Shown here: positions 1 through 64,000 of the stretch, piece after piece | Position numbering within the stretch: the first letter of the stretch is position 1 | Layout: each line of letters opens with the position of its first letter | Assembly (NCBI RefSeq): GCF_001428895.1 | Contig: NZ_LMJA01000012.1 | Location: forward strand, 373,313 to 437,312 | Source of the DNA: Mycobacterium sp. Root265 | GTDB taxonomy: Bacteria > Actinomycetota > Actinomycetes > Mycobacteriales > Mycobacteriaceae | DNA length: 64,000 nucleotides | Reading direction: 5' to 3' | Translations under genes and position numbers: made by a program | Notes under the pieces: generated by a model | The model's database searches: none | Seen by the model: the letters and a program-made list of their open reading frames with translations, nothing else | What the model was told of the DNA's origin: nothing

Positions 1-801
1 GGCGCTGGGAGCGATGCCGATGGTGCCGGTGCACGCGGGGCCGAGGTCGGACAGGATGTCGCCGAACAGGTTCGAGGCGACGACGACGTCGAACCAGTCG
101 GGGTGCATGACGAAGTTCGCCGTGAGGATGTCGATGTGGTACTTGTCGACATCGATATCGGGGTAGTTGGCGGCCATTGCCTGTACGCGTTCGTCCCAGT
201 ACGGCATGGAGATGGAGATGCCGTTGCTCTTGGTGGCTGATGTCAGGTGCTTCTTGGGCCGGGTCGCGGCGAGATCGAACGCGAACTTGAGTATGCGGTC
301 GACTCCGGTGCGAGTCATGGTGGTTTCCTGCATGACGATCTCGCGGTCGGTGCCCTCGAAGATCTTTCCCCCGACGCTCGAGTATTCGCCTTCGGTGTTT
401 TCCCGGACGACATAGAAGTCGACGTCACCGGGTTGGCGTCCGGCCAGCGGGCTGGGCACGCCGGGCATCAACCGGACCGGCCGCAGGTTGACGTACTGGT
501 CGAACGCACGTCGGAACTGCAGCAGGCTCCCCCACAGCGAGATGTGATCGGGCACCACGTCCGGCCAGCCGACCGCACCGAAGTAGATGGCGTCGAACTC
601 CTGCAGTTCACCGAACCAGTTGTCGGGCAGCATTTTCCCGTGCTTGAGGTAGTAGTCGGCACTGGAATGGTCGAAGTGCTCGAAGTCGAGGTTCAGGTCG
701 AACGCGTGCGCGGCCGCCTCCAGGACGCGCAGCCCTTCGGGCACCACTTCGGTACCGATGCCATCGCCGGGGATGACGGCGATGCGATGGGTCCGTGACA
801 T
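1..801 (-). CDS. ttuC: Tartrate dehydrogenase / D-malate dehydrogenase family, C-terminus cut by window edge
   Basis: Isocitrate/isopropylmalate dehydrogenase-fold enzyme, 267 residues visible of a usual 350-360. It should oxidise tartrate or D-malate with NAD and a divalent metal in the cytosol. Visible are the N-terminal VIPGDGIGTEV (residues 9-19), the substrate-binding RRAFDQYVNLRPVR (97-110), VRENTEGEYS (132-141), the catalytic Lys of KSNG (191), and the metal-binding aspartates around 224 and in SNLFGDILSD (243-252). The ATG at 801 lies one base after the stop of the upstream 2-hydroxyacid dehydrogenase, so the two are probably translationally coupled. Its place at the end of an operon with a D-tartrate dehydratase and DctA favours tartrate/D-malate over isopropylmalate as substrate; that is inference. 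Confidence 0.9.
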   Translation of the reverse strand, partial: MSRTHRIAVIPGDGIGTEVVPEGLRVLEAAAHAFDLNLDFEHFDHSSADYYLKHGKMLPDNWFGELQEFDAIYFGAVGWPDVVPDHISLWGSLLQFRRAFDQYVNLRPVRLMPGVPSPLAGRQPGDVDFYVVRENTEGEYSSVGGKIFEGTDREIVMQETTMTRTGVDRILKFAFDLAATRPKKHLTSATKSNGISISMPYWDERVQAMAANYPDIDVDKYHIDILTANFVMHPDWFDVVVASNLFGDILSDLGPACTGTIGIAPSA

Positions 802-802
802 G

Positions 803-1774
803 TCAGGAAGGTCCTTTCGGTGCGTGTTCAGGGTTTGTTGACGGGATGGCGTGGTTCGGCCCGCCCAGGACGGCGATGACGTCGGCGGCGGCGCTCAAAC
901 CGGCCCGCGACCGGGCCTCGACGGTCTGCCCGGCGAGATGGGAGGTCACGATGACGTCGTCGCGGCCCCGCAGCCGGCTTTCGGCCGGCAACGGTTCGGC
1001 GTCGAGTACGTCGAGGGCTGCCCCGGCGATCGCACCGGAGTCCAATGCGTCGACGAGGGCCTCCTCGTCGACCAGCGATCCGCGGGCGGTGTTGATGAGC
1101 ACGGCGGTAGGCTTCATCGATTCGAACGCCGAGGCGTCGATCATCCGTCGGGTGCGGTCATCGGTCTTGGTGTGCAGGCTCAGGTAGTCAGCCCGGTTCA
1201 GAACGGTGTCGCGGTCGACGAACTGCACCGCCGTTGCAGCGTTGTCCGGGTGCGCGGTATGCACCAGGACAGTCATCCCGAAGGCGGTCGCGAGCGTGGC
1301 GACTGCGCGACCGCTCGGCCCGAAACCGATTATTCCCAAGGTCGTTCCGCGGAGTTCGCGTCCGGCGTCACGCGGCCAGCCGCCCGCCCGCACGCCATCG
1401 ATGATGGCGGTGAGTCGGCGCGCCGACATCAGCATCAAGGCAATTGTCATCTCGGCGACGGCGTCGTGGTTCACGCCCGGGGTGTTGCAGACCCGGATCC
1501 CGCGGTCGGTGGCGGCAGCGACATCAATGGAGTCGTACCCCACGCCGCTGCGCGCGATCACCCGCAATACGGTCGCGTCCGCAAGCATGTCGGCGGTGAC
1601 CGGCTCACTGGCGATGATGGCGCCGTGCACGCCATCGAACAAGGCTCGCGCTTCCTCGCGATGTCGTGGTCTGGTCGCCGGGCGGTAGATGATCTCGTGG
1701 CCGTGTCGGCGCAGGAGTGTGTCGACCTCGCCGCCCGGGACGAGGTAGTCGGTGGTCACCAGAACGCGCGACAT
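803..1774 (-). CDS. D-isomer-specific 2-hydroxyacid dehydrogenase
   Basis: NAD(P)-dependent reductase or dehydrogenase of the phosphoglycerate/glyoxylate reductase family, 323 residues, which is the normal length. The Rossmann motif GIIGFGPSGRAVA is at residues 147-159. The catalytic triad is readable as Arg231 (NTARGS), Glu260 (LDAEPLP) and His279 (SHLAGQT). It stands between dctA and ttuC in a tartrate operon, so it may act on hydroxypyruvate, glyoxylate, tartronate semialdehyde or another tartrate by-product; the exact substrate is not visible. The start ATG at 1774 is 146 bases after the dctA stop. Confidence 0.88.
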   Translation of the reverse strand: MSRVLVTTDYLVPGGEVDTLLRRHGHEIIYRPATRPRHREEARALFDGVHGAIIASEPVTADMLADATVLRVIARSGVGYDSIDVAAATDRGIRVCNTPGVNHDAVAEMTIALMLMSARRLTAIIDGVRAGGWPRDAGRELRGTTLGIIGFGPSGRAVATLATAFGMTVLVHTAHPDNAATAVQFVDRDTVLNRADYLSLHTKTDDRTRRMIDASAFESMKPTAVLINTARGSLVDEEALVDALDSGAIAGAALDVLDAEPLPAESRLRGRDDVIVTSHLAGQTVEARSRAGLSAAADVIAVLGGPNHAIPSTNPEHAPKGPS

Positions 1775-1860
1775 CGTTTCTTCCTACTCTTCGTGTCCGT
1801 GGTCGGGTCGGAGTGCTCGATCTGGCATGGCTCGGCAGTGGCCACCCGCTGAGCACCGCG

Positions 1861-1889
1861 GGCCGCCGCCCGGTCCGTGGGCGGCGGCC
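1861..1889. terminator. Strong GC hairpin between dctA and the 2-hydroxyacid dehydrogenase
   Basis: A perfect 11-bp stem, GGCCGCCGCCC with GGGCGGCGGCC, encloses a 7-base loop. It sits about 30 bases past the dctA stop in the direction of transcription and has no U-tract. It may act as a partial terminator that lowers expression of the two downstream dehydrogenases relative to the transporter, or protect the dctA mRNA end. Confidence 0.5.
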
Positions 1890-1920
1890 ATCCTCAGCAT
1901 CGAGGATTACGGAGTGACGG

Positions 1921-3342
1921 TCACGATGACGCGGCAGCGGTGTGCCGGCTGCCGCGGACCGTTGTGTCCTCAGCCGGCCCGTCCATCGCGGCATGTTCGC
2001 CGGTGCCGGATTCGATTTCGCGGTCGTCATCGTCGGCCTCGATACTGAACTCGCGTCGTCCGGCGAGCACTTCACGGGCCTGCTCGTCGTCGAAGTCGTT
2101 CTCCCACTTGGCGATCACAATCGTACCGATGGCGTTGCCGAGGACGTTGATGAACACCCGGCCCTCGTTGAGGAGGCGGTCGATACCCACGATCAGCGCA
2201 AGGGCGGCCAGCGGCACGTGACCGACGGCGGTGATGGTCGATGCCAGCACGATGAACGCACCTCCGGCGATACCGGCGGTGCCCTTACTGGTCAGCATCA
2301 TGACGCCGACCATGATGAGCTGTTCCTGCCACGACAGATCGATGCCGACGGCTTGCGCCAAGAACAGCGATGCCATGGTGAGGTACACCGCCGAGCCATC
2401 GAGGTTGAACGAGAAGCCTGCCGGGATAACAAGGCCGACAACGGGTTTGCCGCAGCCCAAGTGTTCCAGCTTGCGGACCAGCTGGGGCAGAATAGCTTCG
2501 CTGGAGCAGGTGCTGAGCGCGATCAGCAGCTCGGTCTTCAGGTAGCGCATGAGCGTGAAGACGTTCATGCCGCAGGCTTTGGAGATCAGCCCCAGCAGCA
2601 CGACGACGTAGACGATGCAGGTGGCGGTGAACAGCAAGATGAGGAATCCGAGTTGCTGCAGGCTGGAGGCACCGTACTTGGCGACGACCGAGGCGAGAGC
2701 ACCGAAGGTGCCGATGGGAGCCAACCGCATCACCCAGCCGACGATCTTGAACACCACGTGTGACAGCGACTCGATCAGCGTGGTGATCGGCGCGCTGTGC
2801 GCCTTCGTGACGTTGAGCGCGCAGCCGATCATCAGCGACACCAACAACGCCGAGAGGATGGCGTGGCCGGTGATCGCGCCGAACAACGATTCGGGGATCA
2901 CATTGGTGACGAACTGGACGAAACCGACCTTCTCCCCCGAGTCGACGCCAGGGATGGTGCTGGCATCAAGGCTGTTGACGTCGATGTTCATGCCCGCACC
3001 GGGTTTGAAGATGTTGGCCACCACGAGGCCGATCAACATCGAGACCAGCGAGAGTACGAAGAAGTAGCCGAGTGCCTTGACGCCGATGCGTCCGGCTCGG
3101 CGAAGGCTGTCCATGGTGGCGATGCCGAGGGTCACGACGCAAAAGACGACAGGGACCACGATCATCTTGACCAGCCCGATGAACCAGTCGTTGAGCGGTG
3201 TCACCGCGGCGCCGACGTTCGGCGCCAGGATGCCGACGGCGATGCCAAGGACGGCGCCGATGATGACCTGGAACCAGAGTTGGCGTATCAGGTTGCCGAA
3301 TCTGGACCGGCGGGGTGGTGCGGTGGCGGTGGTGGTGGACAT
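1921..3342 (-). CDS. dctA: C4-dicarboxylate:cation symporter DctA
   Basis: Inner-membrane symporter of the DAACS family (473 residues) that takes up succinate, fumarate, malate and probably tartrate. The sequence shows several long hydrophobic helices, the serine-rich re-entrant loop ALSTCSSEAILPQL, FNLDGSAVYLTMA and the TM8 motif TSKGTAGIAGGAF, all typical of DctA. The C-terminal tail is long and acidic and has no recognisable domain. The ATG at 3342 was chosen over upstream starts because AAAGGAGT lies 6-8 bases before it and the upstream extension is low-complexity and not DctA-like. It follows tarD by 127 bases on the same strand, which makes it the likely tartrate importer. Confidence 0.93.
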   Translation of the reverse strand: MSTTTATAPPRRSRFGNLIRQLWFQVIIGAVLGIAVGILAPNVGAAVTPLNDWFIGLVKMIVVPVVFCVVTLGIATMDSLRRAGRIGVKALGYFFVLSLVSMLIGLVVANIFKPGAGMNIDVNSLDASTIPGVDSGEKVGFVQFVTNVIPESLFGAITGHAILSALLVSLMIGCALNVTKAHSAPITTLIESLSHVVFKIVGWVMRLAPIGTFGALASVVAKYGASSLQQLGFLILLFTATCIVYVVVLLGLISKACGMNVFTLMRYLKTELLIALSTCSSEAILPQLVRKLEHLGCGKPVVGLVIPAGFSFNLDGSAVYLTMASLFLAQAVGIDLSWQEQLIMVGVMMLTSKGTAGIAGGAFIVLASTITAVGHVPLAALALIVGIDRLLNEGRVFINVLGNAIGTIVIAKWENDFDDEQAREVLAGRREFSIEADDDDREIESGTGEHAAMDGPAEDTTVRGSRHTAAASS

Positions 3343-3469
3343 TTTGGGAACTCCTTTGGTCCGGTAGGTATTTCGCGCGAGTGGCTGACCTGGATGTGAT
3401 GCGCCGGTCGGCCGGCGGGTGTGGTGCGCGCCGCCCGACCTCGAACACCGGGTGGCACCGGAACGGCGG

Positions 3470-4636
3470 TCAGTGGTGCAGCTCGCGCAGCACCTTGTAG
3501 AACGCGCTCTTGGCCTCGAAGCCGATGCCGGGGATCTCGGTGAGCCCGACCTGGCTGTCGGAGACGACGGCGTCATCGGCGAAGCCGCCGGTGGGCTGGA
3601 ACTCACCCGGGTAGGACTCGTTGCCGCCGAGCTTGAGGGCCGCGGCGATGTGCAGGGAGAACTGGTGCCCGCCGTGCGGGATGCAGCGGCGCGAGGACCA
3701 GCCGTGCTCCTTCAACATTTCCTGCACGCGCAGGTATTCGGTGAGGCCGTAGCTCAGGGCCGGGTCGACCTGGATGTAGTCGCGGTCCGGGCGCATGCCG
3801 CCGTAGCGGATGAGGTTGCGGGCGTCCTGGACGGAGAACAGGTTCTCACCGGTCGCGATCGGGCCACGGTAGTTCTCCGAGAGGATGGCATTGAGCCGGT
3901 AATCGAGCGGGTCGCCGACCTCCTCGTACCAGAACAGACCATAGGGTTCGATGGCCCGGCCGTAGTCCAGGGCGGTCTGTAGATCGAAGCGGCCGTTGAC
4001 GTCGACCGCGAGGCGGGACCCGTCGCCGTCGAGGACTTCCAGGACCGCTTCGATGCGCTTGAGATCGTCGGCGAGGTCGGTGCCACCGATCTTCATCTTG
4101 ACCACGGAGTAGCCCATGTCGAGGAAGCGGCGCATCTCGTCTTGCAGGTCCCCGAGCGTCTTCCCGGGTGCGTAGTAGCCGCCGGCTGCGTACACGAACA
4201 CCGAGTCGTCGGGCTGGCCGTCGCCGTAGCGATCGGACAGATAGCGGTAGAGCGGCTGACCGGCGATCTTGGAGGCCAGGTCGAACAGGGCCATGTCGAG
4301 CACCCCAATCGCGACGGAGCGCTCTCCGTGGCCACCGGGCTTCTCGTTGTTCATCATGATCGGCCACGCCAGTGTCGGATCCAGGTCACCGGCCTCGTTC
4401 AGCAGGCTTTCCGGGGCGGCATCGAGCAGACGCGGAATCGCGCGACGGCGCAGGATCTCCCCCGCGCTGTAGCGACCGTTGGAGTTGAAGCCGTACCCGA
4501 TGACGGGTTCGCCGTCGCGCATCACGTCGCTGACGATCGCCACGATCGAGCAGTCCATCGAGCTGAAGTCGATCCACGCATTGCGGATGGACGAACTGAT
4601 CGGCACCACACCTTCGTGGACGGAGAGAATCTTCAT
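3470..4636 (-). CDS. tarD: D(-)-tartrate dehydratase, enolase superfamily
   Basis: Mandelate-racemase-group enzyme of 388 residues that should dehydrate D-tartrate to oxaloacetate. Active-site residues match the characterised Bradyrhizobium TarD as I recall it: the KMK pair (Lys180/Lys182), metal ligands Asp212 (VDVNG), Glu238/239 (WYEEVGD) and Glu264 (TGENLF), and the general-base His321 in CIPHGGHQ. The GFNSNGRY, NEKPGGHGERS, VYAAGGYY and RYGGMRPDRD segments are also TarD-like, so this is a subfamily-level call rather than just the superfamily. The ATG at 4636 has AAAGG upstream. It is the first gene of the minus-strand operon and faces the GntR gene across a palindromic operator. Confidence 0.9.
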   Translation of the reverse strand: MKILSVHEGVVPISSSIRNAWIDFSSMDCSIVAIVSDVMRDGEPVIGYGFNSNGRYSAGEILRRRAIPRLLDAAPESLLNEAGDLDPTLAWPIMMNNEKPGGHGERSVAIGVLDMALFDLASKIAGQPLYRYLSDRYGDGQPDDSVFVYAAGGYYAPGKTLGDLQDEMRRFLDMGYSVVKMKIGGTDLADDLKRIEAVLEVLDGDGSRLAVDVNGRFDLQTALDYGRAIEPYGLFWYEEVGDPLDYRLNAILSENYRGPIATGENLFSVQDARNLIRYGGMRPDRDYIQVDPALSYGLTEYLRVQEMLKEHGWSSRRCIPHGGHQFSLHIAAALKLGGNESYPGEFQPTGGFADDAVVSDSQVGLTEIPGIGFEAKSAFYKVLRELHH

Positions 4637-4652
4637 GATCGACCTTTCTTGT

Positions 4653-4664
4653 ATCTTATAAGAT
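4653..4664. promoter_or_regulatory. Palindrome in the tarD/GntR intergenic region, probable GntR operator
   Basis: ATCTTATAAGAT is a perfect 12-bp palindrome 17 bases before the tarD start and about 110 before the preferred GntR start. AT-rich dyads of this kind are usual targets of FadR-type GntR repressors. It probably controls both divergent units. Confidence 0.6.
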
Positions 4665-4771
4665 GTGAGATGTAACTGATGACTGCCGATGCTAGACTCG
4701 CTGTGACGGTCAGCACAAGGGGCAATATGTGGCACTGGTCACATCGGTTCACGCAACGAGATAGGGCGCAC

Positions 4772-5467
4772 ATGACATCACCGCAGGTCACCAACGTCTT
4801 TTCCAGCAAGAGCGACGTTGCCTATGCCGAATTGCGGCGGCTGATCCTCAGCGGCGGTCTACCTGCGGGCTCACGGCTTTCTCAGTACGAGCTGGCCGAG
4901 CAGATGCGGATGAGCATCACGCCCCTGCGGGAAGCGATCCGCCGGCTCAGCGGTGAGGGCCTCATCGAACTCGACAATCACCGAGACGCCCGAGTCTCAT
5001 CGATCGGTGCGGACGAGGCCCGCCAGTTGTTCGAGGTGCGGCTGGCACTGGAACCCGCGGCGGTGGCGCTGGCCGCCGAACGTCGCACCGACAACGACAT
5101 CGCGGCGATGCGGACGGCACTGGCCGATCTGGTCCCGGTCACCCGGGAATGGGGAGAGGACGGGTTGTGCGCCCACAGCGCCTTTCACCGCACGCTGTAT
5201 GCCGCAGCGCACAACGACGTGATGATCAAGACTCTCGATGACCTGTGGGCCAAATCCGACCGCTACCGCCGCCTTGGCCTGATGCTGCCCGCAGGAGACG
5301 AACCCCGCATGATCGACTTCAATCAGCACCATCAGATGCTCGAACTGGTCGTCGATCGCGATGCCGCCGCGGCCCACGCGCTGGCGCGACTACATATCGA
5401 GAACAGCCTGACGGCCTCCGCGATCGACGCCCTCGAAGGACAGTTCCCCAAATCCGAAATCGCTTGA
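4772..5467 (+). CDS. GntR family regulator with FCD domain, probable tartrate-operon repressor
   Basis: 231-residue FadR-subfamily regulator. A winged helix-turn-helix lies at about residues 15-80 (YAELRRLILSGGLPAGSRLS, then PLREAIRRLSGEGLIEL). It is followed by an all-helical FCD ligand domain with the expected Asp/His metal positions (AHSAFHRTLYAAAHN and FNQHHQMLELVVDRD). FCD domains often bind carboxylates, which fits control by tartrate or malate. The ATG at 4772 was preferred because homology to the HTH begins soon after; in-frame ATGs at 4679 and 4727 would add residues that do not look like the family. It is divergent from tarD. Confidence 0.85.
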   Translation: MTSPQVTNVFSSKSDVAYAELRRLILSGGLPAGSRLSQYELAEQMRMSITPLREAIRRLSGEGLIELDNHRDARVSSIGADEARQLFEVRLALEPAAVALAAERRTDNDIAAMRTALADLVPVTREWGEDGLCAHSAFHRTLYAAAHNDVMIKTLDDLWAKSDRYRRLGLMLPAGDEPRMIDFNQHHQMLELVVDRDAAAAHALARLHIENSLTASAIDALEGQFPKSEIA

Positions 5468-5494
5468 GATAAGCCATCTCTAGAGGTGCGCGCT

Positions 5495-8013
5495 GTGGTC
5501 TCTGAGAAAGTCGCCGTGGGTGAAACACCGGCGGCCGCACCCACCACGATCGAGGTACGTGGGGCGTGCGTGCACAACCTCGCGAATATCGACGTAGACG
5601 TGCCTCTGAACCAAATGGTGGCCATCGCAGGGGTTTCCGGATCGGGTAAGTCATCGCTGGCGATGGGAGTCCTGTATGCCGAGGGTTCACGTCGTTACAT
5701 CGAGGCGCTGTCGACCTACACCCGCCGCAGGATGTCGCACGCCACCAAGGCCACCGTCGACAGCGTCCGGCACGTCCCGGCCGCGCTGGCCCTGCGGCAG
5801 CGACCGGGCGTCCCAGGCGCGCGCAGCACCTTCGGTACCTCGACCGAACTACTCAACGTCCTGCGGCTGCTGTTCTCCCGCCTGGCAGAACACGTCTGCC
5901 CCAACGGCCACCGCCAGAAACCGACGATCGACGTCGCAGCAGGCCTGGACCTCACCTGCCCGGTCTGCGACGTCACGTTCAGCCCGCCGGGTGCCGAGGC
6001 GCTCGCGTTCAACTCCGACGGGGCATGTCCGACCTGCGGCGGGCTAGGGGTGGTGCGCGAGATCGATGACGCACTGCTGGTTCCCGATCCGTCACGGACA
6101 ATCGCCGACGGCGCGGTTGCCCCGTGGAAGATGATGGGCCTGACCGTCATGCCGCAGATGTGGGCGAGCTCGGCGTGCGCACCGACGTGCCCTACCGCGA
6201 TCTCACCGACGACGAACGCGACGTCGTCCTGCACGGCCCGGCCGACAAGCACCGCATCACGGTGCCGTCGAAAAGCGGAAAACTGTTCGAGGTCAACTTC
6301 ACCTACCGCAATGCCCGCCTCGCCGTACAGGAGGCGCTCGACAAAGCCGCCAGCGAAGGTGGCCTCAACCGGGTCAACAAGTTCATCAATACCGGCACGT
6401 GCCCGACATGCCACGGCACCCGGCTGAGCGCACGCGCCCTGGCTCCTCAGGTGACCGGGATCAACCTCGCTGAGGCGACGGCAATGACCCTCGATGACGT
6501 GATCGACTGGGCGCCAACGGTCCTCGATACATTGCCTGCCGATATGCGCTCGATGGCGACCGCGATCACCGGGCAGCTGTTCGAGATCGCGCAGCGGCTC
6601 GTCGAACTCGGCCTCGGCTACCTCGGTCTGGACCGACCCAGTTCCACGCTGTCCACCGGCGAGCGCCAACGCGTTGCACTTTCCCGCGCGGTGCGCAATC
6701 AGACCACCGGGGTGCTCTACGTGCTCGACGAACCGTCCATCGGCCTGCACCCGTCCAACATCGACGGCCTCAACGGTGTCATCCGCGATCTGCTGCGCGA
6801 CGGGAACTCGGTGGTGCTGGTCGATCACGACGTGCAGGTCCTGCGCGAAGCCGACTGGTTCATCGAGATCGGACCCGGATCCGGCAGCGACGGCGGCACT
6901 GTCGTCGCGGAGGGGACACTGGATGATCTGGTGGGTAACCCGTCCTCGCTGATCGCCGGGTTCCTCGACGGGACAGAACCGGTCCGCGTGCGAGATGCCG
7001 TCACCTCCGAACGGCTTTTCGACCACGGTCGGATCCGTCTGGCCACGCGCCCGATACACACCGTGCACGCCCTCGATGTCGAGATACCCAAGGGCCGACT
7101 CACCACCGTCACCGGCGTTTCCGGTTCCGGCAAGACCACGTTGGTGCTGGAGAGCTTGGTGCCGGCGTTGCAGACGATAGCGGCAGGCGAACAGTTGCCC
7201 GCACACATCGCGACGGTGGAACCGTCGGGCATCGAGCGCGTCAACGTCGTCGACGCCACTCCCATCGGCACCAACGTGCGGTCCACCGTCGCCACGTACA
7301 GCGGGGTCCTCGACGAGCTGCGCCGCGTCTACGCCGCCCTCGACGCGTCGAAGGGCCGCGGGCTGACCGCCTCGGACTTCTCCTACAACACCGGATCCCT
7401 GCGCTGCCCGCGCTGCGAAGGGACCGGGCAGATCTCGCTCGACGTGCAATTCCTGCCCGACGTCGACATCCCCTGCCCCGACTGCGACGGCACACGCTAT
7501 GCCCCAGCCGCACAGGATATCCGGAGAGACGGCCTATCCCTGCCCGCACTCCTCGGGCTCACCGTCAAGCAGGCACTGCAGGACACCGAGGACCTGCCGA
7601 AGGTACACCGGAAACTGCAAACCCTGATCGACCTCGGGCTGGGCTACCTCACCCTGGGCGAGGACACCCCGGCGCTATCGGGCGGCGAAGCCCAACGACT
7701 CAAGCTCGCAACCGAACTCGGGCGCAAGCAGTCCGATGCGCTGTTCGTGCTGGACGAGCCCAGCGTCGGACTGCATCCTCTCGACGTCCGCGTCCTGCTC
7801 GGCGTCATCGACCGCCTCGGCGCCCGAGGTGCCACCGTGATCGTCATCGAACACGACCTCGACATGATCGCCAACGCCGACTACGTCATCGATATGGGAC
7901 CCGGAGGCGGCGCCGCAGGCGGGATCATCGTCGCAACCGGCACGCCCGCCGATATCGCCCACTCCACCGCCAGCGTCACCGGCCGCTATCTCGCAGCGGG
8001 AGTGGCGCCGTGA
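5495..8013 (+). pseudogene. UvrA-like ABC ATPase (short UvrA2 type) with a single frameshift near 6166
   Basis: Duplicated ABC ATPase related to excinuclease UvrA, about 840 residues when both frames are joined, shorter than canonical UvrA (about 950) and so closer to UvrA paralogues linked to drug tolerance. The first half has Walker A GVSGSGKSSLAMG, two CxxC zinc pairs (CPVC, CPTC), the signature STGERQRVALSRA and Walker B VLDEPSIGLHP. The second half repeats GVSGSGKTTLVLE, CPRCEGTG, SGGEAQRLKLA and VLDEPSVGLHP. Reading frame changes at about 6166: adding one G after TGGGCG restores MWAELGVRTDVPYRDL. Either a one-base deletion inactivates the gene or the base is missing from the sequence. 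A GTG at 5495 has AGAGG ten bases upstream; GTG 5486 is the alternative. Confidence 0.85.
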
Positions 8014-8067
8014 ACTGTTGAACGCGGCGCTTCGACGCCAAGGCATTCTGATGGCCTGGGTGCTGCG

Positions 8068-10074
8068 TCAGCCGTCGTAGTCCACGGCAACCGTTGCGGT
8101 GCTGGGACGAGACTGACAGGTCAGTATGAAGCCGGCCTCCAGCTCGGACGTGTTGAGCGCAAAGTTCTGTTCCATCGACACCGCTCCGGCCGTGACTTTC
8201 GCTTTGCATGTGCCACACGCGCCACCCAGACAGGCATACGGCGCGTCGATGTTGTTCTTCAACGCGGATTCGAGGATGGAGTCACCGGGAGCGAGTTCGA
8301 CGGTGTGCGTCGCACCGGACAGCGTGACGCTCACCTGGGATTCGGGATAGTCGTCGATGGATGTGGCTTGTGCGGGGCCGCGGAACAGTTCGAGGTGTAT
8401 CTGCTCAGTCGGTACTTCCTCGACCACGAGGCGACGGTGCAGAGTCGTGACGAGATCGCTTGGGCCGCAGAGGTACCACCGGTCGATGGATGTCACGGGA
8501 CTGCCCAGCAGCCGCCGGATCATCGCCAGATCGATGCGTCCGCGGAGGAACTCGGGATGGTGCGCTTCGGCGGACCGGACGTGAAAAATGCGGAGCCGGT
8601 CGGCGTATCGCGCTTCGAGTTCGTCGAGTTCGGCCGCGAACATGGTCGAGTCGGCGGTCCGGTTGCCATAGACGACGGTGAAGCGGCTGTCGGTTTCGAT
8701 TTCCATGGTGGTGCGCACGATCGACAGGATGGGCGTGATGCCGCTGCCGGCCGCCACCGCGACATAGTCGTGTCGGGCGAGCGGGTGCAGGGGCGCGCCG
8801 AAACTACCCGTGGGTGTCATCAGCTCCAGAACGTCACCGGCGCACAGTGATTCGACCGCGAAGGACGAGAACGCCCCACCGGCAACGTGGCGCACGCCGA
8901 TCGCCAGTTCTCCCGACGCTGCCGAGGTGCAGATCGAGTAGTTGCGCCGCACCTCCTTGCCCTCGATGCGATGTTTCACGGTCAGGTGCTGGCCGGCCTG
9001 GAACTGGAACTCGTCGCTGAGATGATCGGGCACGGCGAAACTGACTTTGACGCTGTCGGGCGTCAGCCGCTCGACGCTTTTGACCGGGATCGGGTGGGTG
9101 TCGACACCGCCCGGCGTAGCGGCCTGGGGCATGCGAATCGGCAGCAGCGCAGCCAATTTGCCGTTGAGCCGTTTCCATTCGCGGTACTGCGGGGCGTCGA
9201 GTTGCTGCCCGAAGACGGTGCTGATCGCCGCGTCGCGCTCCAGATAGGCAGCCTCGTTGCGTTGCCACGCCGCGACATAGCGATAGAACGGGATCGAGGG
9301 GTGCAAGTGGTGGACCAGGTGATAGTTCTGCGACAGCAGCAGCGGGGTCAGGATCCACTCGGAGCCGACGCGGTTGCGGGTGGCGCGGTAACGGTTCTCG
9401 CGCTGGGTGTCTTCCAGATCATGGTGCGGCAGCCAGTCGAACCACCAGGCGAGCACGGCCATGGCCACCCGTTCGGGAATCAGATAGATCACCGCGAGGG
9501 TCCACAGATGGCCCGTGACAGCGGCCGTCACAATCACCGCGACCGTGACAACCATCAATGCTGCCGTTTCGGCGATCTCCGCGCGGGGACGCTTGCGCCA
9601 GTGGCGCACCAGGAAACGGAGGTACGGAAGATCCATGGCAGGGAAGCGGAGGGGCAGCTGCCACCACGGTGCGGCGCTCACGAAGTGATCGGGATCGGCG
9701 TCACCGTCGTTGGTGTTGCGGTGGTGCTCGATGTGGATGAACGCGAACGACCTGAAAGAAATCAGCGGCGAGACAAAGAACATCGCGATGCGGCCGAATG
9801 CGACATTGACCCAACGACGGGAGCTGATCGAGTAATGCGAAGCGTCGTGCAGGACGGTGAACAACACGAAGATCGCGACGGCGCTGGCGGCGATGGTGGC
9901 CGCCGCCGGCAACGTGTCGGTGAGGGCAGCCCAGGTGGACGCACCGAAGAGCGCAAGCGCGAAGGTGAAGATGCCGATGATGGGCCAGGACAGCGCGGGT
10001 ACCTGCTCGCCCGGGTCAGGCAGGGCGTGCGGCGAGCCCGCAGTACGGGGTGGGGAGTATTCCGTCGTGGTCAC
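8068..10074 (-). CDS. Membrane fatty-acid desaturase / hydroxylase fused to ferredoxin reductase and 2Fe-2S ferredoxin
   Basis: Three-part protein of 668 residues. Residues about 25-300 form a di-iron membrane desaturase/hydroxylase with His boxes HDASH (76-80), HIEHH (114-118) and HLVHH (252-256) and several hydrophobic helices. Residues about 330-570 form a flavin reductase with RNYSICTS for FAD and GSGITPILSIV and YLCGPSDLV for NAD(P)H. Residues about 580-668 carry a plant-type 2Fe-2S ferredoxin, CLGGACGTC (from 615) plus Cys653. The enzyme should therefore supply its own electrons. The GTG at 10074 has GAGGAG seven bases upstream; the earlier in-frame ATG at 10113 has no site. Substrate is unknown (fatty acyl chain or another lipid or terpenoid). 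A PucR-type regulator lies upstream on the same strand. Confidence 0.88.
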   Translation of the reverse strand: MTTTEYSPPRTAGSPHALPDPGEQVPALSWPIIGIFTFALALFGASTWAALTDTLPAAATIAASAVAIFVLFTVLHDASHYSISSRRWVNVAFGRIAMFFVSPLISFRSFAFIHIEHHRNTNDGDADPDHFVSAAPWWQLPLRFPAMDLPYLRFLVRHWRKRPRAEIAETAALMVVTVAVIVTAAVTGHLWTLAVIYLIPERVAMAVLAWWFDWLPHHDLEDTQRENRYRATRNRVGSEWILTPLLLSQNYHLVHHLHPSIPFYRYVAAWQRNEAAYLERDAAISTVFGQQLDAPQYREWKRLNGKLAALLPIRMPQAATPGGVDTHPIPVKSVERLTPDSVKVSFAVPDHLSDEFQFQAGQHLTVKHRIEGKEVRRNYSICTSAASGELAIGVRHVAGGAFSSFAVESLCAGDVLELMTPTGSFGAPLHPLARHDYVAVAAGSGITPILSIVRTTMEIETDSRFTVVYGNRTADSTMFAAELDELEARYADRLRIFHVRSAEAHHPEFLRGRIDLAMIRRLLGSPVTSIDRWYLCGPSDLVTTLHRRLVVEEVPTEQIHLELFRGPAQATSIDDYPESQVSVTLSGATHTVELAPGDSILESALKNNIDAPYACLGGACGTCKAKVTAGAVSMEQNFALNTSELEAGFILTCQSRPSTATVAVDYDG

Positions 10075-10207
10075 TGTCGGACTCCTCGATCGCGCTTCGG
10101 TTGAGATGCCCAAACTACAAACGTCCGGTGCCGGTCAACAAGGACCTCGCAGCCCTCGACAGTGTGCTGCCAGCACATCCTTTTGGCACCGGAACCCGGC
10201 GGGGAGG

Positions 10208-11443
10208 CTAGGCCTCGGGCAACACCGAGGCTCCCAGCACGTCGCACACGAGCAGGGCTGCATGCAGCTCGGCGACTTTGACCGTCGCGGGCCGGCCTCG
10301 GCGCTCTTCGGCACGACGTACCCGCTGCAGGACCGTGTTCTTGTGGATCCCCAAGGTGCGCGCGGCGGCCGTCAGGCTCCCCTGCGCGTCGAGAACAGCC
10401 AGTAGCGCGGCGCGCTCGCCGCGCTCTTTGCCGCCGTCGGCCGCCAGGTCGCCGAGCTGAGCGGCAACGAAGGCCCGTGCCGTATCCAGGTCGCGCGCGA
10501 TCGCATCCACCAGCGCGACATCGCCGAATTCGGTGATCGACGGCGCCGCACGCCCCGCCAGTTCGACGACCCGGCGCGTGCGTACCGCCTCCAGGTGGGT
10601 GGCGCGGAAGCCGGCGGCCCCCGGATGCGGTGAGCCCACCGCGAGGTGAACGTGCTCCGATGAGCCCGCGAGTTCCGCCGCCATCGTCGAGCTCTTCACC
10701 TCGCCCGTGGCCGCGGCCCACCCCCATACCGCGAGTGGGCCGTCCGCCACGACGAGTGGATGACCATCCCCGAGATGGCGACCCACACGTTTGGCGAATC
10801 CGTCCAGATCGACACCGCGGTCATTGACCCAGCACACGAACCCGACCTGCCGGCCGGTGAGCCGGTGGCTGAGCACCCGTTCGGCCCGGCCGTTGTCGAC
10901 ACGTTCCCCGGCCAGCAGTGCCCGCACGACGTCGTCGCGATCGGCACGTGCCTGGTTTTGCCGACGGTCCAGCTCCGCGACGTACTCGGCCGCCACCAGA
11001 GAAGAGATGCGGTCGATGTAGCGGAACCCGAACCGCTCGAGATCGGCGAAGGTCCGCAGTGCGACAGCGGGATCGTCGATCCAGTCGGCGAGCGAGCCGG
11101 AGAGCTTCTCGGTGAAGTACTCATGACCGAGGCGGTAGAACCGCAACATCACATCGACGCTGTGCCCCCGCGCGGCCATGGCCCGCGCGTGTTCGAGCGC
11201 GGTGACCGGCGCCTCGGCCGCCGACACGTCGATCCCATGACGGAACATCGAAAGGACCGCTTCGAGATTCGATGAGCACGATCCCAGGGTGAGGCCGCGA
11301 AGTTCGGCATCCCCGCCGACCTCCGGGATCCGATCGACCAGGTAGGTCAGCATGTCATCGGCCAGGCTGGACACATCCCCCAGCAGGGCGGCGGCGACTC
11401 CCCTTCCGGCGACCGCGCCGTCAGCCGGCTCGCGCGCGTCCAT
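10208..11443 (-). CDS. PucR/CdaR-type transcriptional regulator
   Basis: 411-residue regulator with a C-terminal helix-turn-helix of the PucR type (LLAVLDAQGSLTAAARTLGI, then HKNTVLQRVRRAEE) and a long N-terminal sensory region without transmembrane segments. Its stop is 133 bases before the desaturase fusion on the same strand, so control of that gene is the simplest guess. No operator was identified. The ATG at 11443 is preceded by no obvious strong ribosome-binding site. Confidence 0.8.
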   Translation of the reverse strand: MDAREPADGAVAGRGVAAALLGDVSSLADDMLTYLVDRIPEVGGDAELRGLTLGSCSSNLEAVLSMFRHGIDVSAAEAPVTALEHARAMAARGHSVDVMLRFYRLGHEYFTEKLSGSLADWIDDPAVALRTFADLERFGFRYIDRISSLVAAEYVAELDRRQNQARADRDDVVRALLAGERVDNGRAERVLSHRLTGRQVGFVCWVNDRGVDLDGFAKRVGRHLGDGHPLVVADGPLAVWGWAAATGEVKSSTMAAELAGSSEHVHLAVGSPHPGAAGFRATHLEAVRTRRVVELAGRAAPSITEFGDVALVDAIARDLDTARAFVAAQLGDLAADGGKERGERAALLAVLDAQGSLTAAARTLGIHKNTVLQRVRRAEERRGRPATVKVAELHAALLVCDVLGASVLPEA

Positions 11444-11499
11444 GCCTGCAGACTAACCGCGACGCCGATGGCCGACGCCGACATCCGGAACTTAGGTCG

Positions 11500-12114
11500 T
11501 CAGGGGTCGGTTCTGAGCCCGTCCAGCAGGACCGTCATGACCTGGATTTCTTCGGTCTGCTCGGCGACCATGACCGCGGCGGCGGTGCGGATCGTGTCGT
11601 CGTTGCTGCTCCGGGCGACGTGGCCGGCCATGGTGATTCCGCCCTGGTGATGGCGAATCATCAACTCCAAGAACAGGATGTGGTTGACGCGGCCGGTGCT
11701 GCGTTGCAAGCGGGTGAGTTCGTCCGGTGAGGCCATACCCGGCATTCCCATCGCGTGCTGCTCATGATCGGTGCGAGCGGACATCATCCAGGCCATCGGC
11801 TCGGTCGCGCCGAGCGGGGCGCCGGCCATTTGCAGCCAACCGGTCATCTGTCCGATCTCGGCGAGCTGAGTGAAACGGATCTGTTCCGCGAGTGCGTGGA
11901 CGCCGGGCGGGGTGTCGCCGGTGAGCATGTCGGTCATCGTCACCGCCTGCTGGTGATGTGCAGCCATGTCCTGGGCGAACCCGATGTCGCTGTCGGCCAA
12001 CAGCGGTGGTGGTGCGGATTCGCCGCGGTCCGCGACCGCGGCGTACACACCGGCACCCAGGACGGCCGACAACAGCAATGGGACAACACGGCCGGCACGG
12101 CGTCGCAACGTCAT
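11500..12114 (-). CDS. Secreted or membrane-anchored DUF305 protein
   Basis: 204-residue protein with an N-terminal hydrophobic signal/anchor (about residues 8-27) and the duplicated histidine and methionine motifs of DUF305: FAQDMAAHHQQAVTM and LELMIRHHQGGITMA. DUF305 folds like a four-helix bundle, and its His/Met content suggests metal (possibly copper) handling, though the function is not settled. The ATG at 12114 overlaps the stop of the upstream LVIVD gene (ATGA), so the two are translationally coupled. Confidence 0.88.
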   Translation of the reverse strand: MTLRRRAGRVVPLLLSAVLGAGVYAAVADRGESAPPPLLADSDIGFAQDMAAHHQQAVTMTDMLTGDTPPGVHALAEQIRFTQLAEIGQMTGWLQMAGAPLGATEPMAWMMSARTDHEQHAMGMPGMASPDELTRLQRSTGRVNHILFLELMIRHHQGGITMAGHVARSSNDDTIRTAAAVMVAEQTEEIQVMTVLLDGLRTDP

Positions 12115-13679
12115 CGCGGCGGGTACACCGACGGGTCGAGGCGCAGCGCCATGAAGCCGTTGTCCGAGCACGTGACGTAGAGCAGGTCACCGCGGAACTC
12201 CGGTGGCGACATGCACCAGTCCGCGGACAGGTCCAGGCCGATGATGCGCCCGTCCCGGACGATATCGTCACCGTTGATGTGGCCGTTGAGGATCGACTGG
12301 GCGATGGAGATGGCGCTGCTGGCGGGCGGAACCACGATGCCGCCGAACCGTACGTGCTGCGAGTTCGGTAGCTGGTCGTTCTTGCCCGTCTGCGCAGGCG
12401 GATTGAAATAGGCCATCTCGCGGACGTTGTCGGGATCGCGGACGTCGAACACCCTGATCCCCGACTGCGCCCACCCGCAGGCCAGGGCTTGCGGATTCTC
12501 CCGGCTGTCCACACTGCAGTAGTGCGATTCGTATCCGAAGGCCCCGCTGCTGGAGGCGCTGGCCGCCCACCGGTCCAGATTCTGTGGGAGGTTGATCTCC
12601 AGTTTGATGGTGGTGCGTAGGCGCAGATCGCCGAGGTCGCCGGCGTCGAAGATCTTTACCCCGCCCGAACCGAACTCATCGATGTTGAACAGGTGCGGCG
12701 TCCCACCGTAGGTGACATAGATGCTGTGCTGGCTGATCAACCCGTCGTGCCAATGCCGGTAGCCGCGCAGCGGAAGCAGTTGGTGCATCGTTGTTCCAGG
12801 GGCGGCACGGGATTGCACGGCGGTGGTGTCCAGGACGTTGACCCCTGCCGCGGTGGACATGAACATGGTGTTCCCGTCGGGGGTGAAGTCCATCCCGTGG
12901 CTGGCGAATCCTGCTGGGGCGCTCCAGATCACCGCGGGATTGGCGGGGTCGGCGACGTCGACAGCACTGGCCCAGATCTGGCCCGAGGCCCAGTAGGTGT
13001 TGCCGTCGGGCGAGAAGGCACCTTCGTGGGTGAGCATCGGGATGCGCACACCGGGCAGCGATCCGCGGCCCTGGTTCAGCAGCCGGGGGTGTGCGCAATC
13101 GGTGGCGATGTCGTAGATGGAGATGTAGCCCAGTCCGAAGAGGAACGGTACCCCGGTGCCTGCCAGCAGGCCGCGAGACTCGTTGACTTTCAGCGACTCC
13201 CAGGTTCCGTTGACCATCGCGGGTTGATCCAGTATCACCGTCGGCCGCGGATGGGCCGGATCGGACACATCGAGCACCTGCACGCCGTCGGTGTGCGGGA
13301 ACGTTGATCCGATGTAGACGCAGTTCTGGTACGACGCGCTGGTGAAACCCGCCCCCGGGCCCTGGTACTGGCCAACCATGTCGACGTTGCAGTTGTAGCC
13401 CGCCATGCTGCGCCGCGAGTCCCGGTCGTTCAGCGGAACCTCGCCTTGCAGGCCGGTTTCGACACGATCGTCGGGTCGGCACGTCGCGGCCGGCACGGCC
13501 GTCGACCAGATGTCGTTGTTCTGATCGAACCCCGGCGGCAGACCAGCACTGGCCGGAACTGCCGCGCTGACCGCGACGAGGAACACCGCGGCGGCGATCG
13601 CCAACCAACAATGGCCGCGCGATCTGCTCAGCGAATCATGTTCCCCGGACGGCGCCACCCGGACTGTCGTCTCCCCCAT
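12111..13679 (-). CDS. Secreted LVIVD-repeat (beta-propeller-like) protein
   Basis: 522-residue exported protein with a hydrophobic signal at about 25-46 ending in VPASA. It has repeated blades of the kind GVQVLDVSDPAHPRP, ISIYDIATDCAHPRL, ASAVDVADPANPAVI and IRVFDVRDPDNVREM, the LVIVD repeat pattern. Several cysteines suggest disulfides outside the cell. The ATG at 13679 lacks a clear Shine-Dalgarno and lies 17 bases from the inverted repeat at 13696-13713. Co-transcribed with the DUF305 gene; divergent from a TetR gene. Function unknown; a surface or periplasmic partner of the DUF305 protein is plausible. Confidence 0.85.
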   Translation of the reverse strand: MGETTVRVAPSGEHDSLSRSRGHCWLAIAAAVFLVAVSAAVPASAGLPPGFDQNNDIWSTAVPAATCRPDDRVETGLQGEVPLNDRDSRRSMAGYNCNVDMVGQYQGPGAGFTSASYQNCVYIGSTFPHTDGVQVLDVSDPAHPRPTVILDQPAMVNGTWESLKVNESRGLLAGTGVPFLFGLGYISIYDIATDCAHPRLLNQGRGSLPGVRIPMLTHEGAFSPDGNTYWASGQIWASAVDVADPANPAVIWSAPAGFASHGMDFTPDGNTMFMSTAAGVNVLDTTAVQSRAAPGTTMHQLLPLRGYRHWHDGLISQHSIYVTYGGTPHLFNIDEFGSGGVKIFDAGDLGDLRLRTTIKLEINLPQNLDRWAASASSSGAFGYESHYCSVDSRENPQALACGWAQSGIRVFDVRDPDNVREMAYFNPPAQTGKNDQLPNSQHVRFGGIVVPPASSAISIAQSILNGHINGDDIVRDGRIIGLDLSADWCMSPPEFRGDLLYVTCSDNGFMALRLDPSVYPPR

Positions 13680-13695
13680 CGCGGCAAAACTACAT

Positions 13696-13713
13696 CCTCT
13701 AATGACTTAGAGG
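13696..13713. promoter_or_regulatory. Inverted repeat CCTCTAA-N4-TTAGAGG, probable TetR operator
   Basis: Perfect 7-bp arms with a TGAC spacer lie between the divergent LVIVD-DUF305 operon and a TetR gene. Position and symmetry fit the operator of that TetR protein, with autoregulation and control of the secreted pair. Confidence 0.6.
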
Positions 13714-13815
13714 AAACGGTTTCGTGAAATTCCGCCCGCACGGCCGGAGCCGACGGAGCGGAGATCGACCCGGCTCGCCACCGATCCCGGGAGGCTGACG
13801 GCTAAAATCCGGCAG

Positions 13816-14439
13816 ATCAGCGCACCCCGCAAGTACAACGCCGCTCAACGCCGCATCGACATTGCCGATGCGGCCATCGACCTGCTGGGCAAGGACGGTT
13901 CGCGCGGGCTGTCCCATCCACGGGTGGACCGGCACGGTGGCCTGCCCACCGGCACCACGTCCTACTACTTCCGCACCCGCAAAGCGCTCTTGCACGCAGT
14001 TGCAGAGCGCCTCACCGAACTCGACCTCGCCGATCTGTCCATGATGGACGAGCGCAGCGAGCACTACGTCGCCGATTACGCGGGCACGATAGGTCTGGCA
14101 CGACTGGTGATGCTCTCCGCGCAGGAACCTTATTTGACCCGTACCCGAGCCCGATTCGAACTGATCCTGCATGCCCGCCGAGATCCCGATCTTGCCGAGA
14201 CGACCCAGAGTTACAGCCTGCAGTTCTACCGCCTCGCCCGCGAGGTGATTGCCCGCTGGTACGCCGACACCGCCACTCCGGCTACGCATATCGAGGAACG
14301 CGCGGTGGCGGTCCTGACCTACATCAGCGGTGTGATGCTCAGCGTGGTCGCCGGCACGCCGGTCGTCAACGATGCCGCCGACCTCGATATCCAGATCCGT
14401 CAATTCCTGCACAGTGGGCCGGACCGAGAACAACTCTGA
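13816..14439 (+). CDS. TetR family regulator with unusual or lost start codon
   Basis: About 207-residue TetR-like regulator. The DNA-binding domain is readable from SAPRKYNAAQRRIDIADAA through LSHPRVDRHGGLPTGTTSYY and FRTRKALLHAVAERL, followed by a helical ligand domain. The reading frame is open back to a stop at 13708, but between that stop and the GTG at 13924 there is no ATG, GTG or TTG. The GTG at 13924 lies inside the HTH and would remove most of it. The codon before SAPRKY (13816) is ATC, where related proteins would have ATG; a CTG at 13795 is another option. So the start is either a rare codon, a mutated ATG or a sequence error. The coordinates given start at that ATC. Confidence 0.65.
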   Translation: MSAPRKYNAAQRRIDIADAAIDLLGKDGSRGLSHPRVDRHGGLPTGTTSYYFRTRKALLHAVAERLTELDLADLSMMDERSEHYVADYAGTIGLARLVMLSAQEPYLTRTRARFELILHARRDPDLAETTQSYSLQFYRLAREVIARWYADTATPATHIEERAVAVLTYISGVMLSVVAGTPVVNDAADLDIQIRQFLHSGPDREQL

Positions 14440-14626
14440 CGCAGGCCAATGCGGCCTGCCCGTCGCCGAACGCCCCGGACAGATACTCGGCAGACAACTG
14501 ATTCGCTGAGCGGAGTCGCATGCACGGTCGTTCACATCAAAGGTATGAATACATCCTGCGGCCTTGTAACATGGTCACCGGTTCAGCAGCAGCCTTCGCA
14601 CCAGCTCGCAGTAGATGGAGGCCGAA

Positions 14627-15010
14627 ATGACCAGCGTTCAATCCCGGACCATGCAGTCGAGGCGCGTACGCGAGACGACGTCGCCACCGTCCGACGGGCA
14701 ACCTTCCACGCTCCAGACATCCACTCAATGGCCCAATTTCGATGTCGCACTGGTGTCCGTCGAGGGTGAGGTGGACGCCGCCAACAGCGCCGACCTGTTC
14801 GATTACGCGCTGAGCAAGGCGCTCTTGTGCCGGTTGTTGATCCTGAATCTGGAACGAGTCCGGTCTCTGTCCTGCAGCGGCTACGACATGCTGAGAACGC
14901 TCGAGAGCCGATGCGCGATGGCAGACGTCGAGCTCACGGTGCTGCACGGCAGATACGCCGGTAGCGGTGCACCGGAGCTATGGCAGACGTCGGGTCGTCA
15001 ACGCGCCTAG
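14627..15010 (+). CDS. STAS-domain anti-sigma factor antagonist
   Basis: 127-residue single-domain STAS protein. The core is VALVSVEGEVDAANSADLFD and LILNLERVRSLSCSGYDML. The phospho-acceptor region reads SCSG, so the serine that aligns with Ser58 of SpoIIAA (second Ser of DSSG) is kept. Such proteins switch partners with anti-sigma kinases. The ATG at 14627 has GGAGG five bases upstream; the ATG at 14615 overlaps that site. No anti-sigma kinase is encoded next to it. Confidence 0.82.
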   Translation: MTSVQSRTMQSRRVRETTSPPSDGQPSTLQTSTQWPNFDVALVSVEGEVDAANSADLFDYALSKALLCRLLILNLERVRSLSCSGYDMLRTLESRCAMADVELTVLHGRYAGSGAPELWQTSGRQRA

Positions 15011-15136
15011 CGCTGACGTTGCTCGACCCCCGACCGCCGACGTAGCGGCAGGCCCGGGATCGCGGTGGCGCTCGAAGCTGCTGTCCCGCTGCAACTTCGG
15101 ACTTGGCAAGCCGCATCGAAATTCTTCGAAAACCGT

Positions 15137-15163
15137 CTGGCACTCTCCCTGCGCGAGTGCTAA
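15137..15163. promoter_or_regulatory. CIRCE element (HrcA operator) upstream of hsp20
   Basis: CTGGCACTC, nine bases, GAGTGCTAA. This matches the CIRCE consensus TTAGCACTC-N9-GAGTGCTAA at 16 of 18 arm positions with exactly the right spacing. It lies 71 bases before the hsp20 start, so HrcA repression is expected. Confidence 0.88.
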
Positions 15164-15234
15164 ATTCTGTGTTGCACAGTGATGGCGGTCCGCCAACGGG
15201 GCGGGCCCGGTGACGATCGAGGAGGTGTGTTGCT

Positions 15235-15684
15235 GTGCTTCGTTTTGATCCGTTCAGTGACCTTGACACCCTGACCCGGGGCTTGCTGAACAGCCAGACC
15301 GGATCAACGCGCAGTCCTCGGTTCATGCCGATGGACCTCTACAAAGTCGATGATCATTTCGTCCTGACCGCCGATCTACCCGGTGTGGATCCCGGCTCGG
15401 TCGACGTCAACGTCGATCACGGCACCCTGACACTGACGGCGCATCGTTCGGCGCGCTCATTGGACGGTGTGCAGTGGCTGGCCAACGAGCGCTTCGCCGG
15501 CACCTACCGCAGACAGCTGTCGCTGGGCGAAGGGATCGACACCGCGAAGATCGCGGCCACCTACGAGAACGGTGTCCTGACCGTGACGATCCCGCTGGCT
15601 GAACGTGCCAAGCCACGACGGATCGAGGTCACCCGCGCGGCATCACAGACATCGATCGAACCCACCACGGTCGACGCCGAGTAG
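15235..15684 (+). CDS. Hsp20 / alpha-crystallin family small heat-shock protein
   Basis: 149-residue ATP-independent chaperone. The alpha-crystallin domain spans about residues 30-130: MDLYKVDDHFVLTADLPGVD, GTLTLTAHRSA, FAGTYRRQLSLGEGID and the closing YENGVLTVTIPLAE. The GTG start at 15235 follows AGGAGG by about nine bases. A CIRCE element lies upstream and a long GC hairpin lies just downstream, so this is a monocistronic heat-shock unit. Confidence 0.93.
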   Translation: MLRFDPFSDLDTLTRGLLNSQTGSTRSPRFMPMDLYKVDDHFVLTADLPGVDPGSVDVNVDHGTLTLTAHRSARSLDGVQWLANERFAGTYRRQLSLGEGIDTAKIAATYENGVLTVTIPLAERAKPRRIEVTRAASQTSIEPTTVDAE

Positions 15685-15694
15685 CCCGCCCGCC

Positions 15695-15720
15695 GCCGGG
15701 CGCACGACAGTGCGCCCGGC
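15695..15720 (+). terminator. Hairpin terminator after hsp20
   Basis: Perfect 11-bp stem GCCGGGCGCAC / GTGCGCCCGGC with a GACA loop, 10 bases after the hsp20 stop. It has no U-tract, which is common for mycobacterial terminators. Confidence 0.7.
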
Positions 15721-15862
15721 CTCGCCTGCGAGTCTGCCAACCCTGATGCGGTTGAGGTGACATCCCGCTAAACTCATTGCAACGCGCGTCATAGCTTGCC
15801 CGGTTCAGACTCAGCCCGCGAGACGAAGCGCCCAGGGACACACTGAAAGCCGAGTCAGCAAA

Positions 15863-16234
15863 ATGCCCAATTCACCCCAATTATTTGTCGATCTCGATTG
15901 GCGGGGCACCACAGTGACCCTCCGTTGCTCCGGCGTCATCGACATGCTCACCGCGCCGGACTTGGAGCAGCAGATCAGCGGTGCGTTGGCTCAGAATCCG
16001 TCAGCAATGATCGTCGATCTGACCCTCGTCGACTTCATCTCGTCGCGCGGCCTGTGGGTTCTGCTCGACACGTACAAACGGTGCTCGCCGACCATGGGCT
16101 TTGCAGTCGTCGCCGACGGCCCGGCGACCCTTCGCCCTCTGAAACTCATGGGAATGACCGACGTCTTCCCCGTGCGCACCAGCCTCACAGACGCTCTCGA
16201 CGACGTCGCGGTACCGGGTCGGCGCACTGCCTGA
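15863..16234 (+). CDS. STAS-domain anti-sigma factor antagonist, altered phospho-site
   Basis: 123-residue STAS protein: VTLRCSGVIDMLTAPDLEQQ, then AMIVDLTLVDFISSRGLWVL, then a helix near the end. At the conserved loop the usual DSSG is SSRG, so the residue aligned with the phosphorylated serine of SpoIIAA is Arg. The protein may therefore not be switched off by phosphorylation in the usual way. It lies downstream of the hsp20 unit in its own transcription unit; no obvious sigma-factor promoter was found in the 140 bases upstream. Confidence 0.82.
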   Translation: MPNSPQLFVDLDWRGTTVTLRCSGVIDMLTAPDLEQQISGALAQNPSAMIVDLTLVDFISSRGLWVLLDTYKRCSPTMGFAVVADGPATLRPLKLMGMTDVFPVRTSLTDALDDVAVPGRRTA

Positions 16235-16273
16235 AATAGTGACCGACGCGGAGCGCGCCGCTCACCACGCGTG

Positions 16274-17002
16274 TCACGCCGCCAAAATGAATGACAGGAA
16301 GAATCCGCCGGCGGTGGCGAAGGCATTGAACGGGCGACCATGTTCAAAGGCCTCGGGCATCAATGTGTCGGCCAGCGAAGCCAACACGGCTCCCCCGGCA
16401 AAAGCCAGTGCCACGCCTAGGACGCTGCTGCTCATCTGCTCGGCGGTCGCACGCCCTGCGACGACCGCTACGGCCAGGAGCACCGCACACACAGTCCAGG
16501 TCAGCATGACCGTGCGCACCCGCATCCCGGACTCACGCATACTCACCGCCCCCACCAGGGCTTCGGGCAGGTTCGAAAAGAAGATCGCCACCAACAGCGA
16601 CAACGACGCCCCGCTCACCAGTGACACACCAAGTGCGAGGTTCTCGGGCACCCCGTCCAGAGTCACCGCGGCCAATAGAGCCAACCCCACCCCGCGGCGG
16701 GCTCCAGAGGCCACCACCTCGCGCTGCTCGGGACCTGACTGGCCACTCACGTAGCGGTCCAGCAGGGTATCGGCAAGGACGAAAGTCGCTGCACCGGCTA
16801 GCAATCCCAGCCCTGCGCGGGTCGCGCCGCCGAGATGAAAAGCCTCCTCGAACAACTCGAATGCCAGTGCAGAAATCAGCGCACCGCTGGCGAAGGCCAA
16901 CAGCACACCCGTCACCGTCTTGGCAGGACTGAACCGCGCCCCCACACCGGCCCCGATCACCAGGGCGCTGGATGCAGCCAGCCCGAACAGAACCGCCAGC
17001 AT
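16274..17002 (-). CDS. ZIP-family divalent metal transporter
   Basis: 242-residue integral membrane protein with about eight hydrophobic segments. ZIP signatures are TLDGVPENLALGVSL and FFSNLPEALVGA in helices IV and V, where the His/Asn/Glu/Pro residues bind zinc or iron (the usual HxxxE is DGVPE here). It would import zinc or a related metal. The ATG at 17002 was chosen because GGGGAGG lies eight bases upstream; an ATG at 17041 lacks this. Confidence 0.85.
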   Translation of the reverse strand: MLAVLFGLAASSALVIGAGVGARFSPAKTVTGVLLAFASGALISALAFELFEEAFHLGGATRAGLGLLAGAATFVLADTLLDRYVSGQSGPEQREVVASGARRGVGLALLAAVTLDGVPENLALGVSLVSGASLSLLVAIFFSNLPEALVGAVSMRESGMRVRTVMLTWTVCAVLLAVAVVAGRATAEQMSSSVLGVALAFAGGAVLASLADTLMPEAFEHGRPFNAFATAGGFFLSFILAA

Positions 17003-17140
17003 CTGCACCGCCTCCCCTACCGCCCTCCGCACTGCTGACATGACTCGCGGTCGTCGCCCGCCGACAGCACGTTCGGTTCAACGATCCTGCCAACCGCGCA
17101 TCGATGCGCACACATTGCGGTAAACGGCTGTACCTGTTCG

Positions 17141-17166
17141 GTTTCGACCCACTCGCGCACGGGCAT
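17141..17166 (+). promoter_or_regulatory. SigF-like promoter candidate for the YihY gene
   Basis: GTTT, 16 bases, GGGCAT, ending 74 bases before the yihY-type gene. It differs from the SigF consensus (GTTT-N15-17-GGGTA) at one position, so it is a weak call. Confidence 0.35.
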
Positions 17167-17240
17167 GCCAGCGGTCTGGGGCACGCGGTTCCCTGCCCAC
17201 GGGACTCCACCTTGCCGGGGACCGCAGAGAGGACGCTGCG

Positions 17241-18434
17241 ATGAAGTGGCTTATCGCCATGATCGGAGGGCTGCTGGCCGGTGTCCTCGTCGGTAGGCGG
17301 ACCGCCGGCGCCGCTTCGCTCCCGGCAGCTCCAGCTGCGACATTCGGTGCGCAGACGGAGAACTTTGTCGCCGTGGGTGATTCCAGCGCGTCCCACCCGG
17401 ACCCGGAGAACGCCCCCGATCCCGACGACCCGTCGAAACCGGACTCGCCGTCCGATCTGAGCAAGCCGTCGGTGATGTATGTGCTGCGCAAAACGGCGCG
17501 CGAGTTCAGCTCCGATCAATGCACGGATCTGGCTGCGGCACTGACCTACTACGCCGTGCTCTCGTTGTTCCCCGCGCTGGTCGTGATGGTGTCGCTGCTG
17601 GGTGTGTTCGGGCAAGGCAGGCGCACCACCGAAGCAGTACTGCAGATCGTCGAGGACCTGGGCCCCTCGTCGGCGGTGGATACGCTGCGCGCTCCCATTC
17701 AGCAGCTGGTGGAGGCGCCCTCGGCAGGCATCGCCTTGGTGGTCGGTGTTGCCGGCGCGCTGTGGTCGGCCTCGGGTTACATCGGCGCCTTCGGCCGCGC
17801 GATGAACCGCGTCTACGAGGTCGACGAAGGCCGCCCCGTGTGGAAGCTGCGGCCGATCCAACTGCTCCTGACCTTCACCGGTCTGATCGCCGCCGCGGCG
17901 GTCGCATTTCTGCTCGCGGTCAGCGGTCCCATCGCGGCCGCCCTCGGAGACGCGATTGGTCTCGGCTCCACCGCCCAATCGATCTGGAATGTGGCACGGT
18001 TCCCGCTCGTGCTGATCCTGGTCACCGGTGCAGTCGCCGTCCTCTACTACGCCGCCCCCAATGTGCAACAACCGAAATTCCGGTGGATCAGCGTCGGCGC
18101 CGCCGCCGCGATCGTGCTCTGGGTCATCGCGTCAGTCGGGTTCGGTTTCTACGTCAGCAACTTCGGCAGCTACAACAAGACCTACGGCGCGCTCGCCGGG
18201 GTGATCGTGTTCCTGCTGTGGCTCTGGATCACCAACCTGGCCCTACTCTTCGGAGCGGAGCTGGACGCCGAGCTCGAACGGGGCCGCCAACTCCAAGCCG
18301 GCATCGCCGCCGAACGCGACCTGCAACTTCCGGCCCGCGACAACCGGGTCGCCGAGAAGAACCGGGTCAAAGAGGAAGCCGACGTCCAGCAGGGCCGCCG
18401 GCTGCGCGAATCGCGTGGGCAACACGGCAGCTAG
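17241..18434 (+). CDS. YihY/BrkB family inner-membrane protein
   Basis: 397-residue membrane protein. A short N-terminal hydrophobic segment is followed by a Pro/Asp-rich linker (about 50-75), then the YihY/virulence-factor BrkB domain with six helices: CTDLAAALTYYAVLSLFPAL, GIALVVGVAGALWSASGYIG, YYAAPNVQQPKFRWISVGA and NKTYGALAGVIVFLLWLWIT. The C-terminal 60 residues are charged and probably cytoplasmic. The family's role is unsettled despite the old 'ribonuclease BN' name. GAGAGGA about ten bases upstream supports the ATG at 17241. Confidence 0.88.
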   Translation: MKWLIAMIGGLLAGVLVGRRTAGAASLPAAPAATFGAQTENFVAVGDSSASHPDPENAPDPDDPSKPDSPSDLSKPSVMYVLRKTAREFSSDQCTDLAAALTYYAVLSLFPALVVMVSLLGVFGQGRRTTEAVLQIVEDLGPSSAVDTLRAPIQQLVEAPSAGIALVVGVAGALWSASGYIGAFGRAMNRVYEVDEGRPVWKLRPIQLLLTFTGLIAAAAVAFLLAVSGPIAAALGDAIGLGSTAQSIWNVARFPLVLILVTGAVAVLYYAAPNVQQPKFRWISVGAAAAIVLWVIASVGFGFYVSNFGSYNKTYGALAGVIVFLLWLWITNLALLFGAELDAELERGRQLQAGIAAERDLQLPARDNRVAEKNRVKEEADVQQGRRLRESRGQHGS

Positions 18435-18435
18435 T

Positions 18436-18460
18436 GTTTGGCCCCGCCGCGACGGGGTAT
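18436..18460 (+). promoter_or_regulatory. SigF-type promoter upstream of the Mn-catalase operon
   Basis: GTTT at 18436-18439, a 15-base spacer, then GGGTAT at 18455-18460, matching the mycobacterial SigF consensus. It is about 260 bases before the Mn-catalase start, so the transcript would have a long leader. I see no other gene in the 18435-18719 gap. Confidence 0.6.
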
Positions 18461-18719
18461 CACAAGAGTCCCGGGCTGGTGCGTCCGAACACAACGGTCG
18501 CGCCCAGGGATTCACAATTCGCGTGAAGGTCCAGAAACTGCCTCCGCGATCGACCTCTACTACGTCCATGTCTCGCTCAGCGGCTCGTCGTGACGGCGCA
18601 GCCGCCTATCGCTGGCGAGCGCCTCCATCGCAGCCACTTGCATCGGGTGAGACGTTGCCGGAAAACCACACCCCGTCGTGACCCGCCGCGGTGCCACCTC
18701 AAAGATTAGGAATCTTCCT

Positions 18720-19661
18720 ATGTACCTGCACACTGAGCAGCTCATCAACGAAATCGCCGTCGACGAGCCCGATCCCGCCGCAGCCAATGCGCTGCAGGAG
18801 GGCCTCGGTGGCCAGTTCGGCGAGATGCGCACCATGATGCAGTATCTGTTCCAGAGCATGAACTTCCGCGGCGATCCCGCGTCCAAGCCCTACAAGGATC
18901 TGCTTCAAGGTGTCGGCACCGAAGAGATCAGCCATGTCGAACTCATCGGGACCACCATCGCCCGGCTGCTGGACGGCTCACCGGAGTACAAAGGCAAGAA
19001 GACCGACCCGGTCGACGAGCCCGGTGCCGGCGGCGCGACGCCACTGAAAATTGCGTTGGACACCAGTAACATTCACCACTATCTGGTCGGCGCCCAGGGC
19101 GCCCTGCCCGTCGATGCGGCGGGAAATCCGTGGCTGGGTTCCTACGTGTACAACAGCGGCAACCTGGTTCTCGATCTCCTGTACAACTTGATGCTCGAGT
19201 CGACCGGCCGACTGCAGAAATGTCGTCTGTACCAGATGACCGACAACAAGACCGCACGCTCGACCCTGGCCTACCTGATCGTGCGCGATCAGGCCCACGA
19301 GAATGCGTTCGCCAAGGCACTGGAGAGCCTCGGCGTCAATTGGGGTGCGGCACTGCCCATCCCGAAAACCAATGCCGAGCAGTTCCCCGAGGTCAAGCGG
19401 CTGCTGGACATGGGACTGCAGAGCGTCCAGTTCACCTTCAGCGCCGACGACAAGAGTCAGGCCGCCAAGCTGTACCGCGGCGCGTCGCCGTCGAACGACG
19501 GCACCGAACTGAGCACTGCGGTGATGCCCGAAGGGGTGCCGATCACCATCGCCCCGGAACGGCGCGAGGAGTTCTCGCCCGGGCTGGACAAGGAACTGCT
19601 GGCGTTGATCCAGGCCACCGCCGAGGTCGAGATCGCCATGAACAACGACGAGACCAAGTAA
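18720..19661 (+). CDS. Manganese catalase
   Basis: 313-residue di-manganese catalase of the ferritin-like superfamily, splitting hydrogen peroxide in the cytosol. Visible metal ligands are in ALQEGLGGQFGEMRTMMQYL, GVGTEEISHVELIGTTIARL, LLYNLMLESTGRL and LIVRDQAHENAFAKALESLG, the normal E..ExxH..E..H pattern. The ATG at 18720 has AGGA eight bases upstream; the in-frame start at 18678 gives an unlikely basic extension. It is followed after 8 bases by a CsbD-like gene and then a coiled-coil gene, and lies behind a SigF-like promoter, so a stationary-phase/general-stress operon is likely. Confidence 0.93.
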   Translation: MYLHTEQLINEIAVDEPDPAAANALQEGLGGQFGEMRTMMQYLFQSMNFRGDPASKPYKDLLQGVGTEEISHVELIGTTIARLLDGSPEYKGKKTDPVDEPGAGGATPLKIALDTSNIHHYLVGAQGALPVDAAGNPWLGSYVYNSGNLVLDLLYNLMLESTGRLQKCRLYQMTDNKTARSTLAYLIVRDQAHENAFAKALESLGVNWGAALPIPKTNAEQFPEVKRLLDMGLQSVQFTFSADDKSQAAKLYRGASPSNDGTELSTAVMPEGVPITIAPERREEFSPGLDKELLALIQATAEVEIAMNNDETK

Positions 19662-19669
19662 GGACGCTG

Positions 19670-20227
19670 ATGACTGACCACAGCAAGGCCGACCAGGCCC
19701 GCAAAGGGTTGATCGATTCGGTGAAGGGCAAGGCCAAAGAAGTGATCGGCGCGGTCACCGGCAACGATTCGCTGACCGCCGAGGGCCAGCTCGAGCAGAC
19801 CCAGGCCGCGGAACGCAAAGAGGCCAACAGCGCGGAGGCCGTGGCCGATGCCGAGGCCAAGGAGGCGCAGCGTGCGGCAGCGGAGGCCAGGAATCTCGGC
19901 GGTGCCGCGCGGGCGGCTGTCGCCGGCGAGGCCGCCGCAGCCGAGGACGACATCCAGGCCCGACAAGACGCGGAAAAGCACGCAGCCGACCAAGCCGCAC
20001 AACGTGAACTGGCCGAGCAGAACCGCCGCGCTTCCGCGGAGGCGTTGAACAACGTGCAGCACGCGAAAGTGCAAGCCCGCGAGGACATCGAAGATGCCGC
20101 CGACGATCTCGCCGACGCCATCGACGAGCACCGCTCAGAGGTAGCCCACGCGTCCGACGTGCAGGACGAAGCCGAGCGCGCGCGCCAGCGGGCGGCCCGG
20201 CTCTCCGCCGAAGCCGACTTGGCCTGA
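19670..20227 (+). CDS. CsbD-like stress protein with long Ala/Glu-rich helical tail
   Basis: 185 residues. The N-terminal 45 or so (DSVKGKAKEVIGAVTGNDSL, then TAEGQLEQTQA) match the CsbD general-stress family. The remainder is Ala/Glu/Arg-rich with heptad-like spacing and is probably a long coiled coil, about twice the usual CsbD length. Mycobacterial proteins of this type are sometimes called microaggregate-binding proteins. It starts 8 bases after the Mn-catalase stop and is in the same operon. Confidence 0.8.
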   Translation: MTDHSKADQARKGLIDSVKGKAKEVIGAVTGNDSLTAEGQLEQTQAAERKEANSAEAVADAEAKEAQRAAAEARNLGGAARAAVAGEAAAAEDDIQARQDAEKHAADQAAQRELAEQNRRASAEALNNVQHAKVQAREDIEDAADDLADAIDEHRSEVAHASDVQDEAERARQRAARLSAEADLA

Positions 20228-20253
20228 GCACCCCAACCTCACAGGAGATGACC

Positions 20254-20931
20254 ATGCAGATCACCGCAGTCCCGTTCGCGTTCGGGCGGTTCCAGTATCA
20301 GATTGCCCGCTATCCGCTACAGCTCGTGCACGACCGGGTGTTCGGCAACCTCGATGCCGAGGCCCCGTCCCGTCTGCTGTACGAGCGTGTCCTAGGCCAG
20401 TTGGATTCCACCGTGGGCCGCGTCCTTCGCGACCCGGAACTGGCGGCACGGGGGGACGCGCTTGCCGAGCGCAGCGCTGAATTGGCCCGTGCCGCTGTAC
20501 TCGACGAGCAGGCCGCCCAGACCAAACAACAGGCCGACGCCACACTGGAGGCCGAACGCGAACAGACGATCGAAGAGCAGAACGATGCCCGCGCCCGACG
20601 GGAGCAGAAGGTCAGCGAGGCGCAGCGCACCGCAGACGAACGCAAACGCGCCGCGACCGAAGAAGTGCAGTCGCGCACCGCGGCCGCGAAGAAGCGGGCC
20701 GACAACGACGCCGCGCGGAAGGTCGCAGCGGTCGAGACAGCCAAGCGCAACGACCAGAACAGGGTCCGCGCGGCCGAGGACAAGGTGGTCTCATCGGCGA
20801 AGGCGACGTTGGACGATGCCCAGGCACAGCGCAACCGAGCAGCTGACAAGCGTGAACAGGCCGACCGCCTCGAAGAACTCGCCGACGCGGAGAAGACGAA
20901 GCGCCAGGCCCAGCGAGCCGGTAGCTCCTGA
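20254..20931 (+). CDS. Coiled-coil protein of unknown function in the Mn-catalase operon
   Basis: 225 residues. The first 55 are a folded-looking module (FAFGRFQYQIARYPLQLVHD, RVFGNLDAE). From about 60 on it is almost entirely charged Ala/Glu/Arg/Lys helix with no hydrophobic core, as in a long coiled coil. It resembles the tail of the preceding CsbD-like protein, so the two may interact. CAGGAG lies seven bases before the ATG at 20254. No enzymatic motif was seen. Confidence 0.78.
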   Translation: MQITAVPFAFGRFQYQIARYPLQLVHDRVFGNLDAEAPSRLLYERVLGQLDSTVGRVLRDPELAARGDALAERSAELARAAVLDEQAAQTKQQADATLEAEREQTIEEQNDARARREQKVSEAQRTADERKRAATEEVQSRTAAAKKRADNDAARKVAAVETAKRNDQNRVRAAEDKVVSSAKATLDDAQAQRNRAADKREQADRLEELADAEKTKRQAQRAGSS

Positions 20932-20978
20932 GGACCGTTCGGGGGTTTGCGGTTGGTCGAGCGTCGTAACCTCTCTCT

Positions 20979-21875
20979 GTGAGATCTGCGGATGTCCGCT
21001 GGCGGGAACGCAGCTGTGTCGTGCGTCAGGCGCGTCTATGGCGGACGCGTAATCCTCGAACATTCCGCGAAAAGGTGCAGTACAAGATGCTGCGCGATCA
21101 CCGCCGCCTTGTCGTCACATTCGCCGACAAGGCGGCGGTCCGCGATTACGTCGCGAGAGTGATTGGGCGGCAATATCTTCCGCGCGCGCTCGCGATCGTC
21201 GATGACCCGTCGGCCTTGTTCGACCTCGCCTTGCCGGATGGCTACGTGGTCAAGCCGACCCACGGTAGCGGAGCGGTGATCGTCGTCTCCGACCACGCGT
21301 CGGCTACCGCACGGCTTCGCTCGGGGCCCGACGGCTGGAGCTATCAGCACGTGCGACCCGAGTTCGCCCCTCGAGCCGATGTCGTCCAGATCGCGCAAGG
21401 CTGGCTCGGCCAGCTCTACGGGCAGGGACCGAACCGCGAATGGGTCTACGGGCGGGTACCGCGGCGGGTCCTCGTCGAGGAGCTGCTCTCGGCGCCTGAC
21501 GGCACGATTCCGGCGGATTACAAGTTGTTCGTCTTCCATGGGCGATGCGCCTACATACAGGTCGACGCCGACCGCTTCGGCCACCGAACCCAGGATTTCT
21601 TCCGGCCCGATTGGCAACATGTACCGCTCAGCGGCGGGCCGCCATGGGCCTGCCCTCGCCCGGAGAAGCCCGCTGCGCTAGCCGAGATGATCGACGTCGC
21701 GCAACGCCTGGGTGCGGACACCGACTTCGTCCGAGTGGACCTCTACTGCATCGACGGCCGTGTCGTCTTCGGAGAGCTGACCAGCTTCCCCGCCGGCGGT
21801 GACAGCCCATTTGATCCCGAATACTTCAACGAAGAATTCGGCAGTCACTGGACCGTGCCGCGCCGCTATCGGTGA
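20979..21875 (+). CDS. TupA-like ATP-grasp protein
   Basis: 298-residue protein with the start pattern of TupA-type ATP-grasp enzymes: LWRTRNPRTFREKVQYKMLR, then FADKAAVRDYV, YVVKPTHGSGAVIVV (nucleotide-binding strand), VLVEELL, PADYKLFVFHGRCAYIQVD and FVRVDLYCIDGRVVFGELTS with metal-binding acidic residues. Relatives add amino acids or sugars in exopolysaccharide or teichuronopeptide assembly, but this copy stands alone with no glycan genes beside it. The GTG at 20979 is the most upstream start that keeps the domain. Confidence 0.8.
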   Translation: MRSADVRWRERSCVVRQARLWRTRNPRTFREKVQYKMLRDHRRLVVTFADKAAVRDYVARVIGRQYLPRALAIVDDPSALFDLALPDGYVVKPTHGSGAVIVVSDHASATARLRSGPDGWSYQHVRPEFAPRADVVQIAQGWLGQLYGQGPNREWVYGRVPRRVLVEELLSAPDGTIPADYKLFVFHGRCAYIQVDADRFGHRTQDFFRPDWQHVPLSGGPPWACPRPEKPAALAEMIDVAQRLGADTDFVRVDLYCIDGRVVFGELTSFPAGGDSPFDPEYFNEEFGSHWTVPRRYR

Positions 21876-21942
21876 CCGCGGGCCGCCGCAGGCACGATGC
21901 TGCGGTGGGCCACCCGCTCGCCGCCCGCGTTCGGCGGCGAAA

Positions 21943-22863
21943 TCACCTGTCGCCGAAGCCTTCCTCGAGTTTGCGTGCCGCCGCCGCGCTGACCGCTATG
22001 GCCTCGTGGGCGGCCGGGCTCAGCCGGCGCTCGGCCAGATGAGCGATGAGGATCCGTCGCTGCGGTGGTCGGGTCGCCAGCCGGATCGTCCGCACATCGG
22101 GCCGCGGGTTCAGCACGGCCAGCCGGGGCGCGATCGCCACTCCCAACTCGACGGCGACCATGGCCTGCACCTCGCCGTAGTCATGGGCAAACACACTGGT
22201 GCGTGGCGTGAATCCCCCTTGCTGGCACAGCTTCTCCAGAGTCTGTGCGACCGGATGGTCATCGGCCCGAACCACCCAGGCCTCGTCGCGTAGTTCACTG
22301 ATGCTGATCGAGTCCCGGTCAGCCAGACGGTGCCGCTCGGACACCAGCAGCATGGTCGGGTCGTTCATCAGGTGGTGATAGGTCAGCGTGGGGTCATCGA
22401 TGCGGTTCCATTCGTAGTCCCACAGCAGTGACAACTCGGTCTCGCGGCGACGCAACGCGTCGATCAATCGGGCGAATCGCCCACTGAGGACCGTGAGGTC
22501 CACCCCTGGGTGTCGTGTCTTGAACTCCTTGATCACCAAGGGCAGCAGCGAGGACCCCGCTGTCGGAAAGGTACCGATGGCCAGCACGCCGGCTCGCAAT
22601 CCGCGGATCTCGGCGAGTTCGGCATCCGCTGCATCCAACTCGATGAGTATCCGCTCGGTGTGCCTGACCACAGCGCGTCCCGCTTCGGTCAGCACGATCC
22701 CCCGGGCGTGACGCTCCAGCAGGGGCTGCCCCGCCTCCTTCTCCAGCTTCGCGATCTGTTGGGACACGGCCGAGGTCGTGTAGCCGAGGGCCTCGGCCGC
22801 CGCCGTGATCGTCCCGTGGGCTGCAACCTCGCGCAGCGTGAACATCCGGTTGGTGTCGAGCAA
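21943..22863 (-). CDS. LysR family regulator, divergent from the MatC/PrpF genes
   Basis: 306-residue LysR regulator: HTH at about 8-65 (LREVAAHGTITAAAEALGYT, TSAVSQQIAKLEKEAG) and a periplasmic-binding-like effector domain with RGLRAGVLAIGTFPTAGSSL. The start is a TTG at 22863, which lines up with other LysR proteins of this subgroup; an ATG at 22845 would cut the first helix. It is divergent from a carrier and a PrpF isomerase and probably senses their carboxylate substrate. Confidence 0.87.
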   Translation of the reverse strand: MLDTNRMFTLREVAAHGTITAAAEALGYTTSAVSQQIAKLEKEAGQPLLERHARGIVLTEAGRAVVRHTERILIELDAADAELAEIRGLRAGVLAIGTFPTAGSSLLPLVIKEFKTRHPGVDLTVLSGRFARLIDALRRRETELSLLWDYEWNRIDDPTLTYHHLMNDPTMLLVSERHRLADRDSISISELRDEAWVVRADDHPVAQTLEKLCQQGGFTPRTSVFAHDYGEVQAMVAVELGVAIAPRLAVLNPRPDVRTIRLATRPPQRRILIAHLAERRLSPAAHEAIAVSAAAARKLEEGFGDR

Positions 22864-22883
22864 TCTCGCCCCCGAATCATCGA

Positions 22884-22926
22884 CTTAAGCAGAAGTTAAG
22901 CATACTGCACTAACTCGACATTGTCG
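22884..22926. promoter_or_regulatory. LysR box region: repeated GACTTAA/TTAAG half-sites
   Basis: CTTAA-N7-TTAAG (22884-22900) is followed by CGACA-T-TGTCG (22916-22926) and GTTAAGTC, the reverse complement of the first half-site. Two dyads between divergent LysR and target genes fit the usual recognition and activation sites. Only one such tandem arrangement was found in the window. Confidence 0.5.
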
Positions 22927-23067
22927 TTAAGTCAAACCCTTCCTAATGTGATCTGGGTAATGATCATCGAAGGGTGTGACACCGGATGCTTTCGGTTTGC
23001 GCGAGCCAGCGGAACCGGTCGCGGCTTCGCAACGATGCGCCACCTTCTCGGAAACTGAGAGAGCACC

Positions 23068-24462
23068 ATGACCTCTGTCGAAGTATTACCACTGATCGCG
23101 CTGGTGGCGATGTTCGTCATCGCCACCTTTTTCCCGATCAACATCGGAATTCTGGGCTTCATCGGCGCGTTCGCCGTCGGATACTTCATGCTCGGCTTCG
23201 ATGACAAGGAAATTCTGACCGCGTTCCCCAGTTCGATCGTGCTGACCATCGTCGGCGTCACCTACTTCTTCGGCATGGCGAAAAAGAACGGCACGATCGA
23301 TCTGCTGGTGAACGCCTGCATCCGGGGCGTGCGCGGTCGCGTCTCGGTGGTGCCGTGGGTCTTCTTCTTCTGCGCCTCAGTACTCACCGCACTCGGCACT
23401 TTCAGCCCCGCCGCGGTCGCACTGATCTCCCCCGCCGCCATGTCCTTCGCCGCTCGGACCAAAATGAGTCCACTGGTCATGGGCATCATGGTGATCAACG
23501 GCGCACACGCCGGCGCCTTCTCCCCCATCTCGGTCTCCGGCGTCCTGGTTTTCGACATCGTGGAGTCCAGCGGACTGAGCCTCAACCCCTGGACACTGTT
23601 CTTCGCCAGCTACGGCATCAACCTGCTGCTTTCGGTGCTCACCGTCGTCGGATACGCCACTCTGGCCCGCATCCGCGGCCTCGAGTTCAGCGCCACCGGT
23701 TCCACCAAGCCCGCCCCTCGCGACGACATCTGGTCAGCCGGTGCCGCCCCGACCGCAACCACGTACCCGACGTCCCCCACCACCACGGGCGCCGGAGGCG
23801 GCACCGCCTTGCTCACCCGCCCGGTCACCGCTGATGTCCTCATGGACGCGGCGCCCGCCCCGGTCACCTGGGTGCAGAAACTCACCTTGGCGCTGATCGG
23901 CATCGTGCTGGTCCTGGTGCTGGTGTTCCACCTTCCGATCAGCTTCATCGCCATCGCCGCCGGCGCGGTACTGGCCTTCACCGACCTGTCCAAGCAGAAC
24001 GAAGCCATCGCCGGCATCAGTTGGTCGACGGTACTGCTGGTCGCCGGCATGGTCACCTACATCTCCGTGCTCCAAGAGATCGGCACCATCGATCACCTCG
24101 CAAAGATGGCCATCACGATCGGCGCACCGCTGCTGGTCGCGGTCGTGCTCTGCTACGTCATCGGCGTGACCTCGGCTTTCGCCTCCTCCACGGCATTGCT
24201 GACCGCCGTCATCCCGATGGCCCTGCCGCTGCTGCAGACCGGAGCGCTGCCGGTGGTCGGAGTGGTTGCCGCCCTGGCGATTTCCGCCACGGTGGTCGAT
24301 GTGTCGCCCTTCTCCACCAACGGCGCGCTGGTGCTGGCCAACTCCCAGGGCATCGAGCGGCCCCGCTTCTACCGCCAGCTGCTGGTCAACGCAGGCATCG
24401 TCGTAGCGCTCGCACCCGCACTGTGTTGGCTGACCCTGGTGGTCATCCCCGCAGCGCTCTGA
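23068..24462 (+). CDS. MatC-like di/tricarboxylate carrier (SLC13/ion-transporter superfamily)
   Basis: 464-residue transporter with about 11 hydrophobic helices, split by a soluble Pro/Thr/Ala-rich loop at about 220-265. The first half resembles the dicarboxylate carrier MatC N-terminal domain (FPINIGILGFIGAFAVGYFM) and the second half the ion-transporter fold (ALISPAAMSFAARTKMSPLV, VTSAFASSTALLTAVIPMAL). It should import an organic di- or tricarboxylate. Upstream lies a LysR regulator; downstream a PrpF-type isomerase. Together they suggest use of an unsaturated tricarboxylate such as an aconitate. Confidence 0.85.
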   Translation: MTSVEVLPLIALVAMFVIATFFPINIGILGFIGAFAVGYFMLGFDDKEILTAFPSSIVLTIVGVTYFFGMAKKNGTIDLLVNACIRGVRGRVSVVPWVFFFCASVLTALGTFSPAAVALISPAAMSFAARTKMSPLVMGIMVINGAHAGAFSPISVSGVLVFDIVESSGLSLNPWTLFFASYGINLLLSVLTVVGYATLARIRGLEFSATGSTKPAPRDDIWSAGAAPTATTYPTSPTTTGAGGGTALLTRPVTADVLMDAAPAPVTWVQKLTLALIGIVLVLVLVFHLPISFIAIAAGAVLAFTDLSKQNEAIAGISWSTVLLVAGMVTYISVLQEIGTIDHLAKMAITIGAPLLVAVVLCYVIGVTSAFASSTALLTAVIPMALPLLQTGALPVVGVVAALAISATVVDVSPFSTNGALVLANSQGIERPRFYRQLLVNAGIVVALAPALCWLTLVVIPAAL

Positions 24463-24585
24463 CCAGACGTCCCGCGCGACTTTAGTAAAAGTACACAACA
24501 GTCACTTTATTCGTGATTGTCCTTCATACCTCTTGCGACCACAGTGGAGTCCGAACCGTTCACCACTGTGCGGAAAGGCCGACCG

Positions 24586-25719
24586 ATGATGATCACCCTC
24601 CGTGCCACCTGGATGCGAGGTGGAACCAGCAAGTGCTGGCTGTTCAACGGTGTGGACGTCGACCCACTGCTCACCGATGCCGGCAGCCTCGACGCGCTGC
24701 TGACATCCGCCTTCGGGTCCGGCGACCCACGACAACTCGACGGCGTCGGCGGCGGAAGTTCCACCACGTCCAAGGCGGCAATCGTTCGGCGCTCCAACGT
24801 GGCCGGCATCGACATCGACTACCTCTTTGCACAGGTCGCGATCGGCGACCGGCGAGTCGAGTGGGGCAGCAACTGCGGCAACTGCGCCACCGCCATCGGC
24901 CTGTACGCACTGCAGACCGGACTTGTCGCGGTCGACGATTCGGTGACGGTGGTGCGGATGCGCAACCAGAACACCGGCGCAGTGCTGCACACCGAAATCG
25001 CCACCCCCGGTGGAACGATCCCCACTGAGGGCAACGCGGCGGTACCTGGCACCAGCGCACTGGGGGTGCCCGTGGGACTGACGTTCACCGGTCTGGACCG
25101 AACCGCCACCGCGCTGCTGCCGACCGGAAACGCCAGCGATGACGTCGTCGCGGCGGGAAGGACCTACGCGGCCACCATGGTCGTCGCCGGTGCGCCGGCT
25201 GCGCTGTTCAACGCCGCCGATCTCGGACTCACCGGCGCCGAAGACAACCAGGCGATCTCTGAACATCTGCCACTGCTTATCACCCTGCGGCAGCAGTCGT
25301 CGTTGCGGATGGGTCTGAGCAAGCCCGCCGATCCGATCAGCCACGCCATACCCAAAGTCGGCATCGTGGGAGCGCCGCTGGACTACCGCACCACCACCGG
25401 CCAGCTCATCAGGGCCGACGAGTACGACATCTCGGTGCGGATGCTCTCGATGCTGGCTCCCCATCCCGCCATCGGACTGACCTCCGCGGTTGCGGTCGCC
25501 GCCGCCTCCACCATTGCCGGCAGCGTCGTCAGTGACGTCATGCGGACACCGGGGCCCGGCGTACTTCGGCTCGGCACGCCCGCAGGCGTCCTGCAGGTGA
25601 ACCTCCGGACTGCAGCGAGCCGCGCCCTGACCTCGGTGACCTTGCATCGCGCCGCGCGCCGCATCGCGGTCGCCGAGCTCTTCGTTGCCGCGCCGGCGAC
25701 GGTGGCCAAGGCAAGCTGA
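24586..25719 (+). CDS. PrpF-family isomerase
   Basis: 377-residue member of the PrpF fold (diaminopimelate-epimerase-like). The family signature TWMRGGTSKCWLF is at about residues 8-20; SNCGNCATAIGLYAL holds the conserved Cys of the first half and APHPAIGLTSAVAVAAAS lies near the C-terminus. Characterised members isomerise 2-methylaconitate or 4-oxalomesaconate. No 2-methylcitrate genes are nearby, so the propionate role is doubtful and a substrate imported by the neighbouring carrier is more likely. GGAAAGG seven bases before the ATG at 24586 sets the start. Confidence 0.87.
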   Translation: MMITLRATWMRGGTSKCWLFNGVDVDPLLTDAGSLDALLTSAFGSGDPRQLDGVGGGSSTTSKAAIVRRSNVAGIDIDYLFAQVAIGDRRVEWGSNCGNCATAIGLYALQTGLVAVDDSVTVVRMRNQNTGAVLHTEIATPGGTIPTEGNAAVPGTSALGVPVGLTFTGLDRTATALLPTGNASDDVVAAGRTYAATMVVAGAPAALFNAADLGLTGAEDNQAISEHLPLLITLRQQSSLRMGLSKPADPISHAIPKVGIVGAPLDYRTTTGQLIRADEYDISVRMLSMLAPHPAIGLTSAVAVAAASTIAGSVVSDVMRTPGPGVLRLGTPAGVLQVNLRTAASRALTSVTLHRAARRIAVAELFVAAPATVAKAS

Positions 25720-25746
25720 ACGCCGCTTCCCCTAACAGGACAACTG

Positions 25747-27405
25747 TCACACAGCGATGGTGATAAACCTGTCTGCCGGCGCTGCCGAGACCGCCGTGCG
25801 GCCGATCACCACGCCCTGGGCCGTCCCCTTGGTCGTCGCGATGGGCAAGGTGGATCCCGGGACCAGATCGTCGCCGTTGTCGGTGTCGCCGGCGAACCAC
25901 TCCGTGAACCAGGTCGTGGTCAACACCGCCACGGCCGCCTGGTTGTACGACTTCGGGAAACCCGCGGCGATGTAGGCGGCGAACTGGATGATCGGGTTGC
26001 CGCCCCGCATGGAATCCATGTGCACACCGCCCTTGAGCACCACCCCGTTGAACCGGCCCGGCCGCGCCTCGTTGAGCGCCTCCTTGACGTTGCTCGACGA
26101 GTTCAAGAAGTTCGACGGCGCACCGATCTCGCGGATCGGGATGAAGCGGCCGGTGGCCTCCTCGTAGGCCGCCAGCTTGCCGAGCGTGACGACCATCGTG
26201 GTGCCGGTCGGGACCCCGTCCAGCGTGATGACGCCGACCAGGTCCTCGACGGCACCGTTGTCCACCAGATAGCCCGCGGCCGCGGAAACCAGCTGGCCAC
26301 CAAGCGAATGCCCGGCGAGCCCGAACTTCTCGGGCAACTCCGCGGTGGCCGGGTCCAGGCCGTAGCGGGCCGCGAAGCCGGCGGCGCGGGCACTGTCGGT
26401 CAGTGCCGTCCGCTCGCCGACGAACAGATCGGCGATGGCCTTGGCCATCCCTTCACCGCCGAGCCAGTGGTCATCGCCGGCGAACACGTTCGACGGGATC
26501 GACGGGGTGACGACGATGCTGCCGGTCGACGCGGCGAGGTCAGCCGCGGTGTGGCTGTACATCGGGCCCAGCGCCAGCAACCCGTGCTGCAGGACGATCA
26601 GCTTGTCCGGCACCACATCCCCCTCGGGGTAGTACCAGTTCGCCTTCAGCCGCTGCCCGTTGGACAGCAGGATGGTCGAGTTGCGGACCGTCACGGTGCT
26701 GTTCGCCGGCAGCGACGGCGGGCCGGTGACCAGTGCCTCCAGTGCCTGAATGGTGTTGATGGCCACCGACCCGATTCGGTTGACCAACGAGGTGGCCACG
26801 TTACGGACCCAGCCCAGCAGTGAGGGGGTGCGCGGGGCGGCGGCCTGCACCGGCGCCGCCGCCTCTGGCGCGGCCACAGCCAGCGACACGGTCGGCTGCG
26901 AGGAGATGCGGGCGGCGGGCGCGCCACCGGAGCCGATATCGGTCAGCGCCGGTGTCGACACGGTGAGAGTGCGCACGGCGGGCTCGGACTGCGCGACGAC
27001 GGCGAGGGCCTGCCTGGGTGCCGCGGAGGTCACCGGCGAGATGTGCGCCCGTGGCACCGTCACCGCGGCGGTCCTGGCGGTCAGGTTCTTCTTCTTTTTC
27101 TTGGGGGTGTCGATCAGACTGTCTGCCGGCGAATCGGTTTCGGGAGCTTCGGCCGCGGGGCCGCCGACGGCCGGTTCAGGGTCGTTGTCGGGTGCCGCAC
27201 TGGGCGAGCGGTCCGGGCCGGTATCGGGTCGGGGTCCGTCGAGCGTGCCTGTTGTCGGGCTCTGCGCGGGACTGGTGGCCGAACCGCTCTGCGGTCCCGG
27301 CGTCGCATCGTCTGCCACAGCAGTACCGGCGCCCGCGAACACCGCGGCGGTGACCCCTCCCGATAGAAGCCCAGCACTGACCCACGCGGTTAGCCGTTCC
27401 ACCAT
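25747..27405 (-). CDS. Exported alpha/beta hydrolase of mycobacterial PE-PPE-like type
   Basis: 552 residues. The signal peptide MVERLTAWVSAGLLSGG is typical of mycobacterial secreted hydrolases and is followed by a low-complexity Pro/Ser/Asp/Thr segment (to about 190). The catalytic domain follows, with HGLLALGP, the nucleophile elbow GLAGHSLGGQLVSAA and a late GGVHMDSM that may hold the His. It probably cleaves an ester or lipid at the cell surface. The ATG at 27405 was chosen because the signal starts there; a GTG at 27441 adds 12 residues. Neighbours give no pathway. Confidence 0.82.
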   Translation of the reverse strand: MVERLTAWVSAGLLSGGVTAAVFAGAGTAVADDATPGPQSGSATSPAQSPTTGTLDGPRPDTGPDRSPSAAPDNDPEPAVGGPAAEAPETDSPADSLIDTPKKKKKNLTARTAAVTVPRAHISPVTSAAPRQALAVVAQSEPAVRTLTVSTPALTDIGSGGAPAARISSQPTVSLAVAAPEAAAPVQAAAPRTPSLLGWVRNVATSLVNRIGSVAINTIQALEALVTGPPSLPANSTVTVRNSTILLSNGQRLKANWYYPEGDVVPDKLIVLQHGLLALGPMYSHTAADLAASTGSIVVTPSIPSNVFAGDDHWLGGEGMAKAIADLFVGERTALTDSARAAGFAARYGLDPATAELPEKFGLAGHSLGGQLVSAAAGYLVDNGAVEDLVGVITLDGVPTGTTMVVTLGKLAAYEEATGRFIPIREIGAPSNFLNSSSNVKEALNEARPGRFNGVVLKGGVHMDSMRGGNPIIQFAAYIAAGFPKSYNQAAVAVLTTTWFTEWFAGDTDNGDDLVPGSTLPIATTKGTAQGVVIGRTAVSAAPADRFITIAV

Positions 27406-27542
27406 GCCCCCAACACTTTGCGAAAGTGGTGTAAACCCCACTTCCCTGGATGCTAACCATGGCTTGAGGATTCACGTGCCGTTTTGGGCTGTAATGCATC
27501 CACCGCGTTCTCACTCGGACACGAGATGCGCGACACCCTCAG

Positions 27543-28532
27543 CTAGGCCTGGGTGTCACCGCGCTGCCGGCAGCGTTCGGCCAGGTCACCGTCGGTGAAC
27601 CGCGAGATCGCGTCGGCAACCGCAGCCCGCATCGACGGGCTGCCGGTATGCCCGGAGTCCTCCACAACGACGAGGTCCGCCACGGGCCAGGCTTGGGCGA
27701 GTTCCCATGCGGTCAGTAGCGGTGCGGAAACGTCCAGGCGGCCGTGGATGAGGATCCCGGGGATGTCGGCGAGCCGGTGGGCGCCGCGCAGCAGTTCGTC
27801 GTCTTGCAGCCATGCGTGGTGGGCGAAGTAGTGGGTGCAGATCCGCACGAACGCCAGCCGCTGCTCATCGACCTTGGCGCTGTACTGGCCTGGGCTGCCT
27901 TGACTTTCGTGGGCGATCGCCGCGTCTTCCCAGGCGCACCAGTCACGTGCAGCGTTCGCGCGAACGTCGGGGTCCGGATCGTTCATGAGTTGCCGGTAGC
28001 CCTCGACGAGGTTGCCGTCGCGCAGCGATTCGGGGAGCCCATCGCGGAAGCGCTCCCACTGCTCGGGCAAGAACAGACGGAGACCGTGGTAGAGCCAGTC
28101 GATCTCACGTGGCCTGGTCATCGTGACCCCGATCAGAATGATTCCTTCCACATGCTGGGGGTGGCGTTGCGCGTAGGCAAGGATCAATGTGGAAGCCCAT
28201 GACCCACCGTGTAGCAGCCACCGCTGCACACCGAGGTACCGGCGTAGCGCTTCCATATCGGCCAGGAGGTGCTCGGTGGTATTGACCGACATGTCCGAAC
28301 CTGGGTCCGCCGCGCCGGGAACGCTGTCTCCGCACCCGCGTTGATCGAACGACACGACCTGAAAGACGTTGTGGTCAAACGCCTTATGGGCAGTACGGGA
28401 CCGGCCGCTACCGGGTCCGCCGTGCACCAGCAACACCGACCGGCCCGCTGGATTGCCCCGGCACTCCCAATACATCCGGTTGCCGTCGCCGACGTCGAGC
28501 AGTCCGTGACTGCGCGGCCCCTCCCCGACCAT
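27543..28532 (-). CDS. pip: Proline iminopeptidase (prolyl aminopeptidase)
   Basis: 329-residue alpha/beta hydrolase of the S33 family that removes N-terminal proline. Motifs in order: oxyanion HGGPGSGRS, SFDQRGCGDS, nucleophile HGGSWAS (GGSWGS is usual), NDPDPDVRANAARDWCAWED lid, GRLDVSAP (Asp) and DSGHTGSP (His). The ATG at 28532 has GAGGGG six bases upstream; a GTG two codons earlier is less likely. Confidence 0.88.
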   Translation of the reverse strand: MVGEGPRSHGLLDVGDGNRMYWECRGNPAGRSVLLVHGGPGSGRSRTAHKAFDHNVFQVVSFDQRGCGDSVPGAADPGSDMSVNTTEHLLADMEALRRYLGVQRWLLHGGSWASTLILAYAQRHPQHVEGIILIGVTMTRPREIDWLYHGLRLFLPEQWERFRDGLPESLRDGNLVEGYRQLMNDPDPDVRANAARDWCAWEDAAIAHESQGSPGQYSAKVDEQRLAFVRICTHYFAHHAWLQDDELLRGAHRLADIPGILIHGRLDVSAPLLTAWELAQAWPVADLVVVEDSGHTGSPSMRAAVADAISRFTDGDLAERCRQRGDTQA

Positions 28533-28566
28533 GTGCACCCCCTCAGCGCGGCACGTAGCTCAGTGA

Positions 28567-28815
28567 CTACTGCAGGGTGTCCACGGCGGGCCACACCCCG
28601 ATGACACGGAACTCATAACCGTCCTGCGGGACCTTCTCCCAGGTGAACTCAACCGACTGACCATCATCGACATTGCGGTACCCGCGAGCAGCGGTGACGG
28701 CATCGGCCTGAATGTGGGTGAAATGTGCCCAACAACCGCTGGGGGTTTCGGGCGAATCGATGACGCCCCAACCTTCCTCGGGGTTCCAGAAACGCACGGT
28801 GCCGGTGGTCGCCAT
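28567..28815 (-). CDS. Cold-shock-domain protein
   Basis: 82 residues, a single OB-fold cold-shock domain: GTVRFWNPEEGWGVIDSPE, then the RNP-like CWAHFTHIQ, then VEFTWEKVPQDGYEFRVIGV. It probably binds single-stranded RNA or DNA. The segment has more Trp than usual (W at FWNPEEGW, CWAHF, FTWEK, VWPAV). It starts at the ATG 28815, or 28833 in the same frame. It is 34 bases from the pip start on the same strand. Confidence 0.85.
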   Translation of the reverse strand: MATTGTVRFWNPEEGWGVIDSPETPSGCWAHFTHIQADAVTAARGYRNVDDGQSVEFTWEKVPQDGYEFRVIGVWPAVDTLQ

Positions 28816-28858
28816 GATCCGACGGTAAGCCATTTGCTGCAAGTTCTCGCGTTCTTTT

Positions 28859-29155
28859 TCACCCCTGCAGCGGTGATCGGGAACCGCCCAGGTTGTGGCC
28901 CCAGCCCCGAAGTCTCGCGCGAGACACAGATGGGCAGCCATCGAGGGCAGGGGGCCTGTCCCCAATCGTTCGCGCCTGCGTCGCACGCCGTCCGACCAGC
29001 AGCCAGGCCAGTGCACCAGCTGCGGGTAGCAGGATGACTATCGCCACCCACGCCCCTTTCTCACCGTGCTGCAGATGTTGGTCGTCAATGGCCAGCACAT
29101 CGCCAATCGCCCACACCCACAGCAGCGCCCCGGCGCTCACCACAACAACGTCCAT
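28859..29155 (-). CDS. Small membrane protein, phospholipase D nuclease N-terminal type
   Basis: 98 residues with two transmembrane segments, VVVVSAGALLWVWAIGDVLA (about 3-22) and AWVAIVILLPAAGALAWLLV (about 39-58), separated by a charged GEKG turn, the PLDc_N pattern. The C-terminal 35 residues look disordered. The ATG at 29155 has GGAGGG seven bases upstream. Confidence 0.75.
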   Translation of the reverse strand: MDVVVVSAGALLWVWAIGDVLAIDDQHLQHGEKGAWVAIVILLPAAGALAWLLVGRRATQARTIGDRPPALDGCPSVSRARLRGWGHNLGGSRSPLQG

Positions 29156-29290
29156 GACACGACCCTCCTTCGGGGTGACGCGGCGCCGGTCTCGCCGTGG
29201 CGATCGCTTCGACGTCCCCGCCCAGCATGGCCTCGCCAGCACCGTTCAGACAAGCAACACATTATTGATTGATTGTTTAGAGTTCACTTC

Positions 29291-30184
29291 ATGGATGTGG
29301 AACGCCTGCGCCTGCTTCGCAACTTCGCCGAACACGGCACCGTGCACGCCACGGCCGAGGCGTTGTCCTTGACGACGTCGGCGGTTTCCCAGCAGCTCAA
29401 GCGGCTTCAGCGCGAGGCGGGCGTGCAGCTGCTCGAACCCCACGGCCGGCGCGTGCGTCTCACCGAAGCAGGTAGGGCACTCGTGGCGCGCGCCGATGAG
29501 GTTCTTGCCGCACTGGACCGCGCGACCGCCGAAATGGAGGGCTTTCGTACCACCCCGCGTGGCGCCGTGCGGGTGGCGATAGTTCCCTCGGCAGCGGCGA
29601 TGCTCCTCCCGGGCCTCATCGCCGAGACCTCCGAAATCGGAGTAGAGGTGATCGCCCGCGATATCGACCACTCCGCGGCCCGAACACCCGAACTTCTCGC
29701 CGAGCACGATGTCGTTGTCATCGACCGCGACGAACGCGACACCACAACGTGGGGTCCCAGATACAACTCGACCTTTCTGCTGCGCGAACCGCTGGACCTA
29801 CTTCTGCGGCCGGATCACCATCTGGCCGCCAACGACTCCATCGCCTTGCACGAGCTAGCGCACTGCTCCTGGATCAGCGTGGAAATCGGGCGCATGGTCG
29901 ACGACGTGATGCGCTCACTCGCCACCATCTCGGGAGTGCAGCCACGGATCATTCAACGCATCAATGACTTTCGCGTCGTCGAAGAACTCGTGCTCTCGGG
30001 GGTCGGCATCGCGCTGCTCCCCCGCTACGCACCCACGGTTCGTGAGCTCATCCGCAAACCCGTCGAGGGCATCAACGTGGCGCGCCGCATCGACGCGATC
30101 ACCCGCACCGGAACCGCCCAACGCCCCGCCATCGCCGCCGTCATCGACATCTTGACCCGCGTTGCCAGCAGGTCGTCGGACTGA
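29291..30184 (+). CDS. LysR-type transcriptional regulator
   Basis: 297-residue LysR regulator starting at the ATG 29291 (an in-frame start at 29273 adds six residues). HTH: RLRLLRNFAEHGTVHATAEA, LSLTTSAVSQQLKRLQREAG. The effector domain begins near 92 (VRVAIVPSAAAMLLPGLIAE). No divergent target is obvious: on the minus side is the small PLDc_N-type membrane gene and downstream is a methyltransferase. The upstream region carries an AT-rich ATTGATTGATTG tandem. Confidence 0.85.
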   Translation: MDVERLRLLRNFAEHGTVHATAEALSLTTSAVSQQLKRLQREAGVQLLEPHGRRVRLTEAGRALVARADEVLAALDRATAEMEGFRTTPRGAVRVAIVPSAAAMLLPGLIAETSEIGVEVIARDIDHSAARTPELLAEHDVVVIDRDERDTTTWGPRYNSTFLLREPLDLLLRPDHHLAANDSIALHELAHCSWISVEIGRMVDDVMRSLATISGVQPRIIQRINDFRVVEELVLSGVGIALLPRYAPTVRELIRKPVEGINVARRIDAITRTGTAQRPAIAAVIDILTRVASRSSD

Positions 30185-30259
30185 CAGGACTCAGGAATTC
30201 AGGAACCACGCCCGCCGTTGGTGCGCCAATGGCAGGTAAGCCTGTCCGATAATGACGTG

Positions 30260-30982
30260 ATGAACGAAGCCGTGGGAAACCATCCACAGTACGACGTCTT
30301 CGCCGATGAATACCTCACCCATGCGCAGGCCGGCCTGTTCAACGCGCACTACGACCGTCCCGCATGCCTGGGTCTACTCGGCGACGTCGAAGGCACGACG
30401 ATCCTGGACGCGGCGTGTGGACCCGGGCTCTACGCTGACGAGTTGACGGTCCGGGGCGCGCAGGTGATCGGGTTCGATCAGAGTCCGCGCATGGTCGAGC
30501 TGGCGCAGCAACGAGTACCCACAGGCACTTTCAGGATCCACGACCTTGCCTATCCCCTCGACTGGCTCGCCGACCGCACCGTCGACCGCGTTTTGTTCGC
30601 GCTGGCGTTGGAGTATGTCGATGACAGGCTCGGCGCACTACGCGAGTTCCGGCGCGTTCTCCGCCCCGACGGTGCACTCGTGCTATCCCGGCTACACCCC
30701 ACCGGTGACTGGCTCCGACACGGCGGGAACTACTTCCGACCACGCGTCATCGACGAAACCTGGAGCCGGGGATGGCAGCTGCGCTATTGGCTTTCGCCAC
30801 TCGAGCAGACCTGCGACGAGCTACATCAAGCCGGGTTCCTCATCGAGCGGCTGGTCGAACCGCGTCCCGCTTCGACGGCAGCCGCCATCGACCGGGACAA
30901 GTACGACCGCCTGCACCGCGAACCCACGGGATTTCTCGCCATTCGGGCGATACCGGATCCGCGAAAGGACGCACCCTCATGA
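30260..30982 (+). CDS. Class I SAM-dependent methyltransferase
   Basis: 240-residue methyltransferase: motif I TTILDAACGPGLYADEL, acidic loop GFDQSPRMVELAQ, and motif IV-like FALALEYVDDRLGALREFRR, typical of UbiE/type-11 enzymes. Substrate unknown. The stop overlaps the start of a HAD-hydrolase remnant (ATGA at 30979-30982), which suggests that the two were once an operon. The ATG at 30260 is internal to a longer open frame starting at 30218; the domain starts just after 30260. Confidence 0.83.
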   Translation: MNEAVGNHPQYDVFADEYLTHAQAGLFNAHYDRPACLGLLGDVEGTTILDAACGPGLYADELTVRGAQVIGFDQSPRMVELAQQRVPTGTFRIHDLAYPLDWLADRTVDRVLFALALEYVDDRLGALREFRRVLRPDGALVLSRLHPTGDWLRHGGNYFRPRVIDETWSRGWQLRYWLSPLEQTCDELHQAGFLIERLVEPRPASTAAAIDRDKYDRLHREPTGFLAIRAIPDPRKDAPS

Positions 30983-31125
30983 CCCAGACCGCGTCCCACG
31001 ACATGGTCCCGGCGTGGACAACATGCGGCTGCCGGAAGGGTTACTGGGCTCGTCTTCGACGTCGCTGAGACACTGGTCGACGAATCGCGCGTGTGGACCG
31101 AGCGCGCTGCCGCGGCTGGAACGCC
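30979..31125 (+). pseudogene. Remnant of a HAD-family hydrolase
   Basis: From an ATGA overlap with the methyltransferase the frame reads briefly and stops. In another frame, 31046-31125 encodes GLVFDVAETLVDESRVWTER, the first catalytic motif of HAD hydrolases (DxxET in place of DxDxT, common in this subgroup). Homology ends where the opposite-strand hydrolase begins. A frameshifted, truncated 5' end is the simplest reading. Confidence 0.5.
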
Positions 31126-33126
31126 TCAGTCACGCACCACGATTCTGTTGCGACCCAATGCTTGAACGCCGGCCACGCCGACAGACGATTCGCCACCGCG
31201 TGCAGTGGTCACCCGCAGTGCCGGAAAATAAATGCCCGGTTTGTCGTAGTGCACCGTGTGCACCGTGTGCACCGCAGTTGATGCTTTCGGGCCCACGGTG
31301 TCAACGACGAACTCGTCAGTGCCGGTCGAGTTCCACGCAATCTCTGTGACCTCGCCCGATCCGGCTGGCAAGTCGATCACTCCGTGCAGCCGCACCGGCT
31401 GTCCGACCCGCACCTCGGCGCTCGATCCGCCGTTCGCCGACAGTGCCACTGCCGCTTGAATTCCCCGGCGCTCAACAGCCGAAGCTGGTAGCTCGACCTG
31501 CCCACCGTGGACCTTGTATCGGGTCGATTTCGCGGGCGTCTCGCCGCGCTCGACCCACGCCGCGACGTCACGCAGCGCTGTCTCAAGCACTCCGGTGAAA
31601 TCGATCAGGCGCGGTGTGCGTGCTTGCGCGTGATGGTCAGCATTGTCGAAGTACCACAGGCGAAAGTTGTCATCGGATCGGTCGCCGAGCGCCTTATGCA
31701 CCTGGCGCCGATACCAGTCGCCGTGCAGCGGGAAGGCATCGGCGTCAAGGATATTGCTGACCGCAATCACCTTCCCCTGGATGTCACCGGTGTGGCTACC
31801 GCCTTCGCTGACCATCTCCGAAATCACTTCTCCGGCAAGTACCGGCCGCTGCGGGTAGCGCGGAGTGCCGTCGTCGTTGCGGTACTGATCGTAAGCCTCG
31901 AATCCGGCCCGTGTCGGTATCTGATGACGGGGATAACCCACCGCAGCCACATACCACCGGTTGTCGACGTCCACCGTGGCACCGGGACTCAGTGTCGACA
32001 GCACACCAGGCTCCTGCGCACTTGCGATCTCGACGACGTTCGAGCCCGGCGCGAGTCTGCAGGTGACCGCTTCGTTCTTCTCCCCGCCAGGTCCAGTCGG
32101 CGTGACGTCGATGAGACCGTCGTAGCGTTGCTTGGGCAGGCCGGCCACTGTCAACCGAATACCATCGTTCTGCCGCTCGACAGCCGCGACTCGCACCCGT
32201 GCATCGATGCGCGCCATCCGAACTCGGTCACCCAGTGCAGATTGCTCGGTGCCCAGATACCCCGGCAGTGTCCAGAAATCGTCGGCGTAGGTGGGATCCA
32301 TTTGCCTGACCTGCGCTGTGAAGCCGAGCAGCGCATCGGGGGCCCGCTGGCCCAGCAGATAAACGCTGTCCTCCCAGGCTCGGATCGGCAGTCCGAGATG
32401 CGTCACTTCTTGCAGCGCTTGCATTTCTGCCTCGTCGAGGCCGATCAACGGCGTGCTGCTACCACCCGGCGCGACCGCGTCGGCAATCTGGGGAGCCTTG
32501 TCGGCGAGGATCAACCGGGCCAACGCCCTGGCGAAGAAGTTATTGGGAATTGAGCTGGGGTCACCCACGATGTACGGCACGCCGCCATCCCAAACACCAT
32601 CGGAGTTCTCCATCGCAGCGATCGTCTGATACGACCCGCCGCTCCCGCCGGTGATGTAACCGTAGATCCTGCCGGAGGTGCCGTAATGGTCAGAGGCGAC
32701 TGTCCGGGCGAACTTCGCCGCCGCGGCGTCTGCGCGGTATCCGGCACTGCTGTCGGTCTGCACCACATAGCCACCATTGGATGCGGCGAACTCGATGGAC
32801 CTACTGTCGGCATTTTCGCTGGCGAGCGGGTACACCGTGTGGAAGAAGCGGCCCTGCCAGAGATCGTTCGGGGGCAGGTAGACGTTGAATCGCACCCCGG
32901 AACTCTCGAAGTGCCCCGAGACCTGGCGGTGAGGAACAGGTTCAGCGACGCTGGTGTCGTTGTCGACCACCGGATCGTCGAACTCCGGGTCTACGCAATC
33001 CGCATCCACCCACATGGCGGAGCTCCCTTCTGGCGTAGCGCATTCCTGCGATGTCTTCGACGTCTGCGCCGAACAGCCCGCCGCGATCGACATAAGGACC
33101 AGCCCTCCACACAATCGGGCGATCAC
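31126..33126 (-). CDS. Lipoprotein alpha/beta-hydrolase-like protein, uncharacterised
   Basis: 666 residues. The N-terminus is a lipoprotein signal (VLMSIAAGCSAQ, lipobox Cys about 18). The hydrolase-like part has a probable nucleophile elbow, GYITGGSGGSYQTIAAMEN, VWDGGVPYIVG and a late FDNADHHAQA that could hold the catalytic His. The order resembles tannase/feruloyl-esterase-like proteins, but I cannot place it firmly. The C-terminus looks like a beta-sandwich (PAGSGEVTEIAWNSTGTDEF). A 9-base tandem repeat (31249-31274) gives AVHTVHTVHYD. The GTG start overlaps the stop of the MarR gene (GTGA), so the two are coupled. Confidence 0.75.
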   Translation of the reverse strand: MIARLCGGLVLMSIAAGCSAQTSKTSQECATPEGSSAMWVDADCVDPEFDDPVVDNDTSVAEPVPHRQVSGHFESSGVRFNVYLPPNDLWQGRFFHTVYPLASENADSRSIEFAASNGGYVVQTDSSAGYRADAAAAKFARTVASDHYGTSGRIYGYITGGSGGSYQTIAAMENSDGVWDGGVPYIVGDPSSIPNNFFARALARLILADKAPQIADAVAPGGSSTPLIGLDEAEMQALQEVTHLGLPIRAWEDSVYLLGQRAPDALLGFTAQVRQMDPTYADDFWTLPGYLGTEQSALGDRVRMARIDARVRVAAVERQNDGIRLTVAGLPKQRYDGLIDVTPTGPGGEKNEAVTCRLAPGSNVVEIASAQEPGVLSTLSPGATVDVDNRWYVAAVGYPRHQIPTRAGFEAYDQYRNDDGTPRYPQRPVLAGEVISEMVSEGGSHTGDIQGKVIAVSNILDADAFPLHGDWYRRQVHKALGDRSDDNFRLWYFDNADHHAQARTPRLIDFTGVLETALRDVAAWVERGETPAKSTRYKVHGGQVELPASAVERRGIQAAVALSANGGSSAEVRVGQPVRLHGVIDLPAGSGEVTEIAWNSTGTDEFVVDTVGPKASTAVHTVHTVHYDKPGIYFPALRVTTARGGESSVGVAGVQALGRNRIVVRD

Positions 33127-33539
33127 AGCAGGCGCTCCGCGAGTTCGTTGAGGAGGTTCAGCACACGCTCGCCCTCGCGTGAGCTGCCGACGCGCTCAGC
33201 GATGAGGTCCTGCACGGACTTTGTCCGCAAATCAACGGCAACGGCCAAATCCGCACTGGGCGATACCAACGTCCGCCGACGGTCCACCTCGTCGGTTGCC
33301 GTGGTCAGCAGCCCCTGCACAACCAGGTCGGCGACACACTTGGACACATAACCCTGGGTGAACCCGGTGCGCTCGACAACCTCGCGAATGGTGCTGCGGG
33401 GGAACAGTACTACGTCACCGAGTACCAGTCGCTCCGCTGCGGTGGTGCGCGCGCGGTCCTGCGGGAGCAGATCAGCTTGGCGAGACAACGCGACAAGCAC
33501 CTTTCCCAGACGATGCATGCGTTGACGATCCACCGTCAT
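33123..33539 (-). CDS. MarR-like winged-helix regulator
   Basis: 138 residues with a winged helix at about 35-95: STIREVVERTGFTQGYVSKC, VADLVVQGLLTTATDEVDRR, then RTLVSPS in the wing. The same HTH logic is used in MarR-type repressors. It is translationally coupled to the downstream lipoprotein hydrolase and follows the CMD gene by 65 bases, so it probably controls this small operon. The AT-rich 33540-33590 stretch with TGCATC and GATGCG half-sites may be its operator. Confidence 0.75.
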   Translation of the reverse strand: MTVDRQRMHRLGKVLVALSRQADLLPQDRARTTAAERLVLGDVVLFPRSTIREVVERTGFTQGYVSKCVADLVVQGLLTTATDEVDRRRTLVSPSADLAVAVDLRTKSVQDLIAERVGSSREGERVLNLLNELAERLL

Positions 33540-33604
33540 AGATTACATTGATAAAAATGCATCTGCTGTGATGCGTTTGTCACACACCGGCGCTCGGATC
33601 AGCC

Positions 33605-34210
33605 CTAGGAGGCCGTGCCGCCACGGACGATGGCCGACACGAAATCGGCAAGATCCGAATCCAACTCGACCTTCAGTGATTTCGTCATCTTCGACATCGT
33701 GTCGTAACTGCCCACCGTAAAGATCAGATCGAGTATCTGCTGCGTAGTGAACTGCGCAGCGAGCCGCTCCCACGATTTAGCGGAGATCTCGCCGTCGAGC
33801 AGCAGTTCGTCGACTGTCTTCAACACAACAGAATCCAGCTCCTCCCAGATCGGCGCCTCGGGCCCGAAAGAGACGCAACCTATCTCGGCGTCCGACAGAC
33901 CGGCGTCCTGCGCCAGACTGAGATGCTGGGACCATTCATAACTGGACTCCCGCACAGCACCGACGCGCAGGATGACCATCTCGCGCTGCCGCTCGGACAG
34001 CGTCGTGTTCATCAACAGATGCCCATTGAACGTGCAGTAGGCCTTCGCGAGGTCTGGGTGATGGGCCAGCACGCCGAGGATGTTCGCCCCGGTGGGCCTA
34101 CCGGTGGCGTCGGGTCGTCGATATCGGGCGTCGGAAGGCGCCAATCCCGCAAAAGCACGTCGTGCTTCAGACGAAAAGTCTGCCAGCGGAATCGGTGTCA
34201 CACGTGCCAT
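33605..34210 (-). CDS. Carboxymuconolactone decarboxylase-family (AhpD-like) protein
   Basis: 201 residues in the CMD/AhpD fold: ANILGVLAHHPDLAKAYCTF, LSERQREMVILRVGAVRESS, YEWSQHLSLAQDAGLSDAEI. The usual CxxC redox pair of AhpD is absent: the position reads RESSYEWSQH, so the protein is closer to the Cys-less carboxymuconolactone decarboxylase-type members. AAAGGA eight bases before the ATG at 34210 sets the start. Upstream on the same strand are a nitroreductase remnant and the aldehyde dehydrogenase. Confidence 0.82.
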   Translation of the reverse strand: MARVTPIPLADFSSEARRAFAGLAPSDARYRRPDATGRPTGANILGVLAHHPDLAKAYCTFNGHLLMNTTLSERQREMVILRVGAVRESSYEWSQHLSLAQDAGLSDAEIGCVSFGPEAPIWEELDSVVLKTVDELLLDGEISAKSWERLAAQFTTQQILDLIFTVGSYDTMSKMTKSLKVELDSDLADFVSAIVRGGTAS

Positions 34211-34391
34211 CGTGTTGCGTCCTTTCTTGTCTTTCGGCACACCCAGAACAGCTGCCGGTAGATCGACGTTCATTGTCTGCAGCCCAGCGATAGCGGTGGA
34301 GCGTCTGATCATCGACGGGCTCGACGCTGAACCGTCGAATCGATGGAGCCGTCGAGATCACGTCCCAGAAGCCGACACCGTCGTGGGTCAT
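34211..34391 (-). pseudogene. Truncated nitroreductase-family remnant
   Basis: Four bases after the aldehyde dehydrogenase stop, an ATG at 34391 begins a frame whose first 32 codons read like the start of a nitroreductase (FWDVISTAPSIRRFSVEPV, then DDQTLHR). After that the homology stops and the rest is unlike the family. The 3' part is gone, replaced by the leader of the CMD gene. An intact nitroreductase lies at 51656-52297. Confidence 0.5.
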
Positions 34392-34395
34392 GGCA

Positions 34396-35877
34396 TCAGT
34401 CCGGCAGACCGATGGTCTTGATAGCCAGGTACTCCTGGAAGCCGTGGGTGCCGTTGCGGTAGCCGAGCCCACTCTGCCTGGTGCCCCCGAACGGACTCGT
34501 GATGCCGAAGTGGCTCTTGCCGTTGATGGTGACGTTGCCGGTGCGCATCCGCGCGGCGATGTTGAGCGCACGGTCGACATCACCGGAGGACACCTCACCC
34601 GAGAGACCGTAGATGGTGTTGTTCGCGATGGCGACCGCTTCGTCGTCGCTGTCGTAGGGGGTCACCGTCAGGACCGGCCCGAAGATCTCGTCCTGCGCGA
34701 TCCGGCTATCGGGGTCGACATCGGCCAGCAGCCTGGGCTCGGTGTAGTAACCGGTCGGAAGATGCGCGGGCACACCGCCTCCGGTGAGCAGCCGGGCGCC
34801 CGCGTCGATCCCGCTCTGGATGAGTCCGAGTACCTTCTCGCGCTGGGCCGCGTTGATCTGCGGACCTTGCATGATGCCCGGCGTCCAGGGGTCCCCCACC
34901 GGGAAGCCTGCCATTGATGCCTCCAAGATCTCCAGTCCTTCGTCATATCGACTGCGAGGCAACAGGATACGACTGGGCAAGATACAACTCTGACCCGACA
35001 TGACGCACGCCATCATGGCCGCCAGCGGCAATGCGGAAGTGAACTCGGCGTCATCGAGCACGATATGGGCGGACTTGCCGCCGAGCTCGAGCAACGTCTT
35101 CTTGACGGTCGGCGCCGCGGCCGCCAAGATCGCCCGACCAGTGGCTGTCGATCCGGTGAACGTGATCATGTCGACCCGCGGGTCCGCAGACAGAGCGGCG
35201 CCGACCTCGTTGGCATTGGAAGTCACCACGTTGAACACTCCCGCAGGGATGTCGGTCTCCTCGGCCACGATGCGACCCAATTCGCTGCCCGACCAGGGGG
35301 TGAGCTGAGCGGGCTTGAGCACCACGGTGTTGCCCGCCATCAGCGGCGGGATCGTCTCGGCGATGTTGAGGTAGAACGGCACGTTCCACGGGGTGATCGC
35401 ACCGACCACACCCACCGGCTCGAAATGCAGCTTCCGCCGCGCAGGGCCGAGATGCGTGTCGTGCATCCCGGTGTCGACCCAGTAGTCGAAGGACCGACCG
35501 TGCTCCGCCCAGTGTCTGACCTCGGCGATGGGTTCCTCGATCTGCGCGGCCGTGACACTGATCGGGCAGCCGACCTCGGTCACCAGCACCCTGCGCAGCC
35601 GTTCCTTGTCACGCTCCAGCGCGTCGGCGAGCTGGATCAGGCAGTGATGGCGGAATTCGGCGTCGCGGCTCCAATCGGTCTTCTCGAAAGCACGAGCCGC
35701 AGCCCCGACCGCGCGTTGCATGTCGTCGGTGGATCCATCGGCGGCCCAGCCGACGACCTCTCCACTGGCCGGGTGTTCGACATCGAAGACAGCACCGCCG
35801 GCTGCACATTGCAGCTCACCATTGATCAGCATCCGCTCCTCGCCCGCGAGCACACCCACCTCGGTGGTGTCGGTCAT
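34396..35877 (-). CDS. NAD(P)-dependent aldehyde dehydrogenase
   Basis: 493-residue class 3-fold aldehyde dehydrogenase. Readable motifs: TPWNVPFYLNIAETIPPLMA, FTGSTATGRAIL (nucleotide loop), LELGGKSAHIVLDDAEFTSA (general-base Glu), GQSCILPSRIL (catalytic Cys) and EIFGPVLTVTPYD. It should turn an aldehyde made by the nearby alcohol oxidases into an acid. The ATG at 35877 has GGAGA nine bases upstream. It is the second gene of a two-gene minus-strand unit (SnoaL-like, aldehyde dehydrogenase) behind the operator at 36550. Confidence 0.92.
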   Translation of the reverse strand: MTDTTEVGVLAGEERMLINGELQCAAGGAVFDVEHPASGEVVGWAADGSTDDMQRAVGAAARAFEKTDWSRDAEFRHHCLIQLADALERDKERLRRVLVTEVGCPISVTAAQIEEPIAEVRHWAEHGRSFDYWVDTGMHDTHLGPARRKLHFEPVGVVGAITPWNVPFYLNIAETIPPLMAGNTVVLKPAQLTPWSGSELGRIVAEETDIPAGVFNVVTSNANEVGAALSADPRVDMITFTGSTATGRAILAAAAPTVKKTLLELGGKSAHIVLDDAEFTSALPLAAMMACVMSGQSCILPSRILLPRSRYDEGLEILEASMAGFPVGDPWTPGIMQGPQINAAQREKVLGLIQSGIDAGARLLTGGGVPAHLPTGYYTEPRLLADVDPDSRIAQDEIFGPVLTVTPYDSDDEAVAIANNTIYGLSGEVSSGDVDRALNIAARMRTGNVTINGKSHFGITSPFGGTRQSGLGYRNGTHGFQEYLAIKTIGLPD

Positions 35878-35909
35878 AGGGGTCGTCTCCTTCGAGTCGG
35901 ACGGAACAA

Positions 35910-36473
35910 TTACCAGCGGGCCGGGACGGGGGTGTCCAAGGAAAGTGGTCGCTCGTAGGAAAGATCGCTGCGATCTCGGGTCCCCACCGAATAGCCCTTC
36001 TCGGTGAAGAACGGCGACTGCAGGACGCGCGCATCGGCGATGAACATCCCCTCGACGGTCGATCGCCGCAGCGCGATACGCCACTGACCATTGCGCCGCT
36101 CCAGGCGGTCGATGTAGCGACCATTGATGAACTGGGCGGACTTCGTATCCGTACCGATCAGCACCACGATCACATAACTCTCGGCGTGCGCGGTGTCGCC
36201 ATCGACGTCGCATGAGTGCGTGGTGATGTGGTGCATGTGAACCCGCGATGTTTCGGCGTGGGTGACGTTGGCCCATGCCCCGTACTCGGGTCCGGGATTT
36301 ATCGCAAGCCCGTGTTCGTCGATTCCATCGGGGTGGTAGGTGGAGGAGATGAGGTCGACGTCATGGCGGTCGTGACCGCGCGCGTGCCGAGCGATGCAGT
36401 CAAGGATCTCAGCGCGGTCCATGAGATGACGGACGTCTCGCTGGAGTGCCTCCAGCCTGGAATCGGTGCTCAT
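35910..36473 (-). CDS. SnoaL-like / NTF2-fold protein
   Basis: 187-residue NTF2-fold protein of the SnoaL_4 type: an N-terminal helix with DRAEILDCIARHARGHDRHD, then a strand-rich core with YVIVVLIGTDTKSAQFINGR, ending in a long variable tail. Such proteins act as small dehydratases, isomerases or ring-hydroxylase partners on polycyclic substrates. The Asp-His pair (HDRHDVD) is compatible with a catalytic centre. GGAG is six bases before the ATG at 36473. First gene after the operator at 36550-36565. Confidence 0.82.
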   Translation of the reverse strand: MSTDSRLEALQRDVRHLMDRAEILDCIARHARGHDRHDVDLISSTYHPDGIDEHGLAINPGPEYGAWANVTHAETSRVHMHHITTHSCDVDGDTAHAESYVIVVLIGTDTKSAQFINGRYIDRLERRNGQWRIALRRSTVEGMFIADARVLQSPFFTEKGYSVGTRDRSDLSYERPLSLDTPVPARW

Positions 36474-36549
36474 TGTTCTCCTACTTCTCGCGGGCCGAAA
36501 GGCGATGACATGTCCGACGAACTGCGACAGATGCAACACCCGAGTGACA

Positions 36550-36565
36550 CTGTACGACTGTACAG
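36550..36565. promoter_or_regulatory. Operator of the oxidative island (copy 1)
   Basis: CTGTAC-GACT-GTACAG, perfect dyad, between the SnoaL-like/aldehyde dehydrogenase unit and the divergent TetR gene, 77 bases before the former and 48 before the latter. Confidence 0.75.
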
Positions 36566-36612
36566 CAGTCTCGAGGTGTCACAATACGAACAATCGACGG
36601 AACGAGGAGACC

Positions 36613-37257
36613 ATGGCAACGTCGCGGCGAGTGGGCGCCGAAACGTCCAAGACAAGGGACACGCTGCTCGACTGGGTCGAGAAAATGATGTTGGACGAGG
36701 GATATGCGAGCGTCACCTACCGTGCCCTCGCCACCAAGGCCGAGATCAGCCCCAGCCTGGTGCAGTACTACTTTCCCAGCCTCGATGACATCTTCCTCGC
36801 CGCGATCCGCCGGTACTCCGAACGGAACCTCACCTTTCTGGTCGACGCGTTGACCAAACGCGCAGACGACCCCCTTCGCGCCGTCTGGGAGTACAGCTGG
36901 GACGAGGCGACGGGCGCGCTGATCACCGAATTCATGGCACTGGGCAATCACCGCAAGTCGATCCGCAGTGAAATCGCCGCCGTTACCGAAAGCGTGCGTG
37001 AGGCACAGCTCGCCGCGCTGGTGGCCAAATACGGCAAGGATGCCCGCCCCGTCGGCGACCTATCGCTTCCGGCCCTGCAACTACTGATGTCGGGCCTGCC
37101 CAAACTGCTCAACTTGGAGGAGAACATCGGCGTGAAGTCTGCGCACTCCGAGGTCACCACCGCCTTCGAGCGGTTCATCGACGCGGTCGAACCCCCGAAG
37201 ACCGCAACCCGCAAGCGCAAGACCGCGCCGCGGCGCCGAACACCGACAGCCGGCTGA
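36613..37257 (+). CDS. TetR family regulator, probable master regulator of the island
   Basis: 214-residue TetR regulator. HTH at about 15-62: DTLLDWVEKMMLDEGYASVT, YRALATKAEISPSLVQYYFP. The ligand domain is helical and the last 20 residues are basic (PKTATRKRKTAPRRR). It is the only regulator encoded between 34.4 and 52.9 kb, its promoter carries the shared palindrome, and it sits at one end of the set, so it is the best candidate for binding all eight copies. Direct binding is inferred. GAGGAGA upstream supports the ATG at 36613. Confidence 0.85.
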   Translation: MATSRRVGAETSKTRDTLLDWVEKMMLDEGYASVTYRALATKAEISPSLVQYYFPSLDDIFLAAIRRYSERNLTFLVDALTKRADDPLRAVWEYSWDEATGALITEFMALGNHRKSIRSEIAAVTESVREAQLAALVAKYGKDARPVGDLSLPALQLLMSGLPKLLNLEENIGVKSAHSEVTTAFERFIDAVEPPKTATRKRKTAPRRRTPTAG

Positions 37258-37320
37258 CTCGTTCGCGCGATCCGACGGCCATATTGCTGTAGCGACAACG
37301 TGTTTGGCGGCTTGGCTGCG

Positions 37321-38476
37321 TCAATTCCGCGGCAGACCCAGAACCCGCTGCGCGATGATGTTGCGCTGAATCTCCGATGTGCCGCCGGCTATGGTGGCGC
37401 CGAAACTGCGTAGGTACCGCGAGAACCAGCTGCTGGTGTAGCAATCCAGATGAAACGGAGCGAACGCACCGGTCTGTTCCGGGTCGCACAATCCAGCCTG
37501 CCCGGACGACATGAGCGCGGCATCTGCAGCGGCCTGAATAGACTCCGAACCAAGGAGTTTGAGCACCGACATCGACGCAGGGTTGCCGACCCCTCGGTTC
37601 GCACGGCTCAATTCAGCCGAGCCCAGCAGTCGCAGGGCCCAATTGTCCATGACCAGCGTGGCGTAGGCGTCCCGATCCAGCGGGGTCGTCGGCTTCCAGT
37701 CCTCGATGAACTCCTCCAACCGTTCGGCGTAGCTGAGCCACAGCAGTGTTCGTTCATGGCCGAGCGATCCGTTCGCCACTTTCCAGCCCTGGTTGAGCTG
37801 CCCGACAAGATTCTCTGCAGGCACCCGGACATCGCTGAAGAACACCTCGTTGAAATCGACATCGTCGAGGCCGCAGGCAGACGCGAACGGACGCCTGGTC
37901 ACGCCGTCGAGGTCAGTCGGGATCACCAGCACACTGATCCCGGCATGCTTGGCAGCGTCGGGGGCGGTGCGCACCAGGGTGAACAGAACAGCGGCGTCAT
38001 GCGCGCCCGAGGTCCAGACTTTCTGACCGTTGACCACGAAGTGATCACCGTCGAGTTCGGCGCGGGTTCGCAGCGAGGCCAGATCCGAGCCTGCACCGGG
38101 TTCACTCATCCCCAGGGCTGCAGTGATCTCTGCCCGCAGAATCGGAATAGCCCACCGGCGCTGCTGTTCTGGCGTCCCGAATTGGATCAGTGAGGCCGCG
38201 ATGATGCCGACACCTTGAGGGTTATACGTCTGATTCGAAATAGACGTACTGCTGGACCACGCTCGCGTTGCGGCCGCCGAACTCCGGTGGGTATGCGGGC
38301 TGGAGCCAGCCGTGATCGAAGAGTGTCCGCTGCCAGCGCCGCGCCCAATCCGGTATGTGTGCACTGGAAGTCGACCGTTCTGAGGCGGCTTCAGCTTCGG
38401 CCGGTTGATGTGCACTGAGGAAGTCGGTGAACTCTCGACGAAAATGCTCGACATCAGGAGCGAAGTTCAGTTTCAT
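37321..38476 (-). pseudogene. Acyl-CoA dehydrogenase with an internal frame break
   Basis: N-terminal part (38476 to about 38235) starts MKLNFAPDVEHFRREFTDFL and reads to QQYVYFE; the frame then ends in TAA. The rest, in another frame, resumes at TYNPQGVGIIAASLIQFG and continues normally through ALGMSEPGAGSDLASLRTRA and GGTSEIQRNIIAQRVLGLPR to the stop at 37321. A short stretch that links FEE to YNPQG in relatives seems missing, so this looks like a small deletion rather than a one-base miscall. Joined, it would be about 380 residues. It is the last gene of the operon starting at 42642 and probably makes no active enzyme if the sequence is right. Confidence 0.8.
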
Positions 38477-38483
38477 CTGCGGC

Positions 38484-39344
38484 TCACCGCATCACGTGCG
38501 GATATTGGACATATGGGTGGACGTCGAACATGTCGCGGTACGAGGGTGGCTGACGATCGTCTTCGTCCACGATGCCGTATTTGACAGCCAGTTCGGCACC
38601 GATCAGCGTCCGCCCACTGAGTGCCATCAGCTCGGGATCCTGGTAGAGCGCCCACATGACGTGTCCGGTCAACTCCGGGGTCTCGGCGGTATCCAGGATG
38701 TGTCCGAACTTCTCCGGTTTGCTCGCGATGATGGCGCGCACCCGGTCAGTGAGCAGGGAACCCATCCAGATCGACACCGCGGCAACACCGAATTCACGGA
38801 GGTCGTAGGCCATGTCGGCGGCCATCTTGTCGGTGCCGGCCTTCGGCACTCCGTACGCCGGGCCGAAGGCGTAGTGCGTGCCGCCCGAGGATGAGGTGAA
38901 CGCCACCAAGCCTTTGGGCTGGTCGAGCATCAGCGGTGCGGCATAGACCGTCGCAACGTAGCTGCTGCGCAAGCCAACGCCGAGGGTGTCGATCACGTTC
39001 AACGGTTCCTGCCAGAACTTGGTGCGTCCCATCATCTCGTCGCGGATGATCGCGGCGTTGTTGACCAGGATGTCAAGTTTTCCGTGTTCCTCGCCGATTT
39101 GGTCGAACAGGGCTTTCACCTGTTCATCGTCGGCGTGATCGACCCGCACGGCGATTCCCTTCCCACCCGCTTCGGTCACCCGCGCCGCCGTCTCATCGAT
39201 GGTGCCCGACGACGTCGCGCCATCGCCGGTGGTCCGGCCCGTGACATAGACAGTGCAGCCGTGGCTGCCGAGGGCAGTCGCGATACCCGCCCCCGCTCCG
39301 CGGCTTGCACCGGTGACTACGGCTACTACGGTGTCGTCAGACAT
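38484..39344 (-). CDS. Short-chain dehydrogenase/reductase, DHRS1-like
   Basis: 286 residues. NAD(P) motif TGASRGAGAGIA at about 12-23, NNAAIIRDE, catalytic Ser in FTSSSGG, and YGVPK as the YxxxK. The long insertion after the first helix and the C-terminal tail resemble DHRS1-type members. The ATG at 39344 has GGGAG six bases upstream; an in-frame ATG at 39377 is also possible. Third SDR-type step in the operon; 7 bases upstream of the acyl-CoA dehydrogenase remnant. Confidence 0.88.
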   Translation of the reverse strand: MSDDTVVAVVTGASRGAGAGIATALGSHGCTVYVTGRTTGDGATSSGTIDETAARVTEAGGKGIAVRVDHADDEQVKALFDQIGEEHGKLDILVNNAAIIRDEMMGRTKFWQEPLNVIDTLGVGLRSSYVATVYAAPLMLDQPKGLVAFTSSSGGTHYAFGPAYGVPKAGTDKMAADMAYDLREFGVAAVSIWMGSLLTDRVRAIIASKPEKFGHILDTAETPELTGHVMWALYQDPELMALSGRTLIGAELAVKYGIVDEDDRQPPSYRDMFDVHPYVQYPHVMR

Positions 39345-39434
39345 GTTGTCTCCCGGTGGTACGTCGTTGACATTCATGTACCCATACGTCTGAACAGCCC
39401 GTGCGCGAATGTGGCGCTCCCGCAGGGCCAGACG

Positions 39435-40622
39435 CTATGCGTTGCTGGATTCAAGCTCGATGTCGAACTCCGAAAGGTATTCGGCAAACACCGGCTTGAG
39501 TTCAGCCACAGAAAGCCCGTACTGGTCGAGCGAGTAGTTGTTCAGACCGAATCTGGTCTGCGGGTGATTCGACAGCCACGACCGCATGCGATTCTCGGTA
39601 TCCACGGCGAAATCGTCTCCGGCCCAATCGTAGATGCGCCGCATGACACCCATCGGGTCGCGCATCATCTCCGAGTAGTACATGTGGAAGAACCGGTCGT
39701 CACCGATCCGATCACGGGTTCGGAGCGGGCGCTCGACGTGTTCCTTCATCTGCGCCTTGACGTTGCGGCCGAGGGCTTCACGGTCGATCACATCGGCGTG
39801 CTGCACCGTGCTCTTCGGCAGCATGTGCAGATTTGCAAGCGATCCCGCGGCCTTGTATGGATCACGGTGGGCCCAGATGAGGCGCGCGTCCGGAAACACG
39901 TTCAACAGGGTGTCGAGGTACACCGAGTGCGAGGGCATCTTCAGGCTCCAGGTGCCGGGTACCGTCGACTGCAGAACCTGCAGGTATCGGCGTTGATACC
40001 GGTACGTGCTCGTCAGGTCTGCCTCTTCGAACAGCCATTTCGAGTAGCTCGACGAGGGCATGTACGCGTCCCATGCCAAACCTTTGAAGTCCTGGGTGTG
40101 GATGAACATGTCCTCCGTGGGACCGTCGGCATCCTCCCAGTGCGGGAGCGGCATTTTCGCTTCCTGCACGAACTTCAGAATCGAGGCCTGCTCCTCAAGC
40201 ATCGCCAGGCATCGCGGATCGGTCCGGTGCGTCTCAGGTGTCGCCGGCGGGACGGGATTCATGCATTCCCAGTGCAGCAGCGACCGCCGCTCTGCGTCCT
40301 GATCGAGCAGGCAGCTGATAACTGTCGTACCGGTGCGCGGCATCCCGATGATGATGAGCGGCTTCTCGACGGGCGCGTCGAGTACCGACTCGTGTGACTT
40401 CACGTAGTCGTGCACTTGCAGGCGGCGGCCAAGCGCGTCTGCGAACAACCCCATCATGTGCTCTCGGCCGGCGACCGTGAACGCCGGGGACCCGTTGACC
40501 TCATCGAGGAGCAGGGCCAGACCCTCACGCCAGCTGTCGGAGTCAAGGTCGGTCAGACCAGTACGTTGCGCGGCGACCTTCAGCAGGTCGTCGGGAGTCG
40601 CGACATCGTCGAACTCACTCAT
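39435..40622 (-). CDS. PAPS-type sulfotransferase family protein
   Basis: 395 residues. The P-loop-like 5'-phosphosulfate site IIIGMPRTGTTVIS is at about 88-101; WSLKMPSHSVYLDTLLNVFP and WAHRDPYKAAGSLANL match the 3'-phosphate-binding region of sulfotransferases, with a conserved Arg. It should transfer a sulfo group to an alcohol. Sulfotransferases are common in mycobacterial lipid metabolism; here the gene is embedded between SDR genes, so a catabolic intermediate is a possible acceptor. Fourth gene back from the promoter at 42642, 32 bases after the SDR at 40655. Confidence 0.87.
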   Translation of the reverse strand: MSEFDDVATPDDLLKVAAQRTGLTDLDSDSWREGLALLLDEVNGSPAFTVAGREHMMGLFADALGRRLQVHDYVKSHESVLDAPVEKPLIIIGMPRTGTTVISCLLDQDAERRSLLHWECMNPVPPATPETHRTDPRCLAMLEEQASILKFVQEAKMPLPHWEDADGPTEDMFIHTQDFKGLAWDAYMPSSSYSKWLFEEADLTSTYRYQRRYLQVLQSTVPGTWSLKMPSHSVYLDTLLNVFPDARLIWAHRDPYKAAGSLANLHMLPKSTVQHADVIDREALGRNVKAQMKEHVERPLRTRDRIGDDRFFHMYYSEMMRDPMGVMRRIYDWAGDDFAVDTENRMRSWLSNHPQTRFGLNNYSLDQYGLSVAELKPVFAEYLSEFDIELESSNA

Positions 40623-40654
40623 GTGTATTGCCTTTCCTCACGTTTCGGGTGATG

Positions 40655-41401
40655 TCAGACGGTCAGATATCCGCCGTCGACGGCAAGGGTGGTGCCAGTG
40701 ATGTACCGAGCTGCGTCGGCACTGAGGAAGAGCACTGCCCCGGATACTTCGTCGGGCATGCCCATTCGGGCCATGGGCGTGTGGCGCATCTCGGGTTCGA
40801 GCAGTTCGGGGATATCGAGCACGGGGTGAGTGGTCCTGGTATCGATCAGGCCGGGCGCCACCGCGTTGACGCGGATTCCGTCGCCGACCCAACGACGGGC
40901 AAGGTTCTTGGTGAGCGCAACCAGGCCGGCCTTGGCCGAGCTGTAGGCGGGTACTGCGATGGCCGAGACGAACGCCGACATCGACACGATGGTGACGACG
41001 CTGGCCCCACCGGACGCCTTGCTCGCCTTGAGGTTTTCGTGACATGCCATGGTCAGGCGCATCGGTGCGAACATGTTCACTTCGATCGAACCGGCGTAAC
41101 CCTCCGGGTCCCACTCGTCCTTGCCGCCGGCATATGGCGCGCCGGCGTTGTTGATCAGCACGTCGAGGCCATCGAGGGATGCGGCAAGCGCATCGACGGA
41201 CCCCAGGTCCGACAGCTGGCACTGCCGATAGTCGAAGGCGCTGAGGTCGTCGTCGTAGGCACCGGCATCAGCGCGAGTGCCGGTGATCACCACGGCGGCC
41301 CCTGCCCGAGCGAAGTCCGTGGCGATGGCATTGCCGATCCCGCTGGTTCCGCCTGTGACCAGCACCCGCGAGCCGGAGAAATCGAAGTCAACGGTATTCA
41401 C
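40655..41401 (-). CDS. Short-chain dehydrogenase/reductase
   Basis: 248-residue classical SDR: TGGTSGIGNAIATDF (about 17-31), NNAGAPY, catalytic SMSAFVSAIAVPAYSSAKAG with YxxxK, and PGLIDTRTT after it. Likely NAD(P)-dependent alcohol/ketone interconversion. Its start overlaps the stop of the MBL gene (ATGA). Confidence 0.9.
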   Translation of the reverse strand: MNTVDFDFSGSRVLVTGGTSGIGNAIATDFARAGAAVVITGTRADAGAYDDDLSAFDYRQCQLSDLGSVDALAASLDGLDVLINNAGAPYAGGKDEWDPEGYAGSIEVNMFAPMRLTMACHENLKASKASGGASVVTIVSMSAFVSAIAVPAYSSAKAGLVALTKNLARRWVGDGIRVNAVAPGLIDTRTTHPVLDIPELLEPEMRHTPMARMGMPDEVSGAVLFLSADAARYITGTTLAVDGGYLTV

Positions 41402-42642
41402 TTGGCGACCTTCAACTCATCGATCGATTTGATCAGCCATGCTCGCTCCCAGAAGTTCTCGGCATCCGCGAGCAGTGCCTCGTGGGCATCGATCGCCACC
41501 TCGCGGGCGCCCGCATCGGTGGGTTCCACGGCGAGCACAATGTCCGTCAGATGCAGTGCGCGCACTGGATCCCGCTGGGCGACATGCTTTCGGGCAGTGT
41601 CGACGAGCGCCTGAGCGCCTGCGACCGCGACCAGGTCCGCTGCCGCGGCGCTGGGTGGTACGGAATAGAGTTCCGTCGTCGAGCGGTGGTGGAACCACCC
41701 GGCATACATTTCCCAGACAGCCCGCACATTCCACAGGGTTCGTCCGTACCCCTCACCGATATCCAGGTCATCGGGTATGCGCACCTCCCGCATGGCGGTG
41801 TGCACATCGGCGCCCGTGTTCATGAATTCGACGGTCTGGTCGTGGACGGCCTGCATGGCGTCGCGCATTGCCGTGACTTCTTCGGCGATTCGGTCGCGGC
41901 CCTCGATGGGACCGAAGTGGCCGGTGATCAGGCGTTTGGGCGCGAAATCCAACACAGTATCGAGCGATTCGATGTACTGAAGGGGATCGCGGTACCGATC
42001 GCCGCGAATCGTCATGAGGTTGGGGACGTGACCGAACAGCGGCCCGAACAGATTTCCGGTGAACAGGACGTCGTCGTCGGGCAGCGATACGACGATCGAG
42101 TCCGTGGTTTCTCCGCCAGGCGTCCAGGCTAGCTCGAACCTGCGTCCCCCGATCTCCATCTCGTAACGGTCGGCGAAGGTCGTAGTCGGCTCCGGAAACG
42201 AGAAGTCGATGGTCGACGAATCGACCGTTTGGAAGAACTCCATGAAAGTCTCGGAGATCTTCTTGAAGGCGAAGGACGTCTTGGATGCGCGCACGGGCAT
42301 CAAGCGGTCATTGTCATCGCGCCAGTATCGGTAGTTCGCGTGCATGATCACGTCTGTGCCGGCGTCTCGCAGCGCGTTGACGCCACCCCAATGATCGGCA
42401 TGCCCCTGCGTCACGAATATCGCGGGGGTTGGGCCGGCAAGGTGTTCGAACGCCTGTTTCCGCATCGGCGCCTCGAACACCAGCCCGGTGTTGATCATCA
42501 CCCGTCCGGCATCGGTCGTAATGGCGTAGGCGTTCGACACGCCCTCAGACATCCAGATGTCATCGCCCAGTGACGTCGCACGGTCACCCGTCGCCGCGGC
42601 CAGGTCGGCAGCGCCTGGGCGTTCCCGATGAATTGCGACCAT
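41398..42642 (-). CDS. Metallo-beta-lactamase-fold hydrolase with alkylsulfatase-type C-terminal domain
   Basis: 414 residues. An MBL domain (about 20-230) with TQGHADHWGG, WTPGGETTDSIVV, LFTGNLFGPLFG and ITGHFGPIEG, followed by a helical alkylsulfatase dimerisation-like region (WNVRAVWEMYAGWFHHRSTT, then repeated-helix ALVDTARKHVAQRDPVRALH). This layout matches linear alkylsulfatases and relatives. The first His of the usual THxHxDH motif is Gln here (TQGHADH), so metal binding is altered and the reaction is uncertain. The ATG at 42642 is preceded by GGAGGG. First gene of a five-gene operon, 35 bases from the operator at 42678. Confidence 0.85.
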   Translation of the reverse strand: MVAIHRERPGAADLAAATGDRATSLGDDIWMSEGVSNAYAITTDAGRVMINTGLVFEAPMRKQAFEHLAGPTPAIFVTQGHADHWGGVNALRDAGTDVIMHANYRYWRDDNDRLMPVRASKTSFAFKKISETFMEFFQTVDSSTIDFSFPEPTTTFADRYEMEIGGRRFELAWTPGGETTDSIVVSLPDDDVLFTGNLFGPLFGHVPNLMTIRGDRYRDPLQYIESLDTVLDFAPKRLITGHFGPIEGRDRIAEEVTAMRDAMQAVHDQTVEFMNTGADVHTAMREVRIPDDLDIGEGYGRTLWNVRAVWEMYAGWFHHRSTTELYSVPPSAAAADLVAVAGAQALVDTARKHVAQRDPVRALHLTDIVLAVEPTDAGAREVAIDAHEALLADAENFWERAWLIKSIDELKVAK

Positions 42643-42677
42643 CTCATGCCCTCCGTTGTCCCGTACAGTCGAAGATG

Positions 42678-42693
42678 CTGTACGTACGTACAG
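42678..42693. promoter_or_regulatory. Operator of the oxidative island (copy 2)
   Basis: CTGTAC-GTAC-GTACAG, perfect dyad, between the MBL operon and the divergent SDR at 42779. An extra half-site CGTACAG lies 10 bases away. Confidence 0.75.
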
Positions 42694-42778
42694 GAGATAC
42701 TCTCCGACCGTCTTTGCGATGTCAATGAAGCAAGCAATCGGTGCGGCGGAAGCGCAGATGGAATGACAGGAGCGATAC

Positions 42779-43548
42779 ATGACCCTCCGTGGACTTCAAG
42801 GCAAAGTGGCCGTAATCATCGGCGGCGCTTCCGGACTGGGCGCGGCGACCGCGGTTCGACTCGGCCAAGAGGGTTGCCGCGTTGTCGTTGGTGACATTGC
42901 TTCGGATGGTGCCCAGCGGACCGCCGATGCAATCAGGACCAACGGTGGAAACGCGTCGGCGCTCCCGTGCGACCTCTCAGATCCGGCGTCGATCAAGTCC
43001 CTCTTCGTCGCGGCCAGGGACACCTTCGGTGGAGTCGACGCCGTCTTCAACGTGGGTGCGGACATGAGTACGCTCGCCGCCGACACGGACGTCGTGGACA
43101 TCGATCTGGACGTGTGGGATCGAGTCATGAGCGTCAACCTGCGCGGCTACGTCAGCGCCATGAAGCACGCCATCCCGGTGATGCTCGAGGGTGGCGGCGG
43201 AGCGATCGTGAACATGTCGTCCACGGCCGCCTTCCAGGGGGAATCGACGCGACCTGCCTACGCCACCGCCAAGGCCGGGATCGGCGCCCTCACCCGCCAC
43301 GTGGCGTCACGCTGGGGTAAGGAGGCCGTTCGGTGCAACGCCGTCGCCCCCGGCTTCACCGCCACGGACACAATCAGATCCGCACCGCAGTGGCCGGCGC
43401 TCGAGTCAGCCGCACTGCAGCGATGCGCAGTCCGCGCGTCGGCGAACCCGACGACGTCGCATCGCTGGTGGCATTTCTGCTTTCGGACGAAGGGTCGTGG
43501 ATCAACGGCCAGGTGATCAGCGTTGACGGTGGAACCGTACTGCGCTGA
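42779..43548 (+). pseudogene. Short-chain dehydrogenase/reductase with a frameshift near 43422
   Basis: 256-residue classical SDR when joined. The first frame has IIGGASGLGAATAVRLGQEG and catalytic STAAFQGESTRPAYATAKAG, and continues to about 43422. After that only the neighbouring frame reads like an [23 protein letters not shown], then [11 protein letters not shown]. Inserting one base after CAGCG restores the normal [12 protein letters not shown] junction. So either a one-base deletion replaces the last 40 residues, or the base was lost in the sequence. GTGs and ATGs around 42779 are compatible with the start. Confidence 0.82.
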
Positions 43549-43618
43549 TACCGACGATTCGTTCCGCCAACGCTCAGGCCGCCTCTGTGCCCTGCAGGTG
43601 ACGAAGCCGAGCCGGTCG

Positions 43619-44974
43619 TCAACCGATCTGAGCCGAGTCCTTGCGTTCGGTGATCGGTCGCGCGAGTTCCTGCTCCTCGCACAGCTTCTGCAGTCGGATC
43701 ACCGTTTCCTCCACGCCCGGTCCCAGACGCTTACCCGGAGTGAACGTGGCGGGCAAGTGTCGCATGCCTTGGATGACGCCGATGGTGTCGTAATGCACGG
43801 CGCCGGCGGCATCACAGTGGTAGTCCGGCATCCGGTCCATCACCGCTGTCAGCATCGATTTGAATACGGTGCGGGCGACGTTCGACCCGATACAGCGGTG
43901 CACGCCCAGACCGAAGCTGAAATGCCGGTTGGCCTTTCGGTCCAGGAGGACCGAATCGGGATTCGCGAACAGCTCAGGGTCGCGGTTGGCCATGGCCCAG
44001 GACAGCCACAGCCGCTCGCCCTCCTGCAGTCGGGCTTCGCCGACCTCAATGGTGTCGGCGACGGTGCGCGCATCACCGGGAGCGGGAGTGAAGTAGCGCA
44101 GGAACTCTTCGGTGGCCGGGTTGAGCAACGTGTCGCGGTCGGCACTGAGTCGGCTGCGCTCCGCGGGATGTTCGGACAACCACTCCAAAGCATGTGCGGT
44201 GAGCGCAGTGGTGGTATCGAATCCGCCACCGATCAGTAGGTTGAGCATGCCGATCAACTCGATGTCCGCCGGTGGCTCATCGTCGATCCGCAGCACGGCC
44301 AAGGCGTTGATGATGCCAGGGCGCGGGGTCTCCCGGATCTCGGCGAGGTTGGTGAACAGGTCGACCACCATGTTCATGTATAGGTCTCGAATTCGGCCGG
44401 AGTCCGGAGAATTAGGGGCCGTGTACACCGAAGCGTGGGCAGGCTCGTTGTAAACGGTCCATTTGTCCAACCGCACCCCGAGCATCGCCAACGTCAGGAC
44501 AGCGGGAACGACATTGGCCAAGTCATCGACGAAATCGATCTGACCGCTCTCGATCCGGTCGTCAATGCACGCTCGCACGATCTCATCGACGAATGGCTCC
44601 CACCGCCGAACCGCGGCAGGCGACAGGTAGGGATTGAGCGCCGAACGATAGTACCGGTGCTCGGGATCGTCCATCTCCAGCATGCCGCCGCGAAAACCCG
44701 CGGAATCGATCATCTTCGGGATCGAGATACCCCTGTACCCGCGCCGCTGGTTGTGCACGTCGTGGTCGTTGGAGACGTGCGGGCACCGTGCGAGATCGAA
44801 GACCTCCTGGCCACCGGCAGCGACCCAGTGCCCCTCGTAGGTCTCGGTCCACGCTATCGGACACTTGGTGTGCATCTCATGGGTGATGTCGAGGAAGTTC
44901 TCACGGTATTCCGGCGTGTGGCGGTCGAAGTGATAGCTCGGTGCGGTGTCGCTGTTGTCGGGCGCTGTGGTCAT
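43619..44974 (-). CDS. Cytochrome P450
   Basis: 451-residue bacterial class I P450. I-helix LIGGGFDTTTALTAH, ExxR in EEFLRYF, and heme-binding FGLGVHRCIGSN with the axial Cys at 361. Probably hydroxylates a lipophilic substrate with electrons from the ferredoxin encoded immediately upstream. Its ATG at 44974 overlaps the ferredoxin stop (ATGA). The C-terminus is long (ETVIRLQKLCEEQELARPIT) compared with related P450s. Confidence 0.92.
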   Translation of the reverse strand: MTTAPDNSDTAPSYHFDRHTPEYRENFLDITHEMHTKCPIAWTETYEGHWVAAGGQEVFDLARCPHVSNDHDVHNQRRGYRGISIPKMIDSAGFRGGMLEMDDPEHRYYRSALNPYLSPAAVRRWEPFVDEIVRACIDDRIESGQIDFVDDLANVVPAVLTLAMLGVRLDKWTVYNEPAHASVYTAPNSPDSGRIRDLYMNMVVDLFTNLAEIRETPRPGIINALAVLRIDDEPPADIELIGMLNLLIGGGFDTTTALTAHALEWLSEHPAERSRLSADRDTLLNPATEEFLRYFTPAPGDARTVADTIEVGEARLQEGERLWLSWAMANRDPELFANPDSVLLDRKANRHFSFGLGVHRCIGSNVARTVFKSMLTAVMDRMPDYHCDAAGAVHYDTIGVIQGMRHLPATFTPGKRLGPGVEETVIRLQKLCEEQELARPITERKDSAQIG

Positions 44975-45219
44975 CGCTCGCCTTCCGCCGGCGCGCCGTG
45001 GGCGGCGCGCGCCCGGCTCAGATGTTCGATCATCACCGTGATCGCCTGTTCGGGGCACGACTGCGCGGCTTCTCGCACAACCGCCTGATGTTCCTCGGGG
45101 ACCTCGTCATGGATGGGATGTGCGTGCCCGTCAACATCATCCAATTCGAATGACTCCGGCGCGATCATCGCGCACAACGTATGACCCTGGCAGCGAGCGG
45201 CATCCACACTTACGCGCAT
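44971..45219 (-). CDS. 3Fe-4S-type ferredoxin, P450 redox partner
   Basis: 82 residues with CQGHTLC, an acidic middle and a single downstream SCPEQA, the spacing of the CxxHxxC...C ferredoxins that serve actinobacterial P450s. The second residue of the C-x2-H-x2-C motif is His. No ferredoxin reductase is encoded in the window, so a chromosomal reductase elsewhere must supply electrons. GGAGG is five bases before the ATG. Confidence 0.9.
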   Translation of the reverse strand: MRVSVDAARCQGHTLCAMIAPESFELDDVDGHAHPIHDEVPEEHQAVVREAAQSCPEQAITVMIEHLSRARAAHGAPAEGER

Positions 45220-45274
45220 CCTGCCTCCTTCATCTGGTTACCTGGATTGACCGGTTTCTTTGCGAACTCACGGA

Positions 45275-46018
45275 TCACATGACAGCTGCACCGTTGACGC
45301 CGATGACCTGACCGTTGATATAGCCGGCAGCCTCCGAGCAGAGGAAGGCACAGACCGCGCCCACATCCTCGGCAATTCCAAGTCTGCGAGCCGGAATCGC
45401 TTGGGTGAGAAACTCGGTCGGCGGCAACTTGCCTTCGCTCTGCTGCTGACGCAACATCGGCGAGTCAATGACGAACGGCGGCACGGTGTTCGCGGTGATG
45501 CCCTTGGCGGCGTAATCGATGGCCAGGGTCTTTGTCATCGCGATCACACCACCCTTGGTGGCGGAGTAGTGCCCCTGTTTGGGCGCGCCCTGCTGACCCG
45601 CGGCCGAAGAAATCGTCACGATCCGCCCCCATTTTGCGGCCACCATGTCGTTCAGCGCAGCGCGCACCGAGAGGAAGGTCCCCGTGAGGTTGACCGCCAG
45701 GTAGCGGTTCCATTCGTCCAGGCTGATCTGGTCGAAACGGGTGAACCCCGCGATCGCCGCGCTGGTCACCAGGATCTCGACGGGACCAAGCTGGCTACGC
45801 ACCAGATCAAAAGCGTGCTGCGTGCCTTGCTCGTCGGAGACGTCGACACCGATGCCTCTGGCCTGGGCGCCGAGACTTTGCAGGTCGGTGGCGACTGCAT
45901 CGGCAGCTTTGGCATTGATATCCAGCACTGCCACCTTGTGACCATCGCGGGCGAGGGCGGTCGATATCGCCCGGCCCAGGCCGGAGGCGCCTCCGGTCAC
46001 CACCGCTACACGGATCAC
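45275..46018 (-). CDS. Short-chain dehydrogenase/reductase
   Basis: 247-residue classical SDR of the FabG-like type: TGGASGLGRAISTAL (about 8-22), SAAIAGFTRF, catalytic SSAAGQQGAPKQGHYSATKG. The start is a GTG at 46018 with AAGGA upstream. First gene of a three-gene unit (SDR, ferredoxin, P450), 36 bases from the operator at 46054. Probably oxidises the alcohol made by the P450. Confidence 0.9.
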   Translation of the reverse strand: MIRVAVVTGGASGLGRAISTALARDGHKVAVLDINAKAADAVATDLQSLGAQARGIGVDVSDEQGTQHAFDLVRSQLGPVEILVTSAAIAGFTRFDQISLDEWNRYLAVNLTGTFLSVRAALNDMVAAKWGRIVTISSAAGQQGAPKQGHYSATKGGVIAMTKTLAIDYAAKGITANTVPPFVIDSPMLRQQQSEGKLPPTEFLTQAIPARRLGIAEDVGAVCAFLCSEAAGYINGQVIGVNGAAVM

Positions 46019-46053
46019 TGCACATCCTTGGGTCTTATCGGCACATCACATTG

Positions 46054-46069
46054 CTGTACGAATGTATAG
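46054..46069. promoter_or_regulatory. Operator of the oxidative island (copy 3)
   Basis: CTGTAC-GAAT-GTATAG, one mismatch from a perfect dyad, upstream of the SDR/ferredoxin/P450 unit. Confidence 0.65.
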
Positions 46070-46110
46070 CGCATCCTAGACCTATCGCACAAGCGTCAAC
46101 GCCGGCGGCG

Positions 46111-46881
46111 CTACACGCCGGCGGGGCCGGGCGCACCGTGCATGTACAGGGTCTGGCCAGAGCAGAAGCTGGACGCATCGGAGGCGAAAAATAGGACGCC
46201 GTAGCCAATCTCATCCGGCTCCCCCAATCTGCCGAGTCCGTTGGACATGGCGATCGCCTCGGGATCCAGGCCGTATCTGGCGGCGTCGTCGGTGAGGGTG
46301 GCCGCGCGAACCGCCCCGACCGCGATCGCGTTCACACGAACACCCTTCTTGGCCCACGCCGCCGCCATCGAACCGGTCATCGCATTGACGGCCGCCTTGG
46401 CCGCGCTATAGGGAGCGGCTTGGGGCATTGCCAGCAGGCTTGCACCGGACGAGATGTTGACGATGGCGCCCTTACCCTGGGCGAACATCGGCTTGGCAGC
46501 AGCCTTGGACAGGTGCCAGACGGAACCGAAGTTCAGTGCCATGGTTCGCTCGAAGTCATCGTCGGGCCACTTCATAATCGATTTGGTTTCCGCGCCGCCG
46601 GCGCAATTGACGAGAATGTCCAACTTCCCGAATTCCGCCATTGTGGTGTCGACGAGCTCGCGGCACGCCTCCGCCGACGTCACATCGCACGAGGTGGACA
46701 GCGCGCGACACCCCAGCTCGCGCACGTCCTTGGCCGTCGACTCCAGCGGTGCAGAACGGCGCCCGGCCAGCACGACGTCGGCGCCCCGTTCGGCGAGTAC
46801 CAACGCAGAGGCGCGGCCGATCCCGGTGCCGCCACCGGTTATCAGGGCCACACGGCCATCGAGGGCAAACCGATCGTCCAC
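46111..46881 (-). CDS. Short-chain dehydrogenase/reductase
   Basis: 256-residue classical SDR: TGGGTGIGRASALVLAERGA, NCAGGAE, catalytic SSGASLLAMPQAAPYSAAKA, and a C-terminal FCSGQTLYMHG. The GTG at 46881 is preceded by AGGAG seven bases earlier; longer open reading upstream overlaps the divergent promoter and is not protein-like. It is a single-gene unit with its own operator at 46937, divergent from the P450 at 47068. Confidence 0.88.
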   Translation of the reverse strand: MDDRFALDGRVALITGGGTGIGRASALVLAERGADVVLAGRRSAPLESTAKDVRELGCRALSTSCDVTSAEACRELVDTTMAEFGKLDILVNCAGGAETKSIMKWPDDDFERTMALNFGSVWHLSKAAAKPMFAQGKGAIVNISSGASLLAMPQAAPYSAAKAAVNAMTGSMAAAWAKKGVRVNAIAVGAVRAATLTDDAARYGLDPEAIAMSNGLGRLGEPDEIGYGVLFFASDASSFCSGQTLYMHGAPGPAGV

Positions 46882-46936
46882 TACATCACTCCTGAGCCTC
46901 GTGGCGGCAACGATTACCCGGTACAGCCGCCGATTG

Positions 46937-46952
46937 TTGTACGAGCGTATAG
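46937..46952. promoter_or_regulatory. Operator of the oxidative island (copy 4)
   Basis: TTGTAC-GAGC-GTATAG, two arm positions off a perfect dyad, in the intergenic region between the SDR at 46881 and the P450. A half-site GTACAG lies 16 bases to its left. Confidence 0.6.
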
Positions 46953-47007
46953 CATCAGCCACGGTGCGGATCGTGGAAACCAGTCGCTTGCCGCGAAAAC
47001 GTGCGAG

Positions 47008-47023
47008 TTGTACTGTCGTATAG
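47008..47023. promoter_or_regulatory. Operator of the oxidative island (copy 5)
   Basis: TTGTAC-TGTC-GTATAG, 45 bases before the preferred P450 start. Confidence 0.6.
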
Positions 47024-47067
47024 CATCTCTCATGCTTCTGCCCCATTCCCTTGCCGAGGAGGCTGCG

Positions 47068-48255
47068 TTGAGCGACTTGTACTACGACCCCTGGGACTTC
47101 GACATCGACCTGGATCCGTACCCGACCTACAAGAGGCTCCGGGACGAAATGCCGGTCTACTACAACGAAAAACACGACTTCTGGGGAGTGAGTCGTTACG
47201 CCGACGTGGACGCGGCGCTCAAGGACACCACCCGGCTCAGCTCCGCAAAGGGTGACATTCTCGAGGTGGTGATGACCGATCCCGTCATGCCACCCGGAAT
47301 TTTCATCAACGAAGACCCGCCACTGCACACCATCCACCGGGCAATCGTGTCGCGGGCCTTCACCCCCAAAAAGATGCGTGCCATCGAGGACAAGATTCGT
47401 AATTTCTGCGTCGCATGCCTGGATCCGCTGGTCGGTGGTGACCGGTTCGACTTCGTCGAGGATCTCGGCGCTGAACTCCCGATGCGCACCATCGGCATGC
47501 TGGCCGGCATTCCTGACTCCGAGCAACCCGCGGTGCGCGAGCACGCCAATCAGGTGCTGCGCAATGAGGCCGGTAAGCCGATGGAGATCAAGAAGGACCG
47601 GTACTTCACCGGAGAGATGTTTGGCGAGTATGTCGCATGGCGCGAGAAGAATCCCTCCGACGACCTGATCACCGAATTGCTCAACGTCGAGTTCGAAGAC
47701 GAGACCGGCACCACCCGCAAGTTGCACAAGCAGGAACTCATCGTGTTCTTGGCTGTTGTCGCCGGGGCCGGAGTCGAGACGACCGGCCGGCTGTTCGGCT
47801 GGATGGGCAAGGTCCTGGCCGAGCACCCCGACCAACGCGCCGAGCTGGCGGCCGACCCATCAAAGATCCCGCTGGCGATCGAGGAACTGCTGCGTTTCGA
47901 ACCGCCGGGGCCGCACGTCGCCCGCTACATCGCCACCGACGACGTCAGTTTCCAAGACCAAGTGGTGCCCGCGGGCAGTCCACTCCTGATCATGCTGGCC
48001 TCGGCCAACCGCGATGAGCGCCACTTCGATGACCCCGATCGGTTCGACATTCGCCGCAAGCCGGGCGGCCACCTCACGTTCGGACGTGGCGCTCACTTCT
48101 GCGTCGGCTCTCCGCTGGCACGGCTGGAGGGTCGGGTGGCTCTCGAAGAAGTGCTCAAGCGCTGGCCCACATGGGAAGTCGACATGTCCAAGGCCACCCG
48201 CTCGCGCACGTCCACCGTGCGTGGGTGGGACACCATGCCGGCGATTGTCGGATAA
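47068..48255 (+). CDS. Cytochrome P450
   Basis: 395-residue bacterial P450: I-helix VVAGAGVETTGRLFG, ExxR in EELLRFE, heme-binding FGRGAHFCVGSP with Cys345. The N-terminus (LYYDPWDFDIDLDPYPTYKR) resembles mycobacterial P450s acting on bulky hydrophobic compounds. The TTG at 47068 is the preferred start because GAGGAGG is five bases upstream; an ATG at 47032 is the alternative but nearly touches the operator at 47008-47023. It is followed two bases later by the mycofactocin-type SDR. Confidence 0.9.
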   Translation: MSDLYYDPWDFDIDLDPYPTYKRLRDEMPVYYNEKHDFWGVSRYADVDAALKDTTRLSSAKGDILEVVMTDPVMPPGIFINEDPPLHTIHRAIVSRAFTPKKMRAIEDKIRNFCVACLDPLVGGDRFDFVEDLGAELPMRTIGMLAGIPDSEQPAVREHANQVLRNEAGKPMEIKKDRYFTGEMFGEYVAWREKNPSDDLITELLNVEFEDETGTTRKLHKQELIVFLAVVAGAGVETTGRLFGWMGKVLAEHPDQRAELAADPSKIPLAIEELLRFEPPGPHVARYIATDDVSFQDQVVPAGSPLLIMLASANRDERHFDDPDRFDIRRKPGGHLTFGRGAHFCVGSPLARLEGRVALEEVLKRWPTWEVDMSKATRSRTSTVRGWDTMPAIVG

Positions 48256-48257
48256 TC

Positions 48258-49079
48258 ATGAGTGACTCACCACGCCGGGTCGCTGTCATCACCGGTGCGG
48301 CGCGAGGACAGGGTCGCAGCCACGCCGTTGCGCTGGCCGCCCAGGGTATCGACATCATCGCGATCGACCGCTGCGCCGACATCGACTCCATCCCCTACCC
48401 GTTGGCCACCAACGCCGACCTCGACGAGACCGCGGACCTGATTCGCGGTGCGGGTGCACGGGCGGTCACTGCGGTCGCCGACGTTCGCGACCTTGGCGGC
48501 CTGCAAGCCGCCGTCGACCGTGGCGTCAGCGTTCTCGGCAACGTCAGCATCGTCATCGCCAATGCGGGCGTGGTGGGAATGGGGCTGACAGACCCTCTCG
48601 ACCAAGACGTGTATCGCGACATCGTCGAGACAAACCTATCCGGGGTCTGGCACACGATCGCCACGACCGCCCCGTCCATGATCCGGGGCGGCACCGGAGG
48701 ATCCATGGTGCTGATCAGTTCCATGCAGGGATTGGTCGGCCGCGGTGGCGATGGAAGCGCTGCGACCTTCGCCTACGCTGCGTCCAAGCACGGCGTTGTC
48801 GGGCTGATGCGATCCGCGTCGTACGCCTACGCATCTCACAACATCCGGGTGAATACTGTGCACCCCACTGGTGTTGCGACCCCGATGATCTTCAACCAGC
48901 ACATGGCCGATATGTTCGCCGCGAACCCGGAAGGCAGCGCCATGACCGGCAACCTGTTGCCGGTGCCATATGTCGAGCCGCAAGATGTCACCAACGCCGT
49001 GCTGTTCTTGATCAGCGACAGCGCCCGCTACGTCACCGGAATGACCATGCCCGTGGACGCGGGCTTCGCGGTGATGTGA
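48258..49079 (+). CDS. Mycofactocin-coupled-type SDR oxidoreductase
   Basis: 273-residue SDR with the signature of the mycofactocin-coupled family (TIGR03971 type): GAARGQGRSHAVALAAQG and the extra segment YPLATNADLDETADLI before the NADH-site helix, which holds the cofactor in a non-exchangeable state. Catalytic SSMQGLVGRG and YAASK. Such enzymes pass electrons to mycofactocin rather than freely exchanging NAD. The stop of the P450 is two bases before its ATG, so it likely oxidises the P450 product. Confidence 0.87.
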   Translation: MSDSPRRVAVITGAARGQGRSHAVALAAQGIDIIAIDRCADIDSIPYPLATNADLDETADLIRGAGARAVTAVADVRDLGGLQAAVDRGVSVLGNVSIVIANAGVVGMGLTDPLDQDVYRDIVETNLSGVWHTIATTAPSMIRGGTGGSMVLISSMQGLVGRGGDGSAATFAYAASKHGVVGLMRSASYAYASHNIRVNTVHPTGVATPMIFNQHMADMFAANPEGSAMTGNLLPVPYVEPQDVTNAVLFLISDSARYVTGMTMPVDAGFAVM

Positions 49080-49094
49080 TCGACCGCTTCGCAC

Positions 49095-50696
49095 TCACCG
49101 CGCATTGCGGATCAAATCGGCTGCCCGCCAGGCAATCGCCATGATCGGTCCGTTCAGGTTTCCCGCAACCATCGTGGGAAGAACCGAGCAGTCGACCACC
49201 CGAAGCCCATTGACGCCCCGCACCCGCAACTGGTCATCGACCACATCGTCATCGTTCGGCCCCATGGCCAGGCTGCCCGCTGCGTGATAGCCGCAGTAGC
49301 CGCCGGCGAGCACGCTGTCGACCAACTCGTCCTCACTCTGCACACCGGCGCCGGGGAATGTCTCGTGGCTGATGCGCTCGGCGATGGGCGACTGCTCGAA
49401 GATGGTGCGCATCATGCGCAGCATGTTCGCGGTGGCGGCGCGGTCGTAGTCGGTGTCCAGGTAGTTCGGGTCGATCCGAAGCGCCGTATCCGGCGCGCTG
49501 GAGACGATCTCGATGGAACCCTGCGAGGTCGGGCGCAAGACCATCCCCAGGCATGAGACACCGGCCTGTCGTTCGATGGCCACCGGCTCTCCGACGTTGT
49601 AGGGCGGGATGGTCCACGGGCCCATCATCAGTTGGGCGTCGGGACGCTCGGCATCGGGCTGCACTTTGGCGAAGCCCACGATGTCGAAGGACGGCGCAGC
49701 CAATGGCCCCTTGCGGGTGGCAAGATACTTCGCGCTGGTCATGGCCTGCCCGAGATTGGTGGCCAACTGACGGTTGTACCCGAGATCATCGCGAAGCTGT
49801 AAACGCAGCGTCGCGCAACGGTGTTCGAGTAAACCCCGGCCCACTTTGTCGCGTTCGAGGTAGATGCGTACACCGGCGGCGTCCAGCACGCTGCGCGGAC
49901 CGATACCCGACATCTGCAGCAGTCGTGGGCTGTTGAGGCTGCCGAGGGCAACGATGACCTCTCGGGATGCGCGCACCGTTTCGCGACCACCCTTGTGCAG
50001 AGCTAGGACTCCGACGGCTCGGCCTGCTTCCAAGACGAGCCGCTCGACGACCGTCCCTGTTCGCACGGTGAGGTTCCGGCGGCTGCGCGCGGGCTTCAGG
50101 AATGCGGTCGCGGCACTGATGCGCCGGCCGTTCTTGATGGTGGAGGTGGCATAGCCGATGCGTTCGCCATCATGCTCGTTGATGTCCTCGACCACCTGCA
50201 GACCAATCGCGGCACCGGATGCCAACATCTCCCGGCACAGCGGGTCCGGGTCCCTGGGGACCGAGATGTGCAACGGCCCGCCCGTCCCGCGCGTGCGCGA
50301 GGCCCCGAACTCGTTGCCCTCGAAAGCCTTGAAGATGGGCAGCATGTCATCCCATCCCCAGCCCTTGTTGCCAAGGCCCTCCATGATGTCCCAGTCGGCC
50401 CTGGTTCCGCGGTTGTAGATCATCCCGTTGATCGAGCTCGATCCGCCGAGCACTTTGCCGCGCATCCATTGTTCGGTGTGGCGGTTGGGGCCCAACGGTG
50501 TCGTCGAGTAGTGCCACATGTGCTTCTCGCTGTCGAACAGTTTGCCCGCGCCCTTGGGCACCATGAACAGCGGATTGAGATCGGACCCACCGGCCTCCAA
50601 CAGCAGCACAGACACGGCCGGATCCTCAGACAATCGGTTGGCCAGCACGCAGCCTGCTGAACCCGCTCCCGCAATGATGTAGTCGTACGTCGGCAT
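49095..50696 (-). CDS. GMC oxidoreductase (choline-dehydrogenase-like alcohol oxidase)
   Basis: 533-residue flavoprotein: FAD site YIIAGAGSAGCVLANRL (residues 6-22), GGSSSINGMIYNRG, the second GMC signature GSLNSPRLLQMSGIGP, and C-terminal GYHAAGSLAMG with the catalytic His, then GLRVVDCSVLPTMVAGNLNG. It oxidises an alcohol to an aldehyde or ketone. It ends 15 bases from the convergent mycofactocin-type SDR and has its own operator at 50737. GGAG is nine bases before the ATG. Confidence 0.92.
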   Translation of the reverse strand: MPTYDYIIAGAGSAGCVLANRLSEDPAVSVLLLEAGGSDLNPLFMVPKGAGKLFDSEKHMWHYSTTPLGPNRHTEQWMRGKVLGGSSSINGMIYNRGTRADWDIMEGLGNKGWGWDDMLPIFKAFEGNEFGASRTRGTGGPLHISVPRDPDPLCREMLASGAAIGLQVVEDINEHDGERIGYATSTIKNGRRISAATAFLKPARSRRNLTVRTGTVVERLVLEAGRAVGVLALHKGGRETVRASREVIVALGSLNSPRLLQMSGIGPRSVLDAAGVRIYLERDKVGRGLLEHRCATLRLQLRDDLGYNRQLATNLGQAMTSAKYLATRKGPLAAPSFDIVGFAKVQPDAERPDAQLMMGPWTIPPYNVGEPVAIERQAGVSCLGMVLRPTSQGSIEIVSSAPDTALRIDPNYLDTDYDRAATANMLRMMRTIFEQSPIAERISHETFPGAGVQSEDELVDSVLAGGYCGYHAAGSLAMGPNDDDVVDDQLRVRGVNGLRVVDCSVLPTMVAGNLNGPIMAIAWRAADLIRNAR

Positions 50697-50736
50697 CCGG
50701 CACTTCTCCTACTGATCGAGCGAAGCAATCCCCGCG

Positions 50737-50752
50737 CCGTACGAACGTACAG
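50737..50752. promoter_or_regulatory. Operator of the oxidative island (copy 6)
   Basis: CCGTAC-GAAC-GTACAG, one mismatch from a perfect dyad, upstream of the GMC gene and 28 bases from copy 7. Confidence 0.65.
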
Positions 50753-50780
50753 CATCTGCGTGTCCTGCGTCACCATTGCG

Positions 50781-50796
50781 CTGTACGCATGTACAG
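50781..50796. promoter_or_regulatory. Operator of the oxidative island (copy 7)
   Basis: CTGTAC-GCAT-GTACAG, perfect dyad, 22 bases before the SDR start at 50819. Confidence 0.75.
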
Positions 50797-50818
50797 CTAA
50801 CGGTGATAGCGTGCAGAC

Positions 50819-51631
50819 ATGACCCCGACTTCGGAAACGCTCGGCACCGCACCCGGCCGCGGACGCCTGCGCGGCCGTCGAATCGTCGTTATCGGCGCCG
50901 GATCTCAACCCTCCCCGGACCCCGAAGTGACCATCGGGAACGGTCGTGCGATCGCAGTGCTGTGTGCGCGCGAAGGTGCGGCCGTGGCGTGCGTCGACAG
51001 GGACAAGGAGGCCGCCGACGAAACGGCGCGCCTGTGCGCCGACGAGGGCGGCGAAACTGCCACCATCATCGCGGATGTGCGCGATGCCGACCAGTGCGAA
51101 CGACTGGTGCACCAGGCCCACACCCAGCTCGGGGGACTCGACGGGTTGGTCGCCAACGTCGGTTACGGCGCCGGCGGCGGGCTCGCCGACACCACGCCAG
51201 AGATCTGGGACGACGTGTTCGCGGTCAACGTGCGCTCACACTTTCTGACCGCCCGCGCCGCGATGCCGCTGCTCGCCGATGACAGCGCGATCGTGTTCAT
51301 CGGATCAGCGGCGGGCATCAGAGCGGGCACCAGACTACCGGCGTACGACTCATCGAAGACCGCCCTGAACGGACTCTGCCGGCATGTGGCACTCGAAGGC
51401 GCCCCCCGCGGCATTCGCGCCAACCACGTGATTCCAGGCGCGGTGGACACTCCCCTGGGCCGCGTCGGCGATCAGCTCGTCCACATGCGGACGAAGATCA
51501 AATGGCCGCTGGGACGCCAAGCCTCGGCGTGGGACATTGCCTACGCCACCGTGTTCATGCTCAGCGGAGAATCCAGCTACATCACGGCCCAATCGCTTGT
51601 CGTCGATGGCGGCAAGACTCAGTTCGGCTGA
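50819..51631 (+). CDS. Short-chain dehydrogenase/reductase
   Basis: 270-residue SDR. The N-terminal glycine motif is split by an insertion (IVVIGAGSQPSPDPEVTIGN, then GRAIAVLCAREGA), which is seen in some actinobacterial SDRs. Catalytic SAAGIRAGTRLPAYDSSKTA with YxxxK. Short distance (22 bases) from operator to ATG and no Shine-Dalgarno suggest a leaderless or nearly leaderless transcript. It is followed by a nitroreductase after 24 bases. Confidence 0.87.
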   Translation: MTPTSETLGTAPGRGRLRGRRIVVIGAGSQPSPDPEVTIGNGRAIAVLCAREGAAVACVDRDKEAADETARLCADEGGETATIIADVRDADQCERLVHQAHTQLGGLDGLVANVGYGAGGGLADTTPEIWDDVFAVNVRSHFLTARAAMPLLADDSAIVFIGSAAGIRAGTRLPAYDSSKTALNGLCRHVALEGAPRGIRANHVIPGAVDTPLGRVGDQLVHMRTKIKWPLGRQASAWDIAYATVFMLSGESSYITAQSLVVDGGKTQFG

Positions 51632-51655
51632 TCGCGACCATCGTAGAGAGAGCGA

Positions 51656-52297
51656 ATGCCAATGGAGATATCAAGTCTCAGCTTCGACGAGGTTCTGTCC
51701 ACCACCCGGGCAGTCCGCCTGCGCCTGGACTTCGAACGAACCGTGCCGCGCGAGGTGCTGATGGATTGCCTCAGACTGGCCGTGCAAGCACCGAGCGCAT
51801 CCGACTCACAGGACTGGGAGTGGATATTCGTCGACGATCCAGCAAAGAAAGCCGCGATCGCCGATGTGTACCGGGCCAACCGAGCAGCAATCGACGCACA
51901 CTCCGCTTCGGTCGACACAAACGAAACACCCACTCGGATAGCCAGATCCGGTTCTCACCTCGTCGATCACATGCAGGATGCGCCCTTTCTCCTGATCCCG
52001 TGCCAGAAGGGCCGCGCCGAGAGGGGGCCCGCCGGTATGGGCGCCACCTTCTGGGCATCGGTGATCCCGGCTACGTGGAGCTTCTGTCTGGCACTGCGCT
52101 CCCGCGGGCTGGGCACCTGCTGGACCACGCTGCACCTGTTCGGGGGCGGCGAGAAGAAGGTTGCCGAGATCCTGGGTGTCCCCTACGACGAGTACAGCCA
52201 AGTCGGCCTGTTCCCCATCGCATACACCAAAGGCACCGACTTCAAGCCAGCCGCCAGATTGCCGCCTGAGCACGTATCCCATTGGAACAGTTGGTGA
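51656..52297 (+). CDS. Nitroreductase family flavoprotein
   Basis: 213-residue FMN-dependent nitroreductase/ene-reductase-like enzyme: TTRAVRLRLDFERTVPREVL, LRLAVQAPSASDSQDWEWIF and WSFCLALRSRGLGTCWTTLH followed by EILGVPYDEYSQVGLFPIAY. It could reduce a quinone, nitro group or conjugated double bond. Co-transcribed with the SDR at 50819. The remnant at 34211-34391 is a second, decayed member of the same family in the window. Confidence 0.87.
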   Translation: MPMEISSLSFDEVLSTTRAVRLRLDFERTVPREVLMDCLRLAVQAPSASDSQDWEWIFVDDPAKKAAIADVYRANRAAIDAHSASVDTNETPTRIARSGSHLVDHMQDAPFLLIPCQKGRAERGPAGMGATFWASVIPATWSFCLALRSRGLGTCWTTLHLFGGGEKKVAEILGVPYDEYSQVGLFPIAYTKGTDFKPAARLPPEHVSHWNSW

Positions 52298-52329
52298 AAG
52301 ACCTCGACTGGCGCGCTGGAGGTTGAGGG

Positions 52330-52854
52330 TCACGGCTCGTCGGTGACGTCCTCGATATTCATGTCCTTGGCACCCTTCCCGATGACGAAGAATGTGCCCG
52401 GCTTGAGCACGAAGTCAGTCGCATTGCCGCAGATCGTGGCAGTTACAGGCGAATTGGCCCACTTGGAACCGGTACCGATGGTTCCTGACACATTCGCTTC
52501 GACCGGGTGGTCAACAGGGCAGGCCGGGCTGGATACGTTGACGATCGTGCTGGCGATGCCGACCAGGTCCATGCTCTTGCCGTTGACGAAAGGCAACCCC
52601 CAAGTGATCATTTCGGTACCGGGCCCCGTACGATTGGTTTGCCCGGAACCGGTCGTGCCGTTTTCCCTGACGCAGCCCGTCAGGTAGTGGGGCCAAACAG
52701 TATTGGGGCCGTAAAAGTCTGAACACTGAATTCGGACTCCTTTCGGCACCGGCTTCGGACCAGCAGAGGCTGGCGCAGCCAACGCCGATCCCAGAAGCCC
52801 CAAGACCGCGACGGCGATGACGGACCGCCGACCCAACGTGACACCATGTTCCAT
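52330..52854 (-). CDS. Small secreted protein of unknown function
   Basis: 174 residues with a signal peptide (SVIAVAVLGLLGSALAAPASA, cleavage near residue 33) and a cysteine-containing mature part rich in Gly/Thr/Pro (IQCSDFYGPN, GCVRENG, SPACPVDHP, TICGNATDF). No family recognised. The operator at 52931 places it in the island regulon, so it may be a surface or transport partner of the substrate. The ATG at 52854 is used; there is only a weak AGGGG-type site upstream. Confidence 0.7.
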   Translation of the reverse strand: MEHGVTLGRRSVIAVAVLGLLGSALAAPASAGPKPVPKGVRIQCSDFYGPNTVWPHYLTGCVRENGTTGSGQTNRTGPGTEMITWGLPFVNGKSMDLVGIASTIVNVSSPACPVDHPVEANVSGTIGTGSKWANSPVTATICGNATDFVLKPGTFFVIGKGAKDMNIEDVTDEP

Positions 52855-52930
52855 TTCACTGCCCCTTCTCGACGCGGAGAACGCGCTCGGTCGCTGAGCT
52901 GAGCATCTCGGCCAGCTCCGCCCGACCACG

Positions 52931-52946
52931 TTGTACATATGTACAG
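52931..52946. promoter_or_regulatory. Operator of the oxidative island (copy 8)
   Basis: TTGTAC-ATAT-GTACAG, with TGTACATATGTACA fully symmetric, upstream of the secreted protein. It lies in the 52855-53162 gap, which holds no gene; the other site there is the dyad at 53103. Confidence 0.7.
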
Positions 52947-53102
52947 CATCACAGGCGAGGCATCGACGCCCGGATTTCGGATTTGTCGTTGCGATTGCGT
53001 GACCTCCGAGTTACCCGGCATTGACACTCGGCGGCTGCTTCGCGCCGTCCTAGTGATCAAGCGTCAGAAGCAGGAAAAGCCGTCTCATGGCGTGTCCTGA
53101 TC

Positions 53103-53126
53103 AAGTGATCTGATTTTAGATCACTT
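53103..53126. promoter_or_regulatory. 24-bp palindrome, operator of the downstream TetR
   Basis: AAGTGATCT-N6-AGATCACTT, perfect 9-bp arms, 36 bases before the TetR start at 53163. It is unlike the CTGTAC sites. Position and symmetry fit autoregulation of the TetR-glycosyltransferase-esterase operon. Confidence 0.7.
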
Positions 53127-53162
53127 CTTCTAATCGGTGACCTCTCGCTCTAGGGTCGGGCC

Positions 53163-53792
53163 ATGCCGCCAACCCAGGCTCGACCAGAATCCTTCACCCG
53201 ATCGGCACGCAAGGCCCAGATCGTGGCCGCCGCGATCGACGTGATCGCCGAGGTCGGGTTCGCGCACGCATCGATCCGCAAGATCGCCGACCGGGTGGGT
53301 ATCGCGATGAGCGCGGTGCTCTACCACTTCGGCACCAAGGACAATCTCGTCGACGCCATCGTCGAGCACATGTACCGCACGATGCTCACCCGGGTGGCAC
53401 CGGCAGTGCAGGCCGAGAACACCGCCACCGGCAAGCTGCACGCCTACATCCGTTCCAGCATCGACTATTTTGGAACACACCGCGCCGCTCTGAAGACACT
53501 GGCCTCCCTCGGCACGACCTACGTCCCCGCCGATGGGCGCCGCTTCGAAGAGCTCGGACTCAGCGCCGACATCGCCGAGCAACTCGCGGTGCTCGATCCC
53601 ACCTCGATTCTCACCGCCGGCCAACGCGACGGCGAGTTCGGCGACTTCCCGGTGCAGTCCACCGCGATCGCGTTGCGCGGTGCCGTCAACGGCGTCGTCG
53701 AGAAGGTGTTGCGCGAACCCGGCTACGACGCGGGCGGTTATGCGGAGGACCTGATCGAGATCTTCGGGCGCATCGTGAGTCGGTCGCGATGA
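53163..53792 (+). CDS. TetR family regulator
   Basis: 209 residues. HTH at about 18-65: AQIVAAAIDVIAEVGFAHAS, IRKIADRVGIAMSAVLYHFG. The ligand domain is all-helical. First gene of a three-gene operon; its stop overlaps the glycosyltransferase ATG (ATGA at 53789-53792). It probably represses its own operon until the glycosyltransferase substrate or product is present. Confidence 0.87.
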   Translation: MPPTQARPESFTRSARKAQIVAAAIDVIAEVGFAHASIRKIADRVGIAMSAVLYHFGTKDNLVDAIVEHMYRTMLTRVAPAVQAENTATGKLHAYIRSSIDYFGTHRAALKTLASLGTTYVPADGRRFEELGLSADIAEQLAVLDPTSILTAGQRDGEFGDFPVQSTAIALRGAVNGVVEKVLREPGYDAGGYAEDLIEIFGRIVSRSR

Positions 53793-55039
53793 GCACCGTG
53801 GCCATCGCTGCGGTCGGCAGTCGCGGCGACGTCGCGCCCGTGGCCGGCCTCGGCGCCGCACTGCGGGGCGCCGGGCACCGGGTCGTCATCGCCGCGTACA
53901 CACCGTTCGCTGATCTGATCACCGAGGCCGGGTGCGAGCTCCGCGAGCTTCCAGCGGATTTCACTCCTGGTACCGACCACGCCGACGCCATATCGAAGGA
54001 GACGTTCGCGGCGATCTTCACCCCACGAGGACAGCGCGACACCGGTCAGCTGGTCCTGGATGCGCTCGGTGATGTGCCGGCCGACATCCTGCTGCTACCC
54101 CCGCTGGCCGAGCTCGCGGGACACCCTTTGGCAGAAGCCCGCGGTATCCCTTCGGTGGGTGTCCGGCTGCAACCGCTGTCGCAGACCGCGGACTATCCGC
54201 CGACCCTGTTGGGCGCCTGGTCCCTCGGCGCAGCTGGCAACCGAATGGTGGCCGGCGCCGCTGCGTGGACCGTCGATCGTCTCTACGGCGGGGTCGTTGC
54301 GCACTTTCGACGCGAACTCGGACTTCCCAAGGGCTCGGCCCGGGCCCTTCGGCGCCGGCGCACCAACGCGGATTGGCCGATCCTGCACGGCTACTCGCCC
54401 AGCGTCGCATCCCGCCCCGTCGACTGGAGGCCCGGCTTGCAGGTCACCGGGTACTGGTGGCCGCCCACCCCACCCGGTTGGCAACCGCCCGCACAGCTGT
54501 CCGAGTTCCTCACCGCGGGACCGGCACCGGTGTTCATCGGGCTGGGCAGCACCGTGGTCACCGCGGCGCGTGCCGAGCAGCTCGCCGTCATCATCTCCGG
54601 TGCGTTGCGGCAGGCCGGCGTGCGCGGCATCGTTCAATCCGGTTGGGCCGGACTCGTGGTCACCGGCGGTGACATACTCACCATCGGCGACACACCGCAC
54701 GAGTGGTTGTTCCCGCGGATGGCCGCCGCGGCTCACCACTGCGGCGCCGGCACGACCGCCGCCGCGCTACGCGCCGGCATCCCGAGCATCGCCCTGCCCG
54801 GTCCTGTTGGGGATCAACCCTTCTGGGCGCGCCGCCTGCACGCGCTCGGCGCCGCCACTACACCCCTTCCGCAGCGCGGGCTGACCGCGCAGCGCCTCGC
54901 CGACGTCATCCGCACCACACTCGACGGCGCCGACCTGCGGCAGACCACCCAGCATTTCGCCTCCCGCATCACCGGCGAGGGCGGCACCGCCGCTGCCGTC
55001 GCCACCATCGAGAGGCTCCTGTACTCGTCGCATCGGTGA
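53789..55039 (+). CDS. UDP-dependent glycosyltransferase, MGT/sterol-glucosyltransferase type
   Basis: 416-residue GT-B-fold enzyme of family GT1. The N-terminus GSRGDVAPVAGLGAALRGAG and the C-terminal sugar-nucleotide box HHCGAGTTAAALRAGIPSIA, LPGPVGDQPFWARRL, are typical of macrolide and sterol glycosyltransferases. It transfers a sugar to a lipophilic acceptor such as an antibiotic, phenol or sterol. It overlaps the TetR stop and is followed after 7 bases by an esterase. Confidence 0.9.
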   Translation: MSTVAIAAVGSRGDVAPVAGLGAALRGAGHRVVIAAYTPFADLITEAGCELRELPADFTPGTDHADAISKETFAAIFTPRGQRDTGQLVLDALGDVPADILLLPPLAELAGHPLAEARGIPSVGVRLQPLSQTADYPPTLLGAWSLGAAGNRMVAGAAAWTVDRLYGGVVAHFRRELGLPKGSARALRRRRTNADWPILHGYSPSVASRPVDWRPGLQVTGYWWPPTPPGWQPPAQLSEFLTAGPAPVFIGLGSTVVTAARAEQLAVIISGALRQAGVRGIVQSGWAGLVVTGGDILTIGDTPHEWLFPRMAAAAHHCGAGTTAAALRAGIPSIALPGPVGDQPFWARRLHALGAATTPLPQRGLTAQRLADVIRTTLDGADLRQTTQHFASRITGEGGTAAAVATIERLLYSSHR

Positions 55040-55046
55040 GAGGAAC

Positions 55047-56042
55047 ATGACCGTGCATCACGCAACCGACCACGGCGGTGGCATTCCAGCCTCACAGGTG
55101 GCGCCCACCCACTGGCTGCTGCAGACCGTCGAAAAAGCCGGGACCGCGGCGGTCAACCGGCTGCCGCTTCGGTGGCGTCCCCACGTGTTGCGTGCAACCC
55201 GCCAATCCCGCCCGTCTCGAAAGGTCGCCTCCGGCATACCCGTTTCGGAACAGACCATCGACGGAGTTCACCTCACCTGGCTCGGTCAACACGGTGGGTG
55301 CGACCTAATCCTCTATTTGCATGGCGGGGCGTTTCTGGCCGGACCGATCTCGTTGCACTGGAAGCTGCTCGCCACTATCTGTCAGCAGACGGGCTTCGCG
55401 ACAGGGATGGTGCTCTACCGCAGGCCACCCCGAGACCCGCATCCCGCAGCACTGAACGACACGCTCACCGCGATCCAAGCGATGCACGCCAACGGTCAGC
55501 TCACCGACGGGCATTGGGTCCTCGCCGGCGACAGTGCCGGCGGCACGCTCGCCCTGGCCGCCGCGCAGCATCTCCGCGACGAAGGCGGCCCACTGCCCGC
55601 GGGACTCATGCTCACCGCACCCATGGTGGACATGGAACTGGCCCACCCCGACACCGTCGCGGCCACCGAAGCGGCCGGCCTCACGCGCGACGACAGGTTC
55701 TGGTGGGCTTTCAGGCTCTACGCCGACGGCCTACCGTTCAGCGACCCGACGCTGTCGCCGATCAACGCCTCAGTCACCGGTCTGCCACCGGTGCACCTCA
55801 ACGTCGGCACCGAAGACTTCTTCCTCCACGACATCCGCCGATTCCGAGACGCCCTGAAAACCAGCGACGTTCCCGTCACCTATATCGAACAGGAAGGCGC
55901 CGAACACGTCTACGCGCTACGCGGCAACACACCCCAGGCACGGTGGGTGGTCAACGACCAGATCCGTTGGTTGAAGACCGTTCTGCCGCCACCCAACATA
56001 GGTATCGATCCCCAAACCAACGAAACACGTCACTCCAGATAG
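55047..56042 (+). CDS. Alpha/beta hydrolase of the HSL/LipN type
   Basis: 331-residue hormone-sensitive-lipase-family esterase: oxyanion HGGAFLAGP, nucleophile GDSAGGTLALAAAQHL, Asp region HLNVGTEDFFLHD and His in GAEHVY. Last gene of the TetR operon. It could remove ester-linked groups from the same compound that the glycosyltransferase decorates. Its 3' end overlaps the convergent SDR by 13 bases. Confidence 0.88.
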   Translation: MTVHHATDHGGGIPASQVAPTHWLLQTVEKAGTAAVNRLPLRWRPHVLRATRQSRPSRKVASGIPVSEQTIDGVHLTWLGQHGGCDLILYLHGGAFLAGPISLHWKLLATICQQTGFATGMVLYRRPPRDPHPAALNDTLTAIQAMHANGQLTDGHWVLAGDSAGGTLALAAAQHLRDEGGPLPAGLMLTAPMVDMELAHPDTVAATEAAGLTRDDRFWWAFRLYADGLPFSDPTLSPINASVTGLPPVHLNVGTEDFFLHDIRRFRDALKTSDVPVTYIEQEGAEHVYALRGNTPQARWVVNDQIRWLKTVLPPPNIGIDPQTNETRHSR

Positions 56043-56827
56043 TCGGCGCCGCCAACGTAGGTCGTGTCAGGCGCATCGGGGTGCAACGCCGCTCGGGCGA
56101 TGGCGGCAGCGAACTCCTCAACCGTCGGCAGCGGGGCGTGGCCACGCCGGGCTTGTACGGCCTCGGGATCTTTGCGGTGCAGGAGTCGGACGATGATCGT
56201 GCCGTCGATCATGTCGCCCGAGACCACCTTGAGTTCGATTCCACTGTCATTCAGAACGGTTTTGGCGCTCAGCAGCGCGTCTTCGCCGGCGCGTTTGCTC
56301 TGGGCGATGGGCTCGTAACCGTCGGGCACTGGCTTGGCGGGAAAGAAGTGCGCTTGATGGCTGGTGACGAAGACAATCCGGGCGCCTGGTGGCATGAGCG
56401 GAAGTGCCAGCGTAGCGAGGCGCAGTTGCGCATCTCGGTTCAACCGCATCGCATAGCCCGGGTCCGCGCCGCGCTCCAGACCACCAGAGGCGTTGAGCAC
56501 CAGCATATTCAGCGCGCCGAATTGCTCATCAATGTCCACCAGAAGCGCCTGCACCTGCGCTTCATCGCAGACGTCTGCTCCGGCTGCCGATGCTTGTCCC
56601 CCAGCTGCGCGGATCTCGTCGACCACGGCGGCGGCCCGTTTGGCCTTTTCCCGGTAGTTGACCAGCACGTGGACGCCGGCGCCACCTAGTAGCCTGGCAA
56701 CCTCCGCGCCGATCCCGCGCGACGCACCCGTGACCAATGCGACCCGCGCGTCCGTCGACCCGTCTGCTCGGCCGCGCACGTCAGCACCCGCCACCACCGT
56801 GCCGGCTTCCCAACCTCGATTGCTCAT
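56030..56827 (-). CDS. Atypical short-chain dehydrogenase/reductase
   Basis: 265-residue SDR with TGASRGIGAEVARLLGGAG at about 34-52 and a standard NADP-type Rossmann fold. At the catalytic loop PVPDGYEPIAQSKRAGEDAL the Lys is present but the residue four before it is Ile rather than Tyr, with a Tyr three residues earlier. The mechanism may differ from classical SDRs. GGGAG is six bases before the ATG. Divergent from the FAD oxidoreductase across an AT-rich promoter region. Confidence 0.82.
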   Translation of the reverse strand: MSNRGWEAGTVVAGADVRGRADGSTDARVALVTGASRGIGAEVARLLGGAGVHVLVNYREKAKRAAAVVDEIRAAGGQASAAGADVCDEAQVQALLVDIDEQFGALNMLVLNASGGLERGADPGYAMRLNRDAQLRLATLALPLMPPGARIVFVTSHQAHFFPAKPVPDGYEPIAQSKRAGEDALLSAKTVLNDSGIELKVVSGDMIDGTIIVRLLHRKDPEAVQARRGHAPLPTVEEFAAAIARAALHPDAPDTTYVGGADYLE

Positions 56828-56951
56828 TGAAAACTCCCATCGCCACCGGACACTGGTTCTTAGATAGTGCTTAATTTACTCTTACTTTTCTTATTTTGGT
56901 GTTAGCGTCATCGTCGACGCTCAACTCGACACGCGGGGAGGCGTGCACGTT

Positions 56952-58346
56952 ATGACGGAACACTCTGTGGTCCTCGGCGCTGGTATTGCCGGACTCCTGG
57001 CCGCCGCCGCACTTGCCGACGCGGGCCATCGCGTGTCAATTGTCGAACGAGACCGACTGCCCGACAGCCCCTCTCATCGCCGCGGTGTACCGCAGGGCCC
57101 GCATCTGCACAGCGTGCTCGCGAAGGGTTGGCAGACCCTGGAAGATCTCGTCCCGGGCGTGATCAGCGATGCGATTGCCGCCGGTGCGCATGTCCTTGAT
57201 GACGCGCGCCTGGGCGCGCGGATGCACATCCAGAACGGCCCTTATGCGTTCAACCGCACCGACCCGGTCTCCGACCCCGACGCCCTCACCACCTACCTCG
57301 TGACGCGTGCCCAGCTGGAGTACTCGCTGCGTCGGCGCGTCACAGCCCTACCGAACATCGTCATAAAGGAGGGTTGCGACGTGGTTGACCTGATCGCCGC
57401 TCAGCCGGATCGCATCACCGGGGTCACCATCACCGATCGGAGCAGCGGTGAGACCCAGGCGCTCGATGCCGCCCTGGTGGTCGATGCGACCGGCCGCGCC
57501 ACCCGCACACCGCTGCTGCTCGAACGGTTGGGCTACGAGCGGTCGCCGCAACGCTCGTTCACCGTGCACGGCGTGTATTACAGCCAGCAGATCACCATCC
57601 CCGACCAGGACAGCTTTCCCGAACGCCTCATCCTGGTCCTGCAGGCCGGGGACGCGGGCCGCGGGGGGCTGGCCGCCGGCGAACATGACACCTGGACGTT
57701 GACCATCGCCGCCCACTCAAAAGAGCAGCCGAAGCCACCAAATTCTTTGGCTCACATGATCGCTCTCGCAGAAGAGTTCGTGCCACCCCACGTCCACGTG
57801 GCATTGCGAGACGCCCACCCTCTGACCGATGTAACGGTCTACCGCTATCCCGGCGGTACCTGGCACCGCTATGACCGCAGCGCACACCACCCCGAGGGTC
57901 TGCTCGTCATCGGGGACGCGTTATGTTGCCTGGACCCGATTTACGGGCAAGGAGTCACCATGGCCGCACGACAGGCCTATGCCCTGCGCACCCATCTGCG
58001 CGAACACCGAAGCATCGACACGAAACTCCTTCATCAATCTCTGGCCGAACTCATCGGCCCGGTATGGGCCGCCAACCAACCCCCTAGACAAAGTCGCAAC
58101 CGTAGCCGCAAAGACAAGGTACGGCAGCGCGCCATCGGGTGGTTACGCCGCAAGATGCTCGAAGCCGCTGACGATATCGTTGTCACTGAACGACTCATCC
58201 GGATCGTCCACATGGTCGACCCACCACAACGGCTTCTCGAACCGCGCCTGCTCTACCGCGTCGCGGCCCACCATCTGCGCCAGACGATTCACACTTGGGC
58301 ACATCCGCCATGGCGACACCCTACTGAGAACGGGGCTGGACCCTAG
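56952..58346 (+). CDS. FAD-dependent monooxygenase / hydroxylase-like protein
   Basis: 464-residue FAD protein of the aromatic-hydroxylase/geranylgeranyl-reductase fold: GAGIAGLLAAAALADAG (about 9-25), DATGRATRTPLLLERLGYER in the middle and the second FAD site LVIGDALCCLDPIYGQGVTM. Substrate not visible. The C-terminal 60 residues are basic. The ATG at 56952 has GGGGAGG ten bases upstream; the GTG at 56943 is too close to that site. Confidence 0.85.
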   Translation: MTEHSVVLGAGIAGLLAAAALADAGHRVSIVERDRLPDSPSHRRGVPQGPHLHSVLAKGWQTLEDLVPGVISDAIAAGAHVLDDARLGARMHIQNGPYAFNRTDPVSDPDALTTYLVTRAQLEYSLRRRVTALPNIVIKEGCDVVDLIAAQPDRITGVTITDRSSGETQALDAALVVDATGRATRTPLLLERLGYERSPQRSFTVHGVYYSQQITIPDQDSFPERLILVLQAGDAGRGGLAAGEHDTWTLTIAAHSKEQPKPPNSLAHMIALAEEFVPPHVHVALRDAHPLTDVTVYRYPGGTWHRYDRSAHHPEGLLVIGDALCCLDPIYGQGVTMAARQAYALRTHLREHRSIDTKLLHQSLAELIGPVWAANQPPRQSRNRSRKDKVRQRAIGWLRRKMLEAADDIVVTERLIRIVHMVDPPQRLLEPRLLYRVAAHHLRQTIHTWAHPPWRHPTENGAGP

Positions 58347-58495
58347 GTCGATCCGTCCGAACAGCGCCGGCTTCAGACCCCCAGTATGCCGTTGCGCCGC
58401 TTGAATTTCTTGGTCCCTTCATGGCCGGGAGAGCATGGCCGGCGAACAGAGCTGCGGACGTCGCCATCCGGTTGTCGACCACGCCAGCGCGTGCG

Positions 58496-59527
58496 TCAGT
58501 CCGTTTTCTCGAATCGCTTACGCTGACGAACCCCGTACGCCGCCGCCTTCACTGCCTCGTCGTCCTCCATCCCCGAACCCAGGGCACCGCCCAACGTGGC
58601 GATGGCGGCCACCAACCACGAGATCAACAGCAACGACGAGAAACCAACGGGCTGACCGATGTTCTGCGACACCAGTTGCGGCGGCAGCGTCCACCACGCG
58701 GTCACCAGCAGCAAGAGGAAGAGCGCGGCGTGAAAGACAATGACGCCGATGGTCAGAGTGATGACGGTCGACGCGTTGTACAAGACCGCGCGCTCCCGTT
58801 CCTTGGGCGATGGCGGCCGTTCCCATAGGTCGTGTTCGACGACGAGCCATGCGATCATCGCCGCGGTTGCCAAAATCGTTGCCGCACTCATCCGCCACGG
58901 GCCCATGGTGGTCGACAACTGCCAGATCGTCGGATAGGCGAGGCTGACAGCCCCGGTGGCGAATGCCGCCATCATCACCTTCGACATACCCGTGACCAGT
59001 CGCCACGGGCGGTTGGCGTACACCATTCCGGCAAGCAACCGCAGCCGTGGCATAGTCGACGGCGCGACATAGTGAACGACGTCGTCGTCCTCTATCCGCG
59101 CCAGACCCTTCACCGTCGTGTCCTGTTGGCCCGATTGGCGCGTCACCTCGGACACCACCGTGCGTGCCACCGCCTTCACCCGGCGATCGATGAACGCGCC
59201 GCCCAAGCCCGGTATGGAGATCACGCCGAACCGGTCGCGCACGCTGATGTCAGCTATCACCGGCGTCGTCCCCTGACGCCGGGGCAGATCGGTGAGATAG
59301 ATGACGATGTCCTCAGCTTCATCTTCGGGACCGACCACGCCGACTACATCCACCATCTCGGTGTGCTCATCGAGTGGAAAACTGTGCCGACGCACTGAGA
59401 CATCCCAGCATTCGTCAGAGGGGAGGTCCGGCAGAAAATCTGGCAACGCCGCAGACAGACGCTCGGCTACCTCGGCGGGAGCGCCGGGATCGGCGATCAG
59501 CAATATCGAAGGATGCTCCCCAGACAT
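58496..59527 (-). CDS. Conserved membrane protein of unknown function
   Basis: 343 residues. The N-terminal 150 are soluble (SILLIADPGAPAEVAERLSA, IVIYLTDLPRRQGTTPVIAD). Three to four transmembrane helices follow (about 180-300: GMSKVMMAAFATGAVSLAYP, AATILATAAMIAWLVVEHDL, TLTIGVIVFHAALFLLLLVT, SSLLLISWLVAAIATLGGAL). Similar proteins occur in actinobacteria without assigned function. It is a single-gene unit. The ATG at 59527 is very close to GGGGAGG, so the true start is not certain. Confidence 0.78.
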   Translation of the reverse strand: MSGEHPSILLIADPGAPAEVAERLSAALPDFLPDLPSDECWDVSVRRHSFPLDEHTEMVDVVGVVGPEDEAEDIVIYLTDLPRRQGTTPVIADISVRDRFGVISIPGLGGAFIDRRVKAVARTVVSEVTRQSGQQDTTVKGLARIEDDDVVHYVAPSTMPRLRLLAGMVYANRPWRLVTGMSKVMMAAFATGAVSLAYPTIWQLSTTMGPWRMSAATILATAAMIAWLVVEHDLWERPPSPKERERAVLYNASTVITLTIGVIVFHAALFLLLLVTAWWTLPPQLVSQNIGQPVGFSSLLLISWLVAAIATLGGALGSGMEDDEAVKAAAYGVRQRKRFEKTD

Positions 59528-59722
59528 ACCTCCCCGCTTACCCGCTCCGCGGGCGGCCAAACTCACCAATCTGTTGCCATTTCCCCCATCAAACAATCGT
59601 GCGGCGATGGGAGCGGAGGCAACGGCTCACAGCGCACGGCGGCACCGACCTGCCTGGCGCGCTGTGCTCTCCCCCTCCCGCCTGGCTCCTAGGTGCGAGG
59701 TTTGAGAGTGCGCTGATCGGGC

Positions 59723-60421
59723 ATGCCTCACACCGTGCCTGACAACCAACATCGACCCGCCGTGCTGTTCGACGTCGACGGCACGTTGGTGGACTCCAAC
59801 TATCTGCACGTGCACGCCTGGCACCGCGCGTTCAACGAGCTGCGGATTCCGGTACAGAGCTGGCAGATTCACCGATCCACCGGCATGGACGGGAAGAAAC
59901 TGCTCGAGACGTTGGCCTCTGAAGCAGATGAAGAGACCCGCGATGAGCTCAAGGACCTCCACACGCGGTTCTACCAGGAGACGACCTCGCTGCTGTCTCC
60001 ATTGCCGGGAGCACGGGAAATCCTGGACCGTATCGACTCGCTGGGGTTGCAGGTCGTACTGGCCACCTCCGCTCCCGAAGACGAGTTCGCAACGCTCCGA
60101 GCCGTTCTCGACCGTGACGATCTGATCTCCACCGCCACCTCGGCTCAAGACGTGGAAACCGCGAAGCCTGAGCCCGATATCGTCGAGATCGCCTTGGCGA
60201 GAGCCGATGTCAGTCCAGAGCGCGCCGTGTTTGTCGGCGATGCCGTGTGGGACGCCCAGGCCAGCGTTGCGGCCGGGGTGGCGTGTATCGGCGTCCTCAG
60301 CGGGGGCGTCTCGCGAAGCGAGCTAGAGGAGGCGGGCGCCACAGTGGTGTTCGACAATGCGCTCGACCTCTGCACCCACCTCGCAGAAAGCCCGGTGCAA
60401 CGTCTGATCGACATACGCTGA
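59723..60421 (+). CDS. HAD-family phosphatase / phosphoglucomutase-like hydrolase
   Basis: 232-residue HAD hydrolase: catalytic VLFDVDGTLVDSNY, motif II VLATSAPEDEF, Lys in VETAKPEPDIVEIAL and motif IV VFVGDAVWDAQASVAAG. The cap domain is the helical type seen in phosphoglycolate phosphatase and beta-phosphoglucomutase. Substrate not identified. It is followed after 58 bases by the ABC exporter. Confidence 0.88.
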   Translation: MPHTVPDNQHRPAVLFDVDGTLVDSNYLHVHAWHRAFNELRIPVQSWQIHRSTGMDGKKLLETLASEADEETRDELKDLHTRFYQETTSLLSPLPGAREILDRIDSLGLQVVLATSAPEDEFATLRAVLDRDDLISTATSAQDVETAKPEPDIVEIALARADVSPERAVFVGDAVWDAQASVAAGVACIGVLSGGVSRSELEEAGATVVFDNALDLCTHLAESPVQRLIDIR

Positions 60422-60479
60422 GCGGCGTTCCACGGGAAGTCTTTGACCTAAATCATCGTTGAGGTTCTACGGTGAATAC

Positions 60480-62489
60480 ATGACCTTGGAAACAGTGGCC
60501 CGGCAGTCCCTGTACCGGCAGACACATGCGCGAGACGGTGACCTGCACGCACTGGCAGACCGCGGTCTGCTTCGCCGGATCTGGGGGTTTGCGGCACGCC
60601 ATCGCCGCCGGCTGGGCATATTCCTCGGCATCAGCGTGCTCGGGGCGGTACTGACGGTCGCGACCCCGCTGCTCGCCGGCCGCGTCGTCGACGAGATCAC
60701 CGGCGCAGGCAGCGCCCGGGTCGTGGCCGTGCTGGCCATGGTCATCGCAGGCGTTGCAGTGGCCGAGGCCGCGGTGTCCCTTGTCACCCGCTGGCTGTCA
60801 TCAACGATCGGCGAGGGTCTGATCCTCGATCTGCGCACCGCGGTGTTCGATCATGTGCAGCGCATGCCCGTCGCGTTCTTCACCCGTACCCGCACCGGGG
60901 CACTGGTCAGCCGGCTGGGCAACGACGTGATGGGCGCCCAGCGCGCATTCTCGGACACACTGTCCGGCGTCGTCGCCAACGTCGTCACCCTGCTGCTCAC
61001 CCTGGCGGTGATGCTCAGCATCTCGTGGCAGATCACGCTGTTGACGCTGGTCATTCTGCCGATGTTCGTCATTCCGTCCCGCCGGATCGGCGCCGCGATG
61101 GCCCGGCTGTCTCGAGAGGCTGCGGCCCACAACGCCACCATGAACACGCAGATGACCGAGCGGTTCTCCGCGCCGGGAGCGACTTTGGTCAAGCTGTTCG
61201 GCGATACCGCCTCGGAGTCCCGCGAATTCCGGGCGCGGGCCGGCAGAGTCCGTGATATCGGGGTACGCACTGCGATGCTGCAGGCGACGTTCATGAATTC
61301 GCTGACGTTGATGTCGGCACTGGCTTTGGCATTGGTGTACGGGCTGGGCGGGGCGCTCGCCATCGGTGGGCAGCTGCAGGCCGGCGCCATCGTGTCACTG
61401 GCTCTGCTGTTGACCCGGCTCTATGCACCGCTGACGGCGCTGGCCAACGCGCGGGTCGAGGTCGCGACGGCACTCGTCAGTTTCGAGCGGGTCTTCGAAG
61501 TGCTCGACCTGGTGCCGCTGATCCGCGAACGCCCCGGTGCTGTGACAGTCCCACGCGGTCCGGTCGAAGTGCAATTCGACAATGTGCGCTTCTCGTATCC
61601 GGCGGCCGATCAGGTGTCGCTCGCCTCCCTCGAGGAGGTCGCCGAACTCGACCATCGCGGCGGTGAGGAAGTGCTACATGGCATTTCGTTCACCGCGAAG
61701 CCCGGACAGGTGGTGGCGCTGGTCGGGACATCCGGAGCGGGAAAGTCGACGATCGCGTCGCTGCTGGCGCGGCTGTATGACGTTGATCCGCCATCGGATC
61801 CGGACACAGCCTCGGGTGCGATCCGGCTCAACGGTGCCGACGTGCGGGACGTGACGTTCGCGTCGTTGAAGAAGACCGTCGGCATGGTCACCCAGGACGG
61901 GCACCTCTTCCACGAGTCGATCCGCTCAAATCTGCTATTGGCGGCGCCGGAGGCCACCGATGAGGAGATCTGGGCGGCGCTGCGACGGGCCCGTCTCGCC
62001 GACGTTGTCGCCGCCATGCCCGACGGGCTGGACACCGTTGTCGGCGAGCGTGGTTACCGGCTCTCGGGCGGCCAACGGCAGCGACTCACCATTGCCCGGG
62101 TGTTGTTGGCCTCGCCGCAGGTCGTCATCCTCGATGAGGCCACGGCATCGCTGGATTCGGAGTCGGAGGCCGCCGTGCAGCAGGCGCTCGCCGAGGCGCT
62201 GTCCGGTCGCACGTCGATCGTCATCGCCCACCGTTTGTCAACGGTACGGGCAGCCGACGTCATCCTCGTCGTCGAGGATGGCCGCATCGTCGAACGCGGC
62301 AACCACGAGCGGCTGTTGGCACGCGGCGGACGCTACGCCGACCTGTACCGCACCCAGTTCGGTACCGACCGCCGAAGTGTCACTCAGCAGGTGCCGACTC
62401 GAGTTCATGGGGCCGGAATACATTGTCTGTCAAAGAGTTGCCCCCTTGGGGACAACGCAATGACGGCCGATTCGACAGATCGATTCTGA
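60480..62489 (+). CDS. ABC-type exporter, fused permease and ATPase
   Basis: 669-residue half-transporter. A transmembrane domain with six helices (about 45-330, coupling-helix region AHNATMNTQMTERFSAPGAT) is followed by an ATPase with Walker A LVGTSGAGKSTIASLL, Q-loop MVTQDGHLFHESI, signature LSGGQRQRLTIARVLL, Walker B VVILDEATASLDSES and the H-loop IVIAHRLSTV. It should export a lipid or drug as a dimer. The last 45 residues after the ATPase have no family match. The ATG at 60480 is preceded by a weak GGTGA. Confidence 0.92.
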   Translation: MTLETVARQSLYRQTHARDGDLHALADRGLLRRIWGFAARHRRRLGIFLGISVLGAVLTVATPLLAGRVVDEITGAGSARVVAVLAMVIAGVAVAEAAVSLVTRWLSSTIGEGLILDLRTAVFDHVQRMPVAFFTRTRTGALVSRLGNDVMGAQRAFSDTLSGVVANVVTLLLTLAVMLSISWQITLLTLVILPMFVIPSRRIGAAMARLSREAAAHNATMNTQMTERFSAPGATLVKLFGDTASESREFRARAGRVRDIGVRTAMLQATFMNSLTLMSALALALVYGLGGALAIGGQLQAGAIVSLALLLTRLYAPLTALANARVEVATALVSFERVFEVLDLVPLIRERPGAVTVPRGPVEVQFDNVRFSYPAADQVSLASLEEVAELDHRGGEEVLHGISFTAKPGQVVALVGTSGAGKSTIASLLARLYDVDPPSDPDTASGAIRLNGADVRDVTFASLKKTVGMVTQDGHLFHESIRSNLLLAAPEATDEEIWAALRRARLADVVAAMPDGLDTVVGERGYRLSGGQRQRLTIARVLLASPQVVILDEATASLDSESEAAVQQALAEALSGRTSIVIAHRLSTVRAADVILVVEDGRIVERGNHERLLARGGRYADLYRTQFGTDRRSVTQQVPTRVHGAGIHCLSKSCPLGDNAMTADSTDRF

Positions 62490-62688
62490 CGGTTCAGACC
62501 ATGCGGTGCATCAGGGCGCGTGCGGTCGCAGCGACCAGTGCTCGGTGGTTCTTTCGACTTCCGCACGGTGACACCCTTGAACTCGTTTGCATACCCAGGA
62601 ACGCTTTGGCTTCTGCTGCTGAAATCCCCACGAGCGGAACCACCGCGACGACGCCATCTGCCGTGTTCAAATGCATCCCTGGACAACA

Positions 62689-62710
62689 CGACCCGCATGA
62701 CCACGGGTCG
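62689..62710. promoter_or_regulatory. Hairpin touching the dodecin ribosome-binding site
   Basis: CGACCCG-N8-CGGGTCG, seven-bp stem, ends just before GGGAGGGAG of the dodecin ribosome-binding site. It may modulate translation. The 62490-62709 stretch has no supported gene. Confidence 0.4.
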
Positions 62711-62723
62711 GGAGGGAGCACCC

Positions 62724-62933
62724 GTGAGTGAGCACACCTACCGCGTCATCGAGATCGTCGGCACATCGCCGGAGGGAATCGACACCGCGATCCGCAACGG
62801 AATCAGCCGGGCTGCACAGACCACCCGCAACCTGGACTGGTTCGAGGTCGCGAGCGTGCGCGGCGAGATCGAGGATGGCGCGGTGGCGCATTTCCAGGTG
62901 GCTCTGAAAGTTGGCTTCCGCATCGAGGACTGA
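62724..62933 (+). CDS. Dodecin
   Basis: 69-residue flavin-binding dodecin: YRVIEIVGTSPEGIDTAIRN, GISRAAQTTRNLDWFEVASV, RGEIEDGAVAHFQVALKVGF. Trp36-type ring stacking residue is in the LDWFEV segment. Dodecins store or buffer flavins as dodecamers. The GTG at 62724 has GGGAGGG seven bases upstream. Confidence 0.92.
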   Translation: MSEHTYRVIEIVGTSPEGIDTAIRNGISRAAQTTRNLDWFEVASVRGEIEDGAVAHFQVALKVGFRIED

Positions 62934-62957
62934 CGCGATAGGGGGCTGCTCAGCCCG

Positions 62958-63347
62958 CTATGTTTCGGTGGGGTCGCCCCTGTCACTGACGGCGAGTTCG
63001 ATCGAGTCATACAGGTGGAACATGTGGTCGATGCCCAATTGCTGCATCGGCCGCAGCGTCACACGACCGTGGGCGACCACACGGCAGTCCAGGGACAATT
63101 CATGACAACGCCGGTGGGCCTCGATCAGGATGCTCATGCCGGTGGTGGCCAAAAACGTCACGGCGCTGAGGTCGAAAATGAGCAGCGGAGGCCGATTGCG
63201 TAGCGCCGCCCCCACTTCGTCGGCGACGTGCGGTGCCGAGGCCATGTCGATGACGCCGGCAAGAGTCAGAACGATGTAGTCAGCGTGTGCCTCGGTCGTC
63301 ACCGAATAGCGCGCCGAGGACACCGTGGTTCGACTGTCGCTAATCAT
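62958..63347 (-). CDS. STAS-domain anti-sigma factor antagonist, Thr at the phospho-site
   Basis: 129-residue STAS protein: YIVLTLAGVIDMASAPHVAD, LLIFDLSAVTFLATTGMSIL. The phospho-acceptor loop reads ATTG, so the usual serine is Thr, which is still phosphorylatable. Third STAS antagonist in the window. Convergent with dodecin. Confidence 0.82.
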   Translation of the reverse strand: MISDSRTTVSSARYSVTTEAHADYIVLTLAGVIDMASAPHVADEVGAALRNRPPLLIFDLSAVTFLATTGMSILIEAHRRCHELSLDCRVVAHGRVTLRPMQQLGIDHMFHLYDSIELAVSDRGDPTET

Positions 63348-63792
63348 CGACGCAGACCAGAGGCACAGCCGTCTGAGAGTTCATCTGTTCGCCCCCCGGG
63401 AGATGTTCGCCTAAGTCGCCACCGACTTGTATCTCCCGCTGCGCAAGAGTTCAAACATTTGCCGTCAAGGTAGGCGTCTCGACTTCGCCAACGCCGACTC
63501 GCGACCGAGACCATGAACATCGGATTGCGCCAGCTCAGGGGCACGAATCGACGGAACGCTACGCCCACACGAACACGGTCGGTACGACCGGTGTCGCGTC
63601 TTGCGCACCGCCTGGAACAGGCATGCGGCTGCCGTGACACGGCGAGTGCTCGTGTCCTGGGACATCTTCCGCAACAGATTGAAGGCTGCTGCGGCACCGA
63701 TGCCCCCGACCCCTGGACGCCTTCACCAAAACCGTCCGACGGGACCGTCTGCCGGCCGCTGTCCGGGTAACCACGGCGTCGGAGCAGACCGA
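63348..63792. other. Stretch with no supported gene
   Basis: Several short open frames exist on both strands, but none shows a known domain, a convincing start signal or the codon-position bias of the neighbouring genes. I see no RNA gene here. Confidence 0.5.
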
Positions 63793-63817
63793 TAACACGA
63801 AAATGCCGCTCGTGTTA
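63793..63817. repeat. Inverted repeat TAACACGA-N9-TCGTGTTA
   Basis: Perfect 8-bp arms with a 9-base spacer in the gene-free right end of the window. It could be a terminator or an operator; nothing decides between them. No gene starts within 150 bases except possibly at the window edge. Confidence 0.4.
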
Positions 63818-63950
63818 CGCTTTTCACTAGTTTCCTGGGACGGCGCGATCTATCAGAAGCCACCTCGGTAACTTCGATGTAGCTGTTGGCCTCGACTCCG
63901 TCAACAGCTTGCGGTCGGTCCTTCCGGTTGCGTGTGCCTTCGGTCAATCG

Positions 63951-63981
63951 GGTTGCACCCCTGCTCGACGGGGGCCCAACC
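63951..63981 (+). promoter_or_regulatory. Hairpin leader before a gene that may start at 63994
   Basis: GGTTG ... CAACC encloses a CCCC/GGGG inner stem. An ATG at 63994 follows GAGGA by seven bases, so a coding region probably runs off the right edge. Nothing of its product can be read. Confidence 0.35.
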
Positions 63982-64000
63982 GCGAGGACAGCTATGGCGC

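Follow-up and report, generated by a model that had tools for sequence, protein, structure and literature searches.

Eight copies of one palindrome lie in an 18-kb island of oxidative genes in Mycobacterium sp. Root265. They are very probably operators of the TetR-family regulator encoded at 36613..37257 (+ strand), which would repress the island until a pathway intermediate releases the protein. In this study, we analysed a stretch of 64,000 nucleotides (the window) together with the rest of the genome and its relatives, and the comparison supports the 36613 protein well as the putative binder.

Distribution of the palindrome in the Root265 genome

An earlier note had listed eight copies, and a scan of the window recovered every one, with starts at 36550, 42678, 46054, 46937, 47008, 50737, 50781 and 52931. 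The palindrome extends outward to TG-CTGTAC...GTACAG-CA; the GCATC said to follow many copies consists in part of the final arm base and this CA, an extension of the palindrome. In the 6.67-Mb genome, YTGTACNNNNGTACAR was found at 4 places, 4/4 in the island, and its reversed-pattern control at 0. YYRTACNNNNGTAYRR was found at 11 places, 8 of them in the island, with 4 for the control. The 20-bp form TGCTRTACGNNYGTAYAGCA, with up to 3 mismatches, occurred at 12 distinct places, namely the 8 island copies and 4 weak ones elsewhere that each have 3 mismatches. A genome-wide scan had been proposed as a check on the motif, to be refuted by background frequency elsewhere; these three scans did not refute it. 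Within the window alone, up to 3 mismatches gave 26 matches against 12.7 expected and a maximum of 22 in 100 shuffles. This excess is modest, and the stronger matches carry the weight.

All copies had also been described as intergenic. Those at 42678 and 52931 fall within the longest open frames and are intergenic only with internal start codons at about 42645 and 52854, which we chose from the domain and signal-peptide positions.

Genes and putative operators of the island

The island begins with an aldehyde dehydrogenase gene (34396..35838, -; Aldedh 458 bits, start approximate), related to TIGR04284 with a score below the cut-off of that model. A SnoaL-like gene (35910..36473, -; SnoaL_4 76.5 bits, start chosen by us) sits between the aldehyde dehydrogenase and TetR genes, which corrects the earlier note. 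Putative operator 1 (36550..36565, exact match) lies between the SnoaL gene (-) and the TetR gene (+). The 36613 protein has an N-terminal TetR helix-turn-helix domain (Pfam TetR_N, PF00440, 26.4 bits against a cut-off of 24, scored on the longer frame 36466-37257).

The next five genes, all on the - strand, encode an acyl-CoA dehydrogenase-like protein (37321..38454), SDR (a) (38484..39377), a sulfotransferase (39435..40622; Sulfotransfer_3; solved protein 2z6v, E 2.7e-190), SDR (b) (40655..41401) and an alkyl-sulfatase-like metallo-hydrolase (41398..42645; Alkyl_sulf_dimr 66.5 and Lactamase_B 42 bits; start chosen by us). The hydrolase matched SdsA1 (2cfu) at E 2.5e-18. Putative operator 2 (42678..42693, exact match) lies between this hydrolase unit and SDR (c) (42779..43516, +).

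Putative operators 3 (46054..46069, 1 mismatch) and 4 (46937..46952, 2 mismatches) lie upstream of SDR (d) (45275..46018, -) and SDR (e) (46111..46878, -; start approximate), respectively. Operator 5 (47008..47023, 2 mismatches) is placed upstream of cytochrome P450 (b) (47068..48255, +; start approximate), which is followed by the mycofactocin-coupled SDR (f) (48258..49079, +; TIGR03971 337.5 bits, cut-off 300). The GMC oxidoreductase gene (49095..50696, -) has putative operator 6 (50737..50752, 1 mismatch) upstream. Operator 7 (50781..50796, exact match) precedes SDR (g) (50819..51631, +), after which comes a nitroreductase-family gene (51656..52297, +). Putative operator 8 (52931..52946, 1 mismatch) is upstream of a gene for a predicted secreted protein (52330..52854, -); inspection of the sequence revealed a signal-peptide-like N terminus and no known family, and a Pfam search gave no match up to E 1.

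The copies had been said to serve all units. This holds for most of them and is slightly too strong for cytochrome P450 (a) (43619..44974, -; nearest solved protein P450cin), which has no copy of its own and would have to share a transcript with SDR (d) despite the roughly 300 bp between the two genes. At this gene, the claim that all units are served is an assumption.

Co-occurrence of the palindrome and the TetR gene

A search of 148 genomes of the genus found orthologues of the 36613 TetR, 59-82% identical, in 32 besides that of Root265. The cut was 250 bits, and weaker TetR matches, the next best at 180 bits and 49% identity, were taken as paralogues. The motif scan of the 148 genomes was run independently of the orthologue; the islands themselves were chosen by it. 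The strict motif was present in 26 of the 33 orthologue-bearing genomes (own included) and in 9 of the 115 that lack the orthologue, counts that are not independent trials because the sampled genomes are related to one another. In the orthologue genomes, 41 of 42 strict copies lay less than 22 kb from the TetR gene. These comparisons show the motif and the TetR orthologue travelling together across the 148 genomes, inherited as a pair.

Each of the 33 fetched islands holds at least one motif copy. At the sequence level, the palindrome stands in the putative promoter of the TetR gene itself. Here it starts 63 bp upstream, and a copy starts at most 154 bp upstream in 23 of the 33 orthologue genomes and is absent there in 10. 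The homologues of other island genes in these islands also have copies within 200 bp upstream: 26 in all for SDR (d), 25 for SDR (e), 17 for the GMC oxidoreductase, 4 for SDR (g) and 2 for the 52330..52854 protein (homology matches below 55% excluded). By comparison, the same enzyme genes have the putative operator immediately before them, as does the TetR gene in most islands.

The motif and the TetR orthologue also co-occur in named relatives from other genera; relatives of the orthologue group were found in Nocardia, Williamsia and Frankia. In the 65 named loci, which overlap the genus sample, there were 130 motif copies at up to 1 mismatch against at most 24 for any of 179 other arm permutations; at two mismatches, two arm permutations outnumber the motif. 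Rhodococcus globerulus, with a TetR 69% identical, has 0 copies at two mismatches and one at three.

A putative target gene away from the island

Matches to P450 (b) with at least 64% identity came from 30 genomes, every one with the TetR orthologue. The rest were taken as paralogues, the next at 60% and 555 bits, a narrower gap than that for the TetR. In 27 of the 30 genomes, the best P450 (b) match has a copy ending 0-58 bp upstream. In one genome (G099), 309 kb separate the best match from the TetR gene, and in another (G027) the two are on different contigs; the operator is still present in both. Comparison thus shows the putative operator staying with a target gene remote from the regulator. 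Together with the co-occurrence, this supports the proposal of the earlier note that the 36613 TetR may control the island.

Promoter geometry and alternative explanations

At most target genes, the operator overlaps or abuts a putative -10 box. In 77 sites of four target genes, SnoaL, SDR (d), SDR (e) and GMC, the operator carried a -10-like TACnnT in the gene-strand orientation in 59 and in the opposite orientation in 15 (homology matches below 58% excluded from the -10 counts). In 8 of 31 P450 (b) sites, TATATGCT or TATGCT starts 7 or 9 bp past the operator. TACnnT showed no clear strand bias at SDR (a) (1/6 vs 3), SDR (g) (1/4 vs 1) or P450 (b) (18/31 vs 15). Of 23 TetR-gene sites, 2 have it on the gene strand. 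From the overlapping and abutting positions, we infer repression that would be relieved by a pathway metabolite.

Alternatively, the 36613 TetR may bind these sites and activate, or act differently from promoter to promoter, since the -10 overlap found at the four other genes is missing from the TetR-gene sites and from several P450 (b) sites. We consider this unlikely. An activator would hinder polymerase where the operator overlaps the putative -10 box, as at SnoaL, SDR (d), SDR (e) and GMC, or ends 7 or 9 bp before it, as at some P450 (b) sites. It is also conceivable that another regulator binds the palindrome, either one encoded elsewhere or the second TetR, whose gene starts at 53163, about 216 bp past the last copy. 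However, a search at E 1e-20 placed the second TetR in none of the other 32 islands, an argument against this protein as the binder, and the motif follows the 36613 orthologue across the 148 genomes. The second TetR was judged an unlikely binder, and binding by any other regulator appears very improbable.

Chance copies of the motif do exist, because the 9 of 115 genomes without the orthologue hold them, several as weak single copies. Nevertheless, it is hardly credible that the island copies are a repeated element or a chance likeness with no regulatory role. The 33 islands hold 155 copies, and only 2 of these fall within coding sequence with homology to island proteins, where about 40 were expected. 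The arms are conserved and the flanks variable, and gene order around the copies differs from island to island. Genome-wide rarity, the co-occurrence and the displaced P450 (b) operators also contradict this explanation.

Proposed function of the island

In the preferred explanation, repression by the 36613 TetR, the protein would bind TGCTRTACGNNYGTAYAGCA the way TetR dimers do. Bound TetR would cover or adjoin the -10 region, so that the TetR gene and as many as nine further units would be repressed, and a hydrophobic pathway intermediate would release it and derepress them. The enzyme set comprises two P450s, seven SDRs (one mycofactocin-coupled), a GMC oxidoreductase, aldehyde and acyl-CoA dehydrogenases and a SnoaL protein, with the sulfotransferase and the alkyl-sulfatase-like hydrolase as local additions. 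Judging from this set, the island may serve to break down a bulky hydrophobic compound. That its enzymes would oxidise a terpenoid- or steroid-like one is the weakest step of the explanation. A fuller scenario is doubtful: a dedicated, undescribed regulator of terpenoid- or steroid-like catabolism in actinobacteria, with the sulfotransferase and hydrolase recruited into one operon in this species and a sulfate ester made or removed en route.

The TetR orthologue group (33/148 genomes) thereby gains a precise putative operator, along with a list of oxidases as its putative targets. Knowing the inducer would aid the assignment of about sixteen enzymes together, including the close relative of a structurally solved sulfotransferase.

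Comparison with known systems

The system is ordinary in kind, clean and, as far as open-access full text was searched, undescribed. Searches of open-access full-text papers found no description of the island motif by title or passage; the search by arm letters excludes little. KstR, the repressor of cholesterol catabolism, likewise controls multiple operons for the oxidation of lipids or steroids. Like KstR, the 36613 protein belongs to the TetR family, and it matches the DNA-binding part of the KstR profile (22.6 bits). Unlike whole-length homology to KstR, the match is confined to positions 6-69, in a comparison at the protein level alone. Of the 6 families matched at 0.001, none was an NCBIfam model of the mycofactocin regulator MftR. 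Among solved proteins, P450 (a) is closest to P450cin (CYP176A1, cineole oxidation), with 172 bits and an alignment of near-whole-chain length; P450cin has GGIDNT where P450 (a) has GGFDTT. P450cin was rejected as a clue to the substrate, being too distant.

The 'motif X' regulon (motif listed in PMC4482099) resembles the island in having a TetR, a palindromic autoregulatory motif and operons of P450s and short-chain, alcohol and aldehyde dehydrogenases. Its regulator is the Rv0767c orthologue G155_05115 of Mycobacterium sp. VKM Ac-1817D, and it counts 14 operons, 12 of them induced more than 3-fold by phytosterol (PMC6593523). The island differs in that its regulator is probably not the Rv0767c orthologue, a distinction made through the regulator and a contig scan. 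In this genome, a TetR gene lies beside an aldehyde dehydrogenase gene that scores above the cut-off of the Rv0768 family, which we take to be the Rv0767c position. A tblastn search with the 36613 protein found no match to this TetR gene at 0.01, and the island motif is absent from the contig of this gene.

A paralogue about 40% identical to the 36613 protein is encoded divergently from a P450 (G000:C27:49234, locus L162). It was first presumed to be Rv0767c, which was dropped after the non-match above. The paralogue has a conserved 20-bp palindrome of its own in 7 of 8 aligned upstream regions, TGCTRAGCA-NN-TGCTYAGCA, in which the outer bases are the same as in the island motif and the inner ones differ. 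This genome holds three good copies of it and one with two mismatches, 0 of them in the island. In 10 paralogue loci, the island motif at two mismatches occurred twice, as a poor copy in L162 and once in L168, which belongs to an island of genome G136. With related yet distinct 20-bp palindromes, the paralogue pair offers a small natural test of how specificity changes in TetR recognition helices.

Eight palindromes in one oxidation-enzyme island

The earlier note had reported eight copies of the palindrome CTGTAC-N4-GTACAG, starting at 36550, 42678, 46054, 46937, 47008, 50737, 50781, and 52931. A sequence check of the window found all eight at these positions, with three exact matches, three copies with one difference, and two with two differences. 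In the window alone, the excess at up to three mismatches was modest (26 matches vs. 12.7 expected). Across the whole genome containing the window (6.67 Mb, 30 contigs), YTGTACNNNNGTACAR occurred at four places, all in the island, and YYRTACNNNNGTAYRR at 11, eight of which were in the island. A genome-wide motif scan, a check of the kind that the earlier note had suggested, located the 20-bp form TGCTRTACGNNYGTAYAGCA (≤3 mismatches) at 12 places, namely all eight island copies and four weak others. The predicted regulon is notable for having eight putative operators within 16 kb and almost none elsewhere.

From left to right, the island comprises an aldehyde dehydrogenase and a SnoaL gene (minus strand), the TetR gene (36613, plus), a minus-strand unit in which the alkyl-sulfatase-like hydrolase is followed by SDR (b), the sulfotransferase, SDR (a), and the acyl-CoA dehydrogenase, a single plus-strand SDR (c), P450 (a) (43619-44974) with SDR (d) (minus), a further minus-strand SDR (e), P450 (b) (47068-48255) with a mycofactocin-coupled SDR (f) (plus), a GMC oxidoreductase (49095-50696, minus), SDR (g) with a nitroreductase (plus), and a protein without known family (52330-52854, minus). 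The last has a signal-peptide-like N terminus, matches no Pfam family at E values up to 1, and among the compared islands has a match (63%) in that of G055 alone. A carboxymuconolactone-decarboxylase-family gene (33605-34210, start approximate) directly follows the aldehyde dehydrogenase on the same strand and may be part of the first unit. Every palindrome was intergenic, as had been claimed, given the likely starts that we selected for the hydrolase gene and for the gene of the last protein. The claim that the palindromes serve all units fell short at the P450 at 43619, which has no copy of its own.

The motif accompanies the TetR gene across the genus

Orthologues of the TetR (>250 bits; 59–82% identity, with the next matches falling to 49%) were present in 32 other genomes, or 33 of the 148 in the genus sample with its own genome included. 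The strict motif was present in 35 of the 148 genomes: 26 of the 33 with the orthologue vs. 9 of the 115 without it (Fisher 2.8e-15, although the genomes are related and not independent trials). In the orthologue genomes, 41 of 42 strict copies lay ≤22 kb from the TetR gene; the remaining one, in G059, was on a different contig from it. When the orthologous islands were compared, as had also been suggested, all 33 fetched stretches carried at least one copy (fixed TAC/GTA core, ≤2 mismatches). Some of these stretches are short because the contig ends (e.g., G008, 3.3 kb). In 23 of the 33, the start of a copy was ≤154 bp before the TetR gene. This comparison of genomes indicates that the earlier note was very probably correct in naming the TetR at 36613 as the regulator, and its control of the island is predicted.

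P450 (b) was found at ≥64% identity in 30 genomes, each of which also has the TetR orthologue; G008, G059, and G117 have the orthologue without P450 (b). An operator ended 0-58 bp upstream of the best P450 (b) match in 27 of the 30 genomes, with none in this interval in G104, G133, and G138. In G099, 309 kb separate P450 (b) from the TetR gene on the same 6.04-Mb contig, and in G027 the two are on different contigs; the operator was kept in both, with two mismatches and one mismatch, respectively. Its presence at these remote genes tells a regulon apart from a sequence that is merely repeated locally.

Operator position and a possible mechanism

In the 33 islands, 2 of 155 copies fell inside stretches homologous to island proteins (26% coverage) vs. 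approximately 40 expected, in a test that sees only genes having a homologue in the window's own island. Copies ≤200 bp upstream of a gene were commonest at P450 (b) (32), SDR (d) (26), SDR (e) (25), TetR (25), GMC (17), and SnoaL (10). Arm positions 4-6 were invariant because they were fixed in the search; position 3 alternated between G and A, position 7 favoured G, and TG/CA flanks lengthened the palindrome to 20 bp.

Putative -10 boxes were called from the sequence only. Of 77 sites at the SnoaL, SDR (d), SDR (e), and GMC genes, 59 have a -10-like TACnnT within the operator on the strand of the gene, and 15 have one on the other strand. The sites of the TetR gene (2 of 23), SDR (a) (1 of 6), and SDR (g) (1 of 4) did not show this overlap. 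The P450 (b) sites had no TACnnT strand bias (18 vs. 15 of 31), and a TATATGCT or TATGCT box started 7 or 9 bp past the operator in 8 of 31. We infer that the TetR would occlude the core promoter and thereby repress its target genes. Since operator 8 lies approximately 216 bp upstream of a second TetR gene (53163), this gene could also be affected. Next to it come genes for a glycosyltransferase and a hormone-sensitive-lipase-like protein, the whole stretch spanning 53163-56042.

Named loci in other genera

Searching with an alignment of 23 sequences yielded 65 named loci, many from species also in the genus sample, so that both tests overlap. In 1.25 Mb, the motif had 130 copies at ≤1 mismatch vs. 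≤24 for each of 179 other arm permutations, and 33 vs. ≤1 at zero mismatches; at two mismatches it had 237, and two permutations were commoner (277 and 260). A copy at two mismatches was found in 63 of the 65 loci and in neither R. globerulus, which has a three-mismatch copy downstream, nor an Amycolatopsis match of 36%. In loci from Nocardia (three) and Williamsia (four), the TetR gene is preceded by a copy at a distance of 67-76 bp, and Frankia-type relatives (44-49% identity) have theirs at a greater distance. Paired operators, with starts 22 or 17 bp apart, were seen upstream of the TetR in L133, L135, L142, and L159 and downstream in L116, L119, and L123; in some species, such pairs would be compatible with double or cooperative sites. 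The Mycobacterium lepraemurium record (L123, 4.05-Mb contig) has a 67% TetR orthologue and four copies at ≤2 mismatches.

Enzymes of the island

The two P450s, the SDRs, the mycofactocin-coupled SDR, the GMC oxidoreductase, and the aldehyde dehydrogenase suggest that a bulky hydrophobic compound is oxidised in steps. The nearest solved protein to P450 (a) is P450cin, a distant one. Among solved proteins, the GMC oxidoreductase is nearest to 8b7s (305 bits), named a chloramphenicol-inactivating oxidoreductase. The sulfotransferase aligns over its length with 2z6v, which we take to be STF9 of M. avium. It was placed in 3 of 32 other islands (27-32% identity) and the hydrolase in 1 of 32 (50%); both are outside the conserved core.

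Comparison with known regulons

According to PMC6593523, a "motif X" regulon of similar look was assigned to the Rv0767c orthologue. The TetR adjoining the Rv0768-family ALDH in the window's genome does not match the TetR at 36613, and the island motif is missing from the contig holding that ALDH. A 40% paralogue of the TetR has a 20-bp palindrome of its own that shares its outer bases with the island operator. The gene of this paralogue and a P450 gene are divergently oriented, with mce genes nearby. The paralogue's palindrome, TGCTRAGCA-NN-TGCTYAGCA (L162:9112-9131 = G000:C27:49111-49130, in the same genome), was present in 7 of the 8 upstream regions; additional copies lie at C27:3588 and at C30:15801, the latter approximately 80 bp ahead of a match to an aldehyde dehydrogenase. 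Full-text searches of the open-access literature, one of them too broad to exclude much, turned up no description of the island operator. A TetR-controlled catabolic regulon is of a known kind, and this predicted regulon is a new one.
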